The notes: generated by a model from the letters alone, not told the origin. DNA of 64,000 nucleotides from a virus (IMGVR_UViG_3300011116_000416:21615-85614), one strand, 5' to 3'. Shown: positions 1 through 64,000, numbered from the stretch's first letter. A program made the numbers and translations.

Positions 1-40
1 TTGTATCCAATAGGCTTTCGCCCTCGTGTGCGTGTTCCAT
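1..40 (-). CDS. 5' end of an unknown gene, cut by window edge
   Basis: Thirteen codons are visible (MEHAHEGESLLDT). The ATG follows a GGGAGAAG ribosome binding site and overlaps the TAA of the upstream small gene as TAATG, so the two are probably translationally coupled. Too little is visible for any functional call. Confidence 0.6.
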   Translation of the reverse strand, partial: MEHAHEGESLLDT

Positions 41-213
41 TATTCTTCTCCCTCGCAATTTAAAATTGCTTCTCTCTCTGTGTTGTAATTATTCCAACAA
101 TTATTGTCAAAATATCTAGCATTCATTATCATACCAATAACAACTAATATATTAATAATAACTGATATTATTACTAATGTTTTAATTGTTTTTTCACTTA
201 TTTGGTGAGTCAT
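40..213 (-). CDS. Small single-pass membrane protein, 57 aa
   Basis: This 57-codon frame starts inside the last 20 bases of the metallopeptidase gene and ends in TAATG with the next gene. A hydrophobic segment (about residues 12-30, rich in I, L and V) predicts one transmembrane helix, followed by a short polar tail with two cysteines (C39, C53). There is no strong SD of its own, so translation probably depends on coupling to the upstream gene. I do not recognise a family. The tight packing on both sides is the main support. Confidence 0.6.
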   Translation of the reverse strand: MTHQISEKTIKTLVIISVIINILVVIGMIMNARYFDNNCWNNYNTEREAILNCEGEE

Positions 214-544
214 CTTTAAGTAGCCATTCTACTAGTTTTGGGTTGTCTTTAAATACCGCCAATAAACCAGACTCGTACATGGCAATAAAGTAATGTTCCC
301 AAGTTTCAAAATCATCGTCTTTACTTGGCTTAGGCATACCATCATAGCTCATTCTTACAGCATGTAGCACTTCGTGTAGCAGTGTAACCTGTTTCTTACC
401 ATTGCTTGCATCAGAACTTATTACGATAGTGTTAGAATTATCCAGGGTATAGCCATAGGCACCCTCGTTAAGCATACCGTCTTCTTTAGGACTGCGTTCA
501 ACAATAGTGAACTTCTGTGGACCTACCTTAACTGATTTAACCAT
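194..544 (-). CDS. Putative HExxH zinc metallopeptidase, 116 aa
   Basis: A compact protein with the zinc-binding motif LLHEVLHAVR (residues about 55-64), where E is the general base and the two H are metal ligands. A downstream acidic helix (FETWEHYF.AMYE, about 79-92) could supply the third ligand, as in gluzincin-type minimal proteases. The N-terminal half is a small beta domain. The ATG overlaps the TAA of the upstream gene (TAATG). Substrate unknown; it could process a phage or host protein. The fold class is reasonably clear from the motif, the biological role is not. Confidence 0.6.
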   Translation of the reverse strand: MVKSVKVGPQKFTIVERSPKEDGMLNEGAYGYTLDNSNTIVISSDASNGKKQVTLLHEVLHAVRMSYDGMPKPSKDDDFETWEHYFIAMYESGLLAVFKDNPKLVEWLLKDDSPNK

Positions 545-765
545 TATCTTATCTTTCTAATAATCTCGATTGCTTTTTCCATACCAGCAGTCACATTCTT
601 ATTCTGATTTGGATTGCTTTGAATATTCTTTTGAAGTGTAGCAAGAATTACCTTACGTTGTTCTGCAATTGCTTTCTTTCTACCCACTTCGAATCCCTCA
701 CTCCAACCATCATTATGACCAATAGAATAGCCTAAATTATACCTACGCTTAAAGAATTTTTTCAT
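544..765 (-). CDS. Small basic hypothetical protein, 73 aa
   Basis: A lysine/arginine-rich N-terminus (MKKFFKRRYN) is followed by a glycine/aromatic stretch (YSIGHNDGWSEGFEVGRKKA) and a predicted helical C-terminus. No membrane helix and no family recognised. Its ATG lies exactly 6 nt after a -10 box at 772-777, so the mRNA is predicted to be leaderless. It is followed without a gap by the metallopeptidase, so this promoter may drive the leftmost genes. Confidence 0.7.
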   Translation of the reverse strand: MKKFFKRRYNLGYSIGHNDGWSEGFEVGRKKAIAEQRKVILATLQKNIQSNPNQNKNVTAGMEKAIEIIRKIR

Positions 766-771
766 AAGTCT

Positions 772-800
772 ATTTTACCCTAAAAGGTCATATGTGTCAA
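772..800 (-). promoter_or_regulatory. Sigma70-type promoter giving leaderless mRNA
   Basis: On the minus strand TTGACA (795-800), a 17-nt spacer and TAAAAT (772-777) form a near-perfect promoter. Only 6 nt separate the -10 from the ATG at 765, so transcription should start at the start codon. The -35 overlaps the end of the thioredoxin gene. Confidence 0.8.
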
Positions 801-1045
801 GCAAATAGGGATAATATCTTATCTTCTGTGGCTGTTCCCTTATGGAAGGTTTCTTTGCCATCTACCTTAGCGATAAAGGCTGGAACTCCAGTAATACCAT
901 GTTCCTGGAAAACGCTTACATCTTTGTCAGCATCATACTTTATATAATTAATGTCTGGATTCTCACTAAGAATCTTATCAATCATAGGCTGCATCTGCTT
1001 ACAAGGCTGACACCAAGTAGCACTAAAATGAATTAGCTCTTTCAT
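797..1045 (-). CDS. Thioredoxin-like protein, 82 aa
   Basis: A minimal thioredoxin fold with the redox active site WCQPC (about residues 11-15) and the cis-proline loop GVPAF. It lacks about 20 N-terminal residues of a standard thioredoxin, as in many phage thioredoxins and glutaredoxins. It probably reduces disulfides in the cytoplasm; a natural partner in this genome is the class II ribonucleotide reductase at 52070-54109, which needs reduction of its active-site cysteines each cycle. The start overlaps the stop of the upstream Tudor-like protein (ATGA). The fold call is firm, the partner is inference. Confidence 0.9.
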   Translation of the reverse strand: MKELIHFSATWCQPCKQMQPMIDKILSENPDINYIKYDADKDVSVFQEHGITGVPAFIAKVDGKETFHKGTATEDKILSLFA

Positions 1046-2283
1046 CGTGCCCTTAATGTTTTTATCTTGTGTCCAACTAGAGTATCTGTTGGCTTGCCAT
1101 CACGATAAATTCTAATAACTGCTGCTGGGTCTTCTGGTGTACCGCTCACAGTGAAGTCAGAGTTTGGAACGTTATATTTACCATTACGAATAATTCTAAC
1201 AATCTTGCCAGTGGCAGTGCCGCCAGACGAATTCCAAGATACCATATCACCAACGCCAACTCCTTTATAAACTAATGTTTCTTCTCTAGAATAATCTTTA
1301 CCAAAATCAGCAAACAGTGCTTTATCTTTCATTCTGTTTACGATTGCTCGTGACCATGTGAAGCCAGCATCGCCGCCCCAAGCGTCCCACATTATTCTAC
1401 CGTTCGAAGGATTGCTTGTGTTATAGAAGTCTTTACCCTTTTTGTCTACCTCGTGACGAGAGAAGAATGAGTACATCCTTCGTACCACGCTTAATGACAT
1501 TGAGCGACCTGCTACAATATCTCTTGCTCTACCCCAACCAACTGGAGTACCTGCACCTGTAGCCTTCCCCTGTTCTTTCCAACGGATAGCACGAGCAGCT
1601 GCTGCCTTCATACCAGAAGTAGGAGTATAGCCTTCAGCCTTATCCATTTCATTTTCCATCTCGTCTTCTTCATCTTCTTCTTCCATCTCTAATTCTAAAT
1701 CTGGAATCTTTTCTGCATCAGACATTAGCATACCAATTGAGTATGCGGTTGGCTCCCAGACACCTTCGTCTTCTTCGAATACTCTAACAGCCATTGCTGG
1801 ATTTTCTGGGGTAGACTGAATAGCATACTCTGTGCCTGGAATACCATACACGCCACCTTCAGTCATTACATGCTCAACAAGACCAACAACCGTACCCTCT
1901 GATGTCATACCACGAACATAATCGCCTTCAGCAATAGGGAGTGCTTTATACATTGCACTAATGGCTGTGCCTCCACTACTTACGGCACCAGAAGCAGACT
2001 GACCATTACCACCCTGCATTCTTTTTGGTTTACGAATCTTAACTTTCTTACCACCACGCATTGAGTCTGGTGTTCTTACTCCAACATTTGGATATTTTGG
2101 ATTAGGGGTAGATGATGGATTTACCCCTGTATCTGCTTTATCAGCTTCAGAAGCGTAAAGGGCTTGCACTTGTGCTGCTGCCTCTGCTTGTGTTGTGTGG
2201 CATCCCATCACTTCGCCACCTTCTTTTACTACTGGATATCCTGAGCATCCGTATGAACCTTTTTGTCCTACTGCATATGGCAT
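1042..2283 (-). CDS. Tudor-like repeat protein, 413 aa
   Basis: The protein has four parts. An N-terminal Cys/Gly motif region (YAVGQKGSYGCSGYPVVK, then VMGCHTT) resembles N-termini of phage head-associated proteins. Next comes a beta domain (about 118-195), an acidic E/D/M-rich linker (about 198-216) and a helical region with GYTPTSGMKAAAARAI. It ends in a second beta domain (about 343-410) like the hypervirulence-associated TUDOR (DUF2945) family. The two beta domains share GDxV..G...G.V and TPExPA..R, so they look like an internal duplication. Possibly a nucleic-acid or virion-binding scaffold; function not established. Coupled to the Dps gene by TAATG. Confidence 0.6.
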   Translation of the reverse strand: MPYAVGQKGSYGCSGYPVVKEGGEVMGCHTTQAEAAAQVQALYASEADKADTGVNPSSTPNPKYPNVGVRTPDSMRGGKKVKIRKPKRMQGGNGQSASGAVSSGGTAISAMYKALPIAEGDYVRGMTSEGTVVGLVEHVMTEGGVYGIPGTEYAIQSTPENPAMAVRVFEEDEGVWEPTAYSIGMLMSDAEKIPDLELEMEEEDEEDEMENEMDKAEGYTPTSGMKAAAARAIRWKEQGKATGAGTPVGWGRARDIVAGRSMSLSVVRRMYSFFSRHEVDKKGKDFYNTSNPSNGRIMWDAWGGDAGFTWSRAIVNRMKDKALFADFGKDYSREETLVYKGVGVGDMVSWNSSGGTATGKIVRIIRNGKYNVPNSDFTVSGTPEDPAAVIRIYRDGKPTDTLVGHKIKTLRAR

Positions 2284-2747
2284 TAGTCTTCCATCTCCAT
2301 TTCATTCTCTGGCTCTTCCATGCTTGCACGAAGTTGCCAACAGAATTTCTGAGATGCTGTTTGCCTATCTGCAAAGAAGTTTGCCAATCCATATTGTTTA
2401 GCATTGTTAGCCATATCACTTGCAAGAACAAGGTCTTCGATATGCTTTTCAATTGTGTCATACAGGTCTTCAATCATTGGTTCTGGTTCTCCAACCAATA
2501 CTGGTTCTGATACCGTGCTCAAATCAAAAAAGTCTGCAAGTCTGTATGGTGAATAAGCTTTTAACATACGCAACCATTCTGCGTATTCGTCTGTTGCACC
2601 ATCAAAATCTTCATAAATTTCTGCAAAAAAATCGTGTAATTGTTTAAAGTCATCGGACTCTACGTTCCAGTGATAGCCATGTGCTTTAAATTTAATAGCA
2701 ATATTGTTTGCTAGAAGCACCCTAAGTGCCGATAATAATTGTTCCAT
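2283..2747 (-). CDS. Dps/ferritin-like protein, 154 aa
   Basis: The N-terminal helix pair carries the Dps ferroxidase pattern: HGYHWNVESDDF (residues about 23-34), LHDFF and D..TDEYAEWLRML. The length fits the Dps family. Dps proteins oxidise Fe(II) with peroxide and form DNA-protecting shells. Residues from about 145 are acidic (EEPENEMEMED), an unusual tail that might alter DNA binding. The gene has its own leaderless promoter and is followed without a gap by the Tudor-like gene and thioredoxin, which together read as a redox/stress operon. Family membership is likely; ferroxidase activity is inferred. Confidence 0.75.
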   Translation of the reverse strand: MEQLLSALRVLLANNIAIKFKAHGYHWNVESDDFKQLHDFFAEIYEDFDGATDEYAEWLRMLKAYSPYRLADFFDLSTVSEPVLVGEPEPMIEDLYDTIEKHIEDLVLASDMANNAKQYGLANFFADRQTASQKFCWQLRASMEEPENEMEMED

Positions 2748-2753
2748 TTGACA

Positions 2754-2762
2754 ATTATACCA
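2754..2762 (-). promoter_or_regulatory. Extended -10 promoter, leaderless, for Dps gene
   Basis: TGG-TATAAT on the minus strand, with TATAAT at 2754-2759 and 6 nt to the ATG at 2747. No good -35 is visible; the TGn extension probably compensates. Transcription would start at the start codon. Confidence 0.75.
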
Positions 2763-2802
2763 TAATAAGTGGGCAGTTTTTAGTCATACCCAGGACCGCT
2801 AA

Positions 2803-3207
2803 TTACTTGATAGTAATAGTCTTGGGCTTCTTTTCCTCTGGAATATTGATAACTAAATCAATAGTCAGAATGCCGTGCTTTAGTTCAGCCTTAGCGACTT
2901 CAGCGTATTCTGGTAGAGTAAATGAACGAGAGAACTTACGACCAGCAATACCCTTATAAACATAGCGGATATCTTCTGGTAGTTCTTTGTCCTCCTTAGT
3001 TTCACCACTGACTGTTAGGACATTCTTGTCTGTAGTGATTGTGATGTCATCTTTCTCAAATCCAGCAAGAGCGAATTCAAGATACCATTCGTTCTTATCC
3101 TTTGAGTAGATTACATTATAGGGTGGGTATGTAGCCTTAATTGGCTGTGCAAACAACTTATCAAATTCCTGACTAAGCGTTGCGAATGGGTCTGTATAGA
3201 TTACCAT
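2803..3207 (-). CDS. Small heat shock protein Hsp20, 134 aa
   Basis: An alpha-crystallin domain runs from about residue 28 (SKDKNEWYLEFALAGFEKDD) to about 120, with the hallmark LKHGILTIDL just before the C-terminus and a C-terminal KTITIK strand. Small heat shock proteins hold unfolding proteins without ATP and form oligomers. Phage versions occur in cyanophages and T4-like phages and are thought to protect virion assembly. The start is supported by AAGGAG 9 nt upstream. The mRNA has a 54-nt leader whose last hairpin covers the SD (separate entry), suggesting temperature control. Confidence 0.92.
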   Translation of the reverse strand: MVIYTDPFATLSQEFDKLFAQPIKATYPPYNVIYSKDKNEWYLEFALAGFEKDDITITTDKNVLTVSGETKEDKELPEDIRYVYKGIAGRKFSRSFTLPEYAEVAKAELKHGILTIDLVINIPEEKKPKTITIK

Positions 3208-3261
3208 TTATATCATCTCCTTATTAAGCGAGTTATTTTTGTACCCCCAATAGGCAGGTAC
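3208..3261 (-). promoter_or_regulatory. Structured Hsp20 5' leader, ROSE-like thermometer candidate
   Basis: The leader contains hairpin 1 (GTACC/GGTAC, 3241-3261) and hairpin 2 (3217-3232). In hairpin 2, CUC-G-CUU pairs with AAGGAG around an AAU loop, leaving one bulged G. This hides the whole SD. The strand opposite the SD contains UCGCU, matching the U(U/C)GCU signature with bulged G of ROSE thermometers upstream of small heat shock genes. Folding was done by eye. Confidence 0.5.
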
Positions 3262-3267
3262 ATATTT

Positions 3268-3276
3268 ATTATAGCA
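3268..3276 (-). promoter_or_regulatory. Extended -10 promoter for Hsp20 gene
   Basis: TGC-TATAAT on the minus strand (TATAAT at 3268-3273), immediately after the U-tract of the preceding terminator. Predicted start near 3261, giving a leader of about 54 nt. Confidence 0.75.
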
Positions 3277-3302
3277 AAAAAGGACAGGCTTTGCACCTGT
3301 CC
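3276..3302 (-). terminator. Intrinsic terminator upstream of Hsp20
   Basis: A perfect 7-bp stem GGACAGG/CCTGTCC with a 7-nt loop is followed by six T on the minus strand. It ends the operon of the putative holin gene at 3320-3601. Its T-run merges directly into the next promoter. Confidence 0.85.
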
Positions 3303-3319
3303 CTCAATGCTTACTAAGA

Positions 3320-3601
3320 CTACTTCTTAGCAGGTGTCTTCTTGGCAGGTGCCTTCTTGACTGGTGCCTTCTTAGGCGTTGCCTTGGCTAGTGCATCCTT
3401 GATGTCACTTTCCTTTGGAACAACACCGAATGCTTTGTCATTTGGATTTACTGCTCTAAGAACTACTGGTAATACAGCAGCGACTAGTGACCATGCTAGG
3501 TCTAGTGGGTCAGTCAGTCCAGCAAGATAAAGAGCTGCGGCTGCTGATAGAACGCTACGACCATATGATGCCAGTAGTGCCTTTAGTTGAACTACGTTCA
3601 T
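3320..3601 (-). CDS. Putative holin-like membrane protein with Lys/Ala/Pro tail, 93 aa
   Basis: I chose the internal ATG at 3601 because AAGGAG lies 6 nt upstream; an upstream in-frame ATG at 3634 would overlap the previous gene and lacks an SD. About residues 8-55 hold two short hydrophobic segments (SVLSAAAALYLAGL and LAWSLVAAVLPVVL) separated by a short turn. The C-terminal 20 residues are histone-H1-like repeats of KKAPxKK. Two membrane spans plus a highly basic cytoplasmic tail fit small phage holins. It lies about 2.3 kb downstream of the M23 peptidase. A DNA-binding membrane protein is the alternative. Confidence 0.5.
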   Translation of the reverse strand: MNVVQLKALLASYGRSVLSAAAALYLAGLTDPLDLAWSLVAAVLPVVLRAVNPNDKAFGVVPKESDIKDALAKATPKKAPVKKAPAKKTPAKK

Positions 3602-3614
3602 TTGTTTCTCCTTG

Positions 3615-4061
3615 TTAGTTGTTTGGTGTTTCATTGTTCTTTGGCAAAAGACTTTGTAGTTTTTTATATGCCAAAGAAATCTCTAATAATCTATCACGAA
3701 ATACGTTGTCCTGAATAGCTGAACCATATGTTTCTGTCCACCTTAAAATTGGAGCAACTATTTCATCAAATTCTTCAAGTGCTTCTTGTACTTCTTCAAT
3801 ATAGTCAAAAGCCCAGTCACGAGAAGTAGAAAGAAACTTTACGAAACCATCACTTTCAGACAGTTCTCGTAATGCCTTTTCTTCTTGCAACGTTGTTATT
3901 TCCATTCCAAGTAGTTTTTTGTCTAGTTCTGCCTGAATGTATCTTGCAAAAAGTTCTTTGTTGTTTACCCTTGCCCTGTATACAAAATATAACAATACCG
4001 AAACAAGAATTGTGTATACAGCATATAAAACTATGTCTATGCTAAAGCCCCATTGAGTCAT
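3615..4061 (-). CDS. Membrane-anchored coiled-coil protein, 148 aa
   Basis: One N-terminal transmembrane helix (about residues 8-28, IDIVLYAVYTILVSVLLYFVY) is followed by a basic stop-transfer patch (RARVNNK) and a long acidic helical region likely to form coiled coils. The start overlaps the stop of the upstream gene (ATGA). A spanin-like or anchoring role in lysis is possible from topology and position only; no family recognised. Confidence 0.6.
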   Translation of the reverse strand: MTQWGFSIDIVLYAVYTILVSVLLYFVYRARVNNKELFARYIQAELDKKLLGMEITTLQEEKALRELSESDGFVKFLSTSRDWAFDYIEEVQEALEEFDEIVAPILRWTETYGSAIQDNVFRDRLLEISLAYKKLQSLLPKNNETPNN

Positions 4062-4291
4062 TCTTCTAGTGCCTTTCTAACCACAAAGACAACAGTTCCA
4101 AAAGACTCTAAAGTTCTCTTTACATCGTTTACATATTTTACAGCATCTAGTTTAGCTTCATCAGATAGTTTAATTAAATCTTTTGGGTCAACTTCTACTG
4201 TAATAAAATCTGGATTTTCGTATAGAACAACTCCAAATCCTTCTGGTGCCTTGATTGCTTTAAATGCAGATGCCATTTCTGGTGTATACAT
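4058..4291 (-). CDS. Hypothetical protein, 77 aa
   Basis: A small alpha/beta protein of unknown family with a central strand (GFGVVLYENPDFITVEV) and a C-terminal helix-strand (VKRTLESFGTVVFVVRKALEE). It overlaps the WhiB stop codon as TGATG, so it is probably translationally coupled to WhiB. Confidence 0.65.
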   Translation of the reverse strand: MYTPEMASAFKAIKAPEGFGVVLYENPDFITVEVDPKDLIKLSDEAKLDAVKYVNDVKRTLESFGTVVFVVRKALEE

Positions 4292-4581
4292 CAGTATTCC
4301 TTATCTGTTGTTAGATATTGCCAGGTGTTAGCCCAGTCTTGCTTTGTCTTATGTTTATTAAATTCTCTGGATACTTTACCCTTATCAAGATAAATACCGC
4401 CCCAAACCCCATAAGCCTTTTGGGATACTCCAACTGCAAAACATATTCTAGCCATAGGACAAATTGAACAAAGAGAGTCAATCTCTTTTCTTACCTCGAC
4501 ATCTTCTTCATATTTTTCAAAGAATAGTTCGACATCTTCCCCAGCACAAATTGCTTCGTCTTTCCAATTCTCATTCGGCAT
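4291..4581 (-). CDS. WhiB-like Fe-S regulator, 96 aa
   Basis: Four cysteines in the WhiB order are present: C12, then C38-x2-C41-x5-C47, followed by the family turn GVWGG (about 59-63) and a basic C-terminus (KGKVSREFNKHK). WhiB-like proteins bind a 4Fe-4S cluster and usually act with the primary sigma factor; they are essentially confined to actinobacteria and their phages. In mycobacteriophages, WhiB homologues can interfere with host WhiB regulation and superinfection. This is the strongest single host marker in the window. The gene starts inside the end of the preceding small gene. Confidence 0.92.
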   Translation of the reverse strand: MPNENWKDEAICAGEDVELFFEKYEEDVEVRKEIDSLCSICPMARICFAVGVSQKAYGVWGGIYLDKGKVSREFNKHKTKQDWANTWQYLTTDKEY

Positions 4582-4798
4582 ACTTCTTCACCAACTTGGA
4601 TGGTATGTTCCAACCATCTTTACCAGCTTCAAAGCGATTGGTGATGAACCATTTGTTATTTTTAAACATAGCATTTGGTGACATCCACGCTGTTTGAGAT
4701 ACCCTGGACTCTACTACGGTCCAGCCATCCCATGATAGAGACTTGTTGTTTTCTACAATTATCTCCATCTGCTCTAGTGATTTAATTAACATAATCAC
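4571..4798 (-). CDS. Hypothetical protein, 75 aa
   Basis: A tryptophan-rich small protein (SWDGWTVVESR, KWFITNRFEAGKDGWNIPSKLVKKYAE) of unknown family. The pattern resembles short phage proteins that pair with WhiB-type regulators, but no function can be assigned. The start is uncertain: ATG codons at 4798 and 4792 both lie close to an AAAGGGTG motif. Confidence 0.55.
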   Translation of the reverse strand: MIMLIKSLEQMEIIVENNKSLSWDGWTVVESRVSQTAWMSPNAMFKNNKWFITNRFEAGKDGWNIPSKLVKKYAE

Positions 4799-4806
4799 CC
4801 TTTCGT

Positions 4807-5157
4807 TTAGTAACGATATACTCCGACTTCGATATCTTTTGCTTCTGCAAAATCTACCAATTCAGATACTGGCTCTTTTGGTTTGCTAAAATATGCAAAG
4901 TATCCAATATCGTGAATATTTTCTTTTATCCACTTGGGTGGAATCTTAATAAGTTTAATTTTGATATTACGAGCTTTTAGGCTTCTCTCCGAGATATTTC
5001 TAAACTCCATACCCATCTGGTTAATCTGTAGAGGACCAGCGGAAGCAATAACAAACTCTGTGTCATCTTCTTTCATGCTAGAAAGTGCAACACCCATGGC
5101 TCTTAGAAAAACATTGTAATCATTAAAATTCTTTGTTCCTTGAATTGCCACTATCAT
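4807..5157 (-). CDS. Putative SLOG/Rossmann-like protein, 116 aa
   Basis: The N-terminus reads strand-GTKNFNDYNVFLRAM-helix, followed by a second strand with a small-residue loop (FVIASAGPLQ). This is the layout of YspA/cpYpsA-related SLOG domains (DUF2493), which bind nucleotide-derived ligands. The glycine signature of the second loop is weak here, so ligand binding is uncertain. An SD (GGAG) lies just upstream. It overlaps the next upstream gene by 35 bp. Confidence 0.45.
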   Translation of the reverse strand: MIVAIQGTKNFNDYNVFLRAMGVALSSMKEDDTEFVIASAGPLQINQMGMEFRNISERSLKARNIKIKLIKIPPKWIKENIHDIGYFAYFSKPKEPVSELVDFAEAKDIEVGVYRY

Positions 5158-5533
5158 TGTTATCTCCTTCCGTCAACTTTTCTACAATGAATATTACTCT
5201 ATCTAATTCTACCTTATCAAGGTTATGCGTGTCAACCCTTTTCTTAGAATCTCTATCAATTTGTCCATCTATAAAATCTGCGGTAACTAGATAGCCATCC
5301 TCAATCCAATAAACAGCATCACCATACACCAGTGCACGGTGCGAAGATTTTTTTCTGTTGTTGAGTGATTGAGTGTCATTTGATTTTTTAATAAAATAAA
5401 TTTTGATTAAATCAAACTTCCTACTTTGAGAAAACAAGGGTACTGAAAGTTTGGGACTAATGTTCCTATTAATCTTTATATTAAGAAAAATAAGCGATAG
5501 CAAGGTTATCAGAGAACCCAAGAAATATTCCAT
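5123..5533 (-). CDS. Membrane-anchored hypothetical protein, 136 aa
   Basis: An N-terminal hydrophobic helix (about residues 3-20, YFLGSLITLLSLIFLNIKI) suggests membrane anchoring. A central beta region (HRALVYGDAVYWIEDGYLVTA) and an acidic, asparagine-rich C-terminus follow. Unknown family. AGGTGATT upstream is a plausible SD. Confidence 0.6.
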   Translation of the reverse strand: MEYFLGSLITLLSLIFLNIKINRNISPKLSVPLFSQSRKFDLIKIYFIKKSNDTQSLNNRKKSSHRALVYGDAVYWIEDGYLVTADFIDGQIDRDSKKRVDTHNLDKVELDRVIFIVEKLTEGDNNDSGNSRNKEF

Positions 5534-5535
5534 AA

Positions 5536-5757
5536 TTAATCACCTATTTTGCTACGCTCGTCTATAATCTGATAAGCAAATTGGTTCATTGCTTTCTGTG
5601 CTTTCTCATTACTTAGAATACCCTCGTAATGATGGGCACAGAAAAGCAAATCACCTGCTGTTCCAATAGTTTGAACATAGGCTTGTGCATTACAGACATC
5701 GCATCTGTGGGTTGCATCCAAAACCCATTTCTTTTCTTCTATTAGATTATTTGTCAT
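5536..5757 (-). CDS. DUF7455-like zinc-binding protein, 73 aa
   Basis: A CDVCNAQAYV motif, a central LLFCAHHY motif and a C-terminal helix (AYQIIDERSKIG) match the small DUF7455 proteins common in actinobacteria and their phages. The Cys and His residues are the likely zinc ligands. I chose the ATG at 5757 rather than the longer frame from 5796, because GGAGGA precedes it by about 10 nt and the longer form would overlap the FmdB-like gene by 50 bp. Molecular function unknown. It supports the actinobacterial host call. Confidence 0.7.
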   Translation of the reverse strand: MTNNLIEEKKWVLDATHRCDVCNAQAYVQTIGTAGDLLFCAHHYEGILSNEKAQKAMNQFAYQIIDERSKIGD

Positions 5758-5923
5758 TTGAGTAAAATCCTCCACCATTAAATTTAATTGCTCCAACCGA
5801 GTATACCTTATTCATTGGTATATTGCAAGACTTGCATAGGAATTCTTTATCTGCATCAGAAAAAGACCTCACATCCGTATCAATCTTGTCACACTTAGGG
5901 CATTGAAATTTATAGGTTGGCAT
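5747..5923 (-). CDS. FmdB-like zinc ribbon protein, 58 aa
   Basis: The N-terminus MPTYKFQCPKC, a second CKSC knuckle and the C-terminal signature AIKFNGGGFYSND match the FmdB-type putative regulatory zinc-ribbon family. It starts 5 nt after the stop of the M23 peptidase, lacks a strong SD and is probably coupled to it. It overlaps the downstream DUF7455 gene by 11 bp. Role in phage unknown. Confidence 0.75.
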   Translation of the reverse strand: MPTYKFQCPKCDKIDTDVRSFSDADKEFLCKSCNIPMNKVYSVGAIKFNGGGFYSNDK

Positions 5924-5928
5924 GATAT

Positions 5929-6393
5929 TTACTTTGCTGAGTTTGCTAGAATGTGCTTTAGTGGGTCAACCAGGTCTTCGTATGGAGCCAAGTGAATGTT
6001 TGGATTGCTCCAAGCCTTATTAGCCTTACCAATAGACATGTGGAGGTGAGCCCCAGTACTGGCTGTACCGCTGGGAGTATTCTTTCCACCGCCCACAAGA
6101 CCAATGGTGTCTCCAAGCTTAACCTTAGCATCTTTCTTCAATGGTGACTGTTCTGCTAGGTGAGCATAAAGCACAAAGTATCCATCCTTTGCTGAGTGAA
6201 CCAGGAACCATCCTAGAACATCAGACCAAGCATTTACGAATACAGTTCCATCAGTGATTGCTGGAATTGGAGACTTCTCCTTTGGTGCCCAGTCCTGACC
6301 ACGGTGTGGTCTACCCTGACGATATGGTGCTAGATTTCCAAATTCATCTCCACGAGTTTTAGCAGGAAATGGCTCTTTGTAAATTACTGTCAT
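5929..6393 (-). CDS. M23-family peptidase, probable endolysin, 154 aa
   Basis: LytM/M23 zinc endopeptidase signatures are present: HRGQDW (His and Asp ligands, about residues 31-36), a central VHSAKDGYFVLYAHL segment and the GAHLHMS HxH motif near residue 116. These enzymes cut peptide cross-bridges of peptidoglycan. There is no signal peptide or cell-wall-binding domain, so it would need a holin for release. I start at the ATG at 6393, 7 nt after AAAGGAAG. It has its own promoter at 6444-6449, just downstream of the tRNAs, and holin-like genes lie on either side. A structural peptidase is less likely at this position. Confidence 0.85.
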   Translation of the reverse strand: MTVIYKEPFPAKTRGDEFGNLAPYRQGRPHRGQDWAPKEKSPIPAITDGTVFVNAWSDVLGWFLVHSAKDGYFVLYAHLAEQSPLKKDAKVKLGDTIGLVGGGKNTPSGTASTGAHLHMSIGKANKAWSNPNIHLAPYEDLVDPLKHILANSAK

Positions 6394-6443
6394 ATTTCTA
6401 CTTCCTTTCAAAAAGTATTCTATGAACTATTCATAGTAATATA

Positions 6444-6452
6444 ATTATAACA
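6444..6452 (-). promoter_or_regulatory. Extended -10 promoter for M23 peptidase
   Basis: TGT-TATAAT on the minus strand (TATAAT at 6444-6449). The leader is about 45 nt and ends in AAAGGAAG before the ATG at 6393. Confidence 0.6.
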
Positions 6453-6459
6453 TTCTTAC

Positions 6460-6535
6460 TGGAGCTACCTGTGGGATTCGAACCCACCACCTATGCATTA
6501 CAAGTGCATTGCTCTACCGAATGAGCTAAGGTAGC
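6460..6535 (-). tRNA. tRNA-Thr (UGU)
   Basis: A full cloverleaf: acceptor GCTACCT/AGGTAGC, D-arm GCTC/GAGC, anticodon stem ATGCA/TGCAT with loop CTTGTAA (anticodon TGT) and T-arm GTGGG-TTCGAAT-CCCAC. The 3' CCA is encoded. Last of four tRNAs in transcription order. Confidence 0.95.
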
Positions 6536-6539
6536 GTTG

Positions 6540-6613
6540 CGACTTCGATGGGACTTGAACCCACGACCTGTTGCCTGACAAACAACTGCTCTAACCAACT
6601 GAGCTACGAAGCC
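6540..6613 (-). tRNA. tRNA-Asp (GUC)
   Basis: Acceptor GGCTTCG/CGAAGTC, D-arm GCTC/GAGC, loop TTGTCAG with anticodon GTC, T-arm GTGGG-TTCAAGT-CCCAT. CCA is not encoded: the discriminator G is followed by CAAC. Confidence 0.95.
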
Positions 6614-6614
6614 T

Positions 6615-6688
6615 TGGAGCGTGTAGGGAGAATCGAACTCCCACTACAACCTTGGCAAGGTTGGGCACTACCATTATGCAACACACGC
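6615..6688 (-). tRNA. tRNA-Gly (GCC)
   Basis: Acceptor GCGTGTG/TACACGC, anticodon stem CAACC/GGTTG with loop TTGCCAA (anticodon GCC), T-arm GGGAG-TTCGATT-CTCCC. The 3' CCA is encoded. Only one base separates it from tRNA-Asp. Confidence 0.95.
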
Positions 6689-6692
6689 ATTG

Positions 6693-6764
6693 CTCCCCCT
6701 TCTGGACTCGAACCAGAAACCTTAGAGTTAACAGCTCTCTGCTCTGCCATTGAGCTAAAGGGGA
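6693..6764 (-). tRNA. tRNA-Asn (GUU)
   Basis: Acceptor TCCCCTT/AGGGGGA with one G-T pair, D-arm GCTC/GAGC, anticodon loop CTGTTAA (anticodon GTT), T-arm TCTGG-TTCGAGT-CCAGA. CCA is not encoded (G then CAAT). Confidence 0.93.
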
Positions 6765-6771
6765 ATGCTAG

Positions 6772-7014
6772 TTAAAGTGTGTAGCCACTGTTAGTTGCTC
6801 GCCATACAGACGGAGCATGATTCTCTTCTACAGCCAACTTGGTTGCTTCATCTTCATACAATCTTAGAACATGGATGCAATCATCTGCCCCTTGCTCCCA
6901 TCCAGCATCTTCTTCTGCAGTTGTTGGTAATCCATCGTGGATAGCACAAACAGCAGGACCACAGAATCCAAGGCTAATGCCTTCCTGTAGCCATTCGTCA
7001 AACGACTTTTCCAT
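6772..7014 (-). CDS. Hypothetical acidic protein, 80 aa
   Basis: An acidic protein with SFDEWLQEGISLGFCGPAVC near the N-terminus and two further features: TTAEEDAGWEQGADDC and a C-terminal HAPSVWRATNSGYTL. I recall similar small proteins in actinophages but no assigned function. Start at 7014 is supported by AAAGGGG 7 nt upstream. It is driven by the strong promoter at 7042-7070, which probably also transcribes the tRNA cluster immediately downstream. Confidence 0.75.
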   Translation of the reverse strand: MEKSFDEWLQEGISLGFCGPAVCAIHDGLPTTAEEDAGWEQGADDCIHVLRLYEDEATKLAVEENHAPSVWRATNSGYTL

Positions 7015-7018
7015 AGAA

Positions 7019-7065
7019 AAACCCCTTTCAGGTCTATATCAATTATAGGGCACCAAAAGGGGTTT
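7019..7065 (-). terminator. 10-bp inverted repeat spanning a promoter; terminator and SD occluder
   Basis: AAACCCCTTT (7019-7028) and AAAGGGGTTT (7056-7065) are perfect inverted repeats around a 27-nt loop that contains the -10 box. In read-through RNA the second arm is followed by U residues, so it can act as a terminator. That same arm is the SD (AGGGG) of the next gene, so read-through RNA would also mask it. Confidence 0.6.
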
Positions 7066-7070
7066 GTCAA
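7042..7070 (-). promoter_or_regulatory. Consensus sigma70 promoter before tRNA operon
   Basis: TTGACA (7065-7070), a 17-nt spacer and TATAAT (7042-7047) on the minus strand are an exact match to the sigma70 consensus. Expected start near 7035. It would drive the 80-aa gene and the four tRNAs. Confidence 0.9.
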
Positions 7071-7071
7071 G

Positions 7072-7368
7072 TTATTTCTTAGATGTGCTAGATGTTTGTT
7101 CATCTTTAGCAACATCTTTAAGAGCAACTGTCTGGCGGAAAGCAGCATCAATCTCATTACGAGATAGTTTGCCATCTTCCAGGAATGCTAGGGATAGTAG
7201 TTCTACTACCTTGGCTACCGCCAAAATACCACCCATAACAGCACTGAACCAAACTGGGATATCAATTCCGCTTACACCGCTTGCAACGGTACCAGCACCA
7301 ACTACTCCAAGTGCCGATGCAACGAAAGTTGCAACGATACGCATAAGGACATTACCGAATGTTTTCAT
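7072..7368 (-). CDS. Holin-like membrane protein, 98 aa
   Basis: Two hydrophobic segments (about residues 9-32, IVATFVASALGVVGAGTV, and 36-62, IPVWFSAVMGGILAVAKVVE) are followed by a charged, helical tail (LSRNEIDAAFRQTVALKDV). The second half looks like annotated holins of actinophages. It directly follows another small membrane protein (TAATG overlap) and has a strong AAGGAGG SD. With the genes on either side it forms a membrane-protein cassette next to the peptidase. A holin or antiholin role is inferred from topology and position. Confidence 0.65.
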   Translation of the reverse strand: MKTFGNVLMRIVATFVASALGVVGAGTVASGVSGIDIPVWFSAVMGGILAVAKVVELLSLAFLEDGKLSRNEIDAAFRQTVALKDVAKDEQTSSTSKK

Positions 7369-7547
7369 TAGTCTTCCTCCTTATCTTTAGGGTTTCTGAG
7401 TCTATAGGTCAAAGCCCACAATACAGTGCTACCAAGAATACAGTAGCCTACAACAGTTTTTGCTGAACCTTCAAGAACAATCCAGGCAACAAACATACCA
7501 AGAAGTGTCCATAGTTGGTTAATCATATCACTCAAAAAATCTTTCAT
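7368..7547 (-). CDS. Small membrane protein, 59 aa
   Basis: A 59-codon frame between two TAATG junctions. Two hydrophobic helices (about residues 12-26, LWTLLGMFVAWIVLE, and 31-47, TVVGYCILGSTVLWAL) with a short loop and a charged C-terminus (RLRNPKDKEED) give a hairpin topology typical of small holins or antiholins. The end of its own coding sequence supplies the AAGGAGG SD for the next gene. Confidence 0.75.
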   Translation of the reverse strand: MKDFLSDMINQLWTLLGMFVAWIVLEGSAKTVVGYCILGSTVLWALTYRLRNPKDKEED

Positions 7548-7813
7548 TATGTTCTCCTTCTAGCAGAACCAGACGATGCCGAAGCACTTGCCGCAGCAGC
7601 TGCTTGTGTAGCCATAGCCGCTGCCTGTGTTGCAATCTGTGTAACGATAATTGCTGATACCACAACCTTTTGTGCTTTTTCACGAACTGCTGGTGGTAGG
7701 TCAGCACCGATATTATTCAGAGCATTTAATGCATCAGCAAGCCCTTCAAATACCGCCCCCACTAGTGGGATGTCTGCGACTGGGTTAGTCCCAAACTCCT
7801 TGGGGGGAATTAT
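7547..7813 (-). CDS. -1 frame extension ORF with C-terminal membrane helix (88 codons)
   Basis: This open frame continues the secreted PA14 gene if the ribosome slips -1 at 7813-7819. It encodes an N-terminal linker (IPPKEFGTNPVADIPL), an amphipathic region (FEGLADALNALNNIG), then a long hydrophobic/alanine-rich segment (VVVSAIIVTQIATQAAAMA) and a basic end (SARRRT), the layout of a C-terminal membrane anchor. The only start codon within it is a GTG at 7762 with no SD, so independent translation looks weak. It ends TAATG with the next gene. Confidence 0.6.
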   Translation of the reverse strand: MIPPKEFGTNPVADIPLVGAVFEGLADALNALNNIGADLPPAVREKAQKVVVSAIIVTQIATQAAAMATQAAAAASASASSGSARRRT

Positions 7814-9261
7814 TTTGGGTCTGGTACAAATGTTGGTCTAGGAACATATGCTCCATCTGCCATCGGTCTATTCGTCACCTTCTTCGGCTTTCTTTTATCC
7901 TTTGCTGTTGGCTTAGGAATGTTTGCTAAATCTAATTTTGCTTGAGCCAATTGTGCCTCTAATTCATCTACACGATTAACGGCACTCTGAATACCAGCAA
8001 ATGTACTGGCATATTCTGCTTTTAGGTCTCTTAGATTTGCATCTTTAATAGCCTTATCATCACTTCTGAATTGCCATTCATTTTCTGCGTTATTCATTAT
8101 TGTCTCAAATTGTTCTAGTGTATTTCGTTTACTTGCAAGGTCTCCACTCAATGAAACATAAGTTAGCCATTTGCCATCATAAACATTTTCTGCAATGATG
8201 TATGTATTATATTTTTGTTCTTCTACAGCTACTGCAGCAACGAAAGCCGCTGTCTTCTGGTCTAGAACTACTTTCTTTGCAGGGTCTTTTACCCAAGTAG
8301 CAGCAGCATCTTGAGTAAAGAATGAAGTAGGAGCCACTGCCCATTGACCACCTTGTGGCTGATAGTTCAAAGTAGAACATGCACCGCCAGTCCACTCATA
8401 GAACCAAGCGTCAATAGTGTAAGATTTACCACCAGTAAAAGAGAATACACCAGTTGAGTTAGCCCCACAACCTTTCAACGACCAGTCATTAATAATTTGC
8501 TGACCATTAATTTTCATGTAAAAACCATCATCAGCAGGTGCCTGAAAATAAACTTTTGTTGTTGTTGGGTATGTAATGTATCCACGATAATTAAGCATAA
8601 TGTAGTCACCACCACAACCAAAAATACTTCCGCTACCCCAGTTAGCGTTAATGTTGCTTACCGTAACTGTTTTACACTTTGTATATACAACATCAGAACG
8701 ACTTGGTGGATTGCCATTTCTATTAATACCAACATAGATATCGACAACCAGTCCTGGCTGAGTACCCTGACCACCTTCATTAATAAGTTGTGTATCATAA
8801 TTGTTTTGAGCAATATTCATTTCTACTTCTGCATTATCTGCATTAGCCTGTGCAACAAGATAATCATTGTAAGTATTATCTACCACATCAGCGGCTGCAT
8901 TAACATCGACAATTGCTACAGATACTAATTGCTCTGCTTCCTGAACCTGTGCATACCAAGAGTCATAATCACCCTTTTTAGACAAATAATCTGATGAAGC
9001 AATGTCTAATGCTTCTTGTGCTTCTGTAGCCGCTGTCTGGGCTGAGTTAATCAATACCGCTTGGTCATTAGACGAATTTGTCCAGCTATCTAAATTTGCC
9101 TGAGCAGCATTAAGTTGATTTTGTAGGTCTGCAATCTTTGCTTGTGCATCTGCTACCTTGCGATTATAGTCATCTGTTGTGTCTGCATACGCTAAAGGTG
9201 TTGCAATCATAAACAAACAGGATAGGGCTAATCCTACTGTAAATTTAAAAATTTTTTTCAT
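7810..9261 (-). CDS. Secreted coiled-coil protein with PA14-like domain, 483 aa
   Basis: A signal peptide (about residues 1-26: KK, hydrophobic core, cleavage near PLAYA-D) is followed by a coiled coil (about 27-160). Next is a beta-rich domain (about 168-320) with PA14-like elements such as APADDGFYMKINGQ and YTIDAWFYEWTGG, then a second coiled coil (about 330-455) and a basic linker (KDKRKPKKV). PA14 domains bind carbohydrates or sit in surface adhesins and toxins. A signal peptide is rare on phage virion proteins, so this product may reach the host envelope or exterior. Start supported by TAGGAG. Its stop lies on a slippery heptamer. Placed between terminase and lysis genes. Function unproven. 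Confidence 0.75.
   Translation of the reverse strand: MKKIFKFTVGLALSCLFMIATPLAYADTTDDYNRKVADAQAKIADLQNQLNAAQANLDSWTNSSNDQAVLINSAQTAATEAQEALDIASSDYLSKKGDYDSWYAQVQEAEQLVSVAIVDVNAAADVVDNTYNDYLVAQANADNAEVEMNIAQNNYDTQLINEGGQGTQPGLVVDIYVGINRNGNPPSRSDVVYTKCKTVTVSNINANWGSGSIFGCGGDYIMLNYRGYITYPTTTKVYFQAPADDGFYMKINGQQIINDWSLKGCGANSTGVFSFTGGKSYTIDAWFYEWTGGACSTLNYQPQGGQWAVAPTSFFTQDAAATWVKDPAKKVVLDQKTAAFVAAVAVEEQKYNTYIIAENVYDGKWLTYVSLSGDLASKRNTLEQFETIMNNAENEWQFRSDDKAIKDANLRDLKAEYASTFAGIQSAVNRVDELEAQLAQAKLDLANIPKPTAKDKRKPKKVTNRPMADGAYVPRPTFVPDPK
7813..7819 (-). other. Candidate -1 ribosomal frameshift site
   Basis: On the minus strand the heptamer C-CCA-AAA sits in frame at the last two sense codons, directly before the TAA stop (7810-7812). 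It fits the X-XXY-YYZ rule. Downstream, TGGG-ACTAA-CCCA, the palindrome CCCACTAGTGGG and a C6/G5 pairing could form a stimulatory hairpin or pseudoknot. Confidence 0.6.
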
Positions 9262-9273
9262 GGGGTTCTCCTA

Positions 9274-9304
9274 GTCAGAGGCATCTGACAAGACTATTAT
9301 ACCA
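9274..9304 (-). promoter_or_regulatory. Promoter and 5' hairpin of PA14 gene
   Basis: TGG-TATAAT (TATAAT at 9296-9301) precedes a predicted start near 9289. The first bases of the RNA form GTCAGA-TGCC-TCTGAC (9274-9289), a 6-bp hairpin at the very 5' end, which often stabilises mRNA. The SD TAGGAG follows directly. Confidence 0.65.
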
Positions 9305-9306
9305 TT

Positions 9307-9471
9307 CTATTCGTAAGAAAGGTTATCGTTCTTTTTGCTTGGAGCCATTCGAGTTTGATTTTGATATCTATTTTGGCTCATTTTGTATTGACTGCGTAAC
9401 AGATTTCGTGGTCTTCGTAGATGCCAGTGCTGGCTTTTACGATGGTGAAATGGTGTCACGTTATTAGCCAT
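9307..9471 (-). CDS. Small basic protein, 54 aa
   Basis: A 54-codon frame with GGAG four bases before the ATG and its own extended -10 promoter 17 nt upstream. It is very rich in Arg, Lys, His, Gln and Asn (HHRKSQHWHLRRPRN) with no hydrophobic segment, so it probably binds nucleic acid or is partly disordered. It lies just downstream of the large terminase. No family recognised. Confidence 0.65.
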   Translation of the reverse strand: MANNVTPFHHRKSQHWHLRRPRNLLRSQYKMSQNRYQNQTRMAPSKKNDNLSYE

Positions 9472-9487
9472 GTTGCTCCATGACTTT

Positions 9488-9496
9488 ATTATATCA
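9488..9496 (-). promoter_or_regulatory. Extended -10 promoter for 54-aa basic protein
   Basis: TGA-TATAAT on the minus strand (TATAAT at 9488-9493), just downstream of the terminase stop codon. The predicted leader is about 10 nt, enough for GGAG and spacing. Confidence 0.65.
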
Positions 9497-11293
9497 TTAC
9501 ATTATATTAATGTTGAACTGTTTGAAATAGGCATCCAAGTCTTTTTGTTCTGGTCTATTTCTTTCAATGATTGAACGCTTATCCCATTCGTGCATATCTT
9601 CAACTTTTCTATCCCTAAAGGTATGTATTTCTACCATTTGATTTTGGTTTCTAGGTGTGTGAGATATTGCACCAAAAATTGCACCACAGACAGCATCTGC
9701 CAAGTCTTTTGATGATTTACGAGGGTGGTCAACACGATTACCCTTCATAATCTTAAGTTCTGTTAGTTCGTGAAATAGCAGTTCGATTGCTGGCATTACT
9801 AGACGCTCTTCATAAATAAGCATAGCCATATCTTCATAGTGCTTCTTTGCAACAGAAACAGTTTCGGTACGAATACCCACAGACTTTAGCTCATTCTGGA
9901 TATCAAATGACTGCCAGCGGTCAAAGCTTACCATACCGATATCAAAGCCCAGCCTACGCAGATTTTGAATCCATTGCTTCACTTCTGATAGGTTTACTGG
10001 ACCTTCAATGCGTGGCTCCCACCATACTACTGCATCTACTACTACGATAGGCATTACTTGTGAGTAGTCTTTAACTACCTGGACATTTACCCATTTTTCA
10101 ACGTGAGCAATAGCAACCGCACACTTGTCGTGCTTTTGTGCAAGGTCAGCATGGACAAAGTATTTCTTTTCTGGGTCAGGCTTAAAGGATTCTATAAAAC
10201 TCTTGTTTGTGTCAATTGGATTTACGACAGTCATACAGGCACGAACCTTGTCCTGTTGCTTGAAAAATGCGTCAGACATGTATGTTGGAATACAGGCAAA
10301 ACGCTGCATAGCATCGCCAAGGTCTGTATAAAAGGCTAGTTTAAAATCATCGATTTTACGAGTAGGATTGACCACCCATGTTGGTCTTTTAATGGCAAAC
10401 ATTCCTGGAAACTTGTAGGATAGAATATTGTCTTCTTCCCACTCAATCTCAAGGCTGTTGCCCTCAGCATCTTCGGGTAGGTCTGGATTCATAATAAACT
10501 TATGTTTCTTTACTATGACTTCTTTGTCTGCAATTACCTCGTCATATCTAGTCGAAATAAAGTCTCCAGGGTATCTAGGAAAGGATAGTAGGGCAACTTT
10601 GCCTAAATCTGGAAAACGGCTGTCTACGGAGGCACGGAAGGCTTTATAGATGTTGTCTGCGGTCTTTCCCTGCTCGTTTCCTGTGCCCACCTCTTGTGCA
10701 AAACCAGAAATCTCGTCCAGTACTGCCAAGATAAGGTTAAGACCCTCGTGAGACTCACGTTCTGAGTGACCAGAATAAACAGTAATAGCTTTATTAAACT
10801 CAATGCTGTCTACCTTGGCATAGTATTTACCAGCAAACCATGGGGACTTTTCTACCTTAGTTTTAAAGCCTTTAAAAAACACGTTCTTAGCCTGTTGTGC
10901 GTTAATAGCGATGTTAATAATATCGATGGCATCTCCAGATGGTTTGCCAAAATAGCGAGCAGGGTCTTTCAAACAAAGGAGTTTATAGACCACATAGCAA
11001 CAAGCCACAGTAGATACAAAGTCTTTACCAGAACCCTTACCAAGCTGTAGGATAACCTCATTCTTTGTGTATTTTGCATAATGCTTGCGACCAGCATCAT
11101 CACCCATTACCTCAATTAATTCTTCCAGTTTATAGATTTGGCTCATAGCCTCTACAATGTCATACTGAATATCTGATAGCCCTGGCTGACCCAAAAAGTC
11201 TTCGCCTTCAACAAATGTCTTTACGTCTACTGGCTTTTCTTCGAATACGTTACTCTTAAGTACCTCAATGAAATCATTGAACATCATGGACAA
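9497..11293 (-). CDS. terL: Terminase large subunit, 598 aa
   Basis: The N-terminal ATPase has Walker A QLGKGSGKD (residues about 83-91) and Walker B LILAVLDEIS (about 187-196). The nuclease half has an RNase-H-like first strand YFVHADLAQKHDKCAVAIAH and a late D/K-rich helix (SKDLADAVCGAI) supplying acidic metal ligands. It packages DNA through the portal and cuts concatemers. The start is ambiguous: TTG at 11293 lies 8-9 nt after GAGGT, while ATGs at 11287 and 11284 are further from it. The gene overlaps the small subunit by 20 bp. Its distance from the portal (about 35 kb) is notable. Confidence 0.95.
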   Translation of the reverse strand: MSMMFNDFIEVLKSNVFEEKPVDVKTFVEGEDFLGQPGLSDIQYDIVEAMSQIYKLEELIEVMGDDAGRKHYAKYTKNEVILQLGKGSGKDFVSTVACCYVVYKLLCLKDPARYFGKPSGDAIDIINIAINAQQAKNVFFKGFKTKVEKSPWFAGKYYAKVDSIEFNKAITVYSGHSERESHEGLNLILAVLDEISGFAQEVGTGNEQGKTADNIYKAFRASVDSRFPDLGKVALLSFPRYPGDFISTRYDEVIADKEVIVKKHKFIMNPDLPEDAEGNSLEIEWEEDNILSYKFPGMFAIKRPTWVVNPTRKIDDFKLAFYTDLGDAMQRFACIPTYMSDAFFKQQDKVRACMTVVNPIDTNKSFIESFKPDPEKKYFVHADLAQKHDKCAVAIAHVEKWVNVQVVKDYSQVMPIVVVDAVVWWEPRIEGPVNLSEVKQWIQNLRRLGFDIGMVSFDRWQSFDIQNELKSVGIRTETVSVAKKHYEDMAMLIYEERLVMPAIELLFHELTELKIMKGNRVDHPRKSSKDLADAVCGAIFGAISHTPRNQNQMVEIHTFRDRKVEDMHEWDKRSIIERNRPEQKDLDAYFKQFNINIM

Positions 11294-11810
11294 TTGTAAT
11301 TACCTCTTGTTCTTTTGATACCGCAGAAAGTCTACGCATAATCTCGTCTCGAATCTCTGGATACTCTGAAGCAACATCTCTTAAAATACCAACAAGAATA
11401 TCTTGCTTGCGTTCAATCTCTACCATCTCTTCTGCAAGTTCTTTATTTTCTAGCAAGCCAGCCTTTTGTAGCATATCAATACGCTTACTTTCAATATCTA
11501 AAACAAGTTTGATTGCACCAGTCTTAGCACCAAGATTTCCATTGGTCGTGGCATCGTCAATAACTTCGTATGCCTTGTTAATAAGTTTATTAAAGTGTGC
11601 GTCAGCACCTGCAAGAGCTTCTTTAGCTCTAGCACGAATAATAGAATTGTCTGCTGCAAGCTGCTTCCACTGATTGATATGAGAAACAACTTTATTTCTT
11701 GATAGCGAAAGTTCTTTAGAAATCTGAGTAGGCTCAACACCCTGGAGATACTTCTCCACAACTTTGTTCATCTCGTCAAGATGTTCAACCGTTAGGTCTT
11801 CAATCGACAT
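11274..11810 (-). CDS. Putative terminase small subunit, 178 aa
   Basis: Upstream of and overlapping terL. The N-terminal region holds a helix-turn-helix (KYLQGVEPTQISKELSLSRN, about residues 20-40) followed by long helices suited to oligomerisation (KEALAGADAHFNKLINKAYE) and an acidic C-terminus. Small terminase subunits recognise packaging sites through such HTH domains. I take the ATG at 11810 preceded by AGAAGGA rather than GTG at 11828. The call rests mainly on position plus HTH architecture. Confidence 0.7.
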   Translation of the reverse strand: MSIEDLTVEHLDEMNKVVEKYLQGVEPTQISKELSLSRNKVVSHINQWKQLAADNSIIRARAKEALAGADAHFNKLINKAYEVIDDATTNGNLGAKTGAIKLVLDIESKRIDMLQKAGLLENKELAEEMVEIERKQDILVGILRDVASEYPEIRDEIMRRLSAVSKEQEVITIVHDVQ

Positions 11811-12087
11811 TCTTTTTCCTTCTTCCACGCTTTGTTGGAATTCTCTTTATCCTGTTTGGATAAAATGAACGCCAAGATGAAGGCTTACCCTTATCCAACT
11901 CAAAGCAATCTATCCAAGAAACGCCTGTTTCGGTATTGGTCACAAGGCTATCAAATTGGAACTTTAAGCCATGTTCTCCATCTATTTTAATGATATCACC
12001 TTTGGAGATAGTAAAGTTGCCAAATTGCAACTGGTACTCTCTGCTAAACTTTGTGGTTTGTGGCTTGCTTGCCTTTACTTTTTTCAT
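11800..12087 (-). CDS. Small beta-rich hypothetical protein, 95 aa
   Basis: Basic ends (MKKVKASKPQTTKFSR and KRGRRKKNVD) flank a beta region (FGNFTISKGDIIKIDGEHG, KFQFDSLVTNTETGVSWIDC). It resembles small proteins I have seen near terminase genes of actinophages but I cannot name a function. Possibly an SH3-like nucleic-acid binder. Overlaps the small terminase by 11 bp. Confidence 0.65.
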   Translation of the reverse strand: MKKVKASKPQTTKFSREYQLQFGNFTISKGDIIKIDGEHGLKFQFDSLVTNTETGVSWIDCFELDKGKPSSWRSFYPNRIKRIPTKRGRRKKNVD

Positions 12088-12239
12088 CTCTTAGACTTCC
12101 TTAATCCAAACTTGGCTAGATATACATAGATTGTTTCTACGCTGGCTCCGCATTCTTTAGCGATTTCCTCTGCACTCTTCTTGTCTATCCAATAACGTTT
12201 GCGTAGCCATGCTTCATTAGTGTAAAACTTATTTGCCAT
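12084..12239 (-). CDS. HTH DNA-binding protein, 51 aa
   Basis: A minimal homeodomain-like helix-turn-helix: NEAWLRKRYWIDKKSAEEIA then CGASVETIYVYLAKFGL and a basic tail RKSKR. I place the start at the ATG at 12239, with GGAGGGT just upstream and a TAATG overlap with the resolvase, instead of the longer frame from 12281. Could act as a regulator or small DNA-binding adaptor next to the terminase genes. Confidence 0.7.
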   Translation of the reverse strand: MANKFYTNEAWLRKRYWIDKKSAEEIAKECGASVETIYVYLAKFGLRKSKR

Positions 12240-12805
12240 TAGTACCCTCCAAATGCCTTGGTCCAGTTGTGAATAGCCCAATGCCCAATGGCACAGGCAT
12301 CGGCAACATCATCATCTACCAAGTGTTTATCATAGTTTATATTAACAAAGTTTATTGTTCTTTGCTTGCGAATATTTCGTTCCTCATTTTTAAGCCAGGA
12401 GTTCGACTTCTTAGGGTTGTCTTTCATAATCTGAAGTTTTTCTTCCTTAGTTAGTTTCTTGTTGCCAATAAAGTTTTGCCAAGTTATTGGGGATACAGAG
12501 CCTATGTGCTTTACCCCAGACATAGATGCAGCCCCAAGAAGTGCTCCCTGGACCATAGCCAATTGTGCAGCAGTCTTTGGACTGTTCATAAATACTGTAT
12601 GTTCTATTACAATTGTGTCAAAGTCAAAGTTGTCAAAGAACTGTTTTGTTTTCTTGGCTGCATCCATAACTTTTTCATATGTGCTTGCACCCTCAAACTT
12701 AATCTTGCCACAAGCAGTTATCTTACCATTGTCAAATATTGCAAAGGCTAGGCTGTTAGTGCTAGCATCAATAGCACAGAATTTTTTAGAGTTCAATTTT
12801 ACCAT
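12239..12805 (-). CDS. RuvC-like Holliday junction resolvase, 188 aa
   Basis: An RNase H fold with the RuvC order of acidic residues: D in CAIDASTNSLAFAIFD (about 13), E in DTIVIEHTVF (about 67) and a C-terminal DDDVADACAIGHW (about 165-177) giving the last pair of aspartates. A central basic helical segment (KKSNSWLKNEERNIRKQR) would contact DNA. It likely resolves branched intermediates of recombination-dependent replication before packaging, consistent with its place between replication and terminase genes. Confidence 0.85.
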   Translation of the reverse strand: MVKLNSKKFCAIDASTNSLAFAIFDNGKITACGKIKFEGASTYEKVMDAAKKTKQFFDNFDFDTIVIEHTVFMNSPKTAAQLAMVQGALLGAASMSGVKHIGSVSPITWQNFIGNKKLTKEEKLQIMKDNPKKSNSWLKNEERNIRKQRTINFVNINYDKHLVDDDVADACAIGHWAIHNWTKAFGGY

Positions 12806-13082
12806 TTACAATACCTCTAATTTCTTTAAGAGCATTTTTGACTTCATCTGGAACTACCTCACAAGACTGACAAACAGTTTCTTCTGTATAGATAGACAAT
12901 TGCTTGCCACAGTTTTTGCAAAGTCTAACCTTGCCAATACGCTTCTTAATCTTATTCTTTAAATATTTTTCTGCAATTTTTTGTTTTGTTGCTTGCTCCC
13001 TGCATTCAGCAGAGCAGTATATCTGATAAGATAATGTAGTTTCAAACTGATGGTCGCACCAGCTACAGTGTTTGGTTTTCAT
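12786..13082 (-). CDS. Double zinc-ribbon protein, 98 aa
   Basis: Two zinc-binding units: CSWCDHQFETTLSYQIYCSAEC (C-x2-C...C-x3-C) and CKNCGKQLSIYTEETVCQSC, joined by a strongly basic linker (KYLKNKIKKRIGK). Probably binds nucleic acid. It overlaps the Cas4-like gene upstream and the resolvase downstream by about 20 bp each, so it belongs to the recombination operon. Confidence 0.75.
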   Translation of the reverse strand: MKTKHCSWCDHQFETTLSYQIYCSAECREQATKQKIAEKYLKNKIKKRIGKVRLCKNCGKQLSIYTEETVCQSCEVVPDEVKNALKEIRGIVNGKIEL

Positions 13083-13881
13083 CTAACGGCTCCAGAGAAT
13101 TTAGTTTTATCTCTCCAGAACCAGCAGACTCACAGGCTTCCTTAATTGGACATACCTTGCAAATCTTTGAATTAGAACGATAGTTCTTCGTAGGCAAGGT
13201 TTTGTCTTCCCATGCTTTACGAACCTGTCGCATCCATTCAAATGTGTTCTCTACCCACTCATACATGTACTGATTTAGTTCAACAGGGAACACCAACAAT
13301 TCGTGGTTATTCTTGTTTTCATAAATTAGTACAGCTTTGCTCTTGTTCAAAATCTTCATATAGATAAGCAACTGAACTAGGTGTCCAGTTTTTGGCTTGC
13401 CAGCAGCTTTTCTATACTCAAAGCCCTCGTGAGGCATTGTCTTGATTTCTCCAAGTAACTCTTTTTCATCCCAGTTTAGAATAACGTCACCAAATCCGAA
13501 GATTGGTGGGTCATTATATGTCACCTTAAATTCAGAATCAACTAGAAGTCCTGGTACGTTTGCCATTGCTTCCTGTATTCTTTCATGTGACTTAGTTCCA
13601 GCTGTCATATTTGCAGCACCATAGGCATCAGCATTGTCTGTAAATACCGCACCCTCAAACGCAAGATACCAGTATCTAGGACACTCACCAAACGCATAAG
13701 CGATTGTGCTAGGTGCAAACGACTTCTTCTGCTGGAACTTGTCTACACGATTAACTGTGTATCCAGAATTAATTTTTGCAATCAGTTCTTCTTTGTTCAA
13801 GAAAGATGGTTTTGATTCTGGATTAGATTCTACTTTCTTAAGCATAACCTGATTTAATAAGTTTTTAGCCATAGTAGCCAC
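13063..13881 (-). CDS. Cas4/RecB-like PD-(D/E)XK nuclease, 272 aa
   Basis: The nuclease core has PIFGFGDVILN (Asp ligand), ELLGEIKTM (E-x-K) and HLVQLLIYMKIL (the Q motif). One cysteine upstream (GECPRYWY) plus three near the C-terminus (KICKVCPIKEAC) match the four ligands of the Fe-S cluster in Cas4 and AddB-type nucleases. It probably resects DNA ends for recombination; no CRISPR array or cas1/cas2 is present, so a role in spacer acquisition is not supported. Start may be GTG at 13881 (TAGTG overlap) or ATG at 13872. Confidence 0.85.
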   Translation of the reverse strand: MATMAKNLLNQVMLKKVESNPESKPSFLNKEELIAKINSGYTVNRVDKFQQKKSFAPSTIAYAFGECPRYWYLAFEGAVFTDNADAYGAANMTAGTKSHERIQEAMANVPGLLVDSEFKVTYNDPPIFGFGDVILNWDEKELLGEIKTMPHEGFEYRKAAGKPKTGHLVQLLIYMKILNKSKAVLIYENKNNHELLVFPVELNQYMYEWVENTFEWMRQVRKAWEDKTLPTKNYRSNSKICKVCPIKEACESAGSGEIKLNSLEPLDENQTL

Positions 13882-14195
13882 TAGCGAGTAATATATTTAA
13901 GTGCTGATACCAAGTCATTAATTGCCTCGGCAGCAGTGAAGTAAATATTCTTCTTCGCTCTATCTCCTTTTTCTACATTGACCATCCAAGTGGCTTTAAG
14001 CGACATCTTTGCAGCAATTGCTTGCAAGCGTACTATTTCTATTGTTGCAACGTTTAGTGGAATATCTGGCTTTAGAATTACCTTTGCTACAAAGGTTAAT
14101 GCTGTGGTAAGCTCTTCGTCATTCATAAAGTCAGCAATCTCTGAAAGACCGTTGACCATCTCTAAAGTTGTTTTATTCTGCTCTGTGTTTTCCAT
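13881..14195 (-). CDS. Hypothetical helical protein, 104 aa
   Basis: A mostly helical protein (LSEIADFMNDEELTTALTFV, PLNVATIEIVRLQAIAAKMS) with a charged C-terminal third. It sits between two nuclease-like genes and is probably part of the recombination/replication set. AAGGAAAC upstream of the ATG and a promoter at 14221-14226 support the start. No family recognised. Confidence 0.65.
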   Translation of the reverse strand: MENTEQNKTTLEMVNGLSEIADFMNDEELTTALTFVAKVILKPDIPLNVATIEIVRLQAIAAKMSLKATWMVNVEKGDRAKKNIYFTAAEAINDLVSALKYITR

Positions 14196-14220
14196 TTTGT
14201 TTCCTTAATGTTATAATTCT

Positions 14221-14226
14221 ATTATA
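14221..14226 (-). promoter_or_regulatory. Promoter for 104-aa protein and nuclease operon
   Basis: TATAAT on the minus strand preceded by GTG, overlapping the stop codon of the upstream gene. A 25-nt leader ends with AAGGAAAC before the ATG at 14195. Confidence 0.5.
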
Positions 14227-14509
14227 CACTATCATCAAGGATTTGTTCAAGTAGCGATAATTCAATGACTGCCAATCTTGTTTTACTATTACCCTCGCCA
14301 ATAACAACCACAATTGCAGGGTCATTATTGTTTCTTATGGCATCAGTAACAGCCTTAGCCCAAACATCCTTATTTAGAGTAAAAGACTTGCCAACCTCTT
14401 TAAAGTCTACGGTAAAGTTCTCCCAAGACGCATCGCCTTTCTTGATGCCCCTACCAGAGTTTTTGTGCTGTTTAGCACCCAAACGCTTGCTTTCGCCTCT
14501 TTCACTCAT
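14222..14509 (-). CDS. Putative small PD-(D/E)XK-like nuclease, 95 aa
   Basis: The N-terminal half (RLGAKQHKNSGRGIKKGDAS, then FTVDFKEVGKSFTL) followed by NKDVWAKAVTDA matches a family annotated in actinophages as Holliday-junction-resolvase-like. The D in KGDA and the D-x-K/E in VDFKE would be the metal-binding core. At 95 aa it is minimal. The catalytic assignment is inference. It starts inside the end of the 56-aa zinc protein gene. Confidence 0.5.
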   Translation of the reverse strand: MSERGESKRLGAKQHKNSGRGIKKGDASWENFTVDFKEVGKSFTLNKDVWAKAVTDAIRNNNDPAIVVVIGEGNSKTRLAVIELSLLEQILDDSV

Positions 14510-14672
14510 AGTCTTTTTTGCTTTTCTTTGTTTCTAGGCTAACTTCGCTTAGGTGCTTTTCTGGACACATCCAGGTAATCAGCTTCTCTTTTGGATAAAG
14601 TCTGACGGTCTTAACCTCAGTCTTACAGGTGTGGCAAGGAAAGGTGCCTGTATAGATGCTATACTTGCCCAT
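14502..14672 (-). CDS. Small zinc-finger protein, 56 aa
   Basis: A 56-codon frame between the recA-like and nuclease genes, overlapping both (14 and 8 bp). It has CHTC (residues 13-16) and a later C36-x3-H40 pair, a likely single zinc knuckle, and a lysine-rich C-terminus (ETKKSKKDYE). Probably binds nucleic acid or a replication protein. No family recognised. Confidence 0.7.
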   Translation of the reverse strand: MGKYSIYTGTFPCHTCKTEVKTVRLYPKEKLITWMCPEKHLSEVSLETKKSKKDYE

Positions 14673-15669
14673 TTACCTTAGCCTTAATTTCATCCTGTAG
14701 GTCTAGGTCCTCTCGTACTCTTGCTACGAACTTATCTCTACCCTGCAGTTTAGTGCCATCTGGTAGGATATACCAAGCACCTGTACGCTCTACAATACCC
14801 ATCATCTCGGCAGTATCAACCAAATCACCAATGCTGTCAATGCCAACATCACCTCGGAAATAAAAATCGTACTCTCCAGATTGGAAGGCTGGCGATGTCT
14901 TGGAGAACTGGACTTCCCAACGAACTTTCCTACCAATCTTTTCCTCAATGAGTTTATCGCCAACTGCAATCTTGCCTTTAATTGCTTGATTTTCTGATTC
15001 GGAACTGAATAACTTGATAATCGTAGATGAATAAAATTTAGTAGCCTGACCACCAGAAGGCTGTTGACTAGTATACATAGCAGAAATATTGTTACGAGAT
15101 TGCGAAATAAGTACCAAAAGGGTTGGCTTAACTTTGTTATTAGCGTAATTAAGCATCTTCCAAGCATTGCTAAAATCTCTAGACTCCGCACCAATCTGCT
15201 TAGTGTTCTCCAACTGTTTAAGTTCATCTGAATCCTTTTCAAAATAAATTGCTGGTAGTAGTGATGTAATTGAATCAACCACAATCAAATCTACGCCAGC
15301 TGTCATTAGGTTTGTGCCAACATCAACCATCTCGTTGATTGTTCTGGCTTGTGATACGATTAGGTTTGCCGTATCCACTCCAAGAGCCTTAGCCCATTCT
15401 TCTGAGTACGACATCTCTGCATCAATCCAAGCACACAGTTTGCCTTCCTGTTGTGCTAGTGCAATCATCTGTAGACATAGTGAAGACTTAGCGGATGACT
15501 TGCTACCCCAGATAAGTACCTGGCGACCATATGGCAAACCACCATTGAGTGCACGGTTTAGTCCAAAGCTAGGCGTAGCCTGATACTCAGTCTTAAAACC
15601 AACACCAGTAGTAAGGTTCTTGCGAATGCGTGGGTCTAATTGTGCCAAAGCTTCTTCGATAGTTGTCAT
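14659..15669 (-). CDS. RecA-like recombinase ATPase, 336 aa
   Basis: The RecA core has a Walker A region IWGSKSSAKSSL (about residues 53-64), Walker B DLIVVDSITSLLP and the RecA-type L1/L2 region with SQSRNNISAMYTS. The P-loop deviates from GxxxxGK(S/T): an alanine stands where the second glycine is expected; related actinophage proteins also carry substitutions there. The C-terminal part (LPDGTKLQGRDKFVARVRED) is unlike bacterial RecA. Expected role is homologous pairing and strand exchange in phage replication, next to the nucleases and the resolvase. Confidence 0.88.
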   Translation of the reverse strand: MTTIEEALAQLDPRIRKNLTTGVGFKTEYQATPSFGLNRALNGGLPYGRQVLIWGSKSSAKSSLCLQMIALAQQEGKLCAWIDAEMSYSEEWAKALGVDTANLIVSQARTINEMVDVGTNLMTAGVDLIVVDSITSLLPAIYFEKDSDELKQLENTKQIGAESRDFSNAWKMLNYANNKVKPTLLVLISQSRNNISAMYTSQQPSGGQATKFYSSTIIKLFSSESENQAIKGKIAVGDKLIEEKIGRKVRWEVQFSKTSPAFQSGEYDFYFRGDVGIDSIGDLVDTAEMMGIVERTGAWYILPDGTKLQGRDKFVARVREDLDLQDEIKAKVNGQV

Positions 15670-16004
15670 TAGAAACGTACCCCATGCTTTTCTGGACGTG
15701 TCTTGTTGAATCCAGTCTTCTTGTCAAGTGCATAGTCTAAAGAAATATTTGTGTAACCCTGCTCTACCAAACCTGCATATAGGTCAAGTGTGCGGATAAG
15801 TATGTCTGCAAATTCTGCAGCAATCTCTTCTTCGCCTTTGTCTTTGCGGATTGCTTCCATAACCTCGGTTACTTCAGAAACAATCATCATTAGTTGTTTA
15901 GTTACAAAGATATCTACCTGCTCTGCAGAAGCATCATCAATAACTTTCCAGAAACCTTTTTTAACTGCGGTTTCATGCAGTTCCATTGCTAGTTCATCAA
16001 ACAT
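15669..16004 (-). CDS. MazG-like nucleotide pyrophosphohydrolase, 111 aa
   Basis: The MazG all-alpha signature is present: SEVTEVMEAIR, then EEEIAAEFADILIRTLDL, giving the ExxE and ExxD metal-binding motifs. These enzymes hydrolyse NTPs/dNTPs; phage versions may alter (p)ppGpp or clean the nucleotide pool. I chose the ATG at 16004, about 9 nt after GGAGG, instead of 16013. It overlaps the polymerase gene by 8 bp. Confidence 0.88.
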   Translation of the reverse strand: MFDELAMELHETAVKKGFWKVIDDASAEQVDIFVTKQLMMIVSEVTEVMEAIRKDKGEEEIAAEFADILIRTLDLYAGLVEQGYTNISLDYALDKKTGFNKTRPEKHGVRF

Positions 16005-19000
16005 TGAATACATCCTCCATTATCGTTGTTCCATCTTTTGTTTTGCCTAATGCAAACTTATAAACATTTCCCTCGTCCAACTTCATGTATGCCTTTGCAA
16101 ACGTAGTTGGAAATACCGTAACGCTGTGAAGCTCTCTAGCGGCATCTGCCAGAACCAGCGAAGCCATCTTCTTCCCAGCCTTAGTCACACGAGGTTTGAA
16201 TGACACTACAAATAGTTCATCATCCTTGTATGGCAATTGCCTAAAGTTTAGCAACTTAATCAGTGCTGACGGATTACCCTTAACTTCATCGGCTGGAATA
16301 GCAGTAACAACCCTATTATCACTTGCTAAAACAATGTATGTTCTACCAGCTTCGATTGTCGTATTCTCGTCATCAAAGATACCTGTGCTACCAGTCTTAT
16401 CTAGTAGTTCTACTCTTGACCATCCCTTGCCACGCTTGATACTCTTAATCATACCCATCAAAACGTATGCACCTTTTTCTTCGTATTCTTCGACATCGTT
16501 GATGAATGCGTGATAGTGCTGTGGAATAGAAATGCTAAACTCTGGCAGATTTAGATACTCGTAAAGATTTTCACGAATTTCTTCATCGTTTCTAGGGTTG
16601 TCATCAAATGTGGCAGCACCTACGAGCCTTAGAGCCTGTAATGCACGACTATTTACGCCATTGCCCTTACCAAATGTAAACGCTTCTAAGTCTTTATATG
16701 AAGCAAATGGTCTAGCCGCAATATACTTATTAGCAATGTTATCACTAATAAACTTGATAGCACTTAGTCCAAATCTAATACCCTTGCCTTCAATCTTGAA
16801 ATCAACATCGGATTCATTGATGTGTGGCAAGCGAACTGGAATACCCATACGCTTTGCTTCGATTAGATATTCTGTACGAGCATCTTTATCGCTCTCATTC
16901 TTAAGTAGCGAATACATGAACTCAATTGGATAGTTGTACTTTAGCCATGCAGTCCAGTAAGATACTGTCGAATAGGCAACAGCGTGAGACTTGTTAAACG
17001 AATATCCAGCGTGAGCCTCAAAGTCATGCCACAGGTCTTCTGCCATGTTTGGTGACAGGTAGCGTGAAGCACCTGCAATAAACTTATCTTGGAATACCTT
17101 AAACTCTTTAGCATCCTTTTTCTTACCGATAATCTTACGAACCTTGTCAGCTTCTGCCATCGTCATACCGCCAAGTTCCACACAGGCAAGCATAACCTGT
17201 TCCTGATACAGAATGCAACCATAAGTTTCTGCTGTAAATGACTTTATGACTTCGTGCTTGTAGTCAATATTTTGCTTACCGTGCTTACGAGCAATATAGT
17301 CTTTACCGATTGTGTTCATAGCACCTGGACGAACCAAGGCGTTAGAAGCCGCCAACTCATTAAAGTTTTTAACAACCATCTTAATTAGTAGGTTGGTGTA
17401 TGGCGTTGCTTCACATTGGAATACACCTTTAGTAAAACCATCAGACAACATACGATAAACATTGGCATCTTCCATATTAATTTTGTGTAGGTCAATGTCT
17501 TCGCCTGTACGCTCTTTAATAATTGCAAGCGTGTCCTGAATAACAGATAGAGTCTTTAGACCCAAAGCATCAATCTTAATTAGACCAATACGTTCTGCTT
17601 CTTCCATGTCCACTGCCACAACTGGAATACGTTCCTTGCTACCTGGAGTTGTTCTAGTCTCTAGTGGTGCATACTTAAAGATAGGCTCTTTAGCAGTAAC
17701 CACACCAGCAGCGTGAATACCTGTACCACGAATACGACCACGAAGTTGTTCTCCATAAAGTTCAATCTCTGGATACTTCTCACGGAATTCAGCAGTAGAT
17801 TTTGATGTTAGGTAGTCATCCCAGTCATCAACCAACTTAAGAACCTTGTTCACATCTGGTAGCGGAATATTTAACACACGAGCAATATCACGAATCATTC
17901 CCTTACCCTTGAACTCTAGGAATGTTGCAATAGAAGCAACGTGACGATACTGACGGACAAGGTAATCCTTTACTTCTTCACGTCTTGAATCCTGAATGTC
18001 TGTATCGATATCTGGGAAGTCATTACGTTCTGGGTTAATAAATCTAAAGAACAGAAGACCATGCTTGATTGGGTCAACATCTGTAATACCGAGAGCATAG
18101 CAGACAAGCGAGCCAGCGGCTGAACCACGACCTGGACCAACCATAATGCCTTCTTTCTTAGCCCAGTTAATCATATTACGAACAACCAAGAAGTATGGTG
18201 CAAAATTCTTGTCTTTAATAATTTGCAGTTCTTCTTCAACTCTAGCGTGGTATGTTGGGTCTAAGTCTAGTCCACGAGCCTTTAAGCCATCTAGCGATAA
18301 CTCATATAGTTCTTGGTCTGGATTCTGATATTGTGCAGGTAGCAGGTCTAAGTAGTCTTTGATATTGTAGTCTTCAACCTTGTTCATAATCTCAACAGTG
18401 TTGTCGTACATGTCCTGTCTTACAATACCCTGGGCTTCCATAGCATTGTGCATCTCTTCGTCAGATAGCAGGTGAATTTCATAATCCCTAAAAGTAATCT
18501 GGCGGTCAGCACCATACAGGTAATCCAACTTGTCCATAAGATTGTCTAGCTTTTGGCTACCAGCAAAAGTAGCATCTTTCTCAATCTTGTTAGAATATGT
18601 GTTTAGGATTAGTTTGAGTTCCTGGATTTCTCTCTGCTCTTTATTTGCGTGATGGCAGTCAGGAGTCACAATTGGCTTGATACCAAATTCATCTGCAAGA
18701 CTTAGAATAGTCTTGTTAATCTCTGGTGGGTTATGTGGCATAACCTCGATGTAGTAGTCATCACCAAATGTCTCTTTAGCCCATTGTAGGTGCGACTTAG
18801 CACTTGCTAGGTCATCCGCTTCAATTGCTTTTGCAAGATAGCCAGATAGACAGCCAGAAGTAATAATAAGTCCTTCTTTATACTTTTCTAGTGAAGCCCA
18901 ATCCATTCTTGGCTTCTTAAAAAATCCTTCTGTCCAAGCAATCTCATTAAGTTTGTTTAGGTTCTCTAAACCTTTTTCGTTTTTAGCAAGAATGATTAGG

Positions 19001-19278
19001 TGGTTATAAACCAAGTCTAGTGGGGTATCTTCTCGTTCATTCTTGTCACGTTGGTCAAATCTGTCCTGTGCAATATATCCTTCAACACCGAGGATTGGCT
19101 TGATACCCTTTTCAATTGCAGCACGATACATCTCACGATGTCCAGATAGCGAACCATGGTCAGTAATAGCGATGGCTGGCATTCCAATCTCGATTGCCCT
19201 GTCCACATATTCTTGTGGTGTCGCAATGCCATCAAATAGCGAATAGTGAGTGTGAACGTGTAGTCCAGCATAACTCAT
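15997..19278 (-). CDS. dnaE: DNA polymerase III alpha subunit (family C), 1093 aa
   Basis: An N-terminal PHP domain carries HVHTHYSLFDG and AITDHGSLSG metal-binding motifs. The Pol3-type core has PGRGSAAGSL and the catalytic aspartates in DFPDIDTDIQDSRREEV. The finger/HhH region and a short OB-like C-terminal domain follow. The size matches bacterial DnaE. A clamp-binding motif is not obvious to me. Phage-encoded family C replicases occur in large actinophages. AAGGA precedes the ATG. No separate proofreading subunit is visible nearby. Confidence 0.97.
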   Translation of the reverse strand: MSYAGLHVHTHYSLFDGIATPQEYVDRAIEIGMPAIAITDHGSLSGHREMYRAAIEKGIKPILGVEGYIAQDRFDQRDKNEREDTPLDLVYNHLIILAKNEKGLENLNKLNEIAWTEGFFKKPRMDWASLEKYKEGLIITSGCLSGYLAKAIEADDLASAKSHLQWAKETFGDDYYIEVMPHNPPEINKTILSLADEFGIKPIVTPDCHHANKEQREIQELKLILNTYSNKIEKDATFAGSQKLDNLMDKLDYLYGADRQITFRDYEIHLLSDEEMHNAMEAQGIVRQDMYDNTVEIMNKVEDYNIKDYLDLLPAQYQNPDQELYELSLDGLKARGLDLDPTYHARVEEELQIIKDKNFAPYFLVVRNMINWAKKEGIMVGPGRGSAAGSLVCYALGITDVDPIKHGLLFFRFINPERNDFPDIDTDIQDSRREEVKDYLVRQYRHVASIATFLEFKGKGMIRDIARVLNIPLPDVNKVLKLVDDWDDYLTSKSTAEFREKYPEIELYGEQLRGRIRGTGIHAAGVVTAKEPIFKYAPLETRTTPGSKERIPVVAVDMEEAERIGLIKIDALGLKTLSVIQDTLAIIKERTGEDIDLHKINMEDANVYRMLSDGFTKGVFQCEATPYTNLLIKMVVKNFNELAASNALVRPGAMNTIGKDYIARKHGKQNIDYKHEVIKSFTAETYGCILYQEQVMLACVELGGMTMAEADKVRKIIGKKKDAKEFKVFQDKFIAGASRYLSPNMAEDLWHDFEAHAGYSFNKSHAVAYSTVSYWTAWLKYNYPIEFMYSLLKNESDKDARTEYLIEAKRMGIPVRLPHINESDVDFKIEGKGIRFGLSAIKFISDNIANKYIAARPFASYKDLEAFTFGKGNGVNSRALQALRLVGAATFDDNPRNDEEIRENLYEYLNLPEFSISIPQHYHAFINDVEEYEEKGAYVLMGMIKSIKRGKGWSRVELLDKTGSTGIFDDENTTIEAGRTYIVLASDNRVVTAIPADEVKGNPSALIKLLNFRQLPYKDDELFVVSFKPRVTKAGKKMASLVLADAARELHSVTVFPTTFAKAYMKLDEGNVYKFALGKTKDGTTIMEDVFNV

Positions 19279-19298
19279 ATTGTTTTTCCTTAAAGTCT

Positions 19299-19335
19299 AA
19301 AAAGTGGGGGCACAGAGCAAATCATGTACCCCCAC
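19299..19335 (-). terminator. Intrinsic terminator after SSB-like gene
   Basis: A 7-bp GC-rich stem GTGGGGG/CCCCCAC with an 18-nt loop is followed by five T on the minus strand. It separates the SSB-like gene from polymerase, MazG and RecA. Read-through or a weak promoter must feed the polymerase gene. Confidence 0.85.
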
Positions 19336-19342
19336 AGCCTGA

Positions 19343-19996
19343 TTACCAGTCTATGTTACTTGATGTAACAGACGGAGTGTCAAAGCCGAAGAAGAAATTC
19401 TCCTGCTCTGCATATGGAACTTCACGAACAACCTTTTCAAGATTGAAAGGCTCGATACCATCCCATTTGAATGGTTCTGTATCTGGCTTAGTTGGAAGCA
19501 AGGTGTAGCTGGTTTCAGTTCCCTGACCATTACGCTTAATCTTCCACTCCAAGTTAGAGATAGAACCAGTTTCCAGTGCATACTCACGAATAGTGTTGAA
19601 TGCAGACTGCTTTGAAATACCCTGAGACCATACAGCAACGTATGTTGGCTCTAGACCATCTTCGATTAGTACGTTTCCGTACCAGCGTAGACGTGCTCTC
19701 CAGCCAGACTTAGGCTCCTTACGAGCCATCTCACAGCCATAGCAACGACCTTCTGATTCGATGGTACAAGCAGCCTTACGCTTGTAGTCCTTTGGGTTAG
19801 TGTGTTCTGCGATTACAACAGAAAGACCACGGCTCTCGTTGTATGTTGCAGAATCGGTGTCCAGTTCCTCGATGAAACGGATTTTTGCAGACTGTCCATC
19901 CGCTAGCTTTACCCAGCGAACTTTCTGTCCAGTGCTTTCATACTTTGGCTTATCAAGTATATCGCTGATATTCTTTAGCCCTTTAATTACGCTCAT
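19343..19996 (-). CDS. Putative single-stranded DNA-binding protein, 217 aa
   Basis: The protein has a basic/aromatic core (KVRWVKLADGQSAKIRF, RWYGNVLIEDG, YVAVWSQG), a Cys cluster (ACTIESEGRCYGCEM) that could bind zinc as in T4 gp32, and an acidic/aromatic C-terminus (EQENFFFGFDTP...NIDW) typical of SSB interaction tails. It lies between the primase and polymerase genes. AAGGAG precedes the ATG. The SSB assignment combines layout and context; sequence family is not certain. Confidence 0.65.
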   Translation of the reverse strand: MSVIKGLKNISDILDKPKYESTGQKVRWVKLADGQSAKIRFIEELDTDSATYNESRGLSVVIAEHTNPKDYKRKAACTIESEGRCYGCEMARKEPKSGWRARLRWYGNVLIEDGLEPTYVAVWSQGISKQSAFNTIREYALETGSISNLEWKIKRNGQGTETSYTLLPTKPDTEPFKWDGIEPFNLEKVVREVPYAEQENFFFGFDTPSVTSSNIDW

Positions 19997-20027
19997 AATA
20001 TTCTCCTTATGTTTTTGTAGCGGTATA

Positions 20028-20972
20028 TTAGTTTAGCATACTAGCAATAGTTTTGTCAAATGATTCATCAAGATTCTTAATAGCTTCATCAGACATATCG
20101 CCAATATCCTTATATTGTTTATCTAGTTGTACAACAGATACACGAGAGCCAAGACGTTCAATAATCTTGTCTTTCATATTTCCGCCAGCTTCATCATTAT
20201 CAGCAATAACAATAATGTTATTGAAATACTTCTGAAGTAGGTCTGTTTGGAAGTTGGACACATTTGCACCCAACGTTGCTACCGCTGAAAAACCGCATTG
20301 GTCTAGACGGATAGCATCAAATGATGATTCAACTACATAGACTTTGCTAGAAGTCTTTACACGATGTAAGTTGAATAAAGTCTTTGCTTTCGGCAATCCT
20401 GGTGTATTCTTGAAGTCCTTGCCTTCAATGGAACGACCAACAAAGCCAACAGGTATGCCATCTGGAGAGTGAACAGGGATAGTGACCATATCTTGCTTTT
20501 CACTAAATCCAAGGTCAAACTTCTTGATTGATTCTTCTGTTATTAGTCTGCCACTGTAATATCTCAATGCCCTTGGCGATTCCAATGCCTGTTGATTTAA
20601 ACGTCTAATCTGCAACTCGTCATATGGGATATAGTCTGGCTTAGTCACCAATGTTTGATTAATTTGATACTCTAGGTCAGTTTCTGTTTCTTTGGACTTG
20701 ATAAAGCGTACTGCCTCAAAGTATGTTCTAGCGGATGTTTGCATAACCAATGCAACTAAATCACAAACATGTTGGCAAGAGAAGCAATAGAACATACCAG
20801 AACGCTTGTCAACTTCCCCAGCTGGTGAGCGGTAGTTGTTGTGAAATGGACAGAAAATGATATAATCAGAGTCTACTTCGTTTTCGACTGTGATGCCTGA
20901 CCCTGCAATAACTCTTTTAATTTGTTCTTTTGAGTAGGAACCAGTTGAGTTCCGTCTATTCCTGATATCCAT
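20028..20972 (-). CDS. DNA primase (zinc finger plus TOPRIM), 314 aa
   Basis: A CHC2-type zinc ribbon (FCPFHNN at about 40-46, then FYCFSCQHVCD) is followed by the primase catalytic/TOPRIM region: VYVVESSFDAIRL, NIIVIADNDEAGGN. It lacks a helicase domain, which is a separate gene (DnaB) here. It makes RNA primers for the phage fork. Its first 33 codons overlap the upstream gene by 100 bp; no alternative ATG/GTG/TTG exists before the zinc finger. Confidence 0.92.
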   Translation of the reverse strand: MDIRNRRNSTGSYSKEQIKRVIAGSGITVENEVDSDYIIFCPFHNNYRSPAGEVDKRSGMFYCFSCQHVCDLVALVMQTSARTYFEAVRFIKSKETETDLEYQINQTLVTKPDYIPYDELQIRRLNQQALESPRALRYYSGRLITEESIKKFDLGFSEKQDMVTIPVHSPDGIPVGFVGRSIEGKDFKNTPGLPKAKTLFNLHRVKTSSKVYVVESSFDAIRLDQCGFSAVATLGANVSNFQTDLLQKYFNNIIVIADNDEAGGNMKDKIIERLGSRVSVVQLDKQYKDIGDMSDEAIKNLDESFDKTIASMLN

Positions 20973-21217
20973 AAAGCCTTTTTCTTTCCTATGTATGTTC
21001 CGTATACTGTTAATGTGAATTCAAAGTAATCGTGTTCGTTATTATATTTTATCGTAAACTGTGGGTCTATGTCAAGTCTTGGAATATAGCCCAGTTCACA
21101 CATTTCAAGGTTCTTTAGTCTAACTAATTCGAGCCTGAGCCTTCCGATAGCAGCATCATTCTTGATGATACCATCAAAAGTAAAGTTCTTAATAGGCTTG
21201 TGATATAAATTGTCCAC
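20873..21217 (-). CDS. Hypothetical replication-module protein, 114 aa
   Basis: A helix-rich N-terminus (NDAAIGRLRLELVRLKNLEM) precedes a beta hairpin region (FTIKYNNEHDYFEFTLTVYG) and a basic, Gln-rich tail (LKELLQGQASQSKTK). The start is GTG; TATAAT lies 5 nt upstream, so it may be leaderless. It overlaps the primase by 100 bp. Placed between helicase and primase, it may be a fork accessory factor. Unknown family. Confidence 0.6.
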   Translation of the reverse strand: MDNLYHKPIKNFTFDGIIKNDAAIGRLRLELVRLKNLEMCELGYIPRLDIDPQFTIKYNNEHDYFEFTLTVYGTYIGKKKALWISGIDGTQLVPTQKNKLKELLQGQASQSKTK

Positions 21218-21222
21218 AATCC

Positions 21223-21228
21223 ATTATA
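21223..21228 (-). promoter_or_regulatory. Possible -10 box, leaderless GTG gene
   Basis: TATAAT on the minus strand, 5 nt before the GTG at 21217. No good -35 and no TGn extension, so weaker evidence than the other cases. Confidence 0.4.
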
Positions 21229-21229
21229 A

Positions 21230-22450
21230 CTAGTTATCTTCATAATCCTTGTATTTATACCAGCCCTTGTCAAAGTCAACCTGAACCAGGAACTCGCCCA
21301 TAAAGCCATTACGGTTTTTACGGAATACGCACTCGATAATGTCTGAATTTGTCCCACGACCTAGAGCCATTACCCAGTCAGCATCGTAGGCAATCTGGCG
21401 TGACCAAGCGGTTTGCCCCAAAGTAGGAACAGTATCTAACTTGGTAACGTCATCTGGTGTAGCAGACGAAATTGCAATAATCGGCACTTCTTCTGCGATA
21501 GCCATAAGCTTTAGTTCACGAGATAGGTTCTTCATACGAACTGTTTCGTTGTCTGACTTTTGGTTTGGAGACATAAGTTGCAAATAGTCCACAATAATAA
21601 AGTCTGGCTTGTACTGGTCAATCTTGCCACGAATAACCGATGGAGTAACTTCTCCACCAGAATCATTAGAGATGATATGGAATTCTGGCTTGCCAGCAAG
21701 CTCTTTGCCATGCCAACGCTTTAGGTCATCAATCTCTACCTGACCATTACTTAGTTTACGGTGTGACCATAAACCATCACCCATAATCGTAAAGACACGA
21801 TTACGAACTTCTGTTTCTGACATTTCTAGCGATATGATTAGTGGTGACTTGCCCTGCTTCCATGCCTGTACCGCAAAATATAGCGATAGCCAAGATTTAC
21901 CAATACCTGGATAAGCAAGGAATACGCCCAATTGTCCTGGCATAATTCCAGCAGGTAGATAGTTATCAAATCCTGGTAGCCCAGTCTTGATACCAACAGC
22001 ACCTAATTCGTTTTGCTTTTGTACTTGCTCAAAGTATGCGACAGCAGAATCAATATCAGTAACGTCAATATCACGAATTACTGCTGTGTTTTTCTTTAGC
22101 TCTGATGTTTTTTGAATAATGTCTTCGAGTGCTTTGCTACCCTGACCAGCCTGAACATCTGTAGCAGTAGTACGCAAGATATCTTTAAGGCTATCATTTA
22201 GGTATTCAGCCTGTAGCTCTTCTAGGTGATATTTAGTTGCACCCACGCCATCTATTGGTGCAAAATCACGGAACTTTTCTACAACCAAAGATACAGGTGG
22301 AACCGTGCCATTGGCTTCAGAATAGTTGCGGATAAATGTCCATATATCATTATGTGTTCTAAGAATGTTCTCGACATTTGCTTGCAGCAAAACGTGAACT
22401 TGTTTGTCTGCCAATACAGCAGATATTAGTTTTGATTCTGTATTATTCAC
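21230..22450 (-). CDS. dnaB: Replicative DNA helicase DnaB-like, 406 aa
   Basis: A RecA-type hexameric helicase with Walker A FLAYPGIGKSWLSL (about residues 182-195), the H1a motif PLIISLEMSETE, Walker B FIIVDYLQLM and an arginine-finger region (GRGTNSD...FRKNRNG). A helical N-terminal domain (1-130) is the DnaB-type collar. It unwinds duplex ahead of the DnaE polymerase and interacts with the primase. It overlaps a 102-aa gene that could be its loader. Confidence 0.95.
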   Translation of the reverse strand: MNNTESKLISAVLADKQVHVLLQANVENILRTHNDIWTFIRNYSEANGTVPPVSLVVEKFRDFAPIDGVGATKYHLEELQAEYLNDSLKDILRTTATDVQAGQGSKALEDIIQKTSELKKNTAVIRDIDVTDIDSAVAYFEQVQKQNELGAVGIKTGLPGFDNYLPAGIMPGQLGVFLAYPGIGKSWLSLYFAVQAWKQGKSPLIISLEMSETEVRNRVFTIMGDGLWSHRKLSNGQVEIDDLKRWHGKELAGKPEFHIISNDSGGEVTPSVIRGKIDQYKPDFIIVDYLQLMSPNQKSDNETVRMKNLSRELKLMAIAEEVPIIAISSATPDDVTKLDTVPTLGQTAWSRQIAYDADWVMALGRGTNSDIIECVFRKNRNGFMGEFLVQVDFDKGWYKYKDYEDN

Positions 22451-22751
22451 TTAGCCACTCCTTAGCCCTTGCCCTACGTTCTGCACGTTCTTCTATATCT
22501 TCTTGTATTTGCTTACGCTTATACACAATGTGGTCTGCATAATTTGCAAAGTATTTCCAGTTTGGTGTTGGTGCTACATCAAAGTAGTATTGTAGTAACT
22601 CATAGCAATCTGGCAAGCCATAGGATTCGATAAGGGCATCTGCTGCCCATTGCTCTACGTTTAAGTTTAGTGATGGCTTTTCTTCGTACCTTGCAGTATG
22701 TAACTTGCTGTAGCGACTAAGCAAAGCCATGCGGTCTTTGCGGTCTGCCAT
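22443..22751 (-). CDS. Hypothetical protein before helicase, 102 aa
   Basis: A helical protein (WAADALIESYGLPDCYELLQ, YFANYADHIVYKRKQIQ) with a highly charged C-terminal helix (IEERAERRARAKEWLSE). It overlaps dnaB by 8 bp. Size, charge and position suit a helicase-loading factor, but there is no sequence evidence for this and I do not recognise the family. Confidence 0.6.
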   Translation of the reverse strand: MADRKDRMALLSRYSKLHTARYEEKPSLNLNVEQWAADALIESYGLPDCYELLQYYFDVAPTPNWKYFANYADHIVYKRKQIQEDIEERAERRARAKEWLSE

Positions 22752-22960
22752 TACTTACTTTCTGTTTCTTCTACTGCTTCTGCAACTTTTTCAGATAGCT
22801 TCTGCTCTACAAAAGCATAAACACGCTCAAATGCATCGTTTGTATTTTCACCTTCACGCTTATTATCTGATACAGATAGGTCAATACGCAGGGATTGAAA
22901 GTTGCCTAGATTAAGCGTATAGCCTAGCCCAACTGTTACTTTAGTGTTGTCGTTTTCCAT
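22751..22960 (-). CDS. Hypothetical protein, 69 aa
   Basis: A small beta-then-alpha protein: TKVTVGLGYTLNLGNFQSLR strand region then an acidic helix (FVEQKLSEKVAEAVEETESK). ATG at 22960 chosen because AAAGGG is about 10 nt upstream. Similar small 'YTLNLGNFQ' proteins occur in replication operons of actinophages as far as I recall; role unknown. Confidence 0.65.
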   Translation of the reverse strand: MENDNTKVTVGLGYTLNLGNFQSLRIDLSVSDNKREGENTNDAFERVYAFVEQKLSEKVAEAVEETESK

Positions 22961-22981
22961 TATTCTCATACCCTTTCAAGG

Positions 22982-23512
22982 CTAAATAGATTCAGACCAG
23001 ACAGGGATAAAACGCCCATCTTCAGTCTTCGTATATGTAAGTATACCATCTCCCATTCGTCTTGTCAACTCCTGTTTGGTAGGTGTTACATCATTTGTAA
23101 TTAGTTTATCTTTTCTTGGTCTACCGTGATGGTAGGAAGCCAGTATATCACGAATTTCCCTAACTTGTGCCTCGGAATAGTAAGAACGAACCTGCCAAGC
23201 CCTCTCTCCGCCCTTCTGTGACCCCATAGGGAAGGGAATAATGCCTTTGAACATTAATTGTGGCATATATTTTTTATGTCTGTTTACGAGCTGTGCAGCC
23301 TGTCCAACGGTATATGCACGAAGCCTATTTTTCTTAAAATCATTAACTAAACAACTTTCGATTCTATCTTTTGTAATATTATAAACAGACATTATTCCAT
23401 TAGAGTTGTTCATATGATAAACACGAACCAAGTCCCCATTCAAAAACCATACCTTTTTGCTTGCTGGTACAACTGGGGCTGAATTATACTCTTCCATTGT
23501 TAGAGCAGCCAT
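22982..23512 (-). CDS. HTH (MerR-like) DNA-binding protein, 176 aa
   Basis: A central winged HTH: YTVGQAAQLVNRHKKYMPQL followed by an aromatic/basic wing (RAWQVRSYYSEAQVREIRDI). The N-terminal part is a small beta domain (KVWFLNGDLVRVYHM). It is the first gene of the replication region in transcription order, following the tail genes, so it could switch between early and late expression. Start supported by AGGAG 5 nt upstream. Confidence 0.75.
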   Translation of the reverse strand: MAALTMEEYNSAPVVPASKKVWFLNGDLVRVYHMNNSNGIMSVYNITKDRIESCLVNDFKKNRLRAYTVGQAAQLVNRHKKYMPQLMFKGIIPFPMGSQKGGERAWQVRSYYSEAQVREIRDILASYHHGRPRKDKLITNDVTPTKQELTRRMGDGILTYTKTEDGRFIPVWSESI

Positions 23513-23520
23513 TTAAACTC

Positions 23521-23991
23521 CTAAGTAGTAGTTGTAGCTAATTTTCCAATAGCTGTGATAAGAACGCCAAGTGTTTGTGAGTCTGCTGTTTTGGCTGGAC
23601 CACAAACAACCTTAAATGTACAGGAGTCAAGCCCAACGTCTGTAATCACTATACTAGATAAAATATCCTGTGAATTTACTTGACCACCAGAAGCATATAT
23701 TGTTGCCTGAACTATTGGATTTTCTAAAAATCTTATGCCAAAATTAACCTTTTCTTCTCCACTAGTGCTATTTGCAGTAGTTTTTAAAGTAAAGGTTGTT
23801 CTTTGAAAAACAGTAGAAGTTCCCCATTGACCATTTTTTAAAATAGATTTTGTGGTATCTCCATTTTTACCTATTGAAGAGTCGGAGGAGTATTGCAATG
23901 AAGAAATTGCATTAATAGTATTTACTATGTTAGAAAGTACTTGCTGGTCTATTAGTGTACCAGATTGGATTGGTGAAATGTCTTGAGCCAT
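23521..23991 (-). CDS. Putative virion accessory protein, 156 aa
   Basis: A serine/threonine-rich beta protein with a helical N-terminus (IDQQVLSNIVNTINAISSLQ). It contains long beta strands (FQRTTFTLKTTA, VNFGIRFLENPIVQATIYAS) like fibre-associated proteins. It is the last gene of the tail module and has its own leaderless promoter. Exact role unknown. Confidence 0.6.
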   Translation of the reverse strand: MAQDISPIQSGTLIDQQVLSNIVNTINAISSLQYSSDSSIGKNGDTTKSILKNGQWGTSTVFQRTTFTLKTTANSTSGEEKVNFGIRFLENPIVQATIYASGGQVNSQDILSSIVITDVGLDSCTFKVVCGPAKTADSQTLGVLITAIGKLATTTT

Positions 23992-23997
23992 AACTCT

Positions 23998-24006
23998 ATT
24001 ATACCA
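23998..24006 (-). promoter_or_regulatory. Extended -10 promoter, leaderless
   Basis: TGG-TATAAT on the minus strand (TATAAT at 23998-24003) with 6 nt to the ATG at 23991. No SD is present. Confidence 0.75.
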
Positions 24007-24025
24007 TTAAATCCTTTGCTTATTA

Positions 24026-24547
24026 TTAAACAATAGACCCTGCATCGAATATGGGTCTAGTGGAGATTCCACCTGTTTGGAAGAGAAGTGCGTTAGTATT
24101 AATAACCTTTAGCCCTGTTGGAATTTGAACAGCAACCTTAACATATTGAGCTAAAACCGATGAAACTATGGGTATCTCAATAAAGTAAGTATATGTATTT
24201 ACCGTATCAGCATATTCAAAATCTGTGTAAGAAGCTCCATTATCATAAGACCAGGCAAAATATATATCAAATTTTTGTCTATCTAAGATTTCGGGAACTG
24301 TCCATCTAACATTCAATGCTGTTCCACCAGATTGAAAAGATGTTACAGAATACTCTGGAGTGTATCCAGCTATTATAGATGAAACGCTATCTTGAGAAGA
24401 TAATGAAAATGTTGACCATTCAGATGCTGTTTCACCATCAGTTGAAACAAGTTTAAATCTATTGAGATAGCTTAAGCTAGATGATGAATTTTCTATTGTT
24501 GCCGAGCCTACCGCTGCTAAAATTGCTGTTGCTATTTGTTCTGCCAT
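24026..24547 (-). CDS. Fibronectin-III-like tail accessory protein, 173 aa
   Basis: A beta-sandwich pattern typical of FnIII/Ig-like domains: NRFKLVSTDGETASEWSTFS, then LNVRWTVPEILDRQKFDIYF and YFIEIPIVSSVLAQYVKVAV. The W/L/Y core spacing and the 'sequence of alternating strands' fit a carbohydrate-binding decoration. Translation is coupled to the preceding tail gene. Probably exposed on the tail tip. Confidence 0.55.
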   Translation of the reverse strand: MAEQIATAILAAVGSATIENSSSSLSYLNRFKLVSTDGETASEWSTFSLSSQDSVSSIIAGYTPEYSVTSFQSGGTALNVRWTVPEILDRQKFDIYFAWSYDNGASYTDFEYADTVNTYTYFIEIPIVSSVLAQYVKVAVQIPTGLKVINTNALLFQTGGISTRPIFDAGSIV

Positions 24548-25899
24548 TATGTCACATCCACAACTGCTTTAAATTCCATAAAGTTTGCAGTGTTTTCTTT
24601 TTTAATGATTGGTTGTAAATCGGTTGTTGCTATTTTTGTATATCCTGTTAAACCATAAACGTTACTAAAAGATGATATATTTTCAATTCTCATTGCATCT
24701 AAGGCTACATAGAAGTCATCTGGAGTAGCACCTCCAGAGCCAGTGACATAAACATAAATATGTACAACAGTTACTTCAGACCATTTAAATGAGGCACTTT
24801 TAACTAATTCACTTAATTTTTTAGTTGCAACAACATATCTATTATTTGGATAATCTTGTTGCGTTGTTGATGTTCCATTATCTAAATTCACTACAAAATT
24901 TGCATAGTTTGTTGCAGATTCATCACTTAGGAATCTTACTAATATTTTTACATTGCTTACTGCATCTGTGTTTCCAATTCCACCTTTATTTAACACCGAA
25001 AATGCTAGCTTTAATTCATCATCAGTTGAATTTGAATCAAAATCAAATCCGTTTGGTGTATCTAGATGTAAGTGAGAGCCAGAACTTATTGTAAGATTGC
25101 TTCCGCTAGCTGCTAAAACTGATGTATCTCCTCTTATGATGACTACGTTATTTAGAAATCTCGGTCTTTCATATCTATTAATTCTTGTAGGATATAGTGT
25201 GCTATCAAACAATCCATTATCTGCGTTTGTAAAAAATGCGTCAGAGGTTTCTGTTATGTCATTATTTGCATTTGTTATTGCTCCAAATTTTTCTGGAATA
25301 GAAGTTATGGCTGTTCCTGTATCATATTGCCAAGCTTCCGTTGTGTTAAATAGCATAATGTTTATACTGTCTGAGCCAGTTGCAGTTGGATTTACAAGAG
25401 CTGGATAAAGACCAACCTCTGTAATTTCATATCTATTTAAACTAGGAAGTTCTGCAGTAAAAATTATTTTAGATATTCCATCTTCTGTTACATAAGATTT
25501 TGAAATTATTGGAACCCTTTCCATTTCAAATAGCATAGATGTTTTATTTGCAAAGCTTACTACCGCAGTTCCTGTTGGGCTTACTGCAGTAGAACTAATG
25601 GTTGCCGAAGAAGCAACCGTATAAACTAGTGATGTGTTGCTAGTTCCAGCAATTAATTGATATGTTCCATTAAGTCTAGTATCTACGTTATAAACACTAA
25701 TATAATCACCAACAGCAAGTCCATGTGCAACTGAAGTTGTTAAAGTTGCGGTATTTGATAATAATGCCTTATTGTTAATTGTAAATGTTTGTGTAGAGAC
25801 TGGTTTTGTTCCACAGCCAATAGCCAAATAAGATGCGAACTCTTGTGCCTGACCAACAAGATATTTGCCAATTATCGATTTTCCTGTATTTGTAATCAT
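24547..25899 (-). CDS. Minor tail protein with FCCH-like insert, 450 aa
   Basis: The N-terminus (MITNTGKSIIGKYLVGQAQ) is typical of phage baseplate/tail-tip proteins. Residues about 39-115 hold one copy of the dispersed FCCH-like domain (AHGLAVGDYISVYNVDTRLN). A C-terminal beta region (about 230-420) looks like a carbohydrate-binding module. Start supported by TAGGAT and a promoter at 25915-25920. It lies downstream of the tail hub and is likely a tail-tip component. Confidence 0.65.
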   Translation of the reverse strand: MITNTGKSIIGKYLVGQAQEFASYLAIGCGTKPVSTQTFTINNKALLSNTATLTTSVAHGLAVGDYISVYNVDTRLNGTYQLIAGTSNTSLVYTVASSATISSTAVSPTGTAVVSFANKTSMLFEMERVPIISKSYVTEDGISKIIFTAELPSLNRYEITEVGLYPALVNPTATGSDSINIMLFNTTEAWQYDTGTAITSIPEKFGAITNANNDITETSDAFFTNADNGLFDSTLYPTRINRYERPRFLNNVVIIRGDTSVLAASGSNLTISSGSHLHLDTPNGFDFDSNSTDDELKLAFSVLNKGGIGNTDAVSNVKILVRFLSDESATNYANFVVNLDNGTSTTQQDYPNNRYVVATKKLSELVKSASFKWSEVTVVHIYVYVTGSGGATPDDFYVALDAMRIENISSFSNVYGLTGYTKIATTDLQPIIKKENTANFMEFKAVVDVT

Positions 25900-25914
25900 A
25901 TTATCCTAGAATCT

Positions 25915-25923
25915 ATTGTAGCA
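25915..25923 (-). promoter_or_regulatory. Extended -10 promoter for minor tail gene
   Basis: TGC-TACAAT on the minus strand (25915-25920). A short leader with AGGAT precedes the ATG at 25899. Confidence 0.5.
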
Positions 25924-25945
25924 GATTTAGCCCATACTTTCTTTA

Positions 25946-26479
25946 TCATGGCAACAATGACCCCCAGTTTCCAAAAACTAGCTTCGTTTCTGGGGTTGCT
26001 ATTTGAAGCACAATTTGAGTATTTTTAGGAACACCAGTTGTAGGAACATTAATAGTAATAACCCCAGAGGTGGATGTTGTAGAGCCATAACCCTTGATAT
26101 CCTCTGCATAAATTGCCGCCATTGTTTTAATTGGTATAATTTTTGTAGAACGATTAGACTCGGTTATTTCCCTAATATTCGAAATATTGTCAGTTAGACC
26201 AAGCACTTGAATATTACTATTTATATTATTATTTAAAGCAAGACCAACAATATCTTTTGCACTTATTTCATCAAATAGTGCTTGGGTTATTTGGTCTACC
26301 GTGACTTCTGGCTCATTTTGAATAAATAAATTTGATGTAGCTATCTTAACATCATTTGTCTTTTTTATATCCTTTTTAGGAACTTCTGGTGTTGCCGCTG
26401 TAAGTTCCGCCCTTCTTGGACTTGAAAAACCTGATGCTGATGTCGCTGTTCTTTCTGCAATTCTTGCATTTACTGACAT
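25946..26479 (-). CDS. Tail-tip accessory protein, 177 aa
   Basis: A low-complexity N-terminus (ARIAERTATSASGFSSPRRA) and a KKDIKKTNDVK stretch lead to a helical middle and a beta C-terminus (VITINVPTTGVPKNTQIVLQ). Unknown family; assigned to the tail by position directly after the hub gene. GAGGTAG is a plausible SD. Confidence 0.55.
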   Translation of the reverse strand: MSVNARIAERTATSASGFSSPRRAELTAATPEVPKKDIKKTNDVKIATSNLFIQNEPEVTVDQITQALFDEISAKDIVGLALNNNINSNIQVLGLTDNISNIREITESNRSTKIIPIKTMAAIYAEDIKGYGSTTSTSGVITINVPTTGVPKNTQIVLQIATPETKLVFGNWGSLLP

Positions 26480-26480
26480 A

Positions 26481-29400
26481 TTACACTACCTCACTTACAT
26501 ATACTAGCATACTTAATCCAGTTTCGTTTTTGCTATGTTCAATTCCATATACAAGAAATTTTGAATTTGGGGATACTTCAAATACATCAGAGCCTGGATT
26601 TGTATAGTTAATTTGAACGATATCTCCCAGTTGCAAAATTGGTAAACCAAAAACATCTATACCCAATACTTGTCTTGGTTTTCTTAATTTATTAATTGTC
26701 CAATCCATAAGTCTATATGCTGTATCGTAGTTTTGAATATATGGTGAATCGATTGTAAACGATTTTGTTCCATATGTTAATCTACTATTTTTAATATCAG
26801 TATATTGCTTTTTGTAAGAGTTTGGGTCTTCTCCAAAATTAAGACCATCATTATAAGATAGGTCGCTTCTCTTAAGGTAGTATTCATCTACCGTTAAATC
26901 GTGAGTTGATTCTTGTGTAAACGCTATTCCTAGAATTCTTAAATAATTTCCAGATGTTGCGTCTAATGAAAGTGCAGAATCAGTAGCGTTAAATACTAAA
27001 AATTCTGCACCATATGGATTATCATTATATCCAGAAACAACGTATCCTCTTTCACCAGTAAATGTTGGTGCAATTTTAGAAAATAGTGCTGGATAAGCTT
27101 TTTCAAATCTAACATTAAAATAAGCCATCTCTCTCATAATTGTTCCAAATTCTTCATAGTATATTGTTGGTGCTGGTTTTCCAGTTGTTCTAATTCCGCT
27201 CAAAGCTGTTGATTGCAAAATTCCACTAAGAGCATATCTATTTGTAGAAATAGTTGCTGAAGATTCTCTAAAAATTGAATTAACTAATTTTATATCCTCT
27301 GTATTGTTGGCGGTTGTGTCTACTGCAAATACGTTTTCAAACATTACTTTTGAGGAACCACGAATAAACAAGCCAACATTTTGAACAAGAGGCAATGGAG
27401 AAGTATCTTCTACTGTGTCGATAAGACTATTATTTAGGTATATATAAAATTTTCTGCGATTACCTACTGTGAGCTCTTGTTCTGCTTGAACCGATAGGTC
27501 GTATACCGTTGGGTTTTGTTCTGCAGATACCCTACCCTGACCCACAAACTGACCATCATCTGTAATGATTGACCTTAAAGAACTAGATAACAATATTGGT
27601 TTTAAGACACCGTTAGTTTTTTGTAACTTTGTGCTTGAAAGTGCAACATAATTGCCATTCTCTGTGGATGGTGATTGTCCAGTTAGTCTGACATAATCTC
27701 CAGCGGTAACTCCAGAAATTGCAGAAGATGCAGTAAAAATATCTCCGCTTAAACTTCCAGCAATATTATCTTTTGTTATTTCATAAGCCACTAGCTTATA
27801 AAATAAAACATTATAAATATCACTAGCAGATGTTATTCCTGTAAGAATTGGATTGCTGTCAGTTAATGCTATGATTTCATAGTAATATCCCTCTCCAGCT
27901 GCATTTGTGTAAAATGACATACCGCCAGACGAACCACCCAAAACCGTAGTTTTGTTTTTAGAATTTGTTAGAGAATATATGTCTATGCTTCCATTTGGAA
28001 ATTGTTTCGATGATGAAGATTCTTTATTTCCAATAATTCTCATTCTGGTTCCAAACGTATCGTATTTTGAGCCAGAAGATGTTAAATTTTTAGTGATTCT
28101 ATTAATTGATGCAGATGCAGAGCTATCTAAAACAAAGCCAGCTCCAGAGAATACCAAACTTGATGATTGCAACATATCTGTAGATGTGTCATATTTTTGT
28201 GTAGACATATTGTATTTTAGTGTAGATAAATAATTTTTAATTGCATAAGTTGCTGTGCCTAATTTTGTTAATGCAGACACATTTTCTGTTATGTTGGTAG
28301 ATTTTTCTTCATTAAACACGTTTGTATAGACACCAGTATTTTCGTTTTTCTTTACATTAAATAAAAACTGGTAGTCGTTCAGGGTTGATTTTATTGTAGA
28401 TGTTTGCCAATCTGTAATATTTGAACTTATTAAATGGTTGGTTATTGTTGTTCCAAATTGACCTCTACCGTGTTTTGCAACATCTCCTTCTTTTAACTTT
28501 CCATCTCTAGTCCATCTAGGTTCTGCATAAATTCTAACTTTTCCAGTCGGATACATTCTTCCACCTGCAGGTAAACTAGCAAAATATTTTTGATAATCTT
28601 CTGTACTTGTAATAAATACTTCATTGTTTAAATAAGCTGTTCCAGATGTGGTTATTGCTCCTGTTGTTGTAGTTTTAAACTTAAATTGTGTTAAATTTGG
28701 AACTGCTGTAATTGTTTGAACTCCACGATATCCAATAGGAACCACATCCATGATTACTATTTCATCCCCAACTTGCAAGTTATGATTTGCGGAAGCAGTA
28801 AAAGTAACTTCTCCAGCTACTGAAACTATGCTAGAGTTATTTGCTGGTGTAATTGATATTGGAGAATTTGGAGATGTTACGTTATATTGTATTGCATCAT
28901 ATTTTATAATTTCACCATTTGCATAGAAATATCCGTTATATCTACTCAGCCAGTAAACGCCATCCCCAAATTCAATGATATTGTTTACAATTTGTCCCTT
29001 ATTGTTTACCTGTGGTACTGAACTCCTTAATACTGCGTTTAACGGTACCGCACTTAAAACATAATTTGATTGAGTGGATAGCTCTTCATTAATGCTTTTG
29101 GTAGTTTGTTCTCCAGAAACTTCCCAAAGTAAAACTGGCTTATATCTCCAAATCCTATCTTTATCTAATTTACTTGCTTGTGTTAATGAACTTATAGATT
29201 TTTGAATATATCTATTTTTATAAATAACCTTACCATCATTAAAGATGTCTTTATTTTCACCTTTTAAATTTATTATATTTGCTTTAATTCCATTTGATAA
29301 ATCATCGCCATATAAAACTATGTTTGTGTCCCTAACATTGCTTGTTTCTGGAACCAAAAATTGTTTGCTCATACAAACAAAATTATTGTCCTCGTCAAAA

Positions 29401-31241
29401 AACATTGCTGTTTGCGTAGAAGTAGCTAGGTCATTTAAAACTTCCATTATTGTTTTGTCTGGTGGTACAAAAAAGTATGGAATAACTGGGTCATATTCCC
29501 CAAAAGCCCTTTTAAAAATATAATTTGTAAATCCAATATTATCTAGCAAAGTTGCTATAATTTTGCTTAGAGTTGCATTATTTAACATAATTCTAGGTGC
29601 TAAAATTGATTCGAAATAAAATGACAAATCTCTTAAATTAAAGGTTACTTCTCTATTTGCATTATCGTATTGAGGATATCCGTCTGTATACATTGTTTTA
29701 ACTGGTAGCATATAGTCTTTAAAACTTGACAAAACTGGAACAGATATCACAGACTCGTAAAACTTAAGTTGTAAATTTTTACTTGCAAAGGTAAATTGTA
29801 ATTCATCTCCTGCATACTTATTTAATATACTAAATTTATTATTTTGATTAAATGCCTGGCTAAAATCAAATAGACTCATTTGTCCAGTTGAAGCTAAAAG
29901 CTGCCCTACTGGAAGGCTTGTCAAGCCGATGTCTGAAGCCATTTTCTTTATTGAATACGACACTACAATATCTGAAATGTCTGCTGTTAATCTTGGAGAA
30001 AGCTCAATCAGGTCAAAGGTTGTATTGACGTTCTTCATTTTTGTTACAGAAAGTCTTAATCCATCGACATAATCGAACTGTCTATATACCCTTGTAGAGT
30101 TAGACATGTAATAATCTACTTTATCTGTTCTATCTTCGGTATCTGTTTTTGGAACTATAAAATCTGTTACATATTGCTGTGTGTTTGTAACAGTTTGTGT
30201 ATTCTTATACCATCCATAGTTAGGAACAACCTGCTCCCAAGAATCTCCATCCCAAATATGTAAAGTTCCAATGCTTTGGTTTGTTGCCTTTAATAAATAT
30301 GCAAAGCCCTTTTCTTTGTCGGATAGATTTGGCAACACAAAATTAGAAGAAACATTATCAATTAATTTAAAATTATTAGTGTATGCAACTGGAATATTTG
30401 TAATTCCATAAGATAATTCTAGATATCCATCTGTTGGAAAATCATCGCCTCCGTTATAAACTGTTGTCCAGGTTGTACCAACCAACTTTTCTAGCTTCCA
30501 TTCAACTGGGGTTGATTTATAATTTGTTGCAGAGCCAGACCAAAATGGGTCATTCGTTCCATCTGGCTTAAGGTCTAGTTTAATATCTCCGACATTTGTT
30601 TGAACCTTAATTACGACTCTATTTGCTGGAATTGAATTTTTATATTTAACAAATGGTGCAACATCTTCAATAAGAAATTCACCAGACTTATTGTAAGAAA
30701 GACCAACAATTTCGGTATCACTTGGTTTAGATAATGATGTTATTCTTCTATAGGAAGACCAGTATTTAAATATATCATCTTTTCCAGCAACATAATATCT
30801 TGGTCTAGAATAAGTTGTTTCATTTGTTGGTGGTATTTTGTTATTAGCATCAAATCTTAACTTATTAATTCCAGAACGTGGTCTAAATCTAGTAAAACAT
30901 GACTCTAGTGACATGAGTAATTTTTGCTGGTCATTTTGCTTTAAGAAAATGGCTGGGGTACTACCATCTTCTTCATAGCCACCATCTATCACTGTATCAT
31001 AGTCTGTTCCACCATAATATCTTGGACTTGTTGTGTTTTCATCCTCTAAAACAAAAGTTGTTGGTAATGTGGCATATGTTGAAACATATCTAGAACTAGC
31101 TGTATCATGTCTATAAAAATAATTACCAATAACATCCAGATTTTCAAATATGTTTAGATTCCATTCGGCAATTATTTTACTTTTTAATTCTACAACACTA
31201 GATGTTTGCAGATGATTTGTTAAATCACTATCTGTATACAT
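26481..31241 (-). CDS. Tail hub / tail-associated lectin-like protein, 1586 aa
   Basis: I start at the ATG at 31241 (GAGGAGG SD and TAATG overlap with the Dit gene), 11 codons inside the longest frame. Residues about 430-800 resemble tail hub domains. About 794-870 is an FCCH-like insert (NHNLQVGDEIVIMDVVPIGY). Residues about 1000-1340 look like a concanavalin-type jelly roll (FYIYLNNSLIDTVEDTSPLP, VGLFIRGSSKVMFENVFAVD). The C-terminus (QLGDIVQINYTNPG, FLVYGIEHSKNETGLSM) is typical of siphovirus Tal/hub proteins. It probably closes the tail tube and contacts the cell surface. Confidence 0.75.
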   Translation of the reverse strand: MYTDSDLTNHLQTSSVVELKSKIIAEWNLNIFENLDVIGNYFYRHDTASSRYVSTYATLPTTFVLEDENTTSPRYYGGTDYDTVIDGGYEEDGSTPAIFLKQNDQQKLLMSLESCFTRFRPRSGINKLRFDANNKIPPTNETTYSRPRYYVAGKDDIFKYWSSYRRITSLSKPSDTEIVGLSYNKSGEFLIEDVAPFVKYKNSIPANRVVIKVQTNVGDIKLDLKPDGTNDPFWSGSATNYKSTPVEWKLEKLVGTTWTTVYNGGDDFPTDGYLELSYGITNIPVAYTNNFKLIDNVSSNFVLPNLSDKEKGFAYLLKATNQSIGTLHIWDGDSWEQVVPNYGWYKNTQTVTNTQQYVTDFIVPKTDTEDRTDKVDYYMSNSTRVYRQFDYVDGLRLSVTKMKNVNTTFDLIELSPRLTADISDIVVSYSIKKMASDIGLTSLPVGQLLASTGQMSLFDFSQAFNQNNKFSILNKYAGDELQFTFASKNLQLKFYESVISVPVLSSFKDYMLPVKTMYTDGYPQYDNANREVTFNLRDLSFYFESILAPRIMLNNATLSKIIATLLDNIGFTNYIFKRAFGEYDPVIPYFFVPPDKTIMEVLNDLATSTQTAMFFDEDNNFVCMSKQFLVPETSNVRDTNIVLYGDDLSNGIKANIINLKGENKDIFNDGKVIYKNRYIQKSISSLTQASKLDKDRIWRYKPVLLWEVSGEQTTKSINEELSTQSNYVLSAVPLNAVLRSSVPQVNNKGQIVNNIIEFGDGVYWLSRYNGYFYANGEIIKYDAIQYNVTSPNSPISITPANNSSIVSVAGEVTFTASANHNLQVGDEIVIMDVVPIGYRGVQTITAVPNLTQFKFKTTTTGAITTSGTAYLNNEVFITSTEDYQKYFASLPAGGRMYPTGKVRIYAEPRWTRDGKLKEGDVAKHGRGQFGTTITNHLISSNITDWQTSTIKSTLNDYQFLFNVKKNENTGVYTNVFNEEKSTNITENVSALTKLGTATYAIKNYLSTLKYNMSTQKYDTSTDMLQSSSLVFSGAGFVLDSSASASINRITKNLTSSGSKYDTFGTRMRIIGNKESSSSKQFPNGSIDIYSLTNSKNKTTVLGGSSGGMSFYTNAAGEGYYYEIIALTDSNPILTGITSASDIYNVLFYKLVAYEITKDNIAGSLSGDIFTASSAISGVTAGDYVRLTGQSPSTENGNYVALSSTKLQKTNGVLKPILLSSSLRSIITDDGQFVGQGRVSAEQNPTVYDLSVQAEQELTVGNRRKFYIYLNNSLIDTVEDTSPLPLVQNVGLFIRGSSKVMFENVFAVDTTANNTEDIKLVNSIFRESSATISTNRYALSGILQSTALSGIRTTGKPAPTIYYEEFGTIMREMAYFNVRFEKAYPALFSKIAPTFTGERGYVVSGYNDNPYGAEFLVFNATDSALSLDATSGNYLRILGIAFTQESTHDLTVDEYYLKRSDLSYNDGLNFGEDPNSYKKQYTDIKNSRLTYGTKSFTIDSPYIQNYDTAYRLMDWTINKLRKPRQVLGIDVFGLPILQLGDIVQINYTNPGSDVFEVSPNSKFLVYGIEHSKNETGLSMLVYVSEVV

Positions 31242-31876
31242 TATGCCTCCTCTAGTGTCATTTGTATATTCCACATATCGTAATTTGTTCTACCACGTTT
31301 TTCTACGGACCATGTGAAATTTGTTATATACATTTCCAATCTTTCATTATATTGTGTTAGTTTTGTAAAAGATGATGCATCTTTATCTCCACTAACACCA
31401 GCAACAGGAAATTCTGCATAATTGTCATATGCTAAAAAGACCCAAAAGGTTCCATAATGATTGTTGTACCAATCTAAAAGTTCTACTCCACCTGCTCCAC
31501 CATCAACTGTATATTCATCTACCGTGCTAGTTGGTGCACCTGTTGTTGTATTAAAATTAGGGTCTGAGCTATATGCTCTAGATGGTAGCATTTGCCAGCT
31601 AACAGAGAGCTGTCTTTTATCGGCTACCCAATAAGAACGCATACGACCGTTAACCATACGCTGACGATTTTCAATTCTTTGAACGTTAAAATCTAAAGCA
31701 CTTCTGTTATGGTCAGAAAGTATTAAAAAATCTCCATTATTATTTGAGGCGTTTCCTATTTCAAGACCATCTGGAACATAAATACCATTATCAATAGAGC
31801 CAGAACTTTCTGAAAACAGAATAGCTTGAGGTCTTGGGTAGGACTTTCTACCATTGATATATCCTGAAGTAGCCAT
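31241..31876 (-). CDS. Distal tail protein (Dit)-like, 211 aa
   Basis: Located between the tape measure and the hub, the usual Dit position. It has a beta-rich pattern with LEIGNASNNNGDFLILSDHN, QLSVSWQMLPS and FWVFLAYDNYAEFPVAGV, and a C-terminal FTWSVEKRGRTNYDMWNIQM typical of tail proteins of this type. It should form the ring joining tail tube and hub. The call rests on synteny and length. Confidence 0.7.
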   Translation of the reverse strand: MATSGYINGRKSYPRPQAILFSESSGSIDNGIYVPDGLEIGNASNNNGDFLILSDHNRSALDFNVQRIENRQRMVNGRMRSYWVADKRQLSVSWQMLPSRAYSSDPNFNTTTGAPTSTVDEYTVDGGAGGVELLDWYNNHYGTFWVFLAYDNYAEFPVAGVSGDKDASSFTKLTQYNERLEMYITNFTWSVEKRGRTNYDMWNIQMTLEEA

Positions 31877-34800
31877 TAGATAGTGTTGCCCCTAACTCTC
31901 ATATTGTCAATACGTCTAATTTGTGTCAGAACTGCCTGAGCAATTGTGTCAGGGTTAGAATCAGAACGAACATTGACGTTTATACTATAATTATACACTG
32001 AATCGCCTATGCTTGCTCCATTATTAATACTTCCTAATTTAGCGGCACCTATTCTGTCTACCGCTGACTTCTTAATTACAAATTCTCCTGGGGTAAGCAT
32101 AGCAGGAACAATATCGGTTCCACGAGCAGCCCCACCAAATGCAAAGTATGAGACTAAACCACCTTTAGCAAATGGTTTTCTGGCATATCCAGCAAAACTT
32201 CCAGACCCAAGAGTCTTAGTTAAATCCGCATATTCTAATGCATTTAGCATTTCTTGTAAATCTTGTTTTGTATATTTCTTTCCACCAACAGTTACAGTTG
32301 CACCAGCAAGCTCTGCTTCTCTAGCTGCATTAATTCCAGCCCTTTGGTCTTCAAGTGCGGACTGGGCATTCTGTGCCCTAATTCCAGTAACAATTCCAGC
32401 AGCAGCAGAAATATCTCCACGAGACAAAGCATCCGCAAGGTCAAGCTGTCCTCTTTGCTGTTGAGCAATCTTGTCGTTAGCTTTCTGAATCTCGTCTAAT
32501 TTCTTTAGCCTTGCATCATATTTCTTATTAATGGCATCTTCTTGTTTACCTAACAATGTCATGGCTGCATTTAATCTAGACTGTTTTTTGATTGCAATAT
32601 CTTGAGCAATTTCTGCTGGAGTTTTTTGCTGTTCTAAAGAATCTGTAATTGCATCCATAATTTCGGAAATTGCATTTGTAAGACTATTTCTTGTCCATTG
32701 TTTTGCTGCTTCTTGTACTCTAGGACTTGCACCAGCCAATTTACCCTTGCCACTAAGAATATCGGCTTGGCTCTTAGTTACTTCAATTCCAAGCGAAGAT
32801 GCCTTGATAATCAAAAGTTTATCGTTTATGTCTTTTAGCCCCTGAACAGTTGTTTTAATACTACTTGGAAGATTGTTTACCGCAATGTTTAATAGCTTTA
32901 TTGCAACGCTTTTATCTTTTATGTTATTTAATTTTTCTCCCAGGTTATCAAACTGTGCATTAAAGGCTTTGATGTCTAAAGTGCCTTCTTTAAATTGACT
33001 AGAAAAACCTTTAAGCATAGTCGATAGATTAGCACCAGTTGTATATAATGCCTTGTCAGTTTTTAACTGCTCTGGTGTTCTTTGATTGTTTCCAAAATTA
33101 TACCGACCAAAGTCCTGAGCCTTTGTTCCATAATATCCAGTTTGACCAGATACTGGTTTCGGCATATTTGCTGCCACAATTTTTTCTGCAGTAGATATTT
33201 GATAACCTATATTTTCCTGAACTGCCTTATTGGTTATCTTATTTACATCAAATGCTATATTTGACTTTCCAGAAGATTGCCTTAAAGCATTCATAACTGT
33301 TTGAATCATGTCATCTTTAAATCCCTTGCCTCTTAAGCCTACGGTTAATGATGTCATTAAATTTCTTGTTTCTTCTGCTGTTGCTTTTTTAAGTGCGTCT
33401 ATTGTTGAGCCAAATTCTTTTTTAAATTCTGGTAACCCCAACAGAGCCGCTGTAGATTGCATTTGTCCTACATCTTTAGTTAATCCTGCAGATATTTTAG
33501 CTGTTTCAAGCGGTGATTTTTCATTTGGAGCTATGCCAAAAAAGTCACCCAAAGTTTTTATTTTTTTACTTGTTAGAGTTGCAGCATTTCCTAAGTCATG
33601 TATTGCCTTATACTCCTTTTTCTTTCTCTCCTGCTCTTGATTATATAAAAGTGTTAATCCACCTACCGCTAAAGCTAATCCACCAAAAACTGGTAATAAT
33701 GGAGTTATTGCTGGCAATAAAGCACCAAATCCACTGATTAAGTTTGGGAACATTGATGTAAGTGTTGACATTAACATTACTGGTCCAGCAGCTTGTCCAG
33801 CAATTTGTCCAACTGGACCAGGCATCATAGAAGCCATACCAACAGTAGAGCTAAGACCAAATCCAACACCCATAACTCTATTTCTATCTATTTTCTGCAA
33901 TCCTGCGGACGCTCTTCCTACTCCACTATTTAATGCATAATTAAATCTGGATTTAAATCTTTCTAGTCTTGTTCCCTGTCTAGGACCTTGTAGAATACCG
34001 CCTTGTCCATCAAAATCGGTAGCAAACATTCCAGGAATATATTTTGTTCCAGACGAAGCAGCAATACCATTACGCATACCCTGTGTAGCTGCTGCACCTA
34101 GCTGTTCACCAGTAATAACAGCTTCTTTAATTTTTTTCTTTGCACCAGCGTTAAGACTTTGTCCATAGTTCTGTCCAATTGCATCAGCTTCCCTTGATGG
34201 AGAAGCCATTCTAGTGCTCTTCTTAAATCCTTTTTGAACTCCTTCTTTAGCACTAGCTTGAACCTGCTGAATTATATTTGTGGCAGCAGCTTCTACTATT
34301 GCTTCAACTTCATATGCAAACTTTCCTCTGGAAGCTCCACTACCAGCACCCATCCAAGGTCCCATGAGTTGTACAAGCCTTGCCTGTCTTCTTACATCTC
34401 CTGTTCTTCTTGCAAATCTTTCTGGAGTATATATTTCTGATGTACCAGTTGCCATGGCTCTAGTTGCAAATTTAATTCTGTCTTCTGCTGAAGTTGTTCC
34501 AGAAAAACTTGTAACATTTTTGCCATATGGATTTATAACAGATGGGGTAAGATATGCCAATGCAGATTTTCTTGACAATTCTGAACCAGTAAGACCTTGA
34601 GTCCTAAGTGCTGCAATCTTTTTATCTTGTTCTGTCAGAAGTCTTTCTGCCTCTATTCTTGCTTTTTCTACAGACAAACCTTGTTTTGAAATTAATGATG
34701 CTTCTAATGCTTCTTTTGCTGTTTTTCTTGCAAAAGCAACTCTTTCATTATCTGCATTTGCCACGTCAGCCAGGGCTTTTGAAGCAACTGTCCCCCTATT

Positions 34801-37800
34801 CGACAATTCTTTTAATGCAGAAACTTCTTCTTCTCTAGCCTTAATTTCTCCATTTTTAATTTTTAGCAATCTTTCATCGGCTAACTTCCCTTGCTCAGAT
34901 GATGCTTCTAATGTTGATGCCCTACCCTTGATTCCCAAAGGATTATATGCCATATTAATATTTGCTGCTTCTGGAATAGTTGTACCACCATAAAGTCTTC
35001 CAGTTCCAAATAATGTGCCATATCCTTGTTTAATTGTCTCTAATAAGGTCATATGTCTTTGACGTGCTTCGGTAATTCCCTTTGCACCCTGTTTTATTTC
35101 ATAAACCATTACTTTAGCTTCTGCGATTTCAGGCGATAGGTCTATCATTTCTGATAAAGTTGATGATAAACTTTCTGCTTGTAAAATATCTAAATGTGAA
35201 GCTTGTGCACGAGTTGGGTCATTCGGTCCTTTAATTTTAAGACCTGCAGTTCCTTTTGCAAATTTAGGTAGACTATCTGCAATCATTCCCTTGACAATAC
35301 CAGAATATTTCTGTGCCTGTTTAGCAGGAATAATAGCTTCGCCATTTGATACCATAGCTAAGATAGAGTCTGAAGTGCCTGAGCCTGGACCAGAAATTAT
35401 TCCACCATTAGCAAGATAGTTGTGTTTTGACGTAAACATCTTTCCTAATTCTCTAGAAGATGTTCCAAGGTCAAAAACCGATATGTTTTCTAAACCATTT
35501 TCTTTTAGAAGCTTTTGAACCTCTACTATTTTTGCAGCTGTTCTTTCTGGGAAGTCATTAGAAATACCAATTCTTTCAACATCCTGTATACTAAATCCGC
35601 CTGGCAAATGTGCTTCAATATATGGAATTGCACCCATCTTGCTATCTTTGTATATTGACTTACTGGCTTTCAATGTTTTTGCAAGAGAAGACTTGTTTGT
35701 TTGGAATAATTTCCTAACTAATGGAACTTTCTTGCCAAGTTTTAATGCCTGTTCCCAAATTGTTAGTGTATCTCCAAATGATATAGATGCTCTTGCTAGT
35801 GCTTCTGGTTTTAAGAATAACGTGTTTTCTCCATATTTTCTTAATGCCACGCTTTGAGGATTAATTAGTCTAAGGAACTCTTCCTCAATTCTTTGCTCTG
35901 GAGTAAGTGGGTCGTGGGTGCCAAAGGAGTCTTTTTTCAGTTGTGTTGGCGTTCCACCCTGATACAGGGTTCCATAATAAGTTGGTACCATTTCTTTACT
36001 TGTCAAGAATCCATAAACTGGTCGCTGACCAGCACCAGAACCAACTGGAACACCCATTGTTGCTTTTTCAATAAGGGCTCGCTGTGACTGAGTGTCCTGT
36101 GCTGAACTTCTTACACCATGGAACAAACTCTTATATTGACCTTCTTGAATAAACTGACCTAAAGCATCACCACGCATCTTAAAAGCAAGCGTTGGTGTTC
36201 TACTTGCAGCAGCCTTGCCACCAAAAAGTTGGAAAAGACTTCTTGCATTTGCCATTGCGGTATTAATAACTCCACCAGCAGCAAATCTAGGAAGATTATC
36301 CATAATCATGTTCTGAATTAAACCAGAATATTTTGCTGTCTGTTTTGCTGGAATAACTGCTTCACCATTAGAAAGCATTGCTGGAATTGAATCTGATGTT
36401 CCTGTGCCAGGACCTCTAACAATACCACCCTTAGCAAATGCCTTTCTCTTGGTACCATCTCCAGATACGATTGGTCCCATAAATGCTCGTTGTGCTGCAA
36501 TAGAACGACCGTAGGCTGCTGTTAGTTGGTCAACTGCTTTTGCTTCTACTGTAAATCTTTGCTGCAGTTTAGAGTGTACCTGTTCAAGAGATGCTCCTAC
36601 TGCTGCCGCCTCAATTTGCTTAGTTGTCATATACTTTGTTTGAGAACCAAGGTCAAGAGATGACTTTCCTGTTCTGTTAAAGAAGTCTTTTAGATTAGCA
36701 AATAGCTTAATTAAGTTTGCCACACCGTTAGCAATTAGACCAAATGTCATTAGCAAGACTGGACCTAATCCACCAACACCAGCAACTAGAATCATTGCAA
36801 AGTTTTTAACGGAATCTGGAAGATTATTGAAAGCATTAAGTATCTTGGTAATTCCATCAATAATTGGTGTAACTACCTTCATAAACTGCTCACCAATTGG
36901 AGCCATAGCAGCCTGTAGCTTGGCAACACTTTCCTGGAACTTATACATGGTGGACTCTTGCATCTTTTCCATTTCTTTTTGAGAGATGTATGCAAGTTGC
37001 TGTGGTGTTCTTGCTGCAAGCTCCATTACCCTATTTGCTTGGCTATTTTCATCTGCCACGTTCTTGAACAATGTGGATAGACGAGAGAACTGGAACTTAC
37101 CAAACATCTGCTCAATAGCACGAGCACGGTTTAGAGGGTCTAGAGTGTCAAGTGCAGATGCAAAGTTAAGAACTGTTTGCTTTAGATTTCCTTGGTCCTT
37201 TTCTACGATAGCATTGATGTCAATACCCATCTGCTTCATCATTGCACTCGTTTTAGCTGTTGGGTTAATCAAGGATGCCAGACCAGACTTTAAGGCGTTA
37301 GCACCCTCTGAAGCGTTAACACCACCTTCTTTCATAGCAGTTAGGAAGAACGTTAAGTCTTCTACATCTCCACCAAGCTGTCTAACTACTGGAGCAGCCT
37401 TTGGAATTGCAATTGTTAGGTCTTCAATCGATGTAATGGTTTGGTTTTCTACTGCGTTTAGGAAGTCTATTTTCTTTGTTAGGTCTTCCGCAGAAATACC
37501 AAATGCGTCAACCAAAGAGATTGTTGTTTGAAGTGCTTGCTGTTGGTCAATAGCACCTAGAGTTGCAAGCTTATTTGCCTGTGTTACCTGTGCTAATAGT
37601 TTTGCACCTGTAGCACCAGTGGCAGCAGCGGTAGCAGCCATATCCATGGTATCTTGAACAGTAAGTCCAAACTTGGTAAATTCCATAGCAATCTTTTTGA
37701 TATCATTGAATACCTTGTTTGTTTCTTCTGTTGTTGTAAACATGTCTCCATAGACACGCTTAAACTTGATTGCTGCTTTTTCCATTTCCATGAATGATTT

Positions 37801-38430
37801 TGCAGCCGCTGTACCAGCCATTGTTAGAGGTACGGTAAAACCAACCATAAGCTGACGACCAGCCCATTGTGTGTTTTTACCAAAGTTTAGAAGATTTGTA
37901 GAGCCTTGTTTTAAAAGCTGATTTAATAGTTGCTGTCTTTGTGCTGCAATCTGTGTTTTAGTAGATAAATTCTCCATGTCGAGAATTAAGGGTCTTACCT
38001 TAATTGCTCGCATTGCACCATTTGCATCACGACCAAGTTTGATGTATTGGGTTTGTAGGTCTTTTACTCTTTCACGAGCAACCTTGTTTATTGTTTCAAA
38101 CTCTGTTTTAAAGAATCTTCCAAAAGACCTGGATGATGCACCAGCATATCTAAAATATTCTCCAAGAGAAAGTTTATTCTTTTCAAGTGAATCTGTGAAC
38201 TGTTCAGCAGATGATTTTACTGTTGTCATGCTAGCAGCAAATTTGTTGGTAGCATTAATAGAGTTTATTAAGTTTTGCTGTAGATTTCTTGCTTCCGCTG
38301 CGGCTTGAGCACCGCCTTTGGACATTTGGGTGTGGAAGGCTGAGATTTGAGTCTGAAGTTGCTTGATACTAGCCAATGCAGCACTAGTATCAATATTAAC
38401 TTTAATATTGGACTGAATTTCGTCAGCCAT
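31876..38430 (-). CDS. Tape measure protein, 2184 aa
   Basis: The TP901-type core (about residues 220-440) has MAATAAATGATGAKLLAQVT and AIPKAAPVVRQLGGDVEDL. Long helical stretches and hydrophobic segments at about 535-575 and 1520-1600 are probable membrane-interacting parts. Repeated glycine motifs (AKGGIVRGPGTGTSDS at about 663, NGGIISGPGSGTSDS at about 1007, AKGGLVSYFAFGGAARG near 2088) each precede an IPAMLSNGEAVIPAKQ-like segment. Residues about 750-960 contain an unexpected domain with DUF3626/ADP-ribosyltransferase-like elements. Its length predicts a tail of about 0.3 micrometre at 1.5 angstrom per residue. Confidence 0.95.
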   Translation of the reverse strand: MADEIQSNIKVNIDTSAALASIKQLQTQISAFHTQMSKGGAQAAAEARNLQQNLINSINATNKFAASMTTVKSSAEQFTDSLEKNKLSLGEYFRYAGASSRSFGRFFKTEFETINKVARERVKDLQTQYIKLGRDANGAMRAIKVRPLILDMENLSTKTQIAAQRQQLLNQLLKQGSTNLLNFGKNTQWAGRQLMVGFTVPLTMAGTAAAKSFMEMEKAAIKFKRVYGDMFTTTEETNKVFNDIKKIAMEFTKFGLTVQDTMDMAATAAATGATGAKLLAQVTQANKLATLGAIDQQQALQTTISLVDAFGISAEDLTKKIDFLNAVENQTITSIEDLTIAIPKAAPVVRQLGGDVEDLTFFLTAMKEGGVNASEGANALKSGLASLINPTAKTSAMMKQMGIDINAIVEKDQGNLKQTVLNFASALDTLDPLNRARAIEQMFGKFQFSRLSTLFKNVADENSQANRVMELAARTPQQLAYISQKEMEKMQESTMYKFQESVAKLQAAMAPIGEQFMKVVTPIIDGITKILNAFNNLPDSVKNFAMILVAGVGGLGPVLLMTFGLIANGVANLIKLFANLKDFFNRTGKSSLDLGSQTKYMTTKQIEAAAVGASLEQVHSKLQQRFTVEAKAVDQLTAAYGRSIAAQRAFMGPIVSGDGTKRKAFAKGGIVRGPGTGTSDSIPAMLSNGEAVIPAKQTAKYSGLIQNMIMDNLPRFAAGGVINTAMANARSLFQLFGGKAAASRTPTLAFKMRGDALGQFIQEGQYKSLFHGVRSSAQDTQSQRALIEKATMGVPVGSGAGQRPVYGFLTSKEMVPTYYGTLYQGGTPTQLKKDSFGTHDPLTPEQRIEEEFLRLINPQSVALRKYGENTLFLKPEALARASISFGDTLTIWEQALKLGKKVPLVRKLFQTNKSSLAKTLKASKSIYKDSKMGAIPYIEAHLPGGFSIQDVERIGISNDFPERTAAKIVEVQKLLKENGLENISVFDLGTSSRELGKMFTSKHNYLANGGIISGPGSGTSDSILAMVSNGEAIIPAKQAQKYSGIVKGMIADSLPKFAKGTAGLKIKGPNDPTRAQASHLDILQAESLSSTLSEMIDLSPEIAEAKVMVYEIKQGAKGITEARQRHMTLLETIKQGYGTLFGTGRLYGGTTIPEAANINMAYNPLGIKGRASTLEASSEQGKLADERLLKIKNGEIKAREEEVSALKELSNRGTVASKALADVANADNERVAFARKTAKEALEASLISKQGLSVEKARIEAERLLTEQDKKIAALRTQGLTGSELSRKSALAYLTPSVINPYGKNVTSFSGTTSAEDRIKFATRAMATGTSEIYTPERFARRTGDVRRQARLVQLMGPWMGAGSGASRGKFAYEVEAIVEAAATNIIQQVQASAKEGVQKGFKKSTRMASPSREADAIGQNYGQSLNAGAKKKIKEAVITGEQLGAAATQGMRNGIAASSGTKYIPGMFATDFDGQGGILQGPRQGTRLERFKSRFNYALNSGVGRASAGLQKIDRNRVMGVGFGLSSTVGMASMMPGPVGQIAGQAAGPVMLMSTLTSMFPNLISGFGALLPAITPLLPVFGGLALAVGGLTLLYNQEQERKKKEYKAIHDLGNAATLTSKKIKTLGDFFGIAPNEKSPLETAKISAGLTKDVGQMQSTAALLGLPEFKKEFGSTIDALKKATAEETRNLMTSLTVGLRGKGFKDDMIQTVMNALRQSSGKSNIAFDVNKITNKAVQENIGYQISTAEKIVAANMPKPVSGQTGYYGTKAQDFGRYNFGNNQRTPEQLKTDKALYTTGANLSTMLKGFSSQFKEGTLDIKAFNAQFDNLGEKLNNIKDKSVAIKLLNIAVNNLPSSIKTTVQGLKDINDKLLIIKASSLGIEVTKSQADILSGKGKLAGASPRVQEAAKQWTRNSLTNAISEIMDAITDSLEQQKTPAEIAQDIAIKKQSRLNAAMTLLGKQEDAINKKYDARLKKLDEIQKANDKIAQQQRGQLDLADALSRGDISAAAGIVTGIRAQNAQSALEDQRAGINAAREAELAGATVTVGGKKYTKQDLQEMLNALEYADLTKTLGSGSFAGYARKPFAKGGLVSYFAFGGAARGTDIVPAMLTPGEFVIKKSAVDRIGAAKLGSINNGASIGDSVYNYSINVNVRSDSNPDTIAQAVLTQIRRIDNMRVRGNTI

Positions 38431-38449
38431 CCATGAACACCCTCTTTAA

Positions 38450-38767
38450 TTAAATATTACCAAGAAGCGATGTGCCTGACAAATCAATGCCAGATGCTTC
38501 GTTGATAATCTTATAAACCATCGGAAGATTCAAGATTTCTTCCAGGTCAACCTCTTTTTCCAAGAGCTTTGGCTCATATTGTTTTAGTGCAATTTTCACA
38601 CACTCTACAAGCAAAGCCAAAGATTTTTCGTTGTCTTCAGCGACCGCAGAGATTTCATCAAACTTCTTCATAAATTCACGAAGAAGAGAAATCTTCAGTG
38701 GTCTAACTGTGATGGATGTTCCATCAAGTAGTTCTACTGTTGTTGCTTCATTAACAGTTACTGCCAT
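38450..38767 (-). CDS. Tail assembly chaperone, short form, 105 aa
   Basis: Immediately upstream of the tape measure gene, where tail chaperone G normally lies. It shares VELLDGTSITVRPLKI...LLREFMKKFDE with the 235-aa neighbour (IELIDGTALLIGPLKI...LRQFMDKFDE) and aligns over its whole length to the neighbour's first 95 residues. It has a strong AAGGAGG SD and its own promoter, so it is probably made in excess, as G is relative to GT. No slippery site was seen at its end. Confidence 0.8.
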   Translation of the reverse strand: MAVTVNEATTVELLDGTSITVRPLKISLLREFMKKFDEISAVAEDNEKSLALLVECVKIALKQYEPKLLEKEVDLEEILNLPMVYKIINEASGIDLSGTSLLGNI

Positions 38768-38793
38768 TATTCCTCCTTTTAAGGTCTTATTAA

Positions 38794-38802
38794 ATTATAA
38801 CA
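38794..38802 (-). promoter_or_regulatory. Extended -10 promoter for short tail chaperone
   Basis: TGT-TATAAT on the minus strand (TATAAT at 38794-38799), followed by a 20-nt leader containing AAGGAGG. It would also transcribe the tape measure gene. Confidence 0.65.
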
Positions 38803-38814
38803 TAAATAAGGCTT

Positions 38815-39522
38815 TTATTCTGTCATTACTTCGTAATCAAGTCCCATGCCTATACCAAATCCAAGCTGTTGTGCTCTTACTCCCTGTAGTGCTGTTACAT
38901 CATTAGGATTGCCATCACCAATACCGCTTAATTTTGCCGAAACTCTTGCTTTCATTGCTTCCCAAGGGTCTTCTTGAGCCTTTCCGCTAGCTTCATCAAG
39001 GTCTATGCCTTTTAGTGATGCTGTAAATTTTTTATCTTGATAATCTGATTCTCGTTTAGATTCTAATGTTGCAAATAATTCTGCTAATGATAATGACTTT
39101 TCTAGTTCTTCATAATCCTTCCAAATTCCCAACAAGAATATTTCTGATTCTAACTTTGCTAAATCCAGGGTATCCCAAGTACTTTTACTTTTAGAATCAC
39201 TGTCTATATTATTATTCTCTTTTGAGCCATTTTCGTCAGTTGTAAATTTAATACCAGAACAATATTCAATCAGATTATACATATTCTTCATGTCTAGCGA
39301 ATCTTCTAGCTGTTCTTTGGTTTTTATTATTGGGTAATATTGAGCCATAGCAATTAGGGAGCATTCAATGAGTACATCCAATGGGTCTTCTGTGGTTGGT
39401 TTATCTAATTCGTCAAACTTGTCCATAAACTGCCTTAGATAGTATATCTTTAGTGGACCTATCAAAAGGGCTGTGCCATCAATCAGCTCTATGTACTTTG
39501 TTTCATATATTTTTGTGCTCAT
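38815..39522 (-). CDS. Tail assembly chaperone, long form, 235 aa
   Basis: Residues 1-95 are paralogous to the 105-aa chaperone. Residues about 96-235 add a charged Asp/Ser/Lys linker (ENGSKENNNIDSDSKSKSTW), a helical segment (LESEIFLLGIWKDYEELEKS) and a glycine end (LGFGIGMGLDYEVMTE). This is the domain layout of frameshifted GT proteins, but here it is one uninterrupted gene. A leaderless promoter without SD suggests lower output than the short form. The stop is 47 bp before the short-form start. Confidence 0.75.
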   Translation of the reverse strand: MSTKIYETKYIELIDGTALLIGPLKIYYLRQFMDKFDELDKPTTEDPLDVLIECSLIAMAQYYPIIKTKEQLEDSLDMKNMYNLIEYCSGIKFTTDENGSKENNNIDSDSKSKSTWDTLDLAKLESEIFLLGIWKDYEELEKSLSLAELFATLESKRESDYQDKKFTASLKGIDLDEASGKAQEDPWEAMKARVSAKLSGIGDGNPNDVTALQGVRAQQLGFGIGMGLDYEVMTE

Positions 39523-39528
39523 TTATCT

Positions 39529-39537
39529 ATTATAGCA
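39529..39537 (-). promoter_or_regulatory. Extended -10 promoter, leaderless, long tail chaperone
   Basis: TGC-TATAAT on the minus strand (TATAAT at 39529-39534), 6 nt before the ATG at 39522. It is fused to the T-run of the preceding terminator. Confidence 0.75.
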
Positions 39538-39567
39538 AAAACTGCCCCAGGAATCCCCAGGGCAGTT
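39537..39567 (-). terminator. Intrinsic terminator after major tail protein
   Basis: An 8-bp stem AACTGCCC/GGGCAGTT with a 12-nt loop is followed by five T on the minus strand. It limits read-through from the highly expressed tail tube gene into the chaperones. Confidence 0.88.
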
Positions 39568-39592
39568 CTCTATATTCAATTATTATTAAATT

Positions 39593-40300
39593 TTAGTAGG
39601 TGCGGTCGATAATCTTTCCGTAAGCACCAGAGTCATCTGGTAGAAGGCGGAACTCTACATCGAACATGCTTGCAGCATCACGCTTTGCAGAAACAGTTAC
39701 AGAGCTAATCGAGATAACTCGATATGCAATGTATACACGCTCTGTCTGGTCTGTTGTACCAGCACCAGAAGCAAACGCTGCCTGTGGTCCAGGACCAACA
39801 GCAACCAAGCTTCTTTCTACTGGGTAATCACCCAAGTCACCAGAAGTAAGGTCGATGTATCTACCCTGAGAAGTTGAACCTTCTGTCCACGATGGAACAG
39901 TTACAGTTACAACAGTTCCGCTTGCAGTTGCACCAGTTGTGTAGCTGTTTACGGAACCCTTCTGACCGATAGAAATTAGAAGATTTTCTAATGTTGCCTC
40001 GGCAAAAGATGTTCTCAGAGTTACTGTCATTCCAGACTTGAAAAGCTTTGCTACGTCTAGAAGCTGGTCCACCATTACATCACCAAATGTTGGGTTAAAT
40101 GTAATGTCAACACCATTGCTTGTGTAGCCAACGTTAGTTACGTTAGCTGAGTTTGTACAGATATCCTTGTAAGAAACACCGTTAGTAAAAGCTGGCTGGT
40201 TAGTAGTTGATGTACTAGTCCAAGTTTTATCTGGTTTCGACAAGAATAGAGCAGCAGCACCAACGATGATGTTGGCGTTTGTACCTCTTGAATATGCCAT
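39593..40300 (-). CDS. Major tail tube protein, 235 aa
   Basis: A beta-rich protein of the right size and position (before the tail chaperones). Typical segments are VGYTSNGVDITFNPTFGDVM, KSGMTVTLRTSFAEATLENL and the C-terminal AASMFDVEFRLLPDDSGAYG. It forms the tail tube by stacking hexamers. It has a strong promoter (40353-40358), an AGAGGTG SD and a terminator right after it, as expected of an abundant virion protein. Confidence 0.82.
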   Translation of the reverse strand: MAYSRGTNANIIVGAAALFLSKPDKTWTSTSTTNQPAFTNGVSYKDICTNSANVTNVGYTSNGVDITFNPTFGDVMVDQLLDVAKLFKSGMTVTLRTSFAEATLENLLISIGQKGSVNSYTTGATASGTVVTVTVPSWTEGSTSQGRYIDLTSGDLGDYPVERSLVAVGPGPQAAFASGAGTTDQTERVYIAYRVISISSVTVSAKRDAASMFDVEFRLLPDDSGAYGKIIDRTY

Positions 40301-40352
40301 ATTTTTTCACCTCTTATTCATATGCAAAATATGGGCGTGTTTCCTCTGTATA

Positions 40353-40361
40353 ATTATACCA
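40353..40361 (-). promoter_or_regulatory. Extended -10 promoter for major tail protein
   Basis: TGG-TATAAT on the minus strand (TATAAT at 40353-40358). It sits just inside the intergenic gap after the tail terminator gene. The leader is about 45 nt. Confidence 0.7.
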
Positions 40362-40366
40362 TGCTT

Positions 40367-40891
40367 TTATGGTTGTTCCATCATGTGGTAATCGTAATAA
40401 ATGATTATCTTATTACCAGCATAAGTTCTGGCTGTGCCAAAGTCGATAACGTCTCTGGTTTCTTGCAGCTGAAATACTTTAAAACTATGGAATATAAAGT
40501 TTGGCTCAATTGATGTTCCGTCAACTGTGATTGACCCCTTTGTTCCACACCATCTGTTTAGTTCATCTGCTGTTTCATCTTCACGGTCCATTAACCTTAG
40601 CGTTTCTTCTGTAATCTTTACCATGTTTAATACCGAATTTTCTGCTGTTGCATAGAAATAGTACAGCAACTGTTCGCACTTGATGTGTGGGAATGGACTT
40701 TTACGCATTCTTATCATGCGGTCATAGGTAGCCATTACACCGCTTGATGGGAATGATTCTGTGAGGTTGTTGATTGTGGATGGTACCGATGGAAAAAATG
40801 GCATTGTGTCAAAGCCCAGTGTTTCTAGCTTTTCCTGCAAATATGCATTTATCCATAGCACTGGTGTGTTTAATACCGATGTTTTAGACAT
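40367..40891 (-). CDS. Putative tail terminator / tail completion protein, 174 aa
   Basis: An alpha/beta protein between the gp10-like gene and the tail tube gene, the usual position of tail terminators. It has a helical N-terminal half (WINAYLQEKLETLGFDTMPF), CEQLLYYFYATAENSVLNMV and a C-terminal strand pair (FIFHSFKVFQLQETRDV, AGNKIIIYYDYHM). The role is inferred from synteny. Confidence 0.6.
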   Translation of the reverse strand: MSKTSVLNTPVLWINAYLQEKLETLGFDTMPFFPSVPSTINNLTESFPSSGVMATYDRMIRMRKSPFPHIKCEQLLYYFYATAENSVLNMVKITEETLRLMDREDETADELNRWCGTKGSITVDGTSIEPNFIFHSFKVFQLQETRDVIDFGTARTYAGNKIIIYYDYHMMEQP

Positions 40892-41564
40892 TTAGACCTC
40901 CTGCATTAGCAATCCAATTATATCCTACTTCCAAACCTTTTGCTTTACCTCCAGTTTTTGCGGCACGAAGGTTGTCGTTATATGGCTTGGCGTTTGATAA
41001 ATACTTTCTAATTCCAGTTGCCTCTAGCACGGATTGCCTAAAATGGTCTTTAAAGAAGTTAATAAATATTCTTTCAAATGAGCCAACGACTCTAGTTCCT
41101 CCTGGATTGTCAATAAGCACTGGACCAGAAACAAAGATATCTTCTGTTCCTATGTTAAACTTAAGAGCCTTGGCTGTCTTTGGTTTAATCCTAACAGAGA
41201 TGCCCTTTTCCATAATTGTTGCTTTGTTATAAAATGGAACATTTGAGCCATTCTTGATAGATGTTGATTGCTTTAATGTGCCATAAAACGATATGCCACC
41301 GCCACTAACTGAGTAGTCTATGTCAAACAATCTACCTTCTGGTGAGCCTTCCATGTACCATTCATAGATGTGGTGATACATTTCTGGACTTACCCTGGCT
41401 TGCTGGTCTATAAACTGTTTAAGGATTTCGATAGTGTCTTTTGCTATTGCTTTGGCAAATTCTGGCTTTGCTTTTTCTGCACCCTCTAGAAATCCTTCAG
41501 AGTATCCAAGGATATTCTCCATATCTCTAAAGAATTGCTTATCATCAAACTTAACAGTTATCAT
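40884..41564 (-). CDS. Head-tail connector protein (gp10-like), 226 aa
   Basis: The N-terminus ITVKFDDKQFFRDMENILGY and the basic C-terminal region are like HK97 gp10-type neck proteins, though longer. A central beta portion (SVSGGGISFYGTLKQS, ISVRIKPKTAKALKFNIG) is present. It overlaps both neighbours by 4-8 bp within the connector operon. Confidence 0.55.
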   Translation of the reverse strand: MITVKFDDKQFFRDMENILGYSEGFLEGAEKAKPEFAKAIAKDTIEILKQFIDQQARVSPEMYHHIYEWYMEGSPEGRLFDIDYSVSGGGISFYGTLKQSTSIKNGSNVPFYNKATIMEKGISVRIKPKTAKALKFNIGTEDIFVSGPVLIDNPGGTRVVGSFERIFINFFKDHFRQSVLEATGIRKYLSNAKPYNDNLRAAKTGGKAKGLEVGYNWIANAGGLNV

Positions 41565-42007
41565 AGGTCTACCGCCTGATTGTCTGAACGAGTAATGACT
41601 AATTTGTAGTGGTCAACGTTGCCAAAAGGACCAACTACTGGATTTGATGTCGATAGCTCAAAGATTGTTGGCTGACCCTTTCTTGGTCCTGCTGACTCTG
41701 TGTAAATATAGTTTCCTTGACTATCCCTAATATTAGTGATGACAATGTTGGTTATAGCATATAAGTCATTGCCGTTTGATGCAGTTAAGTCATTTCTTGT
41801 TCTTCCAACATAGGAGTTGTCTATGGTAATGTTTGGCTCTGGTCTAACGTCTTCTTTAAACTTTCTACCTGCTGGATTAAAGAAACAAGCAATTGTTCTA
41901 TCTAAAACCCACTGCTTTTTTAGATTACCATAAGCACCTGTTTCAATTATAGGATAGTAAACATCTGCTAAAAGTGGATAGATAAAATCGGTATTTTCGC
42001 ATATCAT
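41561..42007 (-). CDS. Putative head closure (stopper) protein, 148 aa
   Basis: A beta-barrel-like protein of stopper size, between the adaptor and gp10-like genes. It contains YYPIIETGAYGNLKKQWVLD, a basic loop (NPAGRKFKEDVRPEP) and YAITNIVITNIRDSQGNYIY. Role by synteny. Confidence 0.55.
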   Translation of the reverse strand: MICENTDFIYPLLADVYYPIIETGAYGNLKKQWVLDRTIACFFNPAGRKFKEDVRPEPNITIDNSYVGRTRNDLTASNGNDLYAITNIVITNIRDSQGNYIYTESAGPRKGQPTIFELSTSNPVVGPFGNVDHYKLVITRSDNQAVDL

Positions 42008-43149
42008 TATAGTACTGATGGCTTGAAGTTGCTGCCCTTATAGTTGTTAAGAATCTTATCAACGAGCATGTTGCCAGTTCCTTCCAAGAATTGTGGAGCA
42101 AATTTAATGTTGAATTGGTCAGTGCTATATTGCGTGACGAAACGCTTATAATAGTCGTTTGTACCACATTTTAGCTCTTCTACAAGAATTGTTGCTGCTC
42201 TCTCTACATCTGGTGGAATAGTCTTGTGTCCAGCATCAAGAACAAAGGTGTAGTCGTAGCCTTCTGGGAATGCAACATAGCCACTTCTAGAACCAGAATA
42301 TAGACCCAAGTCTCCAGTAGCAGCTGGTATCCTTAATGGCGTTGATTCACTCCTATTATAAATTCCATTTGCCTCTACCCTCGCAATAGCAGAGCCATCT
42401 AGCAAAGTTTTGTATTCATATTCCCAAATTCTAGTGACAGTACCAGCGGTTGTAATATTGCCTGTTGTAGAGTTTGCAAAACTAAAAGATGTCGTTGTTG
42501 GAACAGCAGTAACTACAAATGTTCCACGATATCCAGTAGGAACAACTGTTGCAATAACTACTACATCACCGACTTCAAAACCATGTGCTGAAGCGGTAGT
42601 TAGGGTTACTGTTCCAGACGATGTGGTTGGGGTTTGAGTATTTAGAGTAATGGCTACATCTTCGCCATTATAAACAAGCACATTGTTTTCGTATACTTTT
42701 AAAACTTTATTAACAGGGTGCCAAATAGGAAAGTAGTCCCCACCCTGACCTTCTTTTACAATAACTAGTTTGTGATTATAAAAATCTGCGTTTCCTAGAT
42801 ATTGGTCCATAATTGACCTTGCAATAATTTCCCACTTTTTATATTCGGCAATGTCTTCTGCTGTAGTTGCAAGGTCATTTGGATTTACATATGGTCTATA
42901 AACCGTCAAGTTGTCATCGATAACTATTTCACCAGACGAATCAGTTACCTTAAATAAAAAGTCTCTGTCATACTGAACTTTTGATTTTGGCAAAACATAG
43001 GAAATCTTTTTGTTAGCATCTGAGGTTAATGTTGTGGTTTCAAATGAGTGGTCCACCAAATCCTCTACATAAACAGAGTATGCTGTATTTGCAGCTGGCA
43101 CTGTCCATTGAGTTGTAATAGGATATGGTGGAACCCTCAAAACTTCCAT
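42007..43149 (-). CDS. Head-tail adaptor with FCCH-like insert, 380 aa
   Basis: The N- and C-terminal parts (about 80-160 and 250-380) look like a head-tail adaptor: DIAEYKKWEIIARSIMDQYL, PPDVERAATILVEELKCG. Between them, residues about 165-244 hold a complete FCCH-like domain (SAHGFEVGDVVVIATVVPTG, then VPTTTSFSFANSTTG). An insert in a neck protein is unusual and suggests surface decoration of the connector. The FCCH-like copy here is the closest to the eukaryotic E1 pattern by eye. Confidence 0.65.
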   Translation of the reverse strand: MEVLRVPPYPITTQWTVPAANTAYSVYVEDLVDHSFETTTLTSDANKKISYVLPKSKVQYDRDFLFKVTDSSGEIVIDDNLTVYRPYVNPNDLATTAEDIAEYKKWEIIARSIMDQYLGNADFYNHKLVIVKEGQGGDYFPIWHPVNKVLKVYENNVLVYNGEDVAITLNTQTPTTSSGTVTLTTASAHGFEVGDVVVIATVVPTGYRGTFVVTAVPTTTSFSFANSTTGNITTAGTVTRIWEYEYKTLLDGSAIARVEANGIYNRSESTPLRIPAATGDLGLYSGSRSGYVAFPEGYDYTFVLDAGHKTIPPDVERAATILVEELKCGTNDYYKRFVTQYSTDQFNIKFAPQFLEGTGNMLVDKILNNYKGSNFKPSVL

Positions 43150-43520
43150 TAACCGAAGACCTCCGCAACCTCAGTTGGAGTTGCTAGTCTAACGCCACGC
43201 TGTGCTACCCAGAAATCTACATGCTTCTGTGGCACAATGTTATAACCAATATTTAGCTTTCCAAATCCTTCTGCGTATAGATTTCTTTCAGAAAATAGGG
43301 CTACCTTTGTGGTCTTTGATGGCTCTACTACTGGTGCTTCTACCTTTGGTGCTGCTTTCTTTACTTTTGCTGTACCGCTAGCAATTGCACCAGTATCTAG
43401 ATTACCGATTGTAGGAACTTCTTTTTCTTTTTCGACTGTTGATTCGATAACTACTTCAGCTGTAACTTTTTCTTCTACAACTGGAGTTTCTACAACGTCT
43501 TTTTCGTTTTTTTCTGACAT
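43149..43520 (-). CDS. Small head-associated protein, 123 aa
   Basis: An acidic, Val/Glu/Lys-rich disordered N-terminal half (VVETPVVEEKVTAEVVIEST) precedes a compact C-terminal domain (NLYAEGFGKLNIGYNIVPQK, then VAQRGVRLATPTEVAEVFG). It follows the major capsid gene and its terminator. Possible decoration or minor capsid protein. Strong SD (AAGGAGG). Confidence 0.6.
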   Translation of the reverse strand: MSEKNEKDVVETPVVEEKVTAEVVIESTVEKEKEVPTIGNLDTGAIASGTAKVKKAAPKVEAPVVEPSKTTKVALFSERNLYAEGFGKLNIGYNIVPQKHVDFWVAQRGVRLATPTEVAEVFG

Positions 43521-43544
43521 GAAAAAACCTCCTTAATTATTTTA

Positions 43545-43553
43545 ATTATACCA
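43545..43553 (-). promoter_or_regulatory. Extended -10 promoter for connector operon
   Basis: TGG-TATAAT on the minus strand (TATAAT at 43545-43550), right after the capsid gene terminator. It would drive 43520 to about 40367. Confidence 0.7.
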
Positions 43554-43568
43554 GATAAATATGTGAAA

Positions 43569-43596
43569 GGGGGTAGAGATTTTAGTCCCTACCCCC
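43569..43596 (-). terminator. Terminator after major capsid gene
   Basis: An 11-bp stem (GGGGGTAGGGA/TCTACCCCC region, one G-T pair) with a 6-nt loop, followed by a short T-run (CCCCCTTT). The T-run is short, so it may act partly as a 3' mRNA stabiliser. Confidence 0.75.
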
Positions 43597-43620
43597 AGTC
43601 AAAGGGAACACTAAACAGAA

Positions 43621-44784
43621 TTAGTCTGTTGTTGTGTCTGCGAATGCAACTGCATCCAGTTCTTCCCAGGCAAGCCCGAAACGAACGAAGACAGTGTATT
43701 CAATTGTGTCCTTCTTAGGAACATAGAAACGGTTCACAGTGATGTCTCTCTGGAAGCCCCAAATACGGTTCTGTGGGAATGTAAGGTCTACATAACCAGT
43801 AGGGTAGTAAGGAACTTCTAGAACAGGAACACCTAGAACACGAGTCTGACGAGCACCACCAAATGTTTGGTTAGCACCGCCAATGAACTCACCACGAGTA
43901 CCTTCGGTCGAACCGATAGTTGAGTATACAGTAGCGTTGTTCTTGACAATGTTTGCAAATGTGTCTGTACCAGCATAGAACTTTAGTCCATTAGTGATGG
44001 CACGGTATCTGCGTGGCAAGGCAAGAATCAAAGCTTGCATCCTCTCGGTTGTCCAATCGGTAAATGCTGCGTTAGAACCAACAAGTGTAGTGTTGATTAC
44101 TTCGTGAGCCTTTCCAAGGTTAGTACCAGTTCCAATGTTTGGAGTGGTCTTAACCTGGTTGATGAATCCATTCATAATGCTTAGGAACGAACCTGTAGAA
44201 CCGTCACCGTTAATAGCTAGGTCTTCGATATCGTTACCGAAAGCGTTGGTCATCAAGCGAACCAAGTGGTCCTCAAGAGCAGCACCCTCAAGGTTGTCCT
44301 CAAGAGCCTCAGATGATACTTCCCAGTCAAGGCGTAGCTTCTTTGTGGTAAGCTCTACCTTTGAGAATGTTGCACCTGTGTTGGTGTAAGTTGAAACACC
44401 CTGGCTAGCAGCACGGACTACACGTTCTCCAACGTTAATCTTCTCTAGTTCCATTGTGTTTGCTCTCATTGTTACTCTGCGTCCGTCCTGTGCAAGTGTG
44501 GTTGCGTCCCAAACATAGTCGATAAATCGTCTTGCCTGTTCAGGGCGTAGGATACCAGTACCTGGATAAGTTGGACTTGCAGTAGCCGATGGGTTTACAC
44601 CATTTGCTCCTGTGGTAACACCAAAGTTAGCGGTTGGGCTGTTACCCATGTAAGTACCGTGCTCTGAGAAAGCACCTGTACCTGAAGACACGCTATCTGA
44701 TGTACCGAAAGCACCTTCAGCGTTAGGGTAGTTAGATACTGGGCTAGCACCTGAAGGCATGTTTTTGATAATTTCTTCTGACAT
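43621..44784 (-). CDS. Major capsid protein (HK97 fold), 387 aa
   Basis: Located after the protease/scaffold gene. It has a disordered N-terminal arm rich in Gly/Ser/Thr, then typical HK97-fold elements: RPEQARRFIDYVWDATTLAQ, TTKKLRLDWEVSSEALEDNL and a C-terminal YTVFVRFGLAWEELDAVAFA. The start is the ATG at 44784, placed after AGGAGG; GTG at 44796 touches the SD. The short N-terminal arm before the fold could be the part cleaved by the protease. Confidence 0.9.
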   Translation of the reverse strand: MSEEIIKNMPSGASPVSNYPNAEGAFGTSDSVSSGTGAFSEHGTYMGNSPTANFGVTTGANGVNPSATASPTYPGTGILRPEQARRFIDYVWDATTLAQDGRRVTMRANTMELEKINVGERVVRAASQGVSTYTNTGATFSKVELTTKKLRLDWEVSSEALEDNLEGAALEDHLVRLMTNAFGNDIEDLAINGDGSTGSFLSIMNGFINQVKTTPNIGTGTNLGKAHEVINTTLVGSNAAFTDWTTERMQALILALPRRYRAITNGLKFYAGTDTFANIVKNNATVYSTIGSTEGTRGEFIGGANQTFGGARQTRVLGVPVLEVPYYPTGYVDLTFPQNRIWGFQRDITVNRFYVPKKDTIEYTVFVRFGLAWEELDAVAFADTTTD

Positions 44785-44808
44785 TTTATTTTTCACCTCC
44801 TGAGTGAG

Positions 44809-45291
44809 TTATTTTAGTAAATCGGATGTTGTGAGGAAACTTCCGCCCCATACTGATTTTTCCACCAGTACTGGTTCCTGAACGACCTCTCCAAGGTCGC
44901 CAGACTTGCGGAAAGCGGTGTCTGCTTCTACTGCATCCAGACGCTTTCCAAGATTGTTGAAGTCTGATTCTGCATCTGCAACTACTGCGGATACATAACC
45001 AAGTGACTTCTTTAGTTCAGCAATTTCATTCTTTAGGGATTCATTTGCATCCGCTAAAGACTTAATAACTGCTGCGACATCGCTAAAGGCTGTTGTTACA
45101 GTCGTGCTAAGTTCAGTAACTGCCTTGGCAATTTCCTCGTCTGAACCATGTACTTCTTCTACAACTTCTTCTACATGTGCTGGCTCGGCTACTTCTGCAA
45201 CCTCTTCAACAACTTCTTCTGTAGCAGGAGCGTCAACAACTTCTGCCTCTGGAGCGACATCTACTGATTCAACGTTTTCGTTTTCAGCCAT
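44809..45291 (-). CDS. Nested scaffold protein, internal start, 160 aa
   Basis: Inside the protease gene, AAAGGAGA lies 9 nt before an in-frame ATG (codon 255, MAENENVESVDV). Translation from there would yield a 160-aa acidic coiled-coil scaffold without the protease domain, as Nu3 does within C of lambda. The SD is as strong as those of real genes nearby, and the frame before it (IIKKENDN) is a linker, not a folded part. Confidence 0.6.
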   Translation of the reverse strand: MAENENVESVDVAPEAEVVDAPATEEVVEEVAEVAEPAHVEEVVEEVHGSDEEIAKAVTELSTTVTTAFSDVAAVIKSLADANESLKNEIAELKKSLGYVSAVVADAESDFNNLGKRLDAVEADTAFRKSGDLGEVVQEPVLVEKSVWGGSFLTTSDLLK

Positions 45292-46053
45292 GTTATCATT
45301 CTCCTTTTTGATAATCTTAGAAGTATTAATGCCTTTAGCACTATCAACTAAGAACTTAATCATGTCGAGTTTTTCATCATCTGATTTCTCAACAAAACCT
45401 ATATTTTGCATAGGCAAACCATTTATTGGACTATTTACAGCCTCTTCTTCAGAAATCGTAACAAGACCAGACTCTTTGTCCCAGAATACATTCTCAATTT
45501 GTGTTTCTGCTACTTGTCCTGTTACTTTATCTACCCCATCAACTTTCTCTACGGAAAGGATATTTGCAAATTGATTTGCTGGGCTATCTACTAGAGATAA
45601 TTCTGTTAGGTCATAATCCTTGATAATTCTAACGGTTGAGTCTGATTTTTCGTCATAGGCATCGTCCCATTTATTCATCTTACCGCCAATAGAAAATCCA
45701 GTAAGTGTTCCATCTAAAACTTTTTCCCAAGTATCTGGTGCACCCTTAGAAACGTATGCAGATACATAAACACCCTGATAAAACTTTTTGCTTTCTGGGT
45801 CAAAGTACTTGTCTTCCTTAAAAGATACCATCTTACCAACTGCTTTAGGTTGGTGCATTTCACGGATGTTTCCACGAAATTTAGCAAAGGCTTTCTTACT
45901 AGCTTCTGGGGTAACGATATCATTTTGTCTATCAACATTGTCCAAGGTAGCAAAGCCTGATACAATACGCTTTTCAGAATCTACCTTGCTGAATGGCATG
46001 GAGATACGAACCTTATCTCCGTCCATATCCCAATTTGCTTTAGAAATGTCCAT
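44809..46053 (-). CDS. Prohead protease fused to scaffold, 414 aa
   Basis: Residues 1-175 are a XkdF/S78-type serine protease: a His in REMHQPKAVGKMV (about 67) and a Ser in LTGFSIGGKM (about 137) with an acidic residue in YDLTELSLVDSPA. Residues about 255-414 are an acidic Ala/Glu/Val-rich and coiled-coil scaffold region (AVTELSTTVTTAFSDVAAVI, ESLKNEIAELKKSL). There is no separate scaffold gene. An in-frame ATG at 45291 with its own SD could make the scaffold alone. The promoter gives a leaderless start at 46053. Confidence 0.85.
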   Translation of the reverse strand: MDISKANWDMDGDKVRISMPFSKVDSEKRIVSGFATLDNVDRQNDIVTPEASKKAFAKFRGNIREMHQPKAVGKMVSFKEDKYFDPESKKFYQGVYVSAYVSKGAPDTWEKVLDGTLTGFSIGGKMNKWDDAYDEKSDSTVRIIKDYDLTELSLVDSPANQFANILSVEKVDGVDKVTGQVAETQIENVFWDKESGLVTISEEEAVNSPINGLPMQNIGFVEKSDDEKLDMIKFLVDSAKGINTSKIIKKENDNMAENENVESVDVAPEAEVVDAPATEEVVEEVAEVAEPAHVEEVVEEVHGSDEEIAKAVTELSTTVTTAFSDVAAVIKSLADANESLKNEIAELKKSLGYVSAVVADAESDFNNLGKRLDAVEADTAFRKSGDLGEVVQEPVLVEKSVWGGSFLTTSDLLK

Positions 46054-46060
46054 GTATCTA

Positions 46061-46066
46061 ATTATA
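46061..46066 (-). promoter_or_regulatory. -10 box, leaderless start of protease gene
   Basis: TATAAT on the minus strand, 7 nt before the ATG at 46053. No SD precedes the start, so translation would be leaderless. Confidence 0.65.
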
Positions 46067-46098
46067 GCCCCTTTTTATAACGATGTTATACATTTGTT

Positions 46099-46107
46099 AT
46101 TATACCA
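46099..46107 (-). promoter_or_regulatory. Second, upstream extended -10 promoter for capsid operon
   Basis: TGG-TATAAT on the minus strand (TATAAT at 46099-46104), just downstream of the portal stop codon. It would add a leader of about 40 nt to the protease mRNA. Confidence 0.55.
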
Positions 46108-46117
46108 TCATTTTTAG

Positions 46118-47716
46118 TTACTGGGACCTTCTCCCTTCGCCTCTTGCGTTTCTACCCTGAATAGTTGCTGTGCTATCTGCCTGTGCTTGCTGTCTTTCTG
46201 CATCACGAGTTCTATTTTGAGCATTGTTTGCAGTTGCATCCGCAGCCTGTCTAGCAGATAGCTGAACCATTGAATCGCTCTCTTCACGTTCTGGCAAATT
46301 AAGGATTTCACGAGCCTCGTTAGGAACCATAATTTGGTTCTTTACATAGTTGGTCAGAATTTGTGACTGTGCTAGTTCATCTGTAAGTGTTAACTCGTTG
46401 AACTTAAGTTCTAGAACATCTGTTTTTTCACGAATAATCTTATTGAGAATCTTTTCAAGGTTGCGTTGTGCTGGTCTTGCAACCTGCTCCTTGAATGTTC
46501 TGTCTTGTGCTAGTGCATCTGCAATTGATGTTGAGCTGCTACCGCCAAGTTTTGACAGTGGTACTTGGTGGGCAACCAAAATATCATCACGATTTTGCTC
46601 ACGGTACTTACCAAAAGAGCCTTCCTGAATACCATTCTCAATTGGCTCCATCTTAAACTCAACCTTATTGGTTTCAGAGTCTCCTGGCAATGGAATATAC
46701 AAAGTTCTGTGGGACTGCCCCTTCAAGCCTGTTTGTAGGAAGCGGAATAGCTTGTCTTCTGCTTCTGATGTAAGCTGTGCACCCTTCAGAGTTACTATGT
46801 AACGAGGAACAGCCTTGTTGTTGAAATAATCAATGTTGTACTGAGATGCTAGCATATCTCCCAACAGAGATGGCATCGCTGCAATAATGTCTGGAATACC
46901 ATAGAATGTGTTTAGTGGAGAATACTCTTTGATATGAATAATCTCATTTGGTCTAGGGTCATCTGTAATATAGTTAACGTTCTTAGCACCAAAGTTACGG
47001 AAGTATACAACCTTGTTGGCAATAATCTGTACATAGCCATCACGCAATCTACGGACACGCATGGTAGATGCTGGAATATGACCAATATAGCCAATCTCTC
47101 CTGTTACTGTACGACCAACCTCAATGTATCCGTTACCCATTGCGTGGACATCTGTAAATACCTTTTCAAGAACTGAGGTGAATGACTCGTCTTGGTTTAA
47201 TCCTTCTAGCCAGTCACGAAGTTGAACTTTGAGTCTTTCAATGCGTTTACGAGCACGAGCCATCTGTTCTGGTGTTGCTGCCTCTAGTCTTAGACTTGTC
47301 TTATCAGAAACAATAAAATCGTAGCCAAGACCAACTGTATTCTCAACCTTTGCATCAATAGCAGCGTGGTTGGCAAATGATGTGTCATAGTAACTTGCTA
47401 ATTCATATAGGTTATATGGTGGTGTGATTACGTCAAATAGTGCATAGGCATTTCTAAACACTACTCCTGGATTTATGGCATTTGATTTTGCACCATTAGT
47501 TCCAGTCTGAACGGCTCTAGCAGATTCTAGATAAGCATCATCACCCAAAGCTTTTGCCATTCTAGTGCTTCTACGCTTAAAATTAGTGTTCATGCCAGAA
47601 TAGGACTTTACCTCGTCCCAGGATTTTGTAAATGGGTCTAGGTCAGCAAACTCGCTTCGTTCTTCTGGAACCTCGTCTAGTCTTGCTGGGGTATATGCGT
47701 GTTCATAATAGTTCAT
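46118..47716 (-). CDS. Portal protein, 532 aa
   Basis: PBSX/HK97-type portal features: VFTDVHAMGNGYIEVGR, EIIHIKEYSPLNTFYGIPDI, ASQYNIDYFNNKAVPRYIV and a C-terminal helical crown rich in Gln/Ala/Arg. Portal dodecamers form the DNA entry vertex. It overlaps the 132-aa gene start and is followed by the protease-scaffold gene. Confidence 0.93.
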   Translation of the reverse strand: MNYYEHAYTPARLDEVPEERSEFADLDPFTKSWDEVKSYSGMNTNFKRRSTRMAKALGDDAYLESARAVQTGTNGAKSNAINPGVVFRNAYALFDVITPPYNLYELASYYDTSFANHAAIDAKVENTVGLGYDFIVSDKTSLRLEAATPEQMARARKRIERLKVQLRDWLEGLNQDESFTSVLEKVFTDVHAMGNGYIEVGRTVTGEIGYIGHIPASTMRVRRLRDGYVQIIANKVVYFRNFGAKNVNYITDDPRPNEIIHIKEYSPLNTFYGIPDIIAAMPSLLGDMLASQYNIDYFNNKAVPRYIVTLKGAQLTSEAEDKLFRFLQTGLKGQSHRTLYIPLPGDSETNKVEFKMEPIENGIQEGSFGKYREQNRDDILVAHQVPLSKLGGSSSTSIADALAQDRTFKEQVARPAQRNLEKILNKIIREKTDVLELKFNELTLTDELAQSQILTNYVKNQIMVPNEAREILNLPEREESDSMVQLSARQAADATANNAQNRTRDAERQQAQADSTATIQGRNARGEGRRSQ

Positions 47717-48111
47717 CGCTCGTCATCACCGTATAATTCAAATGTCTTTTTTGCTGCAATTAATGCACCCAGGTCTGTTTCAGAGGCAATTAGACCCTGA
47801 GTCATTCTATCCTTTTGTTCGCTGTATTCTTCATCTGATACTTTACGAACGTTTGCAAAAAAGACTGCTTTACCATCTGGCTGCCCATTCCAGGCTGCTT
47901 CTTTTTGCAATAAATCAATTCTTGTTTGGTCGCCCTTCATAGAGTCAATGCAAAGAGCATTTCCCTGTCCATCGGTAAAGAATTTGCCAGAGGGTAATTG
48001 CCAGACGTAGATTCCATAGTTTGAGAATGGTTCTTCGATTACCTGAACACGAGTCTTACCCACTTGACCCTTCATAACCTTACCAAAATCTTTGTTAATG
48101 TCGATATTCAT
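47713..48111 (-). CDS. Hypothetical head-module protein, 132 aa
   Basis: A conserved-looking protein before the portal gene: VQVIEEPFSNYGIYVWQLPS, GKFFTDGQGNALCIDSMKG and AVFFANVRKVSDEEYSEQKD. I place the start at the ATG at 48111, 7 nt after TATACT, not at the upstream GTG. Unknown function; its place suggests an assembly or portal-associated role. Confidence 0.65.
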   Translation of the reverse strand: MNIDINKDFGKVMKGQVGKTRVQVIEEPFSNYGIYVWQLPSGKFFTDGQGNALCIDSMKGDQTRIDLLQKEAAWNGQPDGKAVFFANVRKVSDEEYSEQKDRMTQGLIASETDLGALIAAKKTFELYGDDER

Positions 48112-48118
48112 AACCACT

Positions 48119-48127
48119 AGTATACCA
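48119..48127 (-). promoter_or_regulatory. Extended -10 promoter, leaderless, head operon
   Basis: TGG-TATACT on the minus strand (TATACT at 48119-48124) with 7 nt to the ATG at 48111. It starts the portal operon. Confidence 0.75.
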
Positions 48128-48129
48128 TA

Positions 48130-51100
48130 TTATAGGACATCAAGTGTAATTTCGGAGAATTCTACGTTTAAATAACCTAAATATTCGTATCCACCAAGAC
48201 GTAATCCTTGATATTCGTAGTTTGAATCAACTATTGACTTATTTGTACCAGTTAATGTCTTATAAATATCCTTAATATTATTACTATATATCTCAAAATA
48301 ATTTGGAATTGATGAATATTCCCAGGTTCCTAGTGCAATTCCAGCAGTGGTAATTGCACCAGATGGAGCTGTAAGGGATGTAGCCAAATACTTAAAAGAT
48401 GTGGTTGAAGGAATTGCTGTCACATAAGAGTCTGTAGTTGTGTTGTATTCCGTTGGAACTAAATTTCTAACAGCAACTTTTTCTGATAAAAACAGTCTAT
48501 GACTATTGGTTGTTGTAAGTGTAATTTCTTTTACTGATATTGTCGGGGTCTGTGTTGGAATTGGAATTGCCCAGTTATTGCCGCCAATCTCAGACCATAA
48601 AAGCTGTGTTGCTTTTTGCTGTAATTCTATTGGACTTGCTTTGTAGTAAGAAAGATTATTAATTAATAGATTTGACGTTAATTTCAGAACTCCAGACATT
48701 CCAGAAACACTAATTGGTTCTTTAAAGACAATTCCAATCATGTTCCATTCATTAAGACTGATTACTGGATTAGCAACTTTTTTACCATTAATATAATATA
48801 CTGGCTTTATTTCTGAAGATGTTGAAATTCTACCCTTAGTTTTTGCTGTATTGCTAGCAATAATTGAAAATGATATTGAGCCACCATTGCCTTCTAATTT
48901 TAATATTTGCATAGATGATGTTGGAAATTCTTTAAAATCTGCTAAAGCTGCAAACTGTAACGAGGCTATTTTTGCATCCGAATCCAAAGATTCGTTTGTG
49001 TTTACATAAATGCCCCTATCTGTTCCAGAACTATAGGTACCAGCAATTTTTATACCAGAATATTTTGTTAAATATAAGTATGGCATACTTTCTTTAAATA
49101 TTAAATATGGATTTTGGCTTTTATAATTAAATGTTGTTCCGCTTTGAGTATATGGATATATGTTAACAGAATGCTTTGTTCCCAACGCATTTGCTGCATT
49201 TGCATTAAAAGATTGTGCGGCTAGTTGTAGATATCTAAAATTGGTTGGTTTAGTATTAATTCCTGGTATGTTTGATTCAACGTGTATAACCATTGCAAGA
49301 GTGGTTAGGTCCATATCTGTTGGTGGATAAATTATCATATTATTAACAACCTCGTACTTAGTTGTTGCACTAAAAGTTGTTGCGTTTACAACATTATTAG
49401 AATTTGGAGAAACTGTAGTAGTAAATGTTGAGGCTGCTGCATTTGCACCAGAAATAATTGTTTGAAAGCTAACATATGTCTTTACTAGTGATGCCGATGT
49501 GTCGTAGTTTGAGCCAGAATACACCTTTGGCTCTGGGTAGTCAAAGTTAAACTGAATTAAATCTAATGCATAAACGTCATTTCCAGATGCGTCAGAGACT
49601 GTTTTTGCTAACTTGCTAAGTGGAACATAATTTTCCCAGTATGAATTAACAGCAATATCTGGAATTATCTTGCTAAATAGGTTATTTGAAATAAGCGTAT
49701 AGGTTGCTGTTCTTGGAAGAAGACTTGCTACGGATGTAGATAAATTAGATAGATATCCGTTTGCATCAAATAGACTTGTGATGTCTGCAGCATTTCTTGT
49801 AGAGCATAGTCCTACTTTATAAATATTTCCACTAAATGTTTCTGATAGACTTCTGTCTCCACCAATATAGATATCAAGATTTGACTTGTTCTTTAAAAAT
49901 GTTGCTAGATTTCCATTTTTAGAAATTAATTTTGCTACATCTATTCCAACAGCAAATGTTGTATTTGTAGTTATTGTTTGTGCTGGACTAACTAAAAGCT
50001 CTTCCGATAAATTTTGATATTTAAAAAGGTATGAAACTGTTGTTCCTGTTAAAGATATTTTTAAATAATCACCATTTATATTATTTTCTATTTTGATTAG
50101 GATTTGCTCTGAAACCGAATTTTCTATGGCTTTAAAAACACCATACAAGCATGATGTTAAATTTTTGGTTGGGTCATAATTATCTAAAACAATATACCCA
50201 GTATTTGTTGTCCATGACCTACCAGAGCCAGAAACTACGCTAGATGGCTTAAGATTCATAAATGAATTAGACTCTCCAGAAGCCACATTTGTTTCATATA
50301 GGTCAGCTAGCCACAATGCGTTTGAGTAAAGTGAGTTTTGAACTATTGGTTCATTATATGTTGTTGGTGACAAAGTCTCTTTTGCAAGTACCGAAAAATT
50401 ATCTATGCTAGATGCTTGCTCCCATTTTGCATCTGTTCTTGGATAATTATAGTTATTTGCATAATTTGAAAAAGGATAGTCAATAAGTACTGTCTGACCG
50501 TTTGTTGTTGATGCATATTCCTCTGGAATTTTTACACCTTGTGCATACACAAATCTACGTTTTTGTAATGTTTCAGAGACTTTGTATGGATAAATTGCCA
50601 CTGAATCAATATCTACCGATGGTACTGATGTAGCATATGCATAGAAGCCTAGCCAATCTTGGCTTTTAGAGGAGCCATCTAGCTTTGCTGGTAAAGAAAG
50701 AGATGCATTATCTATCGACATTGAAATAACCGTATCTCCATCTAGACAAAGATTTGCAAATCCATCACCTATCTGTATTTGATACAATGTTGGTTTAAAT
50801 AGTTCAGAAGCATAATATGATTCAATATAGTCTCCTACCTTTAAAGTGATGTATTCATTTGTTACATACAATCCATCTGTAGATGCTAATGGTCCGAATA
50901 TGCGTTTTGGTGTTGTTGTATTTGCATTTATCCTGGCTAAAAACTCTATTGTTAATTCTTTATATCTTCCAATCTCATTTAAAAATCCAAATCCAGGAAA
51001 TATAAATGATGGTTGATTTGCAGTAGCATTTGGATATATGGTCATAATATTTAATGAACCATAAGACATTGGAATACCACAATTTTTAGCATATAGCTCA

Positions 51101-52008
51101 TTTCCACTACCAATATAATAGGCACTATAAATTTCATCACCGTATGACTTTGTTTCAATGCCGCTTGTTAGCGTAGTAGATATCGTTGCTGGAAGTGAAA
51201 AAAGTGACTGACCAAATGATTCACCGTTAAATTTTTCTGAATCTTGACCCAGCGTTAATCCATTAATATAATAAATCGGACTTGTATCAAGGTAACTAAT
51301 GTTGAAAATTAGTTTTGCTCCAGATGCAGAATCTTCTGATGTATATGATATTGGAATCCAAGAATTAAATGAATAATTAATTGGATTTATGTCTATAGTT
51401 CCACTAAAAAATTTTGCAGCTATTACTGTACCACCAGTGCCAGAACCAAAATCTGGCACAGATGTATATATTCTAAAAACTGTTGCAGTTAAACCTGTTG
51501 CTGAGACGGTGCCAGACACGTCATAAATTGATTCGCCTCCAGCACTTGTGCCTGAAACTGTAACATATTCTCCAGCAACTAAATTATGATTTCCAGTACA
51601 AGTATATTGCAAATATGTGGATGTTCTTGTAATAGTAGATATCGTTGCTATTTTTCCAGAACCATATCCAATATTTATAAATGCCCTGTTTGATGTTTTA
51701 AGATAAAAAGATACTGTAAAACCAGCACTCGTTGAACTAAAGGTAAATGGCGATACTAGGTATAGATTTGCATTTCCACCATAGGTTGGTGTAGCCGTTC
51801 CTGTAATCTGAGTTACATAACTTGATGAAAATGGTGCGGTTGAATCTGATGTCGATGCTACCGTGGCATTTGTTGCTGTCCATGTTGATAAATCTCTATT
51901 TGTCCCAGATATTAGAGATACATATTCTGCTTCACTATCTAATGACCATAAGGCTAGCGGATGCTCGCTTAGAAGTTTATCTGCATAAAGATTAGATGGA
52001 GTGGACAT
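48130..52008 (-). CDS. Large LamG/FCCH-containing virion protein, 1292 aa
   Basis: The N-terminus SNLYADKLLSEHPLALWSLD is typical of phage fibre proteins with laminin-G/concanavalin folds. Two FCCH-like inserts lie at about residues 119-198 and 1148-1229. Several jelly-roll-like segments (LTIEFLARINANTTTPKRIF, IKVGDYIESYYASELF-type, FNGESFGQSLFSLPATI) suggest repeated sugar-binding domains. It sits between the ribonucleotide reductase and the portal, away from the other fibres. It may be a head fibre or side tail fibre. Leaderless promoter and terminator bound it on the right. Confidence 0.65.
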   Translation of the reverse strand: MSTPSNLYADKLLSEHPLALWSLDSEAEYVSLISGTNRDLSTWTATNATVASTSDSTAPFSSSYVTQITGTATPTYGGNANLYLVSPFTFSSTSAGFTVSFYLKTSNRAFINIGYGSGKIATISTITRTSTYLQYTCTGNHNLVAGEYVTVSGTSAGGESIYDVSGTVSATGLTATVFRIYTSVPDFGSGTGGTVIAAKFFSGTIDINPINYSFNSWIPISYTSEDSASGAKLIFNISYLDTSPIYYINGLTLGQDSEKFNGESFGQSLFSLPATISTTLTSGIETKSYGDEIYSAYYIGSGNELYAKNCGIPMSYGSLNIMTIYPNATANQPSFIFPGFGFLNEIGRYKELTIEFLARINANTTTPKRIFGPLASTDGLYVTNEYITLKVGDYIESYYASELFKPTLYQIQIGDGFANLCLDGDTVISMSIDNASLSLPAKLDGSSKSQDWLGFYAYATSVPSVDIDSVAIYPYKVSETLQKRRFVYAQGVKIPEEYASTTNGQTVLIDYPFSNYANNYNYPRTDAKWEQASSIDNFSVLAKETLSPTTYNEPIVQNSLYSNALWLADLYETNVASGESNSFMNLKPSSVVSGSGRSWTTNTGYIVLDNYDPTKNLTSCLYGVFKAIENSVSEQILIKIENNINGDYLKISLTGTTVSYLFKYQNLSEELLVSPAQTITTNTTFAVGIDVAKLISKNGNLATFLKNKSNLDIYIGGDRSLSETFSGNIYKVGLCSTRNAADITSLFDANGYLSNLSTSVASLLPRTATYTLISNNLFSKIIPDIAVNSYWENYVPLSKLAKTVSDASGNDVYALDLIQFNFDYPEPKVYSGSNYDTSASLVKTYVSFQTIISGANAAASTFTTTVSPNSNNVVNATTFSATTKYEVVNNMIIYPPTDMDLTTLAMVIHVESNIPGINTKPTNFRYLQLAAQSFNANAANALGTKHSVNIYPYTQSGTTFNYKSQNPYLIFKESMPYLYLTKYSGIKIAGTYSSGTDRGIYVNTNESLDSDAKIASLQFAALADFKEFPTSSMQILKLEGNGGSISFSIIASNTAKTKGRISTSSEIKPVYYINGKKVANPVISLNEWNMIGIVFKEPISVSGMSGVLKLTSNLLINNLSYYKASPIELQQKATQLLWSEIGGNNWAIPIPTQTPTISVKEITLTTTNSHRLFLSEKVAVRNLVPTEYNTTTDSYVTAIPSTTSFKYLATSLTAPSGAITTAGIALGTWEYSSIPNYFEIYSNNIKDIYKTLTGTNKSIVDSNYEYQGLRLGGYEYLGYLNVEFSEITLDVL

Positions 52009-52015
52009 ATACTCT

Positions 52016-52024
52016 ATTCTACCA
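52016..52024 (-). promoter_or_regulatory. Extended -10 promoter, leaderless, 1292-aa protein
   Basis: TGG-TAGAAT on the minus strand (TAGAAT at 52016-52021), 7 nt before the ATG at 52008; no SD. Confidence 0.65.
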
Positions 52025-52030
52025 CATAAG

Positions 52031-52060
52031 AAAATACCCTGCCAAACTATGACAGGGTAT
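52031..52060 (-). terminator. Intrinsic terminator after ribonucleotide reductase
   Basis: A perfect 8-bp stem ATACCCTG/CAGGGTAT with an 11-nt loop ends in TTTTC on the minus strand. It isolates the reductase gene from the structural operon. Confidence 0.85.
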
Positions 52061-52069
52061 CTTGCTTAT

Positions 52070-54109
52070 TTAATTTTTATCTGGAATTTTGATTTCACAG
52101 TAATCGGTGGTACAATAGGCTTCGCCTTGTGCTTCCAGATTATCTACTCCATCATAAATAGCAGAGAAGTCAATCTTTGCTAGTCTTCCAATGTAGTAGT
52201 CATATTCTTCTTCTGTGATTTCTGTATATGGTTGCTGTGGATAGACATCGTTACCCATTGATAGGAATGATACCGCCTTTAGCTGACCTTCATACATGTT
52301 CAAAACAGAAGTGATATGCTTTGTTTCCTTTTCCTTGTCAAATGACAGGGTTACAGAAACTCCGTTGTCTGACCAATACTTCTGAGCAGTAGCAGCAAGT
52401 GCTGTCTTCTCAAATAGAGTAACATCCTTTTCTGCTCTCTTGTGTCCAGATGCTATTGGGAAATACACTACGGAGGTATTTGCTGATACTAGGTCTGCCT
52501 CAATCTTATACCCTGCCGCTCTAAACAGATGTAGCATTGGGTCTTGGTTGCTAAAGCGGATTGCTCTTAAATAGAACTTTCCACCTGGACCCCAGTGAAC
52601 ACCAGGGGTAGCACCAGAAAGGATTGACACAGAACCAGATGGTTTGATGGTTGTAACACGGATTGATTCACGCACACATAGCCACTCGGAATATTTGCGG
52701 TCATAGTAGCGAATCTTGTTATATCCTTCATCCATCCAATCACGAACTGTAGGTAGTCCATGGTCATCAGCAAATGATGCGATACCAGTTAGAGATGTTC
52801 CAATTCTTCGGTTTCTCTGCATGATACCGTTTGTTTGTTGCCAGTGAGTAGGAAGTAGTGTAACTGTCTTTCCATACAGATAGGCAAACTTTAACGTACG
52901 CAAGAAGTCTTCCTTAGATTCGTGACGATTTAGGTGAACTTCTACAAGCGTACAAAGCTCGTATGATTCTAGTGGCTGTTCTGCACATGGGTTAAATCCC
53001 ATAACACGATAGTCTTTACCATCTGCAGGGTCTGCCAAACGACCATAGTTGCGAGCAACATCTAGCCAGATAAATCCTGGTTCTCCATTATCTGCAATGC
53101 GGTCAACATACTTTGAGTAATCCATTCCTACTGTTGCAGAAACAGAGTTATTTGACATCCAAGCCCATCCAGGATTCTCAGGGTCATATGAGTTACGCTC
53201 TGGGAATACTTCTGGATTCTTTAGATTTAAGAAGTCATCGTCACTCTCTGCTCCTAAAGCTAGGGTAGCAGAACGTCTAACGTTACCAGATACTACACAA
53301 GTGCCAATTAGGTTTACTAGGTCTACGATGGCACGAGCATCAAGTACCTCGCCAATACGCTGTCCTAGAACATGGCTAATCTTTTCGTGTAGTTTGATTA
53401 GTGGTCCAGGACCTGATGCAATACCGCCAAATCCTTTGATTGGGGCACCTTCTGGTCTAATTAGCGAATAGTCAAACTTCTGGATATTCTGACCTTGACG
53501 AAGATATGAGTTGATTAGCAATCTAGTTGCTTCTACCCAGCCTTCACGAGTGTCTGGTATTTCGTAGATAACTTCTGGCTCTGTTGGTCCATAGATTACG
53601 AAGTTCTTGTCTTTTCCAAGTGTATCAAAGCCAACTCCAATACCAAGCATAAGAGCATCCATAATCCAAGCAAATAGGGCACCTGGGTCATTCTTGTCTA
53701 GGTCTTTAGTAGATACCATGGCACAATTCTGCAACGCTGCAGAGTTACGTTTTTCCATGGTTAGCTGTGTTCCAAATGTCCACATACCACGACCTGGTGG
53801 TGTCCATTTTAGGTTAAACATTCTATCGAATGCCTCCTGTGCTGATTTCTGTGCCTTATAGTCATTCCAAGGGAGACGATTCTCCTTTGCATGGTTTTTC
53901 TGGACAGAATACATACCTTCAATAACTCTGCGTACTACTTCGTACCAGCGTTCTTTAGTTCCGTCATCTTTGACTCGTGAGTAGGTGCGAACAAAGGTAA
54001 TTTCACCTAATGCGTTGCCACCTGCATCCACGAATCCAAAGGGAGATTCCAGGGTTTTGTACTTTTCGACAAAATCTGCTGGGAGTGTAAATGAGAAAAA
54101 ATCTGACAT
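52070..54109 (-). CDS. Class II (B12-dependent) ribonucleotide reductase, 679 aa
   Basis: Adenosylcobalamin-dependent ribonucleoside-triphosphate reductase by motif: NPCAEQPLESYELC (about residues 376-389) carries the active-site loop, NCAMVST and GTCVVSGNVRRSA contain further conserved cysteines, and the C-terminal CTTDYC pair (about 668-673) is the reducible tail. Length fits the monomeric NrdJ type. It makes dNTPs for phage replication without oxygen dependence but requires host B12. The phage thioredoxin may recycle it. It has its own promoter and terminator inside the structural region, so it is likely an independently regulated insertion. Confidence 0.93.
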   Translation of the reverse strand: MSDFFSFTLPADFVEKYKTLESPFGFVDAGGNALGEITFVRTYSRVKDDGTKERWYEVVRRVIEGMYSVQKNHAKENRLPWNDYKAQKSAQEAFDRMFNLKWTPPGRGMWTFGTQLTMEKRNSAALQNCAMVSTKDLDKNDPGALFAWIMDALMLGIGVGFDTLGKDKNFVIYGPTEPEVIYEIPDTREGWVEATRLLINSYLRQGQNIQKFDYSLIRPEGAPIKGFGGIASGPGPLIKLHEKISHVLGQRIGEVLDARAIVDLVNLIGTCVVSGNVRRSATLALGAESDDDFLNLKNPEVFPERNSYDPENPGWAWMSNNSVSATVGMDYSKYVDRIADNGEPGFIWLDVARNYGRLADPADGKDYRVMGFNPCAEQPLESYELCTLVEVHLNRHESKEDFLRTLKFAYLYGKTVTLLPTHWQQTNGIMQRNRRIGTSLTGIASFADDHGLPTVRDWMDEGYNKIRYYDRKYSEWLCVRESIRVTTIKPSGSVSILSGATPGVHWGPGGKFYLRAIRFSNQDPMLHLFRAAGYKIEADLVSANTSVVYFPIASGHKRAEKDVTLFEKTALAATAQKYWSDNGVSVTLSFDKEKETKHITSVLNMYEGQLKAVSFLSMGNDVYPQQPYTEITEEEYDYYIGRLAKIDFSAIYDGVDNLEAQGEAYCTTDYCEIKIPDKN

Positions 54110-54143
54110 AGTGTTTCCACCTTTCCATAACTGTGATGTATCA

Positions 54144-54152
54144 AGTATACCA
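54144..54152 (-). promoter_or_regulatory. Extended -10 promoter for ribonucleotide reductase
   Basis: TGG-TATACT on the minus strand (TATACT at 54144-54149). The leader contains AAGGTGG before the ATG at 54109. Confidence 0.65.
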
Positions 54153-54174
54153 CAGTTTTAGAAAATGTCAAACA

Positions 54175-54303
54175 CTACTTATTTTTAATGTTTTCTACTT
54201 CTTGAATCAATAATAAAATTGCTTGATATGCCTTTTCTAGTGCATCGGGATTTGTAATACCATCACTTTTCCACTGCTCAATGAGGTCTTTTATTTCATT
54301 CAT
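54175..54303 (-). CDS. Small helical protein, 42 aa
   Basis: A 42-codon frame whose ATG overlaps the stop of the large fibre gene (TAATG). It is acidic, amphipathic and helical (IKDLIEQWKSDGITNPDALE, then AILLLIQEVENIKNK). Such small proteins next to fibre genes are sometimes fibre assembly factors; here that is only inferred from position. Confidence 0.6.
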   Translation of the reverse strand: MNEIKDLIEQWKSDGITNPDALEKAYQAILLLIQEVENIKNK

Positions 54304-57300
54304 TATGCCCACGCTCCTACAGTAGTTACTGTTCCGTTACCAATTGGGGTAAGTTTAAAAATCAGTCCGCTTTGCATAGTTACACCATTGTCACCTACAA
54401 CTGAAGAAGTAAGAGAAGGATATACCTTGGCACTACCAGTACCTGTAACTCTAATGGTTCCCCTAACTCTGTATGTAGAGAATCTGTTACCAGTGCTAAT
54501 TGCAGCAGCAACAACAACACCAGTAGCAGTTACAGACCTAACAGTGCTCATAGTTACTGCCCCAGTAAAACCTGTTGTATTTGAACCATAATCAATAGTT
54601 TGAGTATAAGCAACAGTTGGAGAGCCGCTTACAGTGCTAGAAGTAAAGTTGTGAGTTAACGTCATTGTAGTTGCTGAAATAAATGACATTTGAACTGACG
54701 CTAATAATTCAAATTCATAGGTTGTTCCAGCAGCCAAAGTTATACCAGTAGTAGTACCACCCAAAATAGATTGAGCAGCAGCTGAACCAGAGAAATCAAG
54801 TGAATAGGTGGAATTAGATACATAAATATAGTTTTGAGTTTTTAATGCTCTACCTGGTGTTGTATTGGCTGTTTGATAGAATACCGTGCCATCATAGTCC
54901 ATTGTTCCAGATGTTGCTGTTGGTGTTCCAGCATTTGTTTGAAAAGTTATGGGGTAAACAGAAGTATTTCCAGCAACAAGAGTTAGGTTACTTGTTAATG
55001 TTCCGCCAGTAAATGACCCTCCACCACCAACTAAGTTAGTTCCAGCAGATGTTGCACCAGTAGAAATATCAATATAGAATCCACGGTTAGTTCCACCAGT
55101 TTCAAAAAAGCGTAATCTGTTTTGATAAACGTCAATAGAAACACCAGTTGTTAAAGTTGTATTTGTAACTGATTTTGCAAGGTCAATCTGACCTCCTTCA
55201 TCTCCAGAAGATTGATTAGATTTTAGTATTGCAGAGGTAGATATGTCTCCAGATGCTGTAAATGCACCAGATGGAGAAACTGACGCAACAGTTGTTGGTG
55301 TATTAGTCTGCCATTCTTGAAGATTGGCTGTCTGAGATGCGGCACCACGAATAACGGCACCTATTGATGAAGCTCCACCAACAGTATCTGTATTAACTGC
55401 AAAAGTTGTTCCTGTTATAAGTGAACCAATACCAATTTGTCCACCTGGACGAACTCTAGCTGTTTCGGTGGCATCACTTAATTGCCAAGATTGTAGGTTT
55501 GCTGACTGACTTGCCGCTCCACGAACAAGAACACCAATAGTTGCAGCTGCTCCAGAAACAACTCCAAGTTGTGCCAATGAACTTGTAGTTCCAATCGAAA
55601 GTGTTCCAGAACCTGTAATACGCATACGTTCTGAGCGACCAGTTGTTCCATCTGTTGCTGTTTCAAATAGTATTGCTGAACCTAATCCAGTAGTAGTAAA
55701 GTTTTCGTTTGCAATCATTCTTAGGGCAGCTGAGTTTCCACCAAAAGCCGATGCGTTATTGTATCCTTGAGCAAAAAGACCAAATAGTAAATCGTTTGCC
55801 TGGACCTGAGTTGGAGATGCTATTGTACCTCTTGCACGTCTTCCTGTAATGCCTGGACCAGTTCCAGCGGTATCGCTAACTGTAGTATCTATATAGTTGC
55901 TACCTGTGCTAGATGATGTTCTTATTTGACCTGTAGCGGCTTGAGTTGTTCCAGCAATTTCAGTTCCAACAGTTAATCCGCCAGTCGCTGAAACAGATGC
56001 AACGGTGGTTGGTGTACTCGTCTGCCACTCAGTAAGATTCGCAGTATGTCCAGCTGTACCACGAATAGCAAGACCTACCTGAGTTGTTCCATATGCGGTT
56101 GATGAAATCAGGGCATTTGAAATAACGGATGAACCACCTACAACTAAAAATCCGTTTTGGTCTACTTTTAGAAGTGTGCTAGGTGTGTTGTTTTGTATTT
56201 GCAATAAGTCAACGCTTTGACCAGAAGCACCACGAATAGTAACACCAACTGCACCAGAACCAGAGTTCATAACTCTAAGAGTTCCACCTAATGATGATAG
56301 AGCTGTTCCACCCACACCAAGAATTGGCAATTGTGTATTTCCAACCGATGATATACTTCCTAAAATAGCACCAGCACTTGACTGTAGCTCCATAATATTT
56401 GCTGCTTGAGATGCCGCTGCTCTAACAACTAATGGAGTATTGTTAGCAGAAAGAGCTGTAATTCCAACTTGAGAATTTTGCGTAACAGTTCCAGCAACAG
56501 TAATTGCACCAGGATTCGAACCAATACCTATAACAAGTGTTGAACCAGTTGTTCCTCCTCTAGCAACCCATGTACCATTGTATCCAGCAGGTGTTATACC
56601 AGCAATAACAACTGTTTGACCAACAGATATACCGTGAGCTGTTGCTGTTGTAATAGAAATATCTGTAGTTCCAGTTGGTGTCTGTGTGTTGATTGCAACT
56701 GTTGTAGTTCCCTGTATTGGAGTTGTTCCGCCTGTAAAAAATTGACCTTGTGCATTTACTCCAGCAAGAACAGTAGAAGCATTTTCCCAAGTTTGAAGAT
56801 TTGCACGGTAGTTAGCAACAGAGTGTCTTGCTCTTATTGCGTTTACTGTTACATCTTGAGCTGATGAAGTAATAGACCATATGGCAGAAATTGCTGGAGC
56901 AACAATATCACCAGCTGCTGTAATGTATGTTTGTGTGCTACCACCAGAGTTAATATATCTAAATACGTCTGTCGCATTTCCAGATGTTCCAGCACCTTTA
57001 ATAACTAATCCAACAGCTCCTGGGTGTGGTTGTTTAAAAAATCCTGCTGGTTCAACTGCAATGGTTCCAGTTGCTGTAAGAGCACCACCATTTGTAAATG
57101 GAGTAGTTGTTCCAGGAGCAACAATTGTAACTGTCCAAGCACCGCTAGAGCCACCAACCGCTGTAGTAATCCAAGAGCCATTGTATTGTGCTTGGCTTGC
57201 ACCAGAAACAATAATCTTTTGACCAGCTGCAAATGGGTTATATGTCTGAACTGTGCTTACTGTAAAAGTTGCTGTGCTGCTTGTTAGAAATGGGTTTGTA

Positions 57301-58103
57301 GCACTTAAGTTATAAGTTGGATTATTTTCAAATCCTGTAGAACCAGCCCATAACAATCCTCTAGCGGTTCTACCACCAGTAACCGTGGAATCGTTCAACG
57401 AGTATTGAAGAATATTTCCTGTATAGTTTGCACCATTACGAACAGCAACGGATAGCTGTTGATTAGCGTGAAATGTGTTAGTTCCGTAAGCTGTAAAGTT
57501 TCCATTAACTGTTGCTGTAGTTCCTACTTGTAAACCTGCGGTAGTAGTGATGTTTCCACCAGAAGATATGTTTGCTACAGTGGTTGCCGTAGTACCGTTC
57601 CAAGTTTGCCACTCTTGCATATTAGCAGTCTGACCGTTAGCACCACGGATAGTCGCAACGACAATGTTTGTGGCTGAAGTCTGAACACCTAAAACGCTGA
57701 TACCAGATGGAAAACCACCTAAGTTTGCAGATGATTGTGACATGATACGACCAGTTGAGTCGATAGATAGTCTTACGGAACCAGAACTATCTTTCCACTG
57801 TTGTAAATCTGCTGTCTGTCCTGCAAAACCATTAATAATTAAGGGAATTGTTCCAGTAGCATTATTATTAATAATGTGTCCACCAACGCTAAATGTATTT
57901 GGAAAGGCTAATCTGGCGTATCCAGATGTAAGTTCTGATGGGGTTAATGTTGCATATGCAAGGCTATTCCATGCTGTGCTTCCAGTACCGATTTTAAATT
58001 TGTTGGTATCGGACTCCCAACCAACTTCTCCAGCCTCAAGAGTGGGATTGAGCGAAGTCCACTGACTAGCTGTCCCCCTCTTGTGCTGAATTATAACTGA
58101 CAT
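54303..58103 (-). CDS. Large repeat tail fibre, 1266 aa
   Basis: The N-terminus (VIIQHKRGTASQWTSLNPTL, EAGEVGWESDTNKFKIGTG) is the tail-attachment motif of many phage fibres. The shaft has about nine copies of an (I/V)RGAxxQxANLxxWQ unit. Two FCCH-like domains lie at about residues 271-350 and 467-543. The C-terminal 190 residues (from about 1075) form a beta domain homologous to the C-terminus of the 292-aa protein at 59010-59888. This is the best candidate receptor-binding fibre. Confidence 0.85.
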   Translation of the reverse strand: MSVIIQHKRGTASQWTSLNPTLEAGEVGWESDTNKFKIGTGSTAWNSLAYATLTPSELTSGYARLAFPNTFSVGGHIINNNATGTIPLIINGFAGQTADLQQWKDSSGSVRLSIDSTGRIMSQSSANLGGFPSGISVLGVQTSATNIVVATIRGANGQTANMQEWQTWNGTTATTVANISSGGNITTTAGLQVGTTATVNGNFTAYGTNTFHANQQLSVAVRNGANYTGNILQYSLNDSTVTGGRTARGLLWAGSTGFENNPTYNLSATNPFLTSSTATFTVSTVQTYNPFAAGQKIIVSGASQAQYNGSWITTAVGGSSGAWTVTIVAPGTTTPFTNGGALTATGTIAVEPAGFFKQPHPGAVGLVIKGAGTSGNATDVFRYINSGGSTQTYITAAGDIVAPAISAIWSITSSAQDVTVNAIRARHSVANYRANLQTWENASTVLAGVNAQGQFFTGGTTPIQGTTTVAINTQTPTGTTDISITTATAHGISVGQTVVIAGITPAGYNGTWVARGGTTGSTLVIGIGSNPGAITVAGTVTQNSQVGITALSANNTPLVVRAAASQAANIMELQSSAGAILGSISSVGNTQLPILGVGGTALSSLGGTLRVMNSGSGAVGVTIRGASGQSVDLLQIQNNTPSTLLKVDQNGFLVVGGSSVISNALISSTAYGTTQVGLAIRGTAGHTANLTEWQTSTPTTVASVSATGGLTVGTEIAGTTQAATGQIRTSSSTGSNYIDTTVSDTAGTGPGITGRRARGTIASPTQVQANDLLFGLFAQGYNNASAFGGNSAALRMIANENFTTTGLGSAILFETATDGTTGRSERMRITGSGTLSIGTTSSLAQLGVVSGAAATIGVLVRGAASQSANLQSWQLSDATETARVRPGGQIGIGSLITGTTFAVNTDTVGGASSIGAVIRGAASQTANLQEWQTNTPTTVASVSPSGAFTASGDISTSAILKSNQSSGDEGGQIDLAKSVTNTTLTTGVSIDVYQNRLRFFETGGTNRGFYIDISTGATSAGTNLVGGGGSFTGGTLTSNLTLVAGNTSVYPITFQTNAGTPTATSGTMDYDGTVFYQTANTTPGRALKTQNYIYVSNSTYSLDFSGSAAAQSILGGTTTGITLAAGTTYEFELLASVQMSFISATTMTLTHNFTSSTVSGSPTVAYTQTIDYGSNTTGFTGAVTMSTVRSVTATGVVVAAAISTGNRFSTYRVRGTIRVTGTGSAKVYPSLTSSVVGDNGVTMQSGLIFKLTPIGNGTVTTVGAWA
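55310..57835 (-). repeat. About nine RGAxxQxANLxxWQ coding repeats
   Basis: Copies encode variants such as IRGANGQTANMQEWQ, IRGAASQTANLQEWQ, VRGAASQSANLQSWQ, IRGTAGHTANLTEWQ and VRAAASQAANIMELQ, near 55310, 55478, 56020, 56190, 56380, 56783, 57393, 57604 and 57790. Each is followed by a short strand and a glycine turn (xVGxx), giving a repeated beta-helix-like shaft. Confidence 0.8.
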
Positions 58104-58108
58104 TTTTC

Positions 58109-58345
58109 TTAGTCAGTCTCTCCCAATGAGTCTAGTTCCTGCTTGTAAACAGAAATCATTTGGTCAAGCAAATTAAGATTATTGTTAATCTCGGTTAGTG
58201 CTTGCTCATTTGGTTCTTCCTGTGCATTGAGTACGTTTAAGTTAAGACTTAGCTGATATGCTTCGACTGCTAGTTGCTGTACTCTCTGAGTTACTACCGC
58301 TTTTCTCTCGTCCACGGTAAGTAGTGAATTAAAATCAATAGACAT
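58109..58345 (-). CDS. Small coiled-coil protein before fibre, 78 aa
   Basis: A heptad-like helical protein (KAVVTQRVQQLAVEAYQLSL, ALTEINNNLNLLDQMISVYK) directly before the fibre gene. Small coiled-coil proteins at this place often help fibre folding or attachment. AGGTAGG is the SD. Its promoter (58375-58380) overlaps the divergent promoter of the NlpC gene. Confidence 0.7.
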   Translation of the reverse strand: MSIDFNSLLTVDERKAVVTQRVQQLAVEAYQLSLNLNVLNAQEEPNEQALTEINNNLNLLDQMISVYKQELDSLGETD

Positions 58346-58374
58346 GATTTCCTACCTTTCAATATAGTAAATCT

Positions 58375-58404
58375 ATTATAGCATAGATAGGCTATTGCCA
58401 AAAG
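58375..58404 (-). promoter_or_regulatory. Minus-strand extended -10 promoter for fibre operon
   Basis: TGC-TATAAT (TATAAT at 58375-58380) with a weak TTTTGG at 58399-58404. It physically overlaps the plus-strand promoter, so RNA polymerase can probably occupy only one at a time. Confidence 0.65.
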
Positions 58405-58424
58405 ACCCCAAATGGTGGTATAAT
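58395..58424 (+). promoter_or_regulatory. Plus-strand promoter for NlpC/P60 gene
   Basis: TTGCCA (58395-58400), 18-nt spacer, TGG-TATAAT (58419-58424). A strong extended -10 promoter on the opposite strand to nearly all other genes. Confidence 0.85.
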
Positions 58425-58433
58425 TTATATACT

Positions 58434-58456
58434 ACACCCTTAAGCAAGGTGTTTTT
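58434..58456 (+). terminator. Attenuator-like hairpin in NlpC leader
   Basis: ACACC/GGTGT (58434-58438 and 58448-58452) with additional TT/AA pairs is followed by five T, immediately after the predicted transcription start near 58431. Such a hairpin plus U-tract could end transcription prematurely. Confidence 0.45.
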
Positions 58457-58476
58457 CCATTACTAGGAGGAAAAAT

Positions 58477-59013
58477 ATGAAGAAGTTCAAAAAGATACTC
58501 ACCGTGGGAATCATGTGCTTGACTTTGACTGGTTGTATTACCCCTCAAGCCCAGGCAAGAGAGATGCAGCCTACACCTATTGTAAAAAAAATAGATGTTG
58601 GTGTTAGATTGGTTTATCAATCTAAAATAAGAAATAATACAGAAAGAATGCAAGAGATTGTTCAGAAACTTATGCGTAGAGTTCATAAAACTCCGTATGT
58701 ATTTTCTGGGTCTAACACTTATGGCTGGGATTGTTCTGGAATGGTGGTGTGGGCTTATGAACATTTTGGCATTACCCTTCCACATTCTGCAACTGCTCAG
58801 GCAGCCGTTGGAAAAAGAGTTAAAACCCCAAAATATGGCGATATTGTAATCTTTGGATATAAAGGATACAAGAGTTTTTATCATTCAGCAATCTATATTG
58901 GAAAAGGCAAGGTAGTTAATGCAAACTCAGGAGCAGGAACTACAATAATTGAGCCAATAAGCAATTATAAAAATAATCGTATTGTTTATGTTAGGATTGT
59001 TCCTACAGCTTAA
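58477..59013 (+). CDS. NlpC/P60 peptidase lipoprotein, 178 aa
   Basis: The N-terminus has a lipoprotein signal (KK, hydrophobic core, lipobox LTGC with C20), though cleavage at AQA-R is also possible. The C-terminal NlpC/P60 domain has the catalytic Cys in YGWDCSGMVVWAYEHF (about 86), His in FYHSAIYIGKG (about 138) and a polar third residue near NANSG. These enzymes cut D-Glu to diamino acid bonds in peptidoglycan. Its AGGAGG SD and separate promoter show it is made independently. It is the only plus-strand gene between 1 and 63.6 kb; its stop shares 4 bp with the converging gene. Candidate moron acting on host wall or superinfection. Confidence 0.9.
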   Translation: MKKFKKILTVGIMCLTLTGCITPQAQAREMQPTPIVKKIDVGVRLVYQSKIRNNTERMQEIVQKLMRRVHKTPYVFSGSNTYGWDCSGMVVWAYEHFGITLPHSATAQAAVGKRVKTPKYGDIVIFGYKGYKSFYHSAIYIGKGKVVNANSGAGTTIIEPISNYKNNRIVYVRIVPTA

Positions 59014-59888
59014 GCCCAGTTGCCAGCAATTAGAGTTTGTGTGCTAGAGCCAAGTTTTTCTACCTCAAGCCACGAACCTGCTATCATTATGGTGGAAGCT
59101 CCAGTCGTTGACATCTGGAATTGTGGTGTTAGTGTGCTTGTCGCTGATGCGTTGCTTGTAAAATATCCTTCAAACTCTATTACATAGTTTGCTGTTGCTG
59201 TAACGTCAGCACTGACATTCGATGCGGATGCGACTGTAATAATTCCTACTTGGTCCATGGTAGTAGCTGAAGATGACTTAAAAGTTTTAAAGTGATATTT
59301 AATTGCTACTGGGGCATTTGAGAATGCAAACAATAGTTGAATGTCTGGAGTTCCAGAAGTCCAGGTTGCTGTTGCGTAGTACACGCCCTTAAATCTATAA
59401 AGTTTTGCAGCCTCTAAAGATGACAAAACATCGTTTGCTGCTGCAAATACGTTTACTGGAGTAGTTGTTGTGGCTGCAGATGAATTTGCTAACGAGAATA
59501 CCATTTGTGGTGCACGGATTAATCCTCTACCTGGTCCGTTAGCAACTGTTGCATAGAAACCTTCTACAGATGCTTCAACTGCATTAGCTAGTGGTGTTGT
59601 CAATAAGTTTGCCTGAGATGACTGACCAATTCTTAAAGGTGCTACAGTTGTTGTACCTGCTGTTAGCGTTACTGTTCCAGTAAAAGTTGGAGAAGCCAGA
59701 TTTGCTTTAGATGTAGTAAGGTCTCTAATCTTACCAAAAACTGAGTTTGCCGAAATAGCTGCGTTATTTGCTGGGTCTGTAGACGAACCATAGGCAAGCA
59801 ATCTCATTGCTACCTGAATATCCGCAATTTCGTTCAATGCTGGTGCGGTAGCCTGATAAGATGTTGCTGGTCCAATAGTGATAGTCAT
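59010..59888 (-). CDS. Receptor-binding-like tail protein, 292 aa
   Basis: The N-terminal half has a typical short attachment/shaft region (NEIADIQVAMRLLAYGSSTD, LASPTFTGTVTLTAGTTTVA). The C-terminal 170 residues (from GRGLIRAPQMVFSL) are homologous to the C-terminus of the 1266-aa fibre, with shared ends (TLIAGNWA versus TTVGAWA). It is probably an alternative or accessory receptor-binding protein. Leaderless promoter at 59895-59900. Confidence 0.7.
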   Translation of the reverse strand: MTITIGPATSYQATAPALNEIADIQVAMRLLAYGSSTDPANNAAISANSVFGKIRDLTTSKANLASPTFTGTVTLTAGTTTVAPLRIGQSSQANLLTTPLANAVEASVEGFYATVANGPGRGLIRAPQMVFSLANSSAATTTTPVNVFAAANDVLSSLEAAKLYRFKGVYYATATWTSGTPDIQLLFAFSNAPVAIKYHFKTFKSSSATTMDQVGIITVASASNVSADVTATANYVIEFEGYFTSNASATSTLTPQFQMSTTGASTIMIAGSWLEVEKLGSSTQTLIAGNWA

Positions 59889-59894
59889 AAGTTA

Positions 59895-59903
59895 ATTATA
59901 GCA
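59895..59903 (-). promoter_or_regulatory. Extended -10 promoter, leaderless, 292-aa protein
   Basis: TGC-TATAAT on the minus strand (TATAAT at 59895-59900), 6 nt before the ATG at 59888. Confidence 0.75.
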
Positions 59904-59907
59904 TAGC

Positions 59908-60948
59908 CTAATCATTGAATATTTTAAAATTGTGAGCTATGGCTGATTCTATGTTTAGTTCACGCTTGTTTTGCTTATATTTCTTGGTAAACTTAAACAT
60001 TTTTCTGTTTTGTTTTGCTACAGCTAGCAGGTTATCAAGAAGATATCCGTGTGCAAACTTGTTCATAAGCAAGCTTGATGGCTTTAGGTTTATCTCAATT
60101 CCCTGCTTTGCATACTTGTAGCATTTGTTCCATTTCTGCTTTTTAAAATAATAAATTGCCAACTCTAAGAATGTCTCTCTGCTTTTTTTAATCTTTAATG
60201 ACTTCTTGAGATATTTAACCTTTTTATCATACGAGCACTTGTATAATAACCTCCATGCCGAAGCAATCTCAAAATCTACAATGTATTCGTCTAACTTTAG
60301 ATAGGATTTCCAGACTTCAGCAGCTTCTTCAAATCTATTGAATGCCATAAGCTGAGTTGCCTGATATATGTGAAATCTTGCATTGTTGTAATATTTATAA
60401 GCATCCTCAATCATCTTGTTGTATTGCTCACGAGATTTTTCTCTATCTGGATGGTGAGATACTTCCAGTCCCTCGCAAAATTCTAAGGTATGTTCTTCTA
60501 GCCTATCTGGAAGCAATGCCTCATGAATAAAGTATTCCCATCTAAAACCATGACGCTTATGAATTCTATTGTTGATAAAATATGTGTCTACTACCGTTTC
60601 TGCTTCATCTCGATATGTTAGGTTAAGCTTATACTCTATCTGTGTCGCTGTCATCTTTTCTAAAAGTTCTCTCCAACCTTCGGAAAGTGTTTCATCCATA
60701 TCCATAGAAATACAATAATCTATATCGTCTGGTAGTGCTGCTAGTGCTGCATTTCTGGAATCATCAAATCTCCATGGCTTGACAGAAATTTCTATAACGG
60801 CAATTCCAAGTCTTTCTGCAATTTCAATTGTTCTGTCTGTTGAGCCAGTATCAGCAATCAGCAAATAGTCTGCATCTTTAGCAGACTCGTACCAGCGTTC
60901 GACATGCTTCTCTTCGTTCAAGGCGATTGTGTAAACCGCAATTTTCAT
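59908..60948 (-). CDS. GT2 family glycosyltransferase, 346 aa
   Basis: A GT-A fold: KIAVYTIALNEEKHVERWYE (nucleotide-binding start), ADTGSTDRTIEIAERLG and the metal-binding DxD in CISMDMDETLSEGW. The C-terminal half has TPR-like helices (YQATQLMAFNRFEEAAEVWK) and a basic end. It is paralogous to the next gene and overlaps it by 4 bp. Sugars might be added to fibre proteins or host receptors. An AAGGATT SD precedes the ATG. Confidence 0.85.
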   Translation of the reverse strand: MKIAVYTIALNEEKHVERWYESAKDADYLLIADTGSTDRTIEIAERLGIAVIEISVKPWRFDDSRNAALAALPDDIDYCISMDMDETLSEGWRELLEKMTATQIEYKLNLTYRDEAETVVDTYFINNRIHKRHGFRWEYFIHEALLPDRLEEHTLEFCEGLEVSHHPDREKSREQYNKMIEDAYKYYNNARFHIYQATQLMAFNRFEEAAEVWKSYLKLDEYIVDFEIASAWRLLYKCSYDKKVKYLKKSLKIKKSRETFLELAIYYFKKQKWNKCYKYAKQGIEINLKPSSLLMNKFAHGYLLDNLLAVAKQNRKMFKFTKKYKQNKRELNIESAIAHNFKIFND

Positions 60949-61895
60949 TCTTTAATCCTTTGTTCACTACTATTATACCATTTAGCCTGTTGATACATAA
61001 CTGCCATAGGCTCTCCCCAAGCATCATTATCCTTAAGTATGTCAACGGTAATGTCTGTTATTTTTAAGGCTTTTTCACACCACTCTAAACATTCCTGCCA
61101 TCTCTCATGTTCTGCGTACCACTTTGCAATATAGTAATATGGTTCACGCCTGTCTGGTGCTTCACCTAAGCAATACAGCATGTACTCGGTAGTTTTTTCG
61201 GGTATGATTCTTGAAAGAATTCTATAGACATGTGCAGAATCATATTTGCTAAATCCAGGTACTTCCATCATTCTCAGATAGTACTGTTCTGCTTCTTCGA
61301 ATCTCTTCATTGACACTAGGGCATCCGTATAGTATTTATAGTATCTTGTAATATTTGGGTTTTCATCTAATGCCGCTTTGATTAAGTCTAGATATTGGCT
61401 TCTAGGTTTATCTCGATTTGGTATATGGGTTACTTCTATGGTGGGACAGAATTCTATAATAGGCTCGGTTCTGTCTTGTACGATACCTTCGTGCATTAGG
61501 AATTTCCAGCGGTATCCGTGTCTAGAATGAATGCGGTTATTAACAAAACTATATTGTTCATGGTCGTTGTTAAAGACATAGGTGATTTGGTTGCCAGTCA
61601 TTTTTTCTAATTCTGCTCTCCAACCCTCAGAAATAACTTCATCCATGTCAAGAGATACGCACATATCGATATCGTCTGGTATAAGAGCTAGGGCTGCGTT
61701 ACGAGCATCATCAAACCTGAATGGCTTGATTGATAAATTAAATACGTTGATTCCAAGAGACCTGGCTATTTCCACGGTACGGTCAGTAGAGCCTGTATCG
61801 CCAATAAGAATATAATCGGCATCCTTAACAGAGTTATACCATCTCTCGACAAACTCTTCTTCATTTAGTGCAATTGTATAAACTGCAATTCTCAT
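60945..61895 (-). CDS. GT2 family glycosyltransferase, 316 aa
   Basis: The same architecture as the neighbour: RIAVYTIALNEEEFVERWYN, GDTGSTDRTVEIARSLG, CVSLDMDEVISEGW, then TPR-like helices (YYKYYTDALVSMKRFEEAEQ) that could bind a partner protein. The ATG at 61895 is preferred to TTG at 61901. Tandem duplication with divergence suggests two acceptors or sequential transfers. Confidence 0.85.
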   Translation of the reverse strand: MRIAVYTIALNEEEFVERWYNSVKDADYILIGDTGSTDRTVEIARSLGINVFNLSIKPFRFDDARNAALALIPDDIDMCVSLDMDEVISEGWRAELEKMTGNQITYVFNNDHEQYSFVNNRIHSRHGYRWKFLMHEGIVQDRTEPIIEFCPTIEVTHIPNRDKPRSQYLDLIKAALDENPNITRYYKYYTDALVSMKRFEEAEQYYLRMMEVPGFSKYDSAHVYRILSRIIPEKTTEYMLYCLGEAPDRREPYYYIAKWYAEHERWQECLEWCEKALKITDITVDILKDNDAWGEPMAVMYQQAKWYNSSEQRIKE

Positions 61896-61909
61896 ACCCA
61901 AATCTCTTT

Positions 61910-62548
61910 CTATGATGCTGAAATATATGTTCCGTTAACGTAAAGTCTACTAACAGTTGTAAGTGTTGTTGGATTACCCTGAGACAAAATTGTTTCGATA
62001 ATTGGCTTAGGGTTAGATGTTGTTGCCATTAGCCAGTGAAAATCTAGCGTTGACGAACCAGCAATGTGGTCAGCTGCAATCTGAATATGTCCATTTAAGT
62101 CATCTGGTGGCAATGCTGGATTAGCCCACAACCAACCAAAGAAGTGATTTGATGATGTCGCTAATGCTGGAAATGGTAGGTCAACCTTAAACTGACCAGT
62201 ACCAAAGTTGGTTACTGTAGTAAAATCTATTTGAATCCAAAAAGAAACAAGCTGTCCAGATTTTACATAGTAAGAATTATATGTTGGATATGTTGTTCCA
62301 GAGCCTGTAAAGGTCAGACCTGTTGCTTGAAAGGTTGGAGACCATCGAACTGCGGTTGGTGGATTTGTCCACTGTGTATTGTAGTCAGTTCCGTTTACTT
62401 TTGTAAGAAACTGTCCAGCGGTACCTCCAGCAGGGACACCAGGTCCAGTTGGTCCAGTGGCACCAGTTGGTCCAGGTTGACCAGCAGTCAAAACTGTTTT
62501 AACAACAGCACTTTGCGTAGTATCTGGGACAATCTTGATGGTTGTCAT
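61910..62548 (-). CDS. Collagen-like tail protein, 212 aa
   Basis: An N-terminal strand region is followed by a short collagen-like repeat (GQPGPTGATGPTGPGVPAGG, residues about 24-43) and a beta-rich head (NSYYVKSGQLVSFWIQIDF, GHIQIAADHIAG). Collagen-like stretches trimerise phage fibres. Probably a short fibre with a C-terminal binding head. Overlaps the preceding gene by 4 bp (ATGA). Confidence 0.8.
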   Translation of the reverse strand: MTTIKIVPDTTQSAVVKTVLTAGQPGPTGATGPTGPGVPAGGTAGQFLTKVNGTDYNTQWTNPPTAVRWSPTFQATGLTFTGSGTTYPTYNSYYVKSGQLVSFWIQIDFTTVTNFGTGQFKVDLPFPALATSSNHFFGWLWANPALPPDDLNGHIQIAADHIAGSSTLDFHWLMATTSNPKPIIETILSQGNPTTLTTVSRLYVNGTYISAS

Positions 62549-62940
62549 AGAGCACTTCCTGTGATATCAGGTCTGACGACAATTGTTCCTAGAATCGGTG
62601 TCCACTTTTCTCCAGAAATAGTTACCTGTAGGTCAAAAATAAGCTCGGCGACAATAGAGGAACTTCCTGTGCCCCAATCGTCTGTCATTGTGCTAAGAGC
62701 ACTAACTGTGACGTATCCAGCACCAGATGTTGTAGTCAAAGTATATTTGGTTGCTGTTTTAGGGTCATAGGCACTTGATGCAAATGTCCATCCTGTGGTA
62801 TTCTTAGCAGTAACACCATCGTCTTCATAGAATTCAAAGGTAGTGGAAATATCGTCACCACGAACTATATTCCATTTAACGTTTACAGGTTCAGCACCGA
62901 TACTAATCGGGGAATTTGAAGAGCAAGTTGAACAAGACAT
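62545..62940 (-). CDS. Tail accessory protein, 131 aa
   Basis: A cysteine-rich N-terminus (MSCSTCSSNSPISIGAEPVN) is followed by a beta domain (VKWNIVRGDDISTTFEFYED) like baseplate/tail accessory proteins of the BppU-type N-terminal kind. The start is the ATG at 62940, 6 nt after TATAAT, rather than the upstream in-frame ATG. It precedes the collagen-like fibre and may attach it. Confidence 0.65.
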   Translation of the reverse strand: MSCSTCSSNSPISIGAEPVNVKWNIVRGDDISTTFEFYEDDGVTAKNTTGWTFASSAYDPKTATKYTLTTTSGAGYVTVSALSTMTDDWGTGSSSIVAELIFDLQVTISGEKWTPILGTIVVRPDITGSAL

Positions 62941-62946
62941 ATAAAC

Positions 62947-62952
62947 ATTATA
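62947..62952 (-). promoter_or_regulatory. -10 box, leaderless, tail accessory gene
   Basis: TATAAT on the minus strand, 6 nt before the ATG at 62940. A TGG lies two bases further upstream than in a standard extended -10. Confidence 0.65.
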
Positions 62953-62965
62953 CACCATAAATAAG

Positions 62966-63014
62966 GAACCAGTGCCTGAAAGTGGGTATGAGAGAGATAT
63001 TCAGACACTGGCTC
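62966..63014 (-). other. 15-bp hairpin between two promoters
   Basis: GAACCAGTGCCTGAA (62966-62980) pairs with TTCAGACACTGGCTC (63000-63014) with two G-T pairs. It lacks a clear U-tract. It would lie at the 5' end of RNA from the promoter at 63023-63028, or serve as a terminator for the 97-aa gene. Confidence 0.65.
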
Positions 63015-63022
63015 TATGATAG

Positions 63023-63031
63023 ATTATATCA
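63023..63031 (-). promoter_or_regulatory. Extended -10 promoter upstream of hairpin
   Basis: TGA-TATAAT on the minus strand (TATAAT at 63023-63028). Predicted start near 63016, right at the base of the 15-bp hairpin. Confidence 0.55.
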
Positions 63032-63102
63032 TTTTTAATGGGTTTCTGTGTTTTATTTGACAAATTTGAAAAAGTGTGATACCCTTTTAATACCTTTTGG
63101 TT

Positions 63103-63166
63103 GGGGATATATAATATATATAAATATATTAATATATAGTATAGTTTTATATATAAATAATAATAA
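63103..63166. other. Extreme AT-rich stretch without gene
   Basis: About 64 bp consist almost only of A and T (TATATAAATATATTAATATA-type sequence). It lies after the 97-aa gene. It may be an easily melted element or simply a spacer. I see no gene or clear repeat unit in it. Confidence 0.5.
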
Positions 63167-63460
63167 TCAAAGTTCGGTTTTTTCTGACTTGCTTTTCTTT
63201 TGTGTTTTGACACCATCTGTAATAAGAACATTATATAGATTATCTATCTTCTCTTCTAATCTATTGGTTTTTTCTTCTAGCCTAGAAACCTGGTCTTTCA
63301 TTGATGACCCATGATTAGGTTTTAGCTCTGACAAGTCTTCTTTAAGTTCGGTTGATAGGACTCTAAGTTCAGCGGTAACGAACCAACGGATTCCGCCAAC
63401 GGTAATAGCAACAATGGATAATATAGTTAGTATTAATCCAGCCCAATCTGTAACAGACAT
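63167..63460 (-). CDS. Membrane-anchored coiled-coil protein, 97 aa
   Basis: The start is the ATG at 63460, 9 nt after TATAAT. One N-terminal transmembrane helix (WAGLILTILSIVAITVGGIR, residues about 6-25) is followed by two coiled-coil stretches (LRVLSTELKEDLSELK and DQVSRLEEKTNRLEEKIDNL) and a lysine-rich end. Similar small proteins are found near tail genes; a role as spanin or membrane organiser is possible but unproven. Confidence 0.7.
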   Translation of the reverse strand: MSVTDWAGLILTILSIVAITVGGIRWFVTAELRVLSTELKEDLSELKPNHGSSMKDQVSRLEEKTNRLEEKIDNLYNVLITDGVKTQKKSKSEKTEL

Positions 63461-63469
63461 AATAAGATA

Positions 63470-63475
63470 ATTATA
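63470..63475 (-). promoter_or_regulatory. -10 box for 97-aa membrane protein
   Basis: TATAAT on the minus strand, 9 nt before the ATG, so the leader is at most 2-3 nt. First promoter of the long leftward late region. Confidence 0.6.
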
Positions 63476-63539
63476 CACTACGTTTTTAGCAGTGTTTTGT
63501 GATTTTAAAAACGGTCGAAATAGAGACACCCAAACCACC

Positions 63540-63575
63540 AAAAACCCAAATAGGCAACAAGGTTGCCAAATGGGT
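63540..63575 (-). terminator. Terminator-like hairpin at the strand switch
   Basis: GGCAAC-CTT-GTTGCC (63553-63567) within outer arms ACCCA/TGGGT is followed by five T on the minus strand. No minus-strand gene lies to its right in this window, so it would stop leftward transcription entering from outside. Confidence 0.6.
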
Positions 63576-63644
63576 CAAATAACGGTTTAAATGCCCCTAC
63601 AAGCCGTTTACATACAAAAAACATATCTCAATGCCCCCCAAATA

Positions 63645-63653
63645 TGATATACT
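63645..63653 (+). promoter_or_regulatory. Plus-strand extended -10 promoter
   Basis: TGA-TATACT (TATACT at 63648-63653) on the plus strand. A leader of about 20 nt includes AAGGAGAG before the ATG at 63681. Confidence 0.65.
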
Positions 63654-63680
63654 TGATATTCAAGCAAATTAAGGAGAGAT

Positions 63681-63857
63681 ATGCGAATAATTAAAAGAAT
63701 AAAACTATTATTTAAGTTATTCAAAAGAAACCACCAATGTACCCTGCCAAATCCTGTATACTATCATTCAAACAGCGATTGGCAATGTTTCATCTGCAAA
63801 GCATACTGGTATAAAAAGTATGACAGATACGGTGGATATTTTATCAAAAGAACCTAA
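63681..63857 (+). CDS. Small basic cysteine-containing protein, 58 aa
   Basis: A 58-codon plus-strand gene with AAGGAGAG upstream. The N-terminus is basic and hydrophobic (MRIIKRIKLLFKLFKRN). The rest has HQC and WQCFIC, possibly one zinc site, with many Tyr/Lys (AYWYKKYDRYGGYFIKR). It opens a region of opposite transcription at the right end, perhaps the early genes. No family recognised. Confidence 0.75.
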   Translation: MRIIKRIKLLFKLFKRNHQCTLPNPVYYHSNSDWQCFICKAYWYKKYDRYGGYFIKRT

Positions 63858-64000
63858 ACTTTTGTGTACCCTCCAATTTTTCATACCATCGAAATCTGAA
63901 AAAATTTTTAAAAACCAGATTTAACAAAATCTGAATATTTTGCTAAGATGTATGATATGGGTTTTACTACACACCACCCAAAACTCTTAGTGAGCACACA
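63858..64000 (+). other. Intergenic region with hairpin and possible promoter
   Basis: CAGATT-TAACAA-AATCTG (around 63917-63935) is a 6-bp hairpin after the small gene and could be its terminator. TATGAT at 63952-63957, preceded by AAGATG, resembles the -10 region at 63648 and may start another plus-strand gene beyond the window. No gene start is visible before the edge. Confidence 0.35.

What the first reader, a model, noticed from the sequence alone, without database searches (positions are those of the whole stretch)
25555..57290. An E1-FCCH-like beta domain occurs seven times in five different virion proteins
An approximately 75-residue module with core (A/N)HGxxVGDxVxIxxVxPxGYxGT...VTAVPxxTxFxF...TTGxITTxGT is found in five proteins. 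The copies are in the tail-tip protein (25555-25785), tail hub (about 28630-28860), head-tail adaptor (about 42418-42655), 1292-aa virion protein (about 48320-48565 and 51414-51650) and large fibre (about 56476-56702 and 57050-57290). Copies in three proteins share a TQTPT lead-in, so this looks like shuffling of one module. By eye the pattern matches the first-catalytic-cysteine-half domain of ubiquitin-activating E1 (HGFE.GD.V...V......NG and later TFS). A swapping surface module in neck, hub and fibres at once would be unusual.
Basis: partly seen in the sequence, partly recalled or inferred. Interest (0 to 1): 0.75.

Follow-up and report, generated by a model that had tools for sequence, protein, structure and literature searches.

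The report
Shuffled beta-barrel module on phage virions
A small, independently folding beta-barrel of about 75 residues has been pasted into five unrelated virus-particle proteins of this phage, relatives carry it at other sites or lack it cleanly, and it looks like a second 'sticker' domain used by phages beside the well-known immunoglobulin-like one.

Summary
Profiles built only from sequences outside the window find the module in four other window proteins (E 7e-17 to 1.3e-5; best decoy 0.049). Iteration adds the N-terminal copy in the 1292-aa protein (1.6e-13). The seventh copy (fibre, 57072-57287) is weak but above background (HH E 1.9e-5, background best 0.018), and an eighth is possible in the hub. 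AlphaFold2 gives a confident all-beta barrel (pLDDT 95.7). Its best solved matches are ubiquitin E1 (Uba1/Uba6) chains, then the beta-barrel of phage endosialidases and the P22 coat I-domain. So the FCCH-like fold is supported, but no window copy reaches the Pfam E1_FCCH cut-off. Shuffling is shown directly. Orthologues of the adaptor-position protein, hub and 1292-aa protein lack the module with clean junctions; others carry it at other sites (5 in hub, 4 in the 1292-aa protein, at least 6 in the tip family). The window's fibre copy is 76% identical to an extra copy inserted in a relative's 1292-aa protein. The module is not unusual: it occurs in up to 23 host-protein groups and in cultured phages. 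Most likely it is a mobile surface-decoration domain, working like phage Ig-like domains. Glycan binding is inferred, not shown.

The parts
42424..42645 (-). Module copy 1, in the 380-aa protein at the head-tail adaptor position (ORF 42007-43149)
   Evidence: HMM E 3.6e-34; AF2 model pLDDT 95.7; absent with clean junctions in orthologues L045, L046, L047, L049, L052, L053
28635..28841 (-). Module copy 2, in the 1597-aa tail hub / minor tail protein (ORF 26481-31274)
   Evidence: E 7e-17 with a profile from outside the window; most hub orthologues lack it with a gap at residues ~801-885
48322..48561 (-). Module copy 3, C-terminal copy in the 1292-aa virion protein (ORF 48130-52008)
   Evidence: E 8.7e-13; absent in orthologues L021, L039, L029/L068
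51421..51642 (-). Module copy 4, N-terminal copy in the 1292-aa virion protein
   Evidence: E 1.6e-13 iterated profile; absent in L021, L039, L029/L068, present in L038, L031
56478..56693 (-). Module copy 5, in the 1266-aa fibre (ORF 54303-58103)
   Evidence: E 1.6e-7; 76% identical to an extra copy in the L031 1292-type protein; sister in tree, SH-aLRT 99
25564..25800 (-). Module copy 6, in the 450-aa tail-tip-position protein (ORF 24547-25899)
   Evidence: E 1.3e-5, 1.8e-12 iterated; groups with modules of an unrelated 571-aa protein of other phages
57072..57287 (-). Module copy 7, probable degenerate copy in the fibre
   Evidence: hhalign prob 78, E 1.9e-5 vs background best 0.018; not significant by HMMER (E 0.39)
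27648..27725 (-). Possible degenerate eighth copy in the hub
   Evidence: hhalign prob 39, E 3e-4
39593..40300 (-). Major-tail-protein-position ORF with an Ig domain (classical decoration domain in the same phage)
   Evidence: phrog_2175 'protein with Ig domain' E 1.2e-31, phrog_885 major tail protein E 3.3e-4; no Pfam match at 0.1

Best explanation
The repeated segment is one homologous, autonomously folding small beta-barrel domain that phages insert into exposed places of many different virion proteins. SHOWN (by sequence and structure prediction): the copies are homologous; the fold is a confident all-beta barrel closest to the ubiquitin E1 FCCH, phage endosialidase barrel and P22 coat I-domain; the domain is gained or lost cleanly at many sites in orthologous proteins and has moved between unrelated proteins. 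INFERRED: it sits on the virion surface at neck, tail tip and fibres and acts as a multivalent, low-affinity sticker for host-surface or extracellular glycans, as proposed for phage Ig-like domains and known for the endosialidase barrel. It would spread by recombination within phage populations because an insert with adjoining termini is tolerated in surface loops.
For: Homology of copies. Clean module-less orthologues: adaptor-position protein, 1292-aa protein, hub. Distinct insertion sites: hub 5, 1292-aa protein 4, tip family at least 6. Cross-protein move: L031 carries an extra 77-aa insert in its 1292-type protein that is 76% identical to the window's fibre copy (tree support 99); DNA is 72% identical inside and 47-49% in the 150-base flanks. 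The five window host proteins fall into five unlinked groups once the module is masked. Fold: pLDDT 95.7; PDB matches E1, endosialidase, P22 I-domain. Sequence match to phi92 endosialidase barrel E 2.4e-4. Surface decoration: in cultured Microbacterium phage A3Wally the module (E 1.1e-19) sits C-terminal to a 220-aa major tail protein core shared with Gordonia and Arthrobacter phages whose proteins are only 217-218 aa, the end where lambda and T5 carry an Ig-like domain (PMC8718954). Glycan binding by analogy: the K1F endosialidase beta-barrel is one of its three polysialic-acid binding sites and a host-discrimination hotspot (PMC12632334).
Against: No ligand, no virion structure and no experiment. 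The most conserved residues (H25, G30, G72, T20) look structural and are partly shared with E1, which binds ubiquitin, so a conserved sugar site is not evident. In P22-like coat proteins the related barrel is described as a structural insertion domain. Surface exposure in this phage is not shown; the adaptor model outside the module is only moderate (pLDDT 76 overall) and its fold search was uninformative.
Confidence: 0.6

Rival explanations
1. Structural reinforcement: the barrel is an assembly or stability domain, like the P22/CUS-3/crAss coat I-domains, that pads interfaces of neck, hub and fibre rather than binding the host.
For: P22 coat I-domain (2m5s) is among the fold matches; crAss001 has a beta-barrel I-domain in its coat protein that contributes to capsid wall thickness and stability and resembles the P22 one (PMC10172136).
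Against: Orthologous adaptor, hub and 1292-aa proteins do without it, and its site wanders, which argues against a conserved interface role.
Confidence: 0.2
2. Tolerated passenger: the domain spreads because it folds on its own and its insertion is nearly neutral, without any selected function for the phage.
For: Patchy presence/absence and many sites.
Against: At the adaptor site it is kept in all of the closest orthologues (79-91% identity) and, diverged, in L042/L043, and copies keep an intact fold signature, which suggests purifying selection on at least that copy. Six strong copies in one 2782-aa fibre also suggest use.
Confidence: 0.12
3. True E1-FCCH homologue with a ubiquitin-like-protein-binding function.
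For: Uba1/Uba6 are top fold hits; PF16190 is the most frequent Pfam touch (14/37); bacterial ORFs over the PF16190 cut-off are hit by the phage profile.
Against: Window copies score 12.9-17.4 bits against a 29.5 cut-off. The endosialidase barrel is at least as close. The adaptor copy's Pfam hit is confined to the HG..GD..V hairpin (profile 2-27 of 70). No E1 or ubiquitin-like partner was looked for.
Confidence: 0.05

Closest known systems
Ig-like domains of tailed-phage virion proteins (Big_2/FN3/I-set; major tail proteins, Hoc)
   Same: Small beta domain, optional, found on different virion proteins, at the outer surface; proposed weak carbohydrate binding (PMC8718954). In A3Wally the present module sits at the C-terminus of the major tail protein, where lambda/T5 have Ig.
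   Different: Different fold: a small barrel, not an Ig sandwich; the module model's 50 best PDB matches are E1, endosialidase and P22 I-domain, not Ig. Often inserted in the middle of proteins, not only at ends.
Endosialidase beta-barrel domain (Pfam PF12195 End_beta_barrel; K1F endoNF 1v0e/3gvj, phi92 4hiz)
   Same: Best sequence match among solved structures (4hiz E 2.4e-4) and fold (TM 0.67-0.75); same HG..VGD.V motif; it is a polysialic-acid binding site in K1F (PMC12632334).
   Different: Only 4 of 37 modules touch PF12195 (best E 1.3e-4); no sialidase domain here; ligand unknown.
Ubiquitin E1 first catalytic cysteine half-domain (Pfam PF16190 E1_FCCH)
   Same: Fold (E1 chains TM mostly 0.62-0.79) and the HG..GD.V ... 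YNG ... SF pattern.
   Different: No window copy tested reaches the gathering score; no E1 context; binds ubiquitin in E1 (PMC8062481).
P22/CUS-3/crAss coat protein I-domain
   Same: Six-stranded beta-barrel inserted in a virion protein (PMC11243222); 2m5s is a fold match (E 0.06, TM 0.64).
   Different: Known from coat proteins, longer (2m5s has 124 residues), no sequence match found; not known as a multi-protein shuffled module.

Membership tests
Pfam E1_FCCH (PF16190) | Score over the curated gathering cut-off (29.5 bits) | tested here: not met
   Window copies 12.9-17.4 bits
Pfam E1_FCCH (PF16190) | Same fold as the FCCH domain of Uba1/Uba6 | tested here: met
   AF2 model pLDDT 95.7; top PDB matches Uba1/Uba6, TM up to 0.79; the aligned E1 range was not printed, but sequence hits fall in E1 residues 179-259
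Pfam E1_FCCH (PF16190) | Lies in a ubiquitin-activating enzyme and contacts ubiquitin | tested here: not met
   Hosts are virion proteins; no E1 catalytic domain in the five proteins by Pfam
Endosialidase beta-barrel (PF12195) | Profile or sequence match | tested here: inconclusive
   4hiz E 2.4e-4; PF12195 touched by 4 of 37 members, best 1.3e-4
Endosialidase beta-barrel (PF12195) | Binds polysialic acid / glycan | not testable with these tools
   Needs binding assay or co-structure
Phage Ig-like decoration domains | Ig sandwich fold | tested here: not met
   No Ig structure among the 50 best PDB matches of the module model
Phage Ig-like decoration domains | Optional, promiscuous across different virion proteins | tested here: met
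Phage Ig-like decoration domains | Exposed on the virion surface | tested here: inconclusive
   Position at the major-tail-protein C-terminus in A3Wally suggests it; no virion structure
P22 coat I-domain | Six-stranded barrel inserted in an HK97 coat protein | tested here: not met
   Fold match only; no copy lies in the head protein (ORF 43621-44796)

The most novel reading that the evidence does not exclude
Tailed phages possess a second, largely unrecognised class of mobile virion decoration domain, a FCCH/endosialidase-type barrel. It is exchanged between neck, tail tube, hub, tip and fibre proteins at domain-level resolution, independently of whole-gene exchange, and E1 FCCH may derive from, or share an ancestor with, this bacterial/phage barrel family.
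Probability: 0.4. Interest if true: 0.75.

Novelty: new variant of a known kind. Interest (0 to 1): 0.6.

Why it matters
Optional surface domains are thought to help virions stick to cells and surfaces before the specific receptor is engaged, yet only Ig-like domains are commonly recognised. This gives a profile for a second, common class that annotation misses, with natural plus/minus pairs and many insertion sites, and it shows which places in neck, hub and tip proteins tolerate a whole extra domain. The link to the E1 FCCH fold bears on the origin of a eukaryotic ubiquitin-system domain. I found no paper on it in the library searched.

Tried and rejected
Direct tblastn of three module sequences against cultured phages gave nothing; a divergent module from L054 did. 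Alignment-based collection scans failed because no stretch was conserved enough. NCBIfam gave no relevant match. Single-sequence PDB search with one fibre module gave only chance hits. The fold search with the whole adaptor-position protein was uninformative because its model is only moderate, so its adaptor role remains positional. I considered a diversity-generating retroelement because the fibre has an MTD N-terminal domain; no reverse transcriptase was found in the record. A chance or low-complexity artefact was rejected by shuffled and reversed decoys and random-segment HH controls.

Full report
WHAT WAS CHECKED. The window is bases 21615-85614 of an 85,614-base IMG/VR virus record, 33-41% GC, with genes mostly on the minus strand. 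Its portal is 46% identical to portals of Streptomyces phages of the Yaboi/Karimac kind and its hub 23-24% identical to theirs, so it is an AT-richer relative from an uncultured, probably actinobacterial, host (inference). Around the finding, PHROGs names a portal (46118-47716), head protease (44809-46053), head protein (43621-44796), an Ig-bearing ORF with weak major-tail similarity (39593-40300) and a tape measure (31876-38430), plus a minor tail protein for the hub.

A profile made only from 40 adaptor-protein orthologues outside the window finds the copies in the hub, 1292-aa protein (C), fibre and tip protein at E 7e-17, 8.7e-13, 1.6e-7 and 1.3e-5; the best of 21 decoy sets is 0.049. After iteration the N copy of the 1292-aa protein reaches 1.6e-13. 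The second fibre copy is weak: HMMER E 0.39, but hhalign probability 78 and E 1.9e-5, against a best of 0.018 for 187 random segments of the same proteins. A similar but fainter signal in the hub (E 3e-4) may be an eighth, decayed copy.

THE FOLD. AlphaFold2 on the adaptor copy with 37 diverse modules gives pLDDT 95.7 and pTM 0.83, all beta with seven strands. In the whole adaptor-position protein the module is again the best-modelled part, mostly above 90. Against the PDB the leading matches are ubiquitin E1 enzymes (6dc6 E 4.3e-3, TM 0.71; Uba6 9qiv TM 0.79, rmsd 2.1), then K1F and phi92 endosialidases (TM 0.67-0.75) and the P22 coat I-domain (TM 0.64). By sequence profile the phi92 endosialidase barrel is the only clearly significant solved relative (E 2.4e-4); E1 FCCH regions follow at 0.15-1.3. 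PF16190 is touched by 14 of 37 modules, below the cut-off wherever a window copy's score was printed. Bacterial ORFs that do pass PF16190 (L236-L239) are also hit by the phage profile at about 1e-6 to 1e-8.

THE MODULE MOVES. Adaptor-position orthologues L045, L046, L047, L049, L052 and L053 run from VYENN.LVY straight to the (W)EYxY...LDxSAI stretch without the 75 residues. In the 1292-aa protein, orthologues about 50% identical have none (L021, L039, L029/L068), two (L038) or three (L031) modules. The hub site is empty in most hub orthologues, while others carry modules at different places; deleting the modules and realigning gives five sites in the hub and four in the 1292-aa protein. The tip family shows at least six sites among members 31-48% identical. 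The extra module in L031's 1292-type protein is 76% identical to the window's fibre copy and at most 50% to any other copy compared, a sister pair with SH-aLRT 99; the DNA is 72% identical inside and under 50% in the flanks. The window's tip copy groups within modules of an unrelated 571-aa protein of other phages. With modules masked, 160 module-bearing ORFs fall into 23 groups, and the window's five proteins into five different ones; some single-member groups may be diverged relatives, so 23 is an upper estimate. One relative (contig of L031/L147) carries twelve copies, six in a 2782-aa fibre.

IT IS WIDESPREAD. In the viral structure library, 34 matches at E 0.001 or better are phage proteins, including S74 fibres, baseplate J-like and wedge proteins, a Gp6-domain protein and a tail sheath. 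Cultured phages carry it: Microbacterium A3Wally major tail protein (E 1.1e-19), Prochlorococcus P-HM1 fibre, a Yersinia phage protein, and arrays in Actinomycetia phage DSL-LC01. The A3Wally case is telling. Its 346-aa major tail protein shares residues 1-220 with Gordonia and Arthrobacter proteins of 217-218 aa, and the module follows, the end where lambda and T5 carry an Ig-like domain (PMC8718954).

HOW IT PROBABLY WORKS. Inference: an autonomous barrel is inserted in exposed loops or ends, presented in many copies on the virion, and gives weak multivalent contact with glycans on cells or in the surroundings. The model rests on the Ig-like precedent (carbohydrate contact proposed, not verified) and on the endosialidase barrel, a polysialic-acid binding site in K1F that tolerates most substitutions yet discriminates hosts (PMC12632334). 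The strongest rival is structural reinforcement as in the P22 and crAss coat I-domains (PMC10172136); wandering sites and module-less orthologues argue against it as the general role. Conserved columns (H25, G30, G72, T20) look structural, so any ligand contact probably uses variable loops.

NOVELTY. Promiscuous decoration domains are a known kind; this fold in that role was not found in the papers searched, and only part of the literature is held. I rate it a new variant of a known kind.

Noticed in passing
52070-54109 (-): A ribonucleotide reductase gene (phrog_367, E 1.2e-140) sits inside the structural gene cluster, between the 1292-aa virion protein and the fibre.
   Followed up: no
59908-60948 and 60945-61901 (-): Two tandem family-2 glycosyltransferases over the Pfam cut-off lie next to the fibre genes; phage glycosyltransferases may decorate Thr-rich virion proteins such as these modules.
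   Followed up: partly
54303-58103 (-): The fibre begins with a major tropism determinant N-terminal domain (PF18454, E 8.7e-12), but no reverse transcriptase is found in the record, so no diversity-generating retroelement is evident.
   Followed up: yes
61910-62548 (-): Short collagen-like Gly-X-Y stretch (GQPGPTGATGPTGPG) near the N-terminus of a 212-aa protein.
   Followed up: no
L226-L228 (ORFs of 717, 807 and 884 aa) and L246:4065-12623: Proteins with arrays of three to about ten modules; the DSL-LC01 2853-aa protein is annotated 'ALK tyrosine kinase receptor', clearly a misannotation of a virion array protein.
   Followed up: partly
L236-L240: Verrucomicrobiota genomes carry ORFs, some several thousand residues long, with PF16190 matches (four over its cut-off); whether they are prophage or cell-surface proteins was not examined.
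   Followed up: partly
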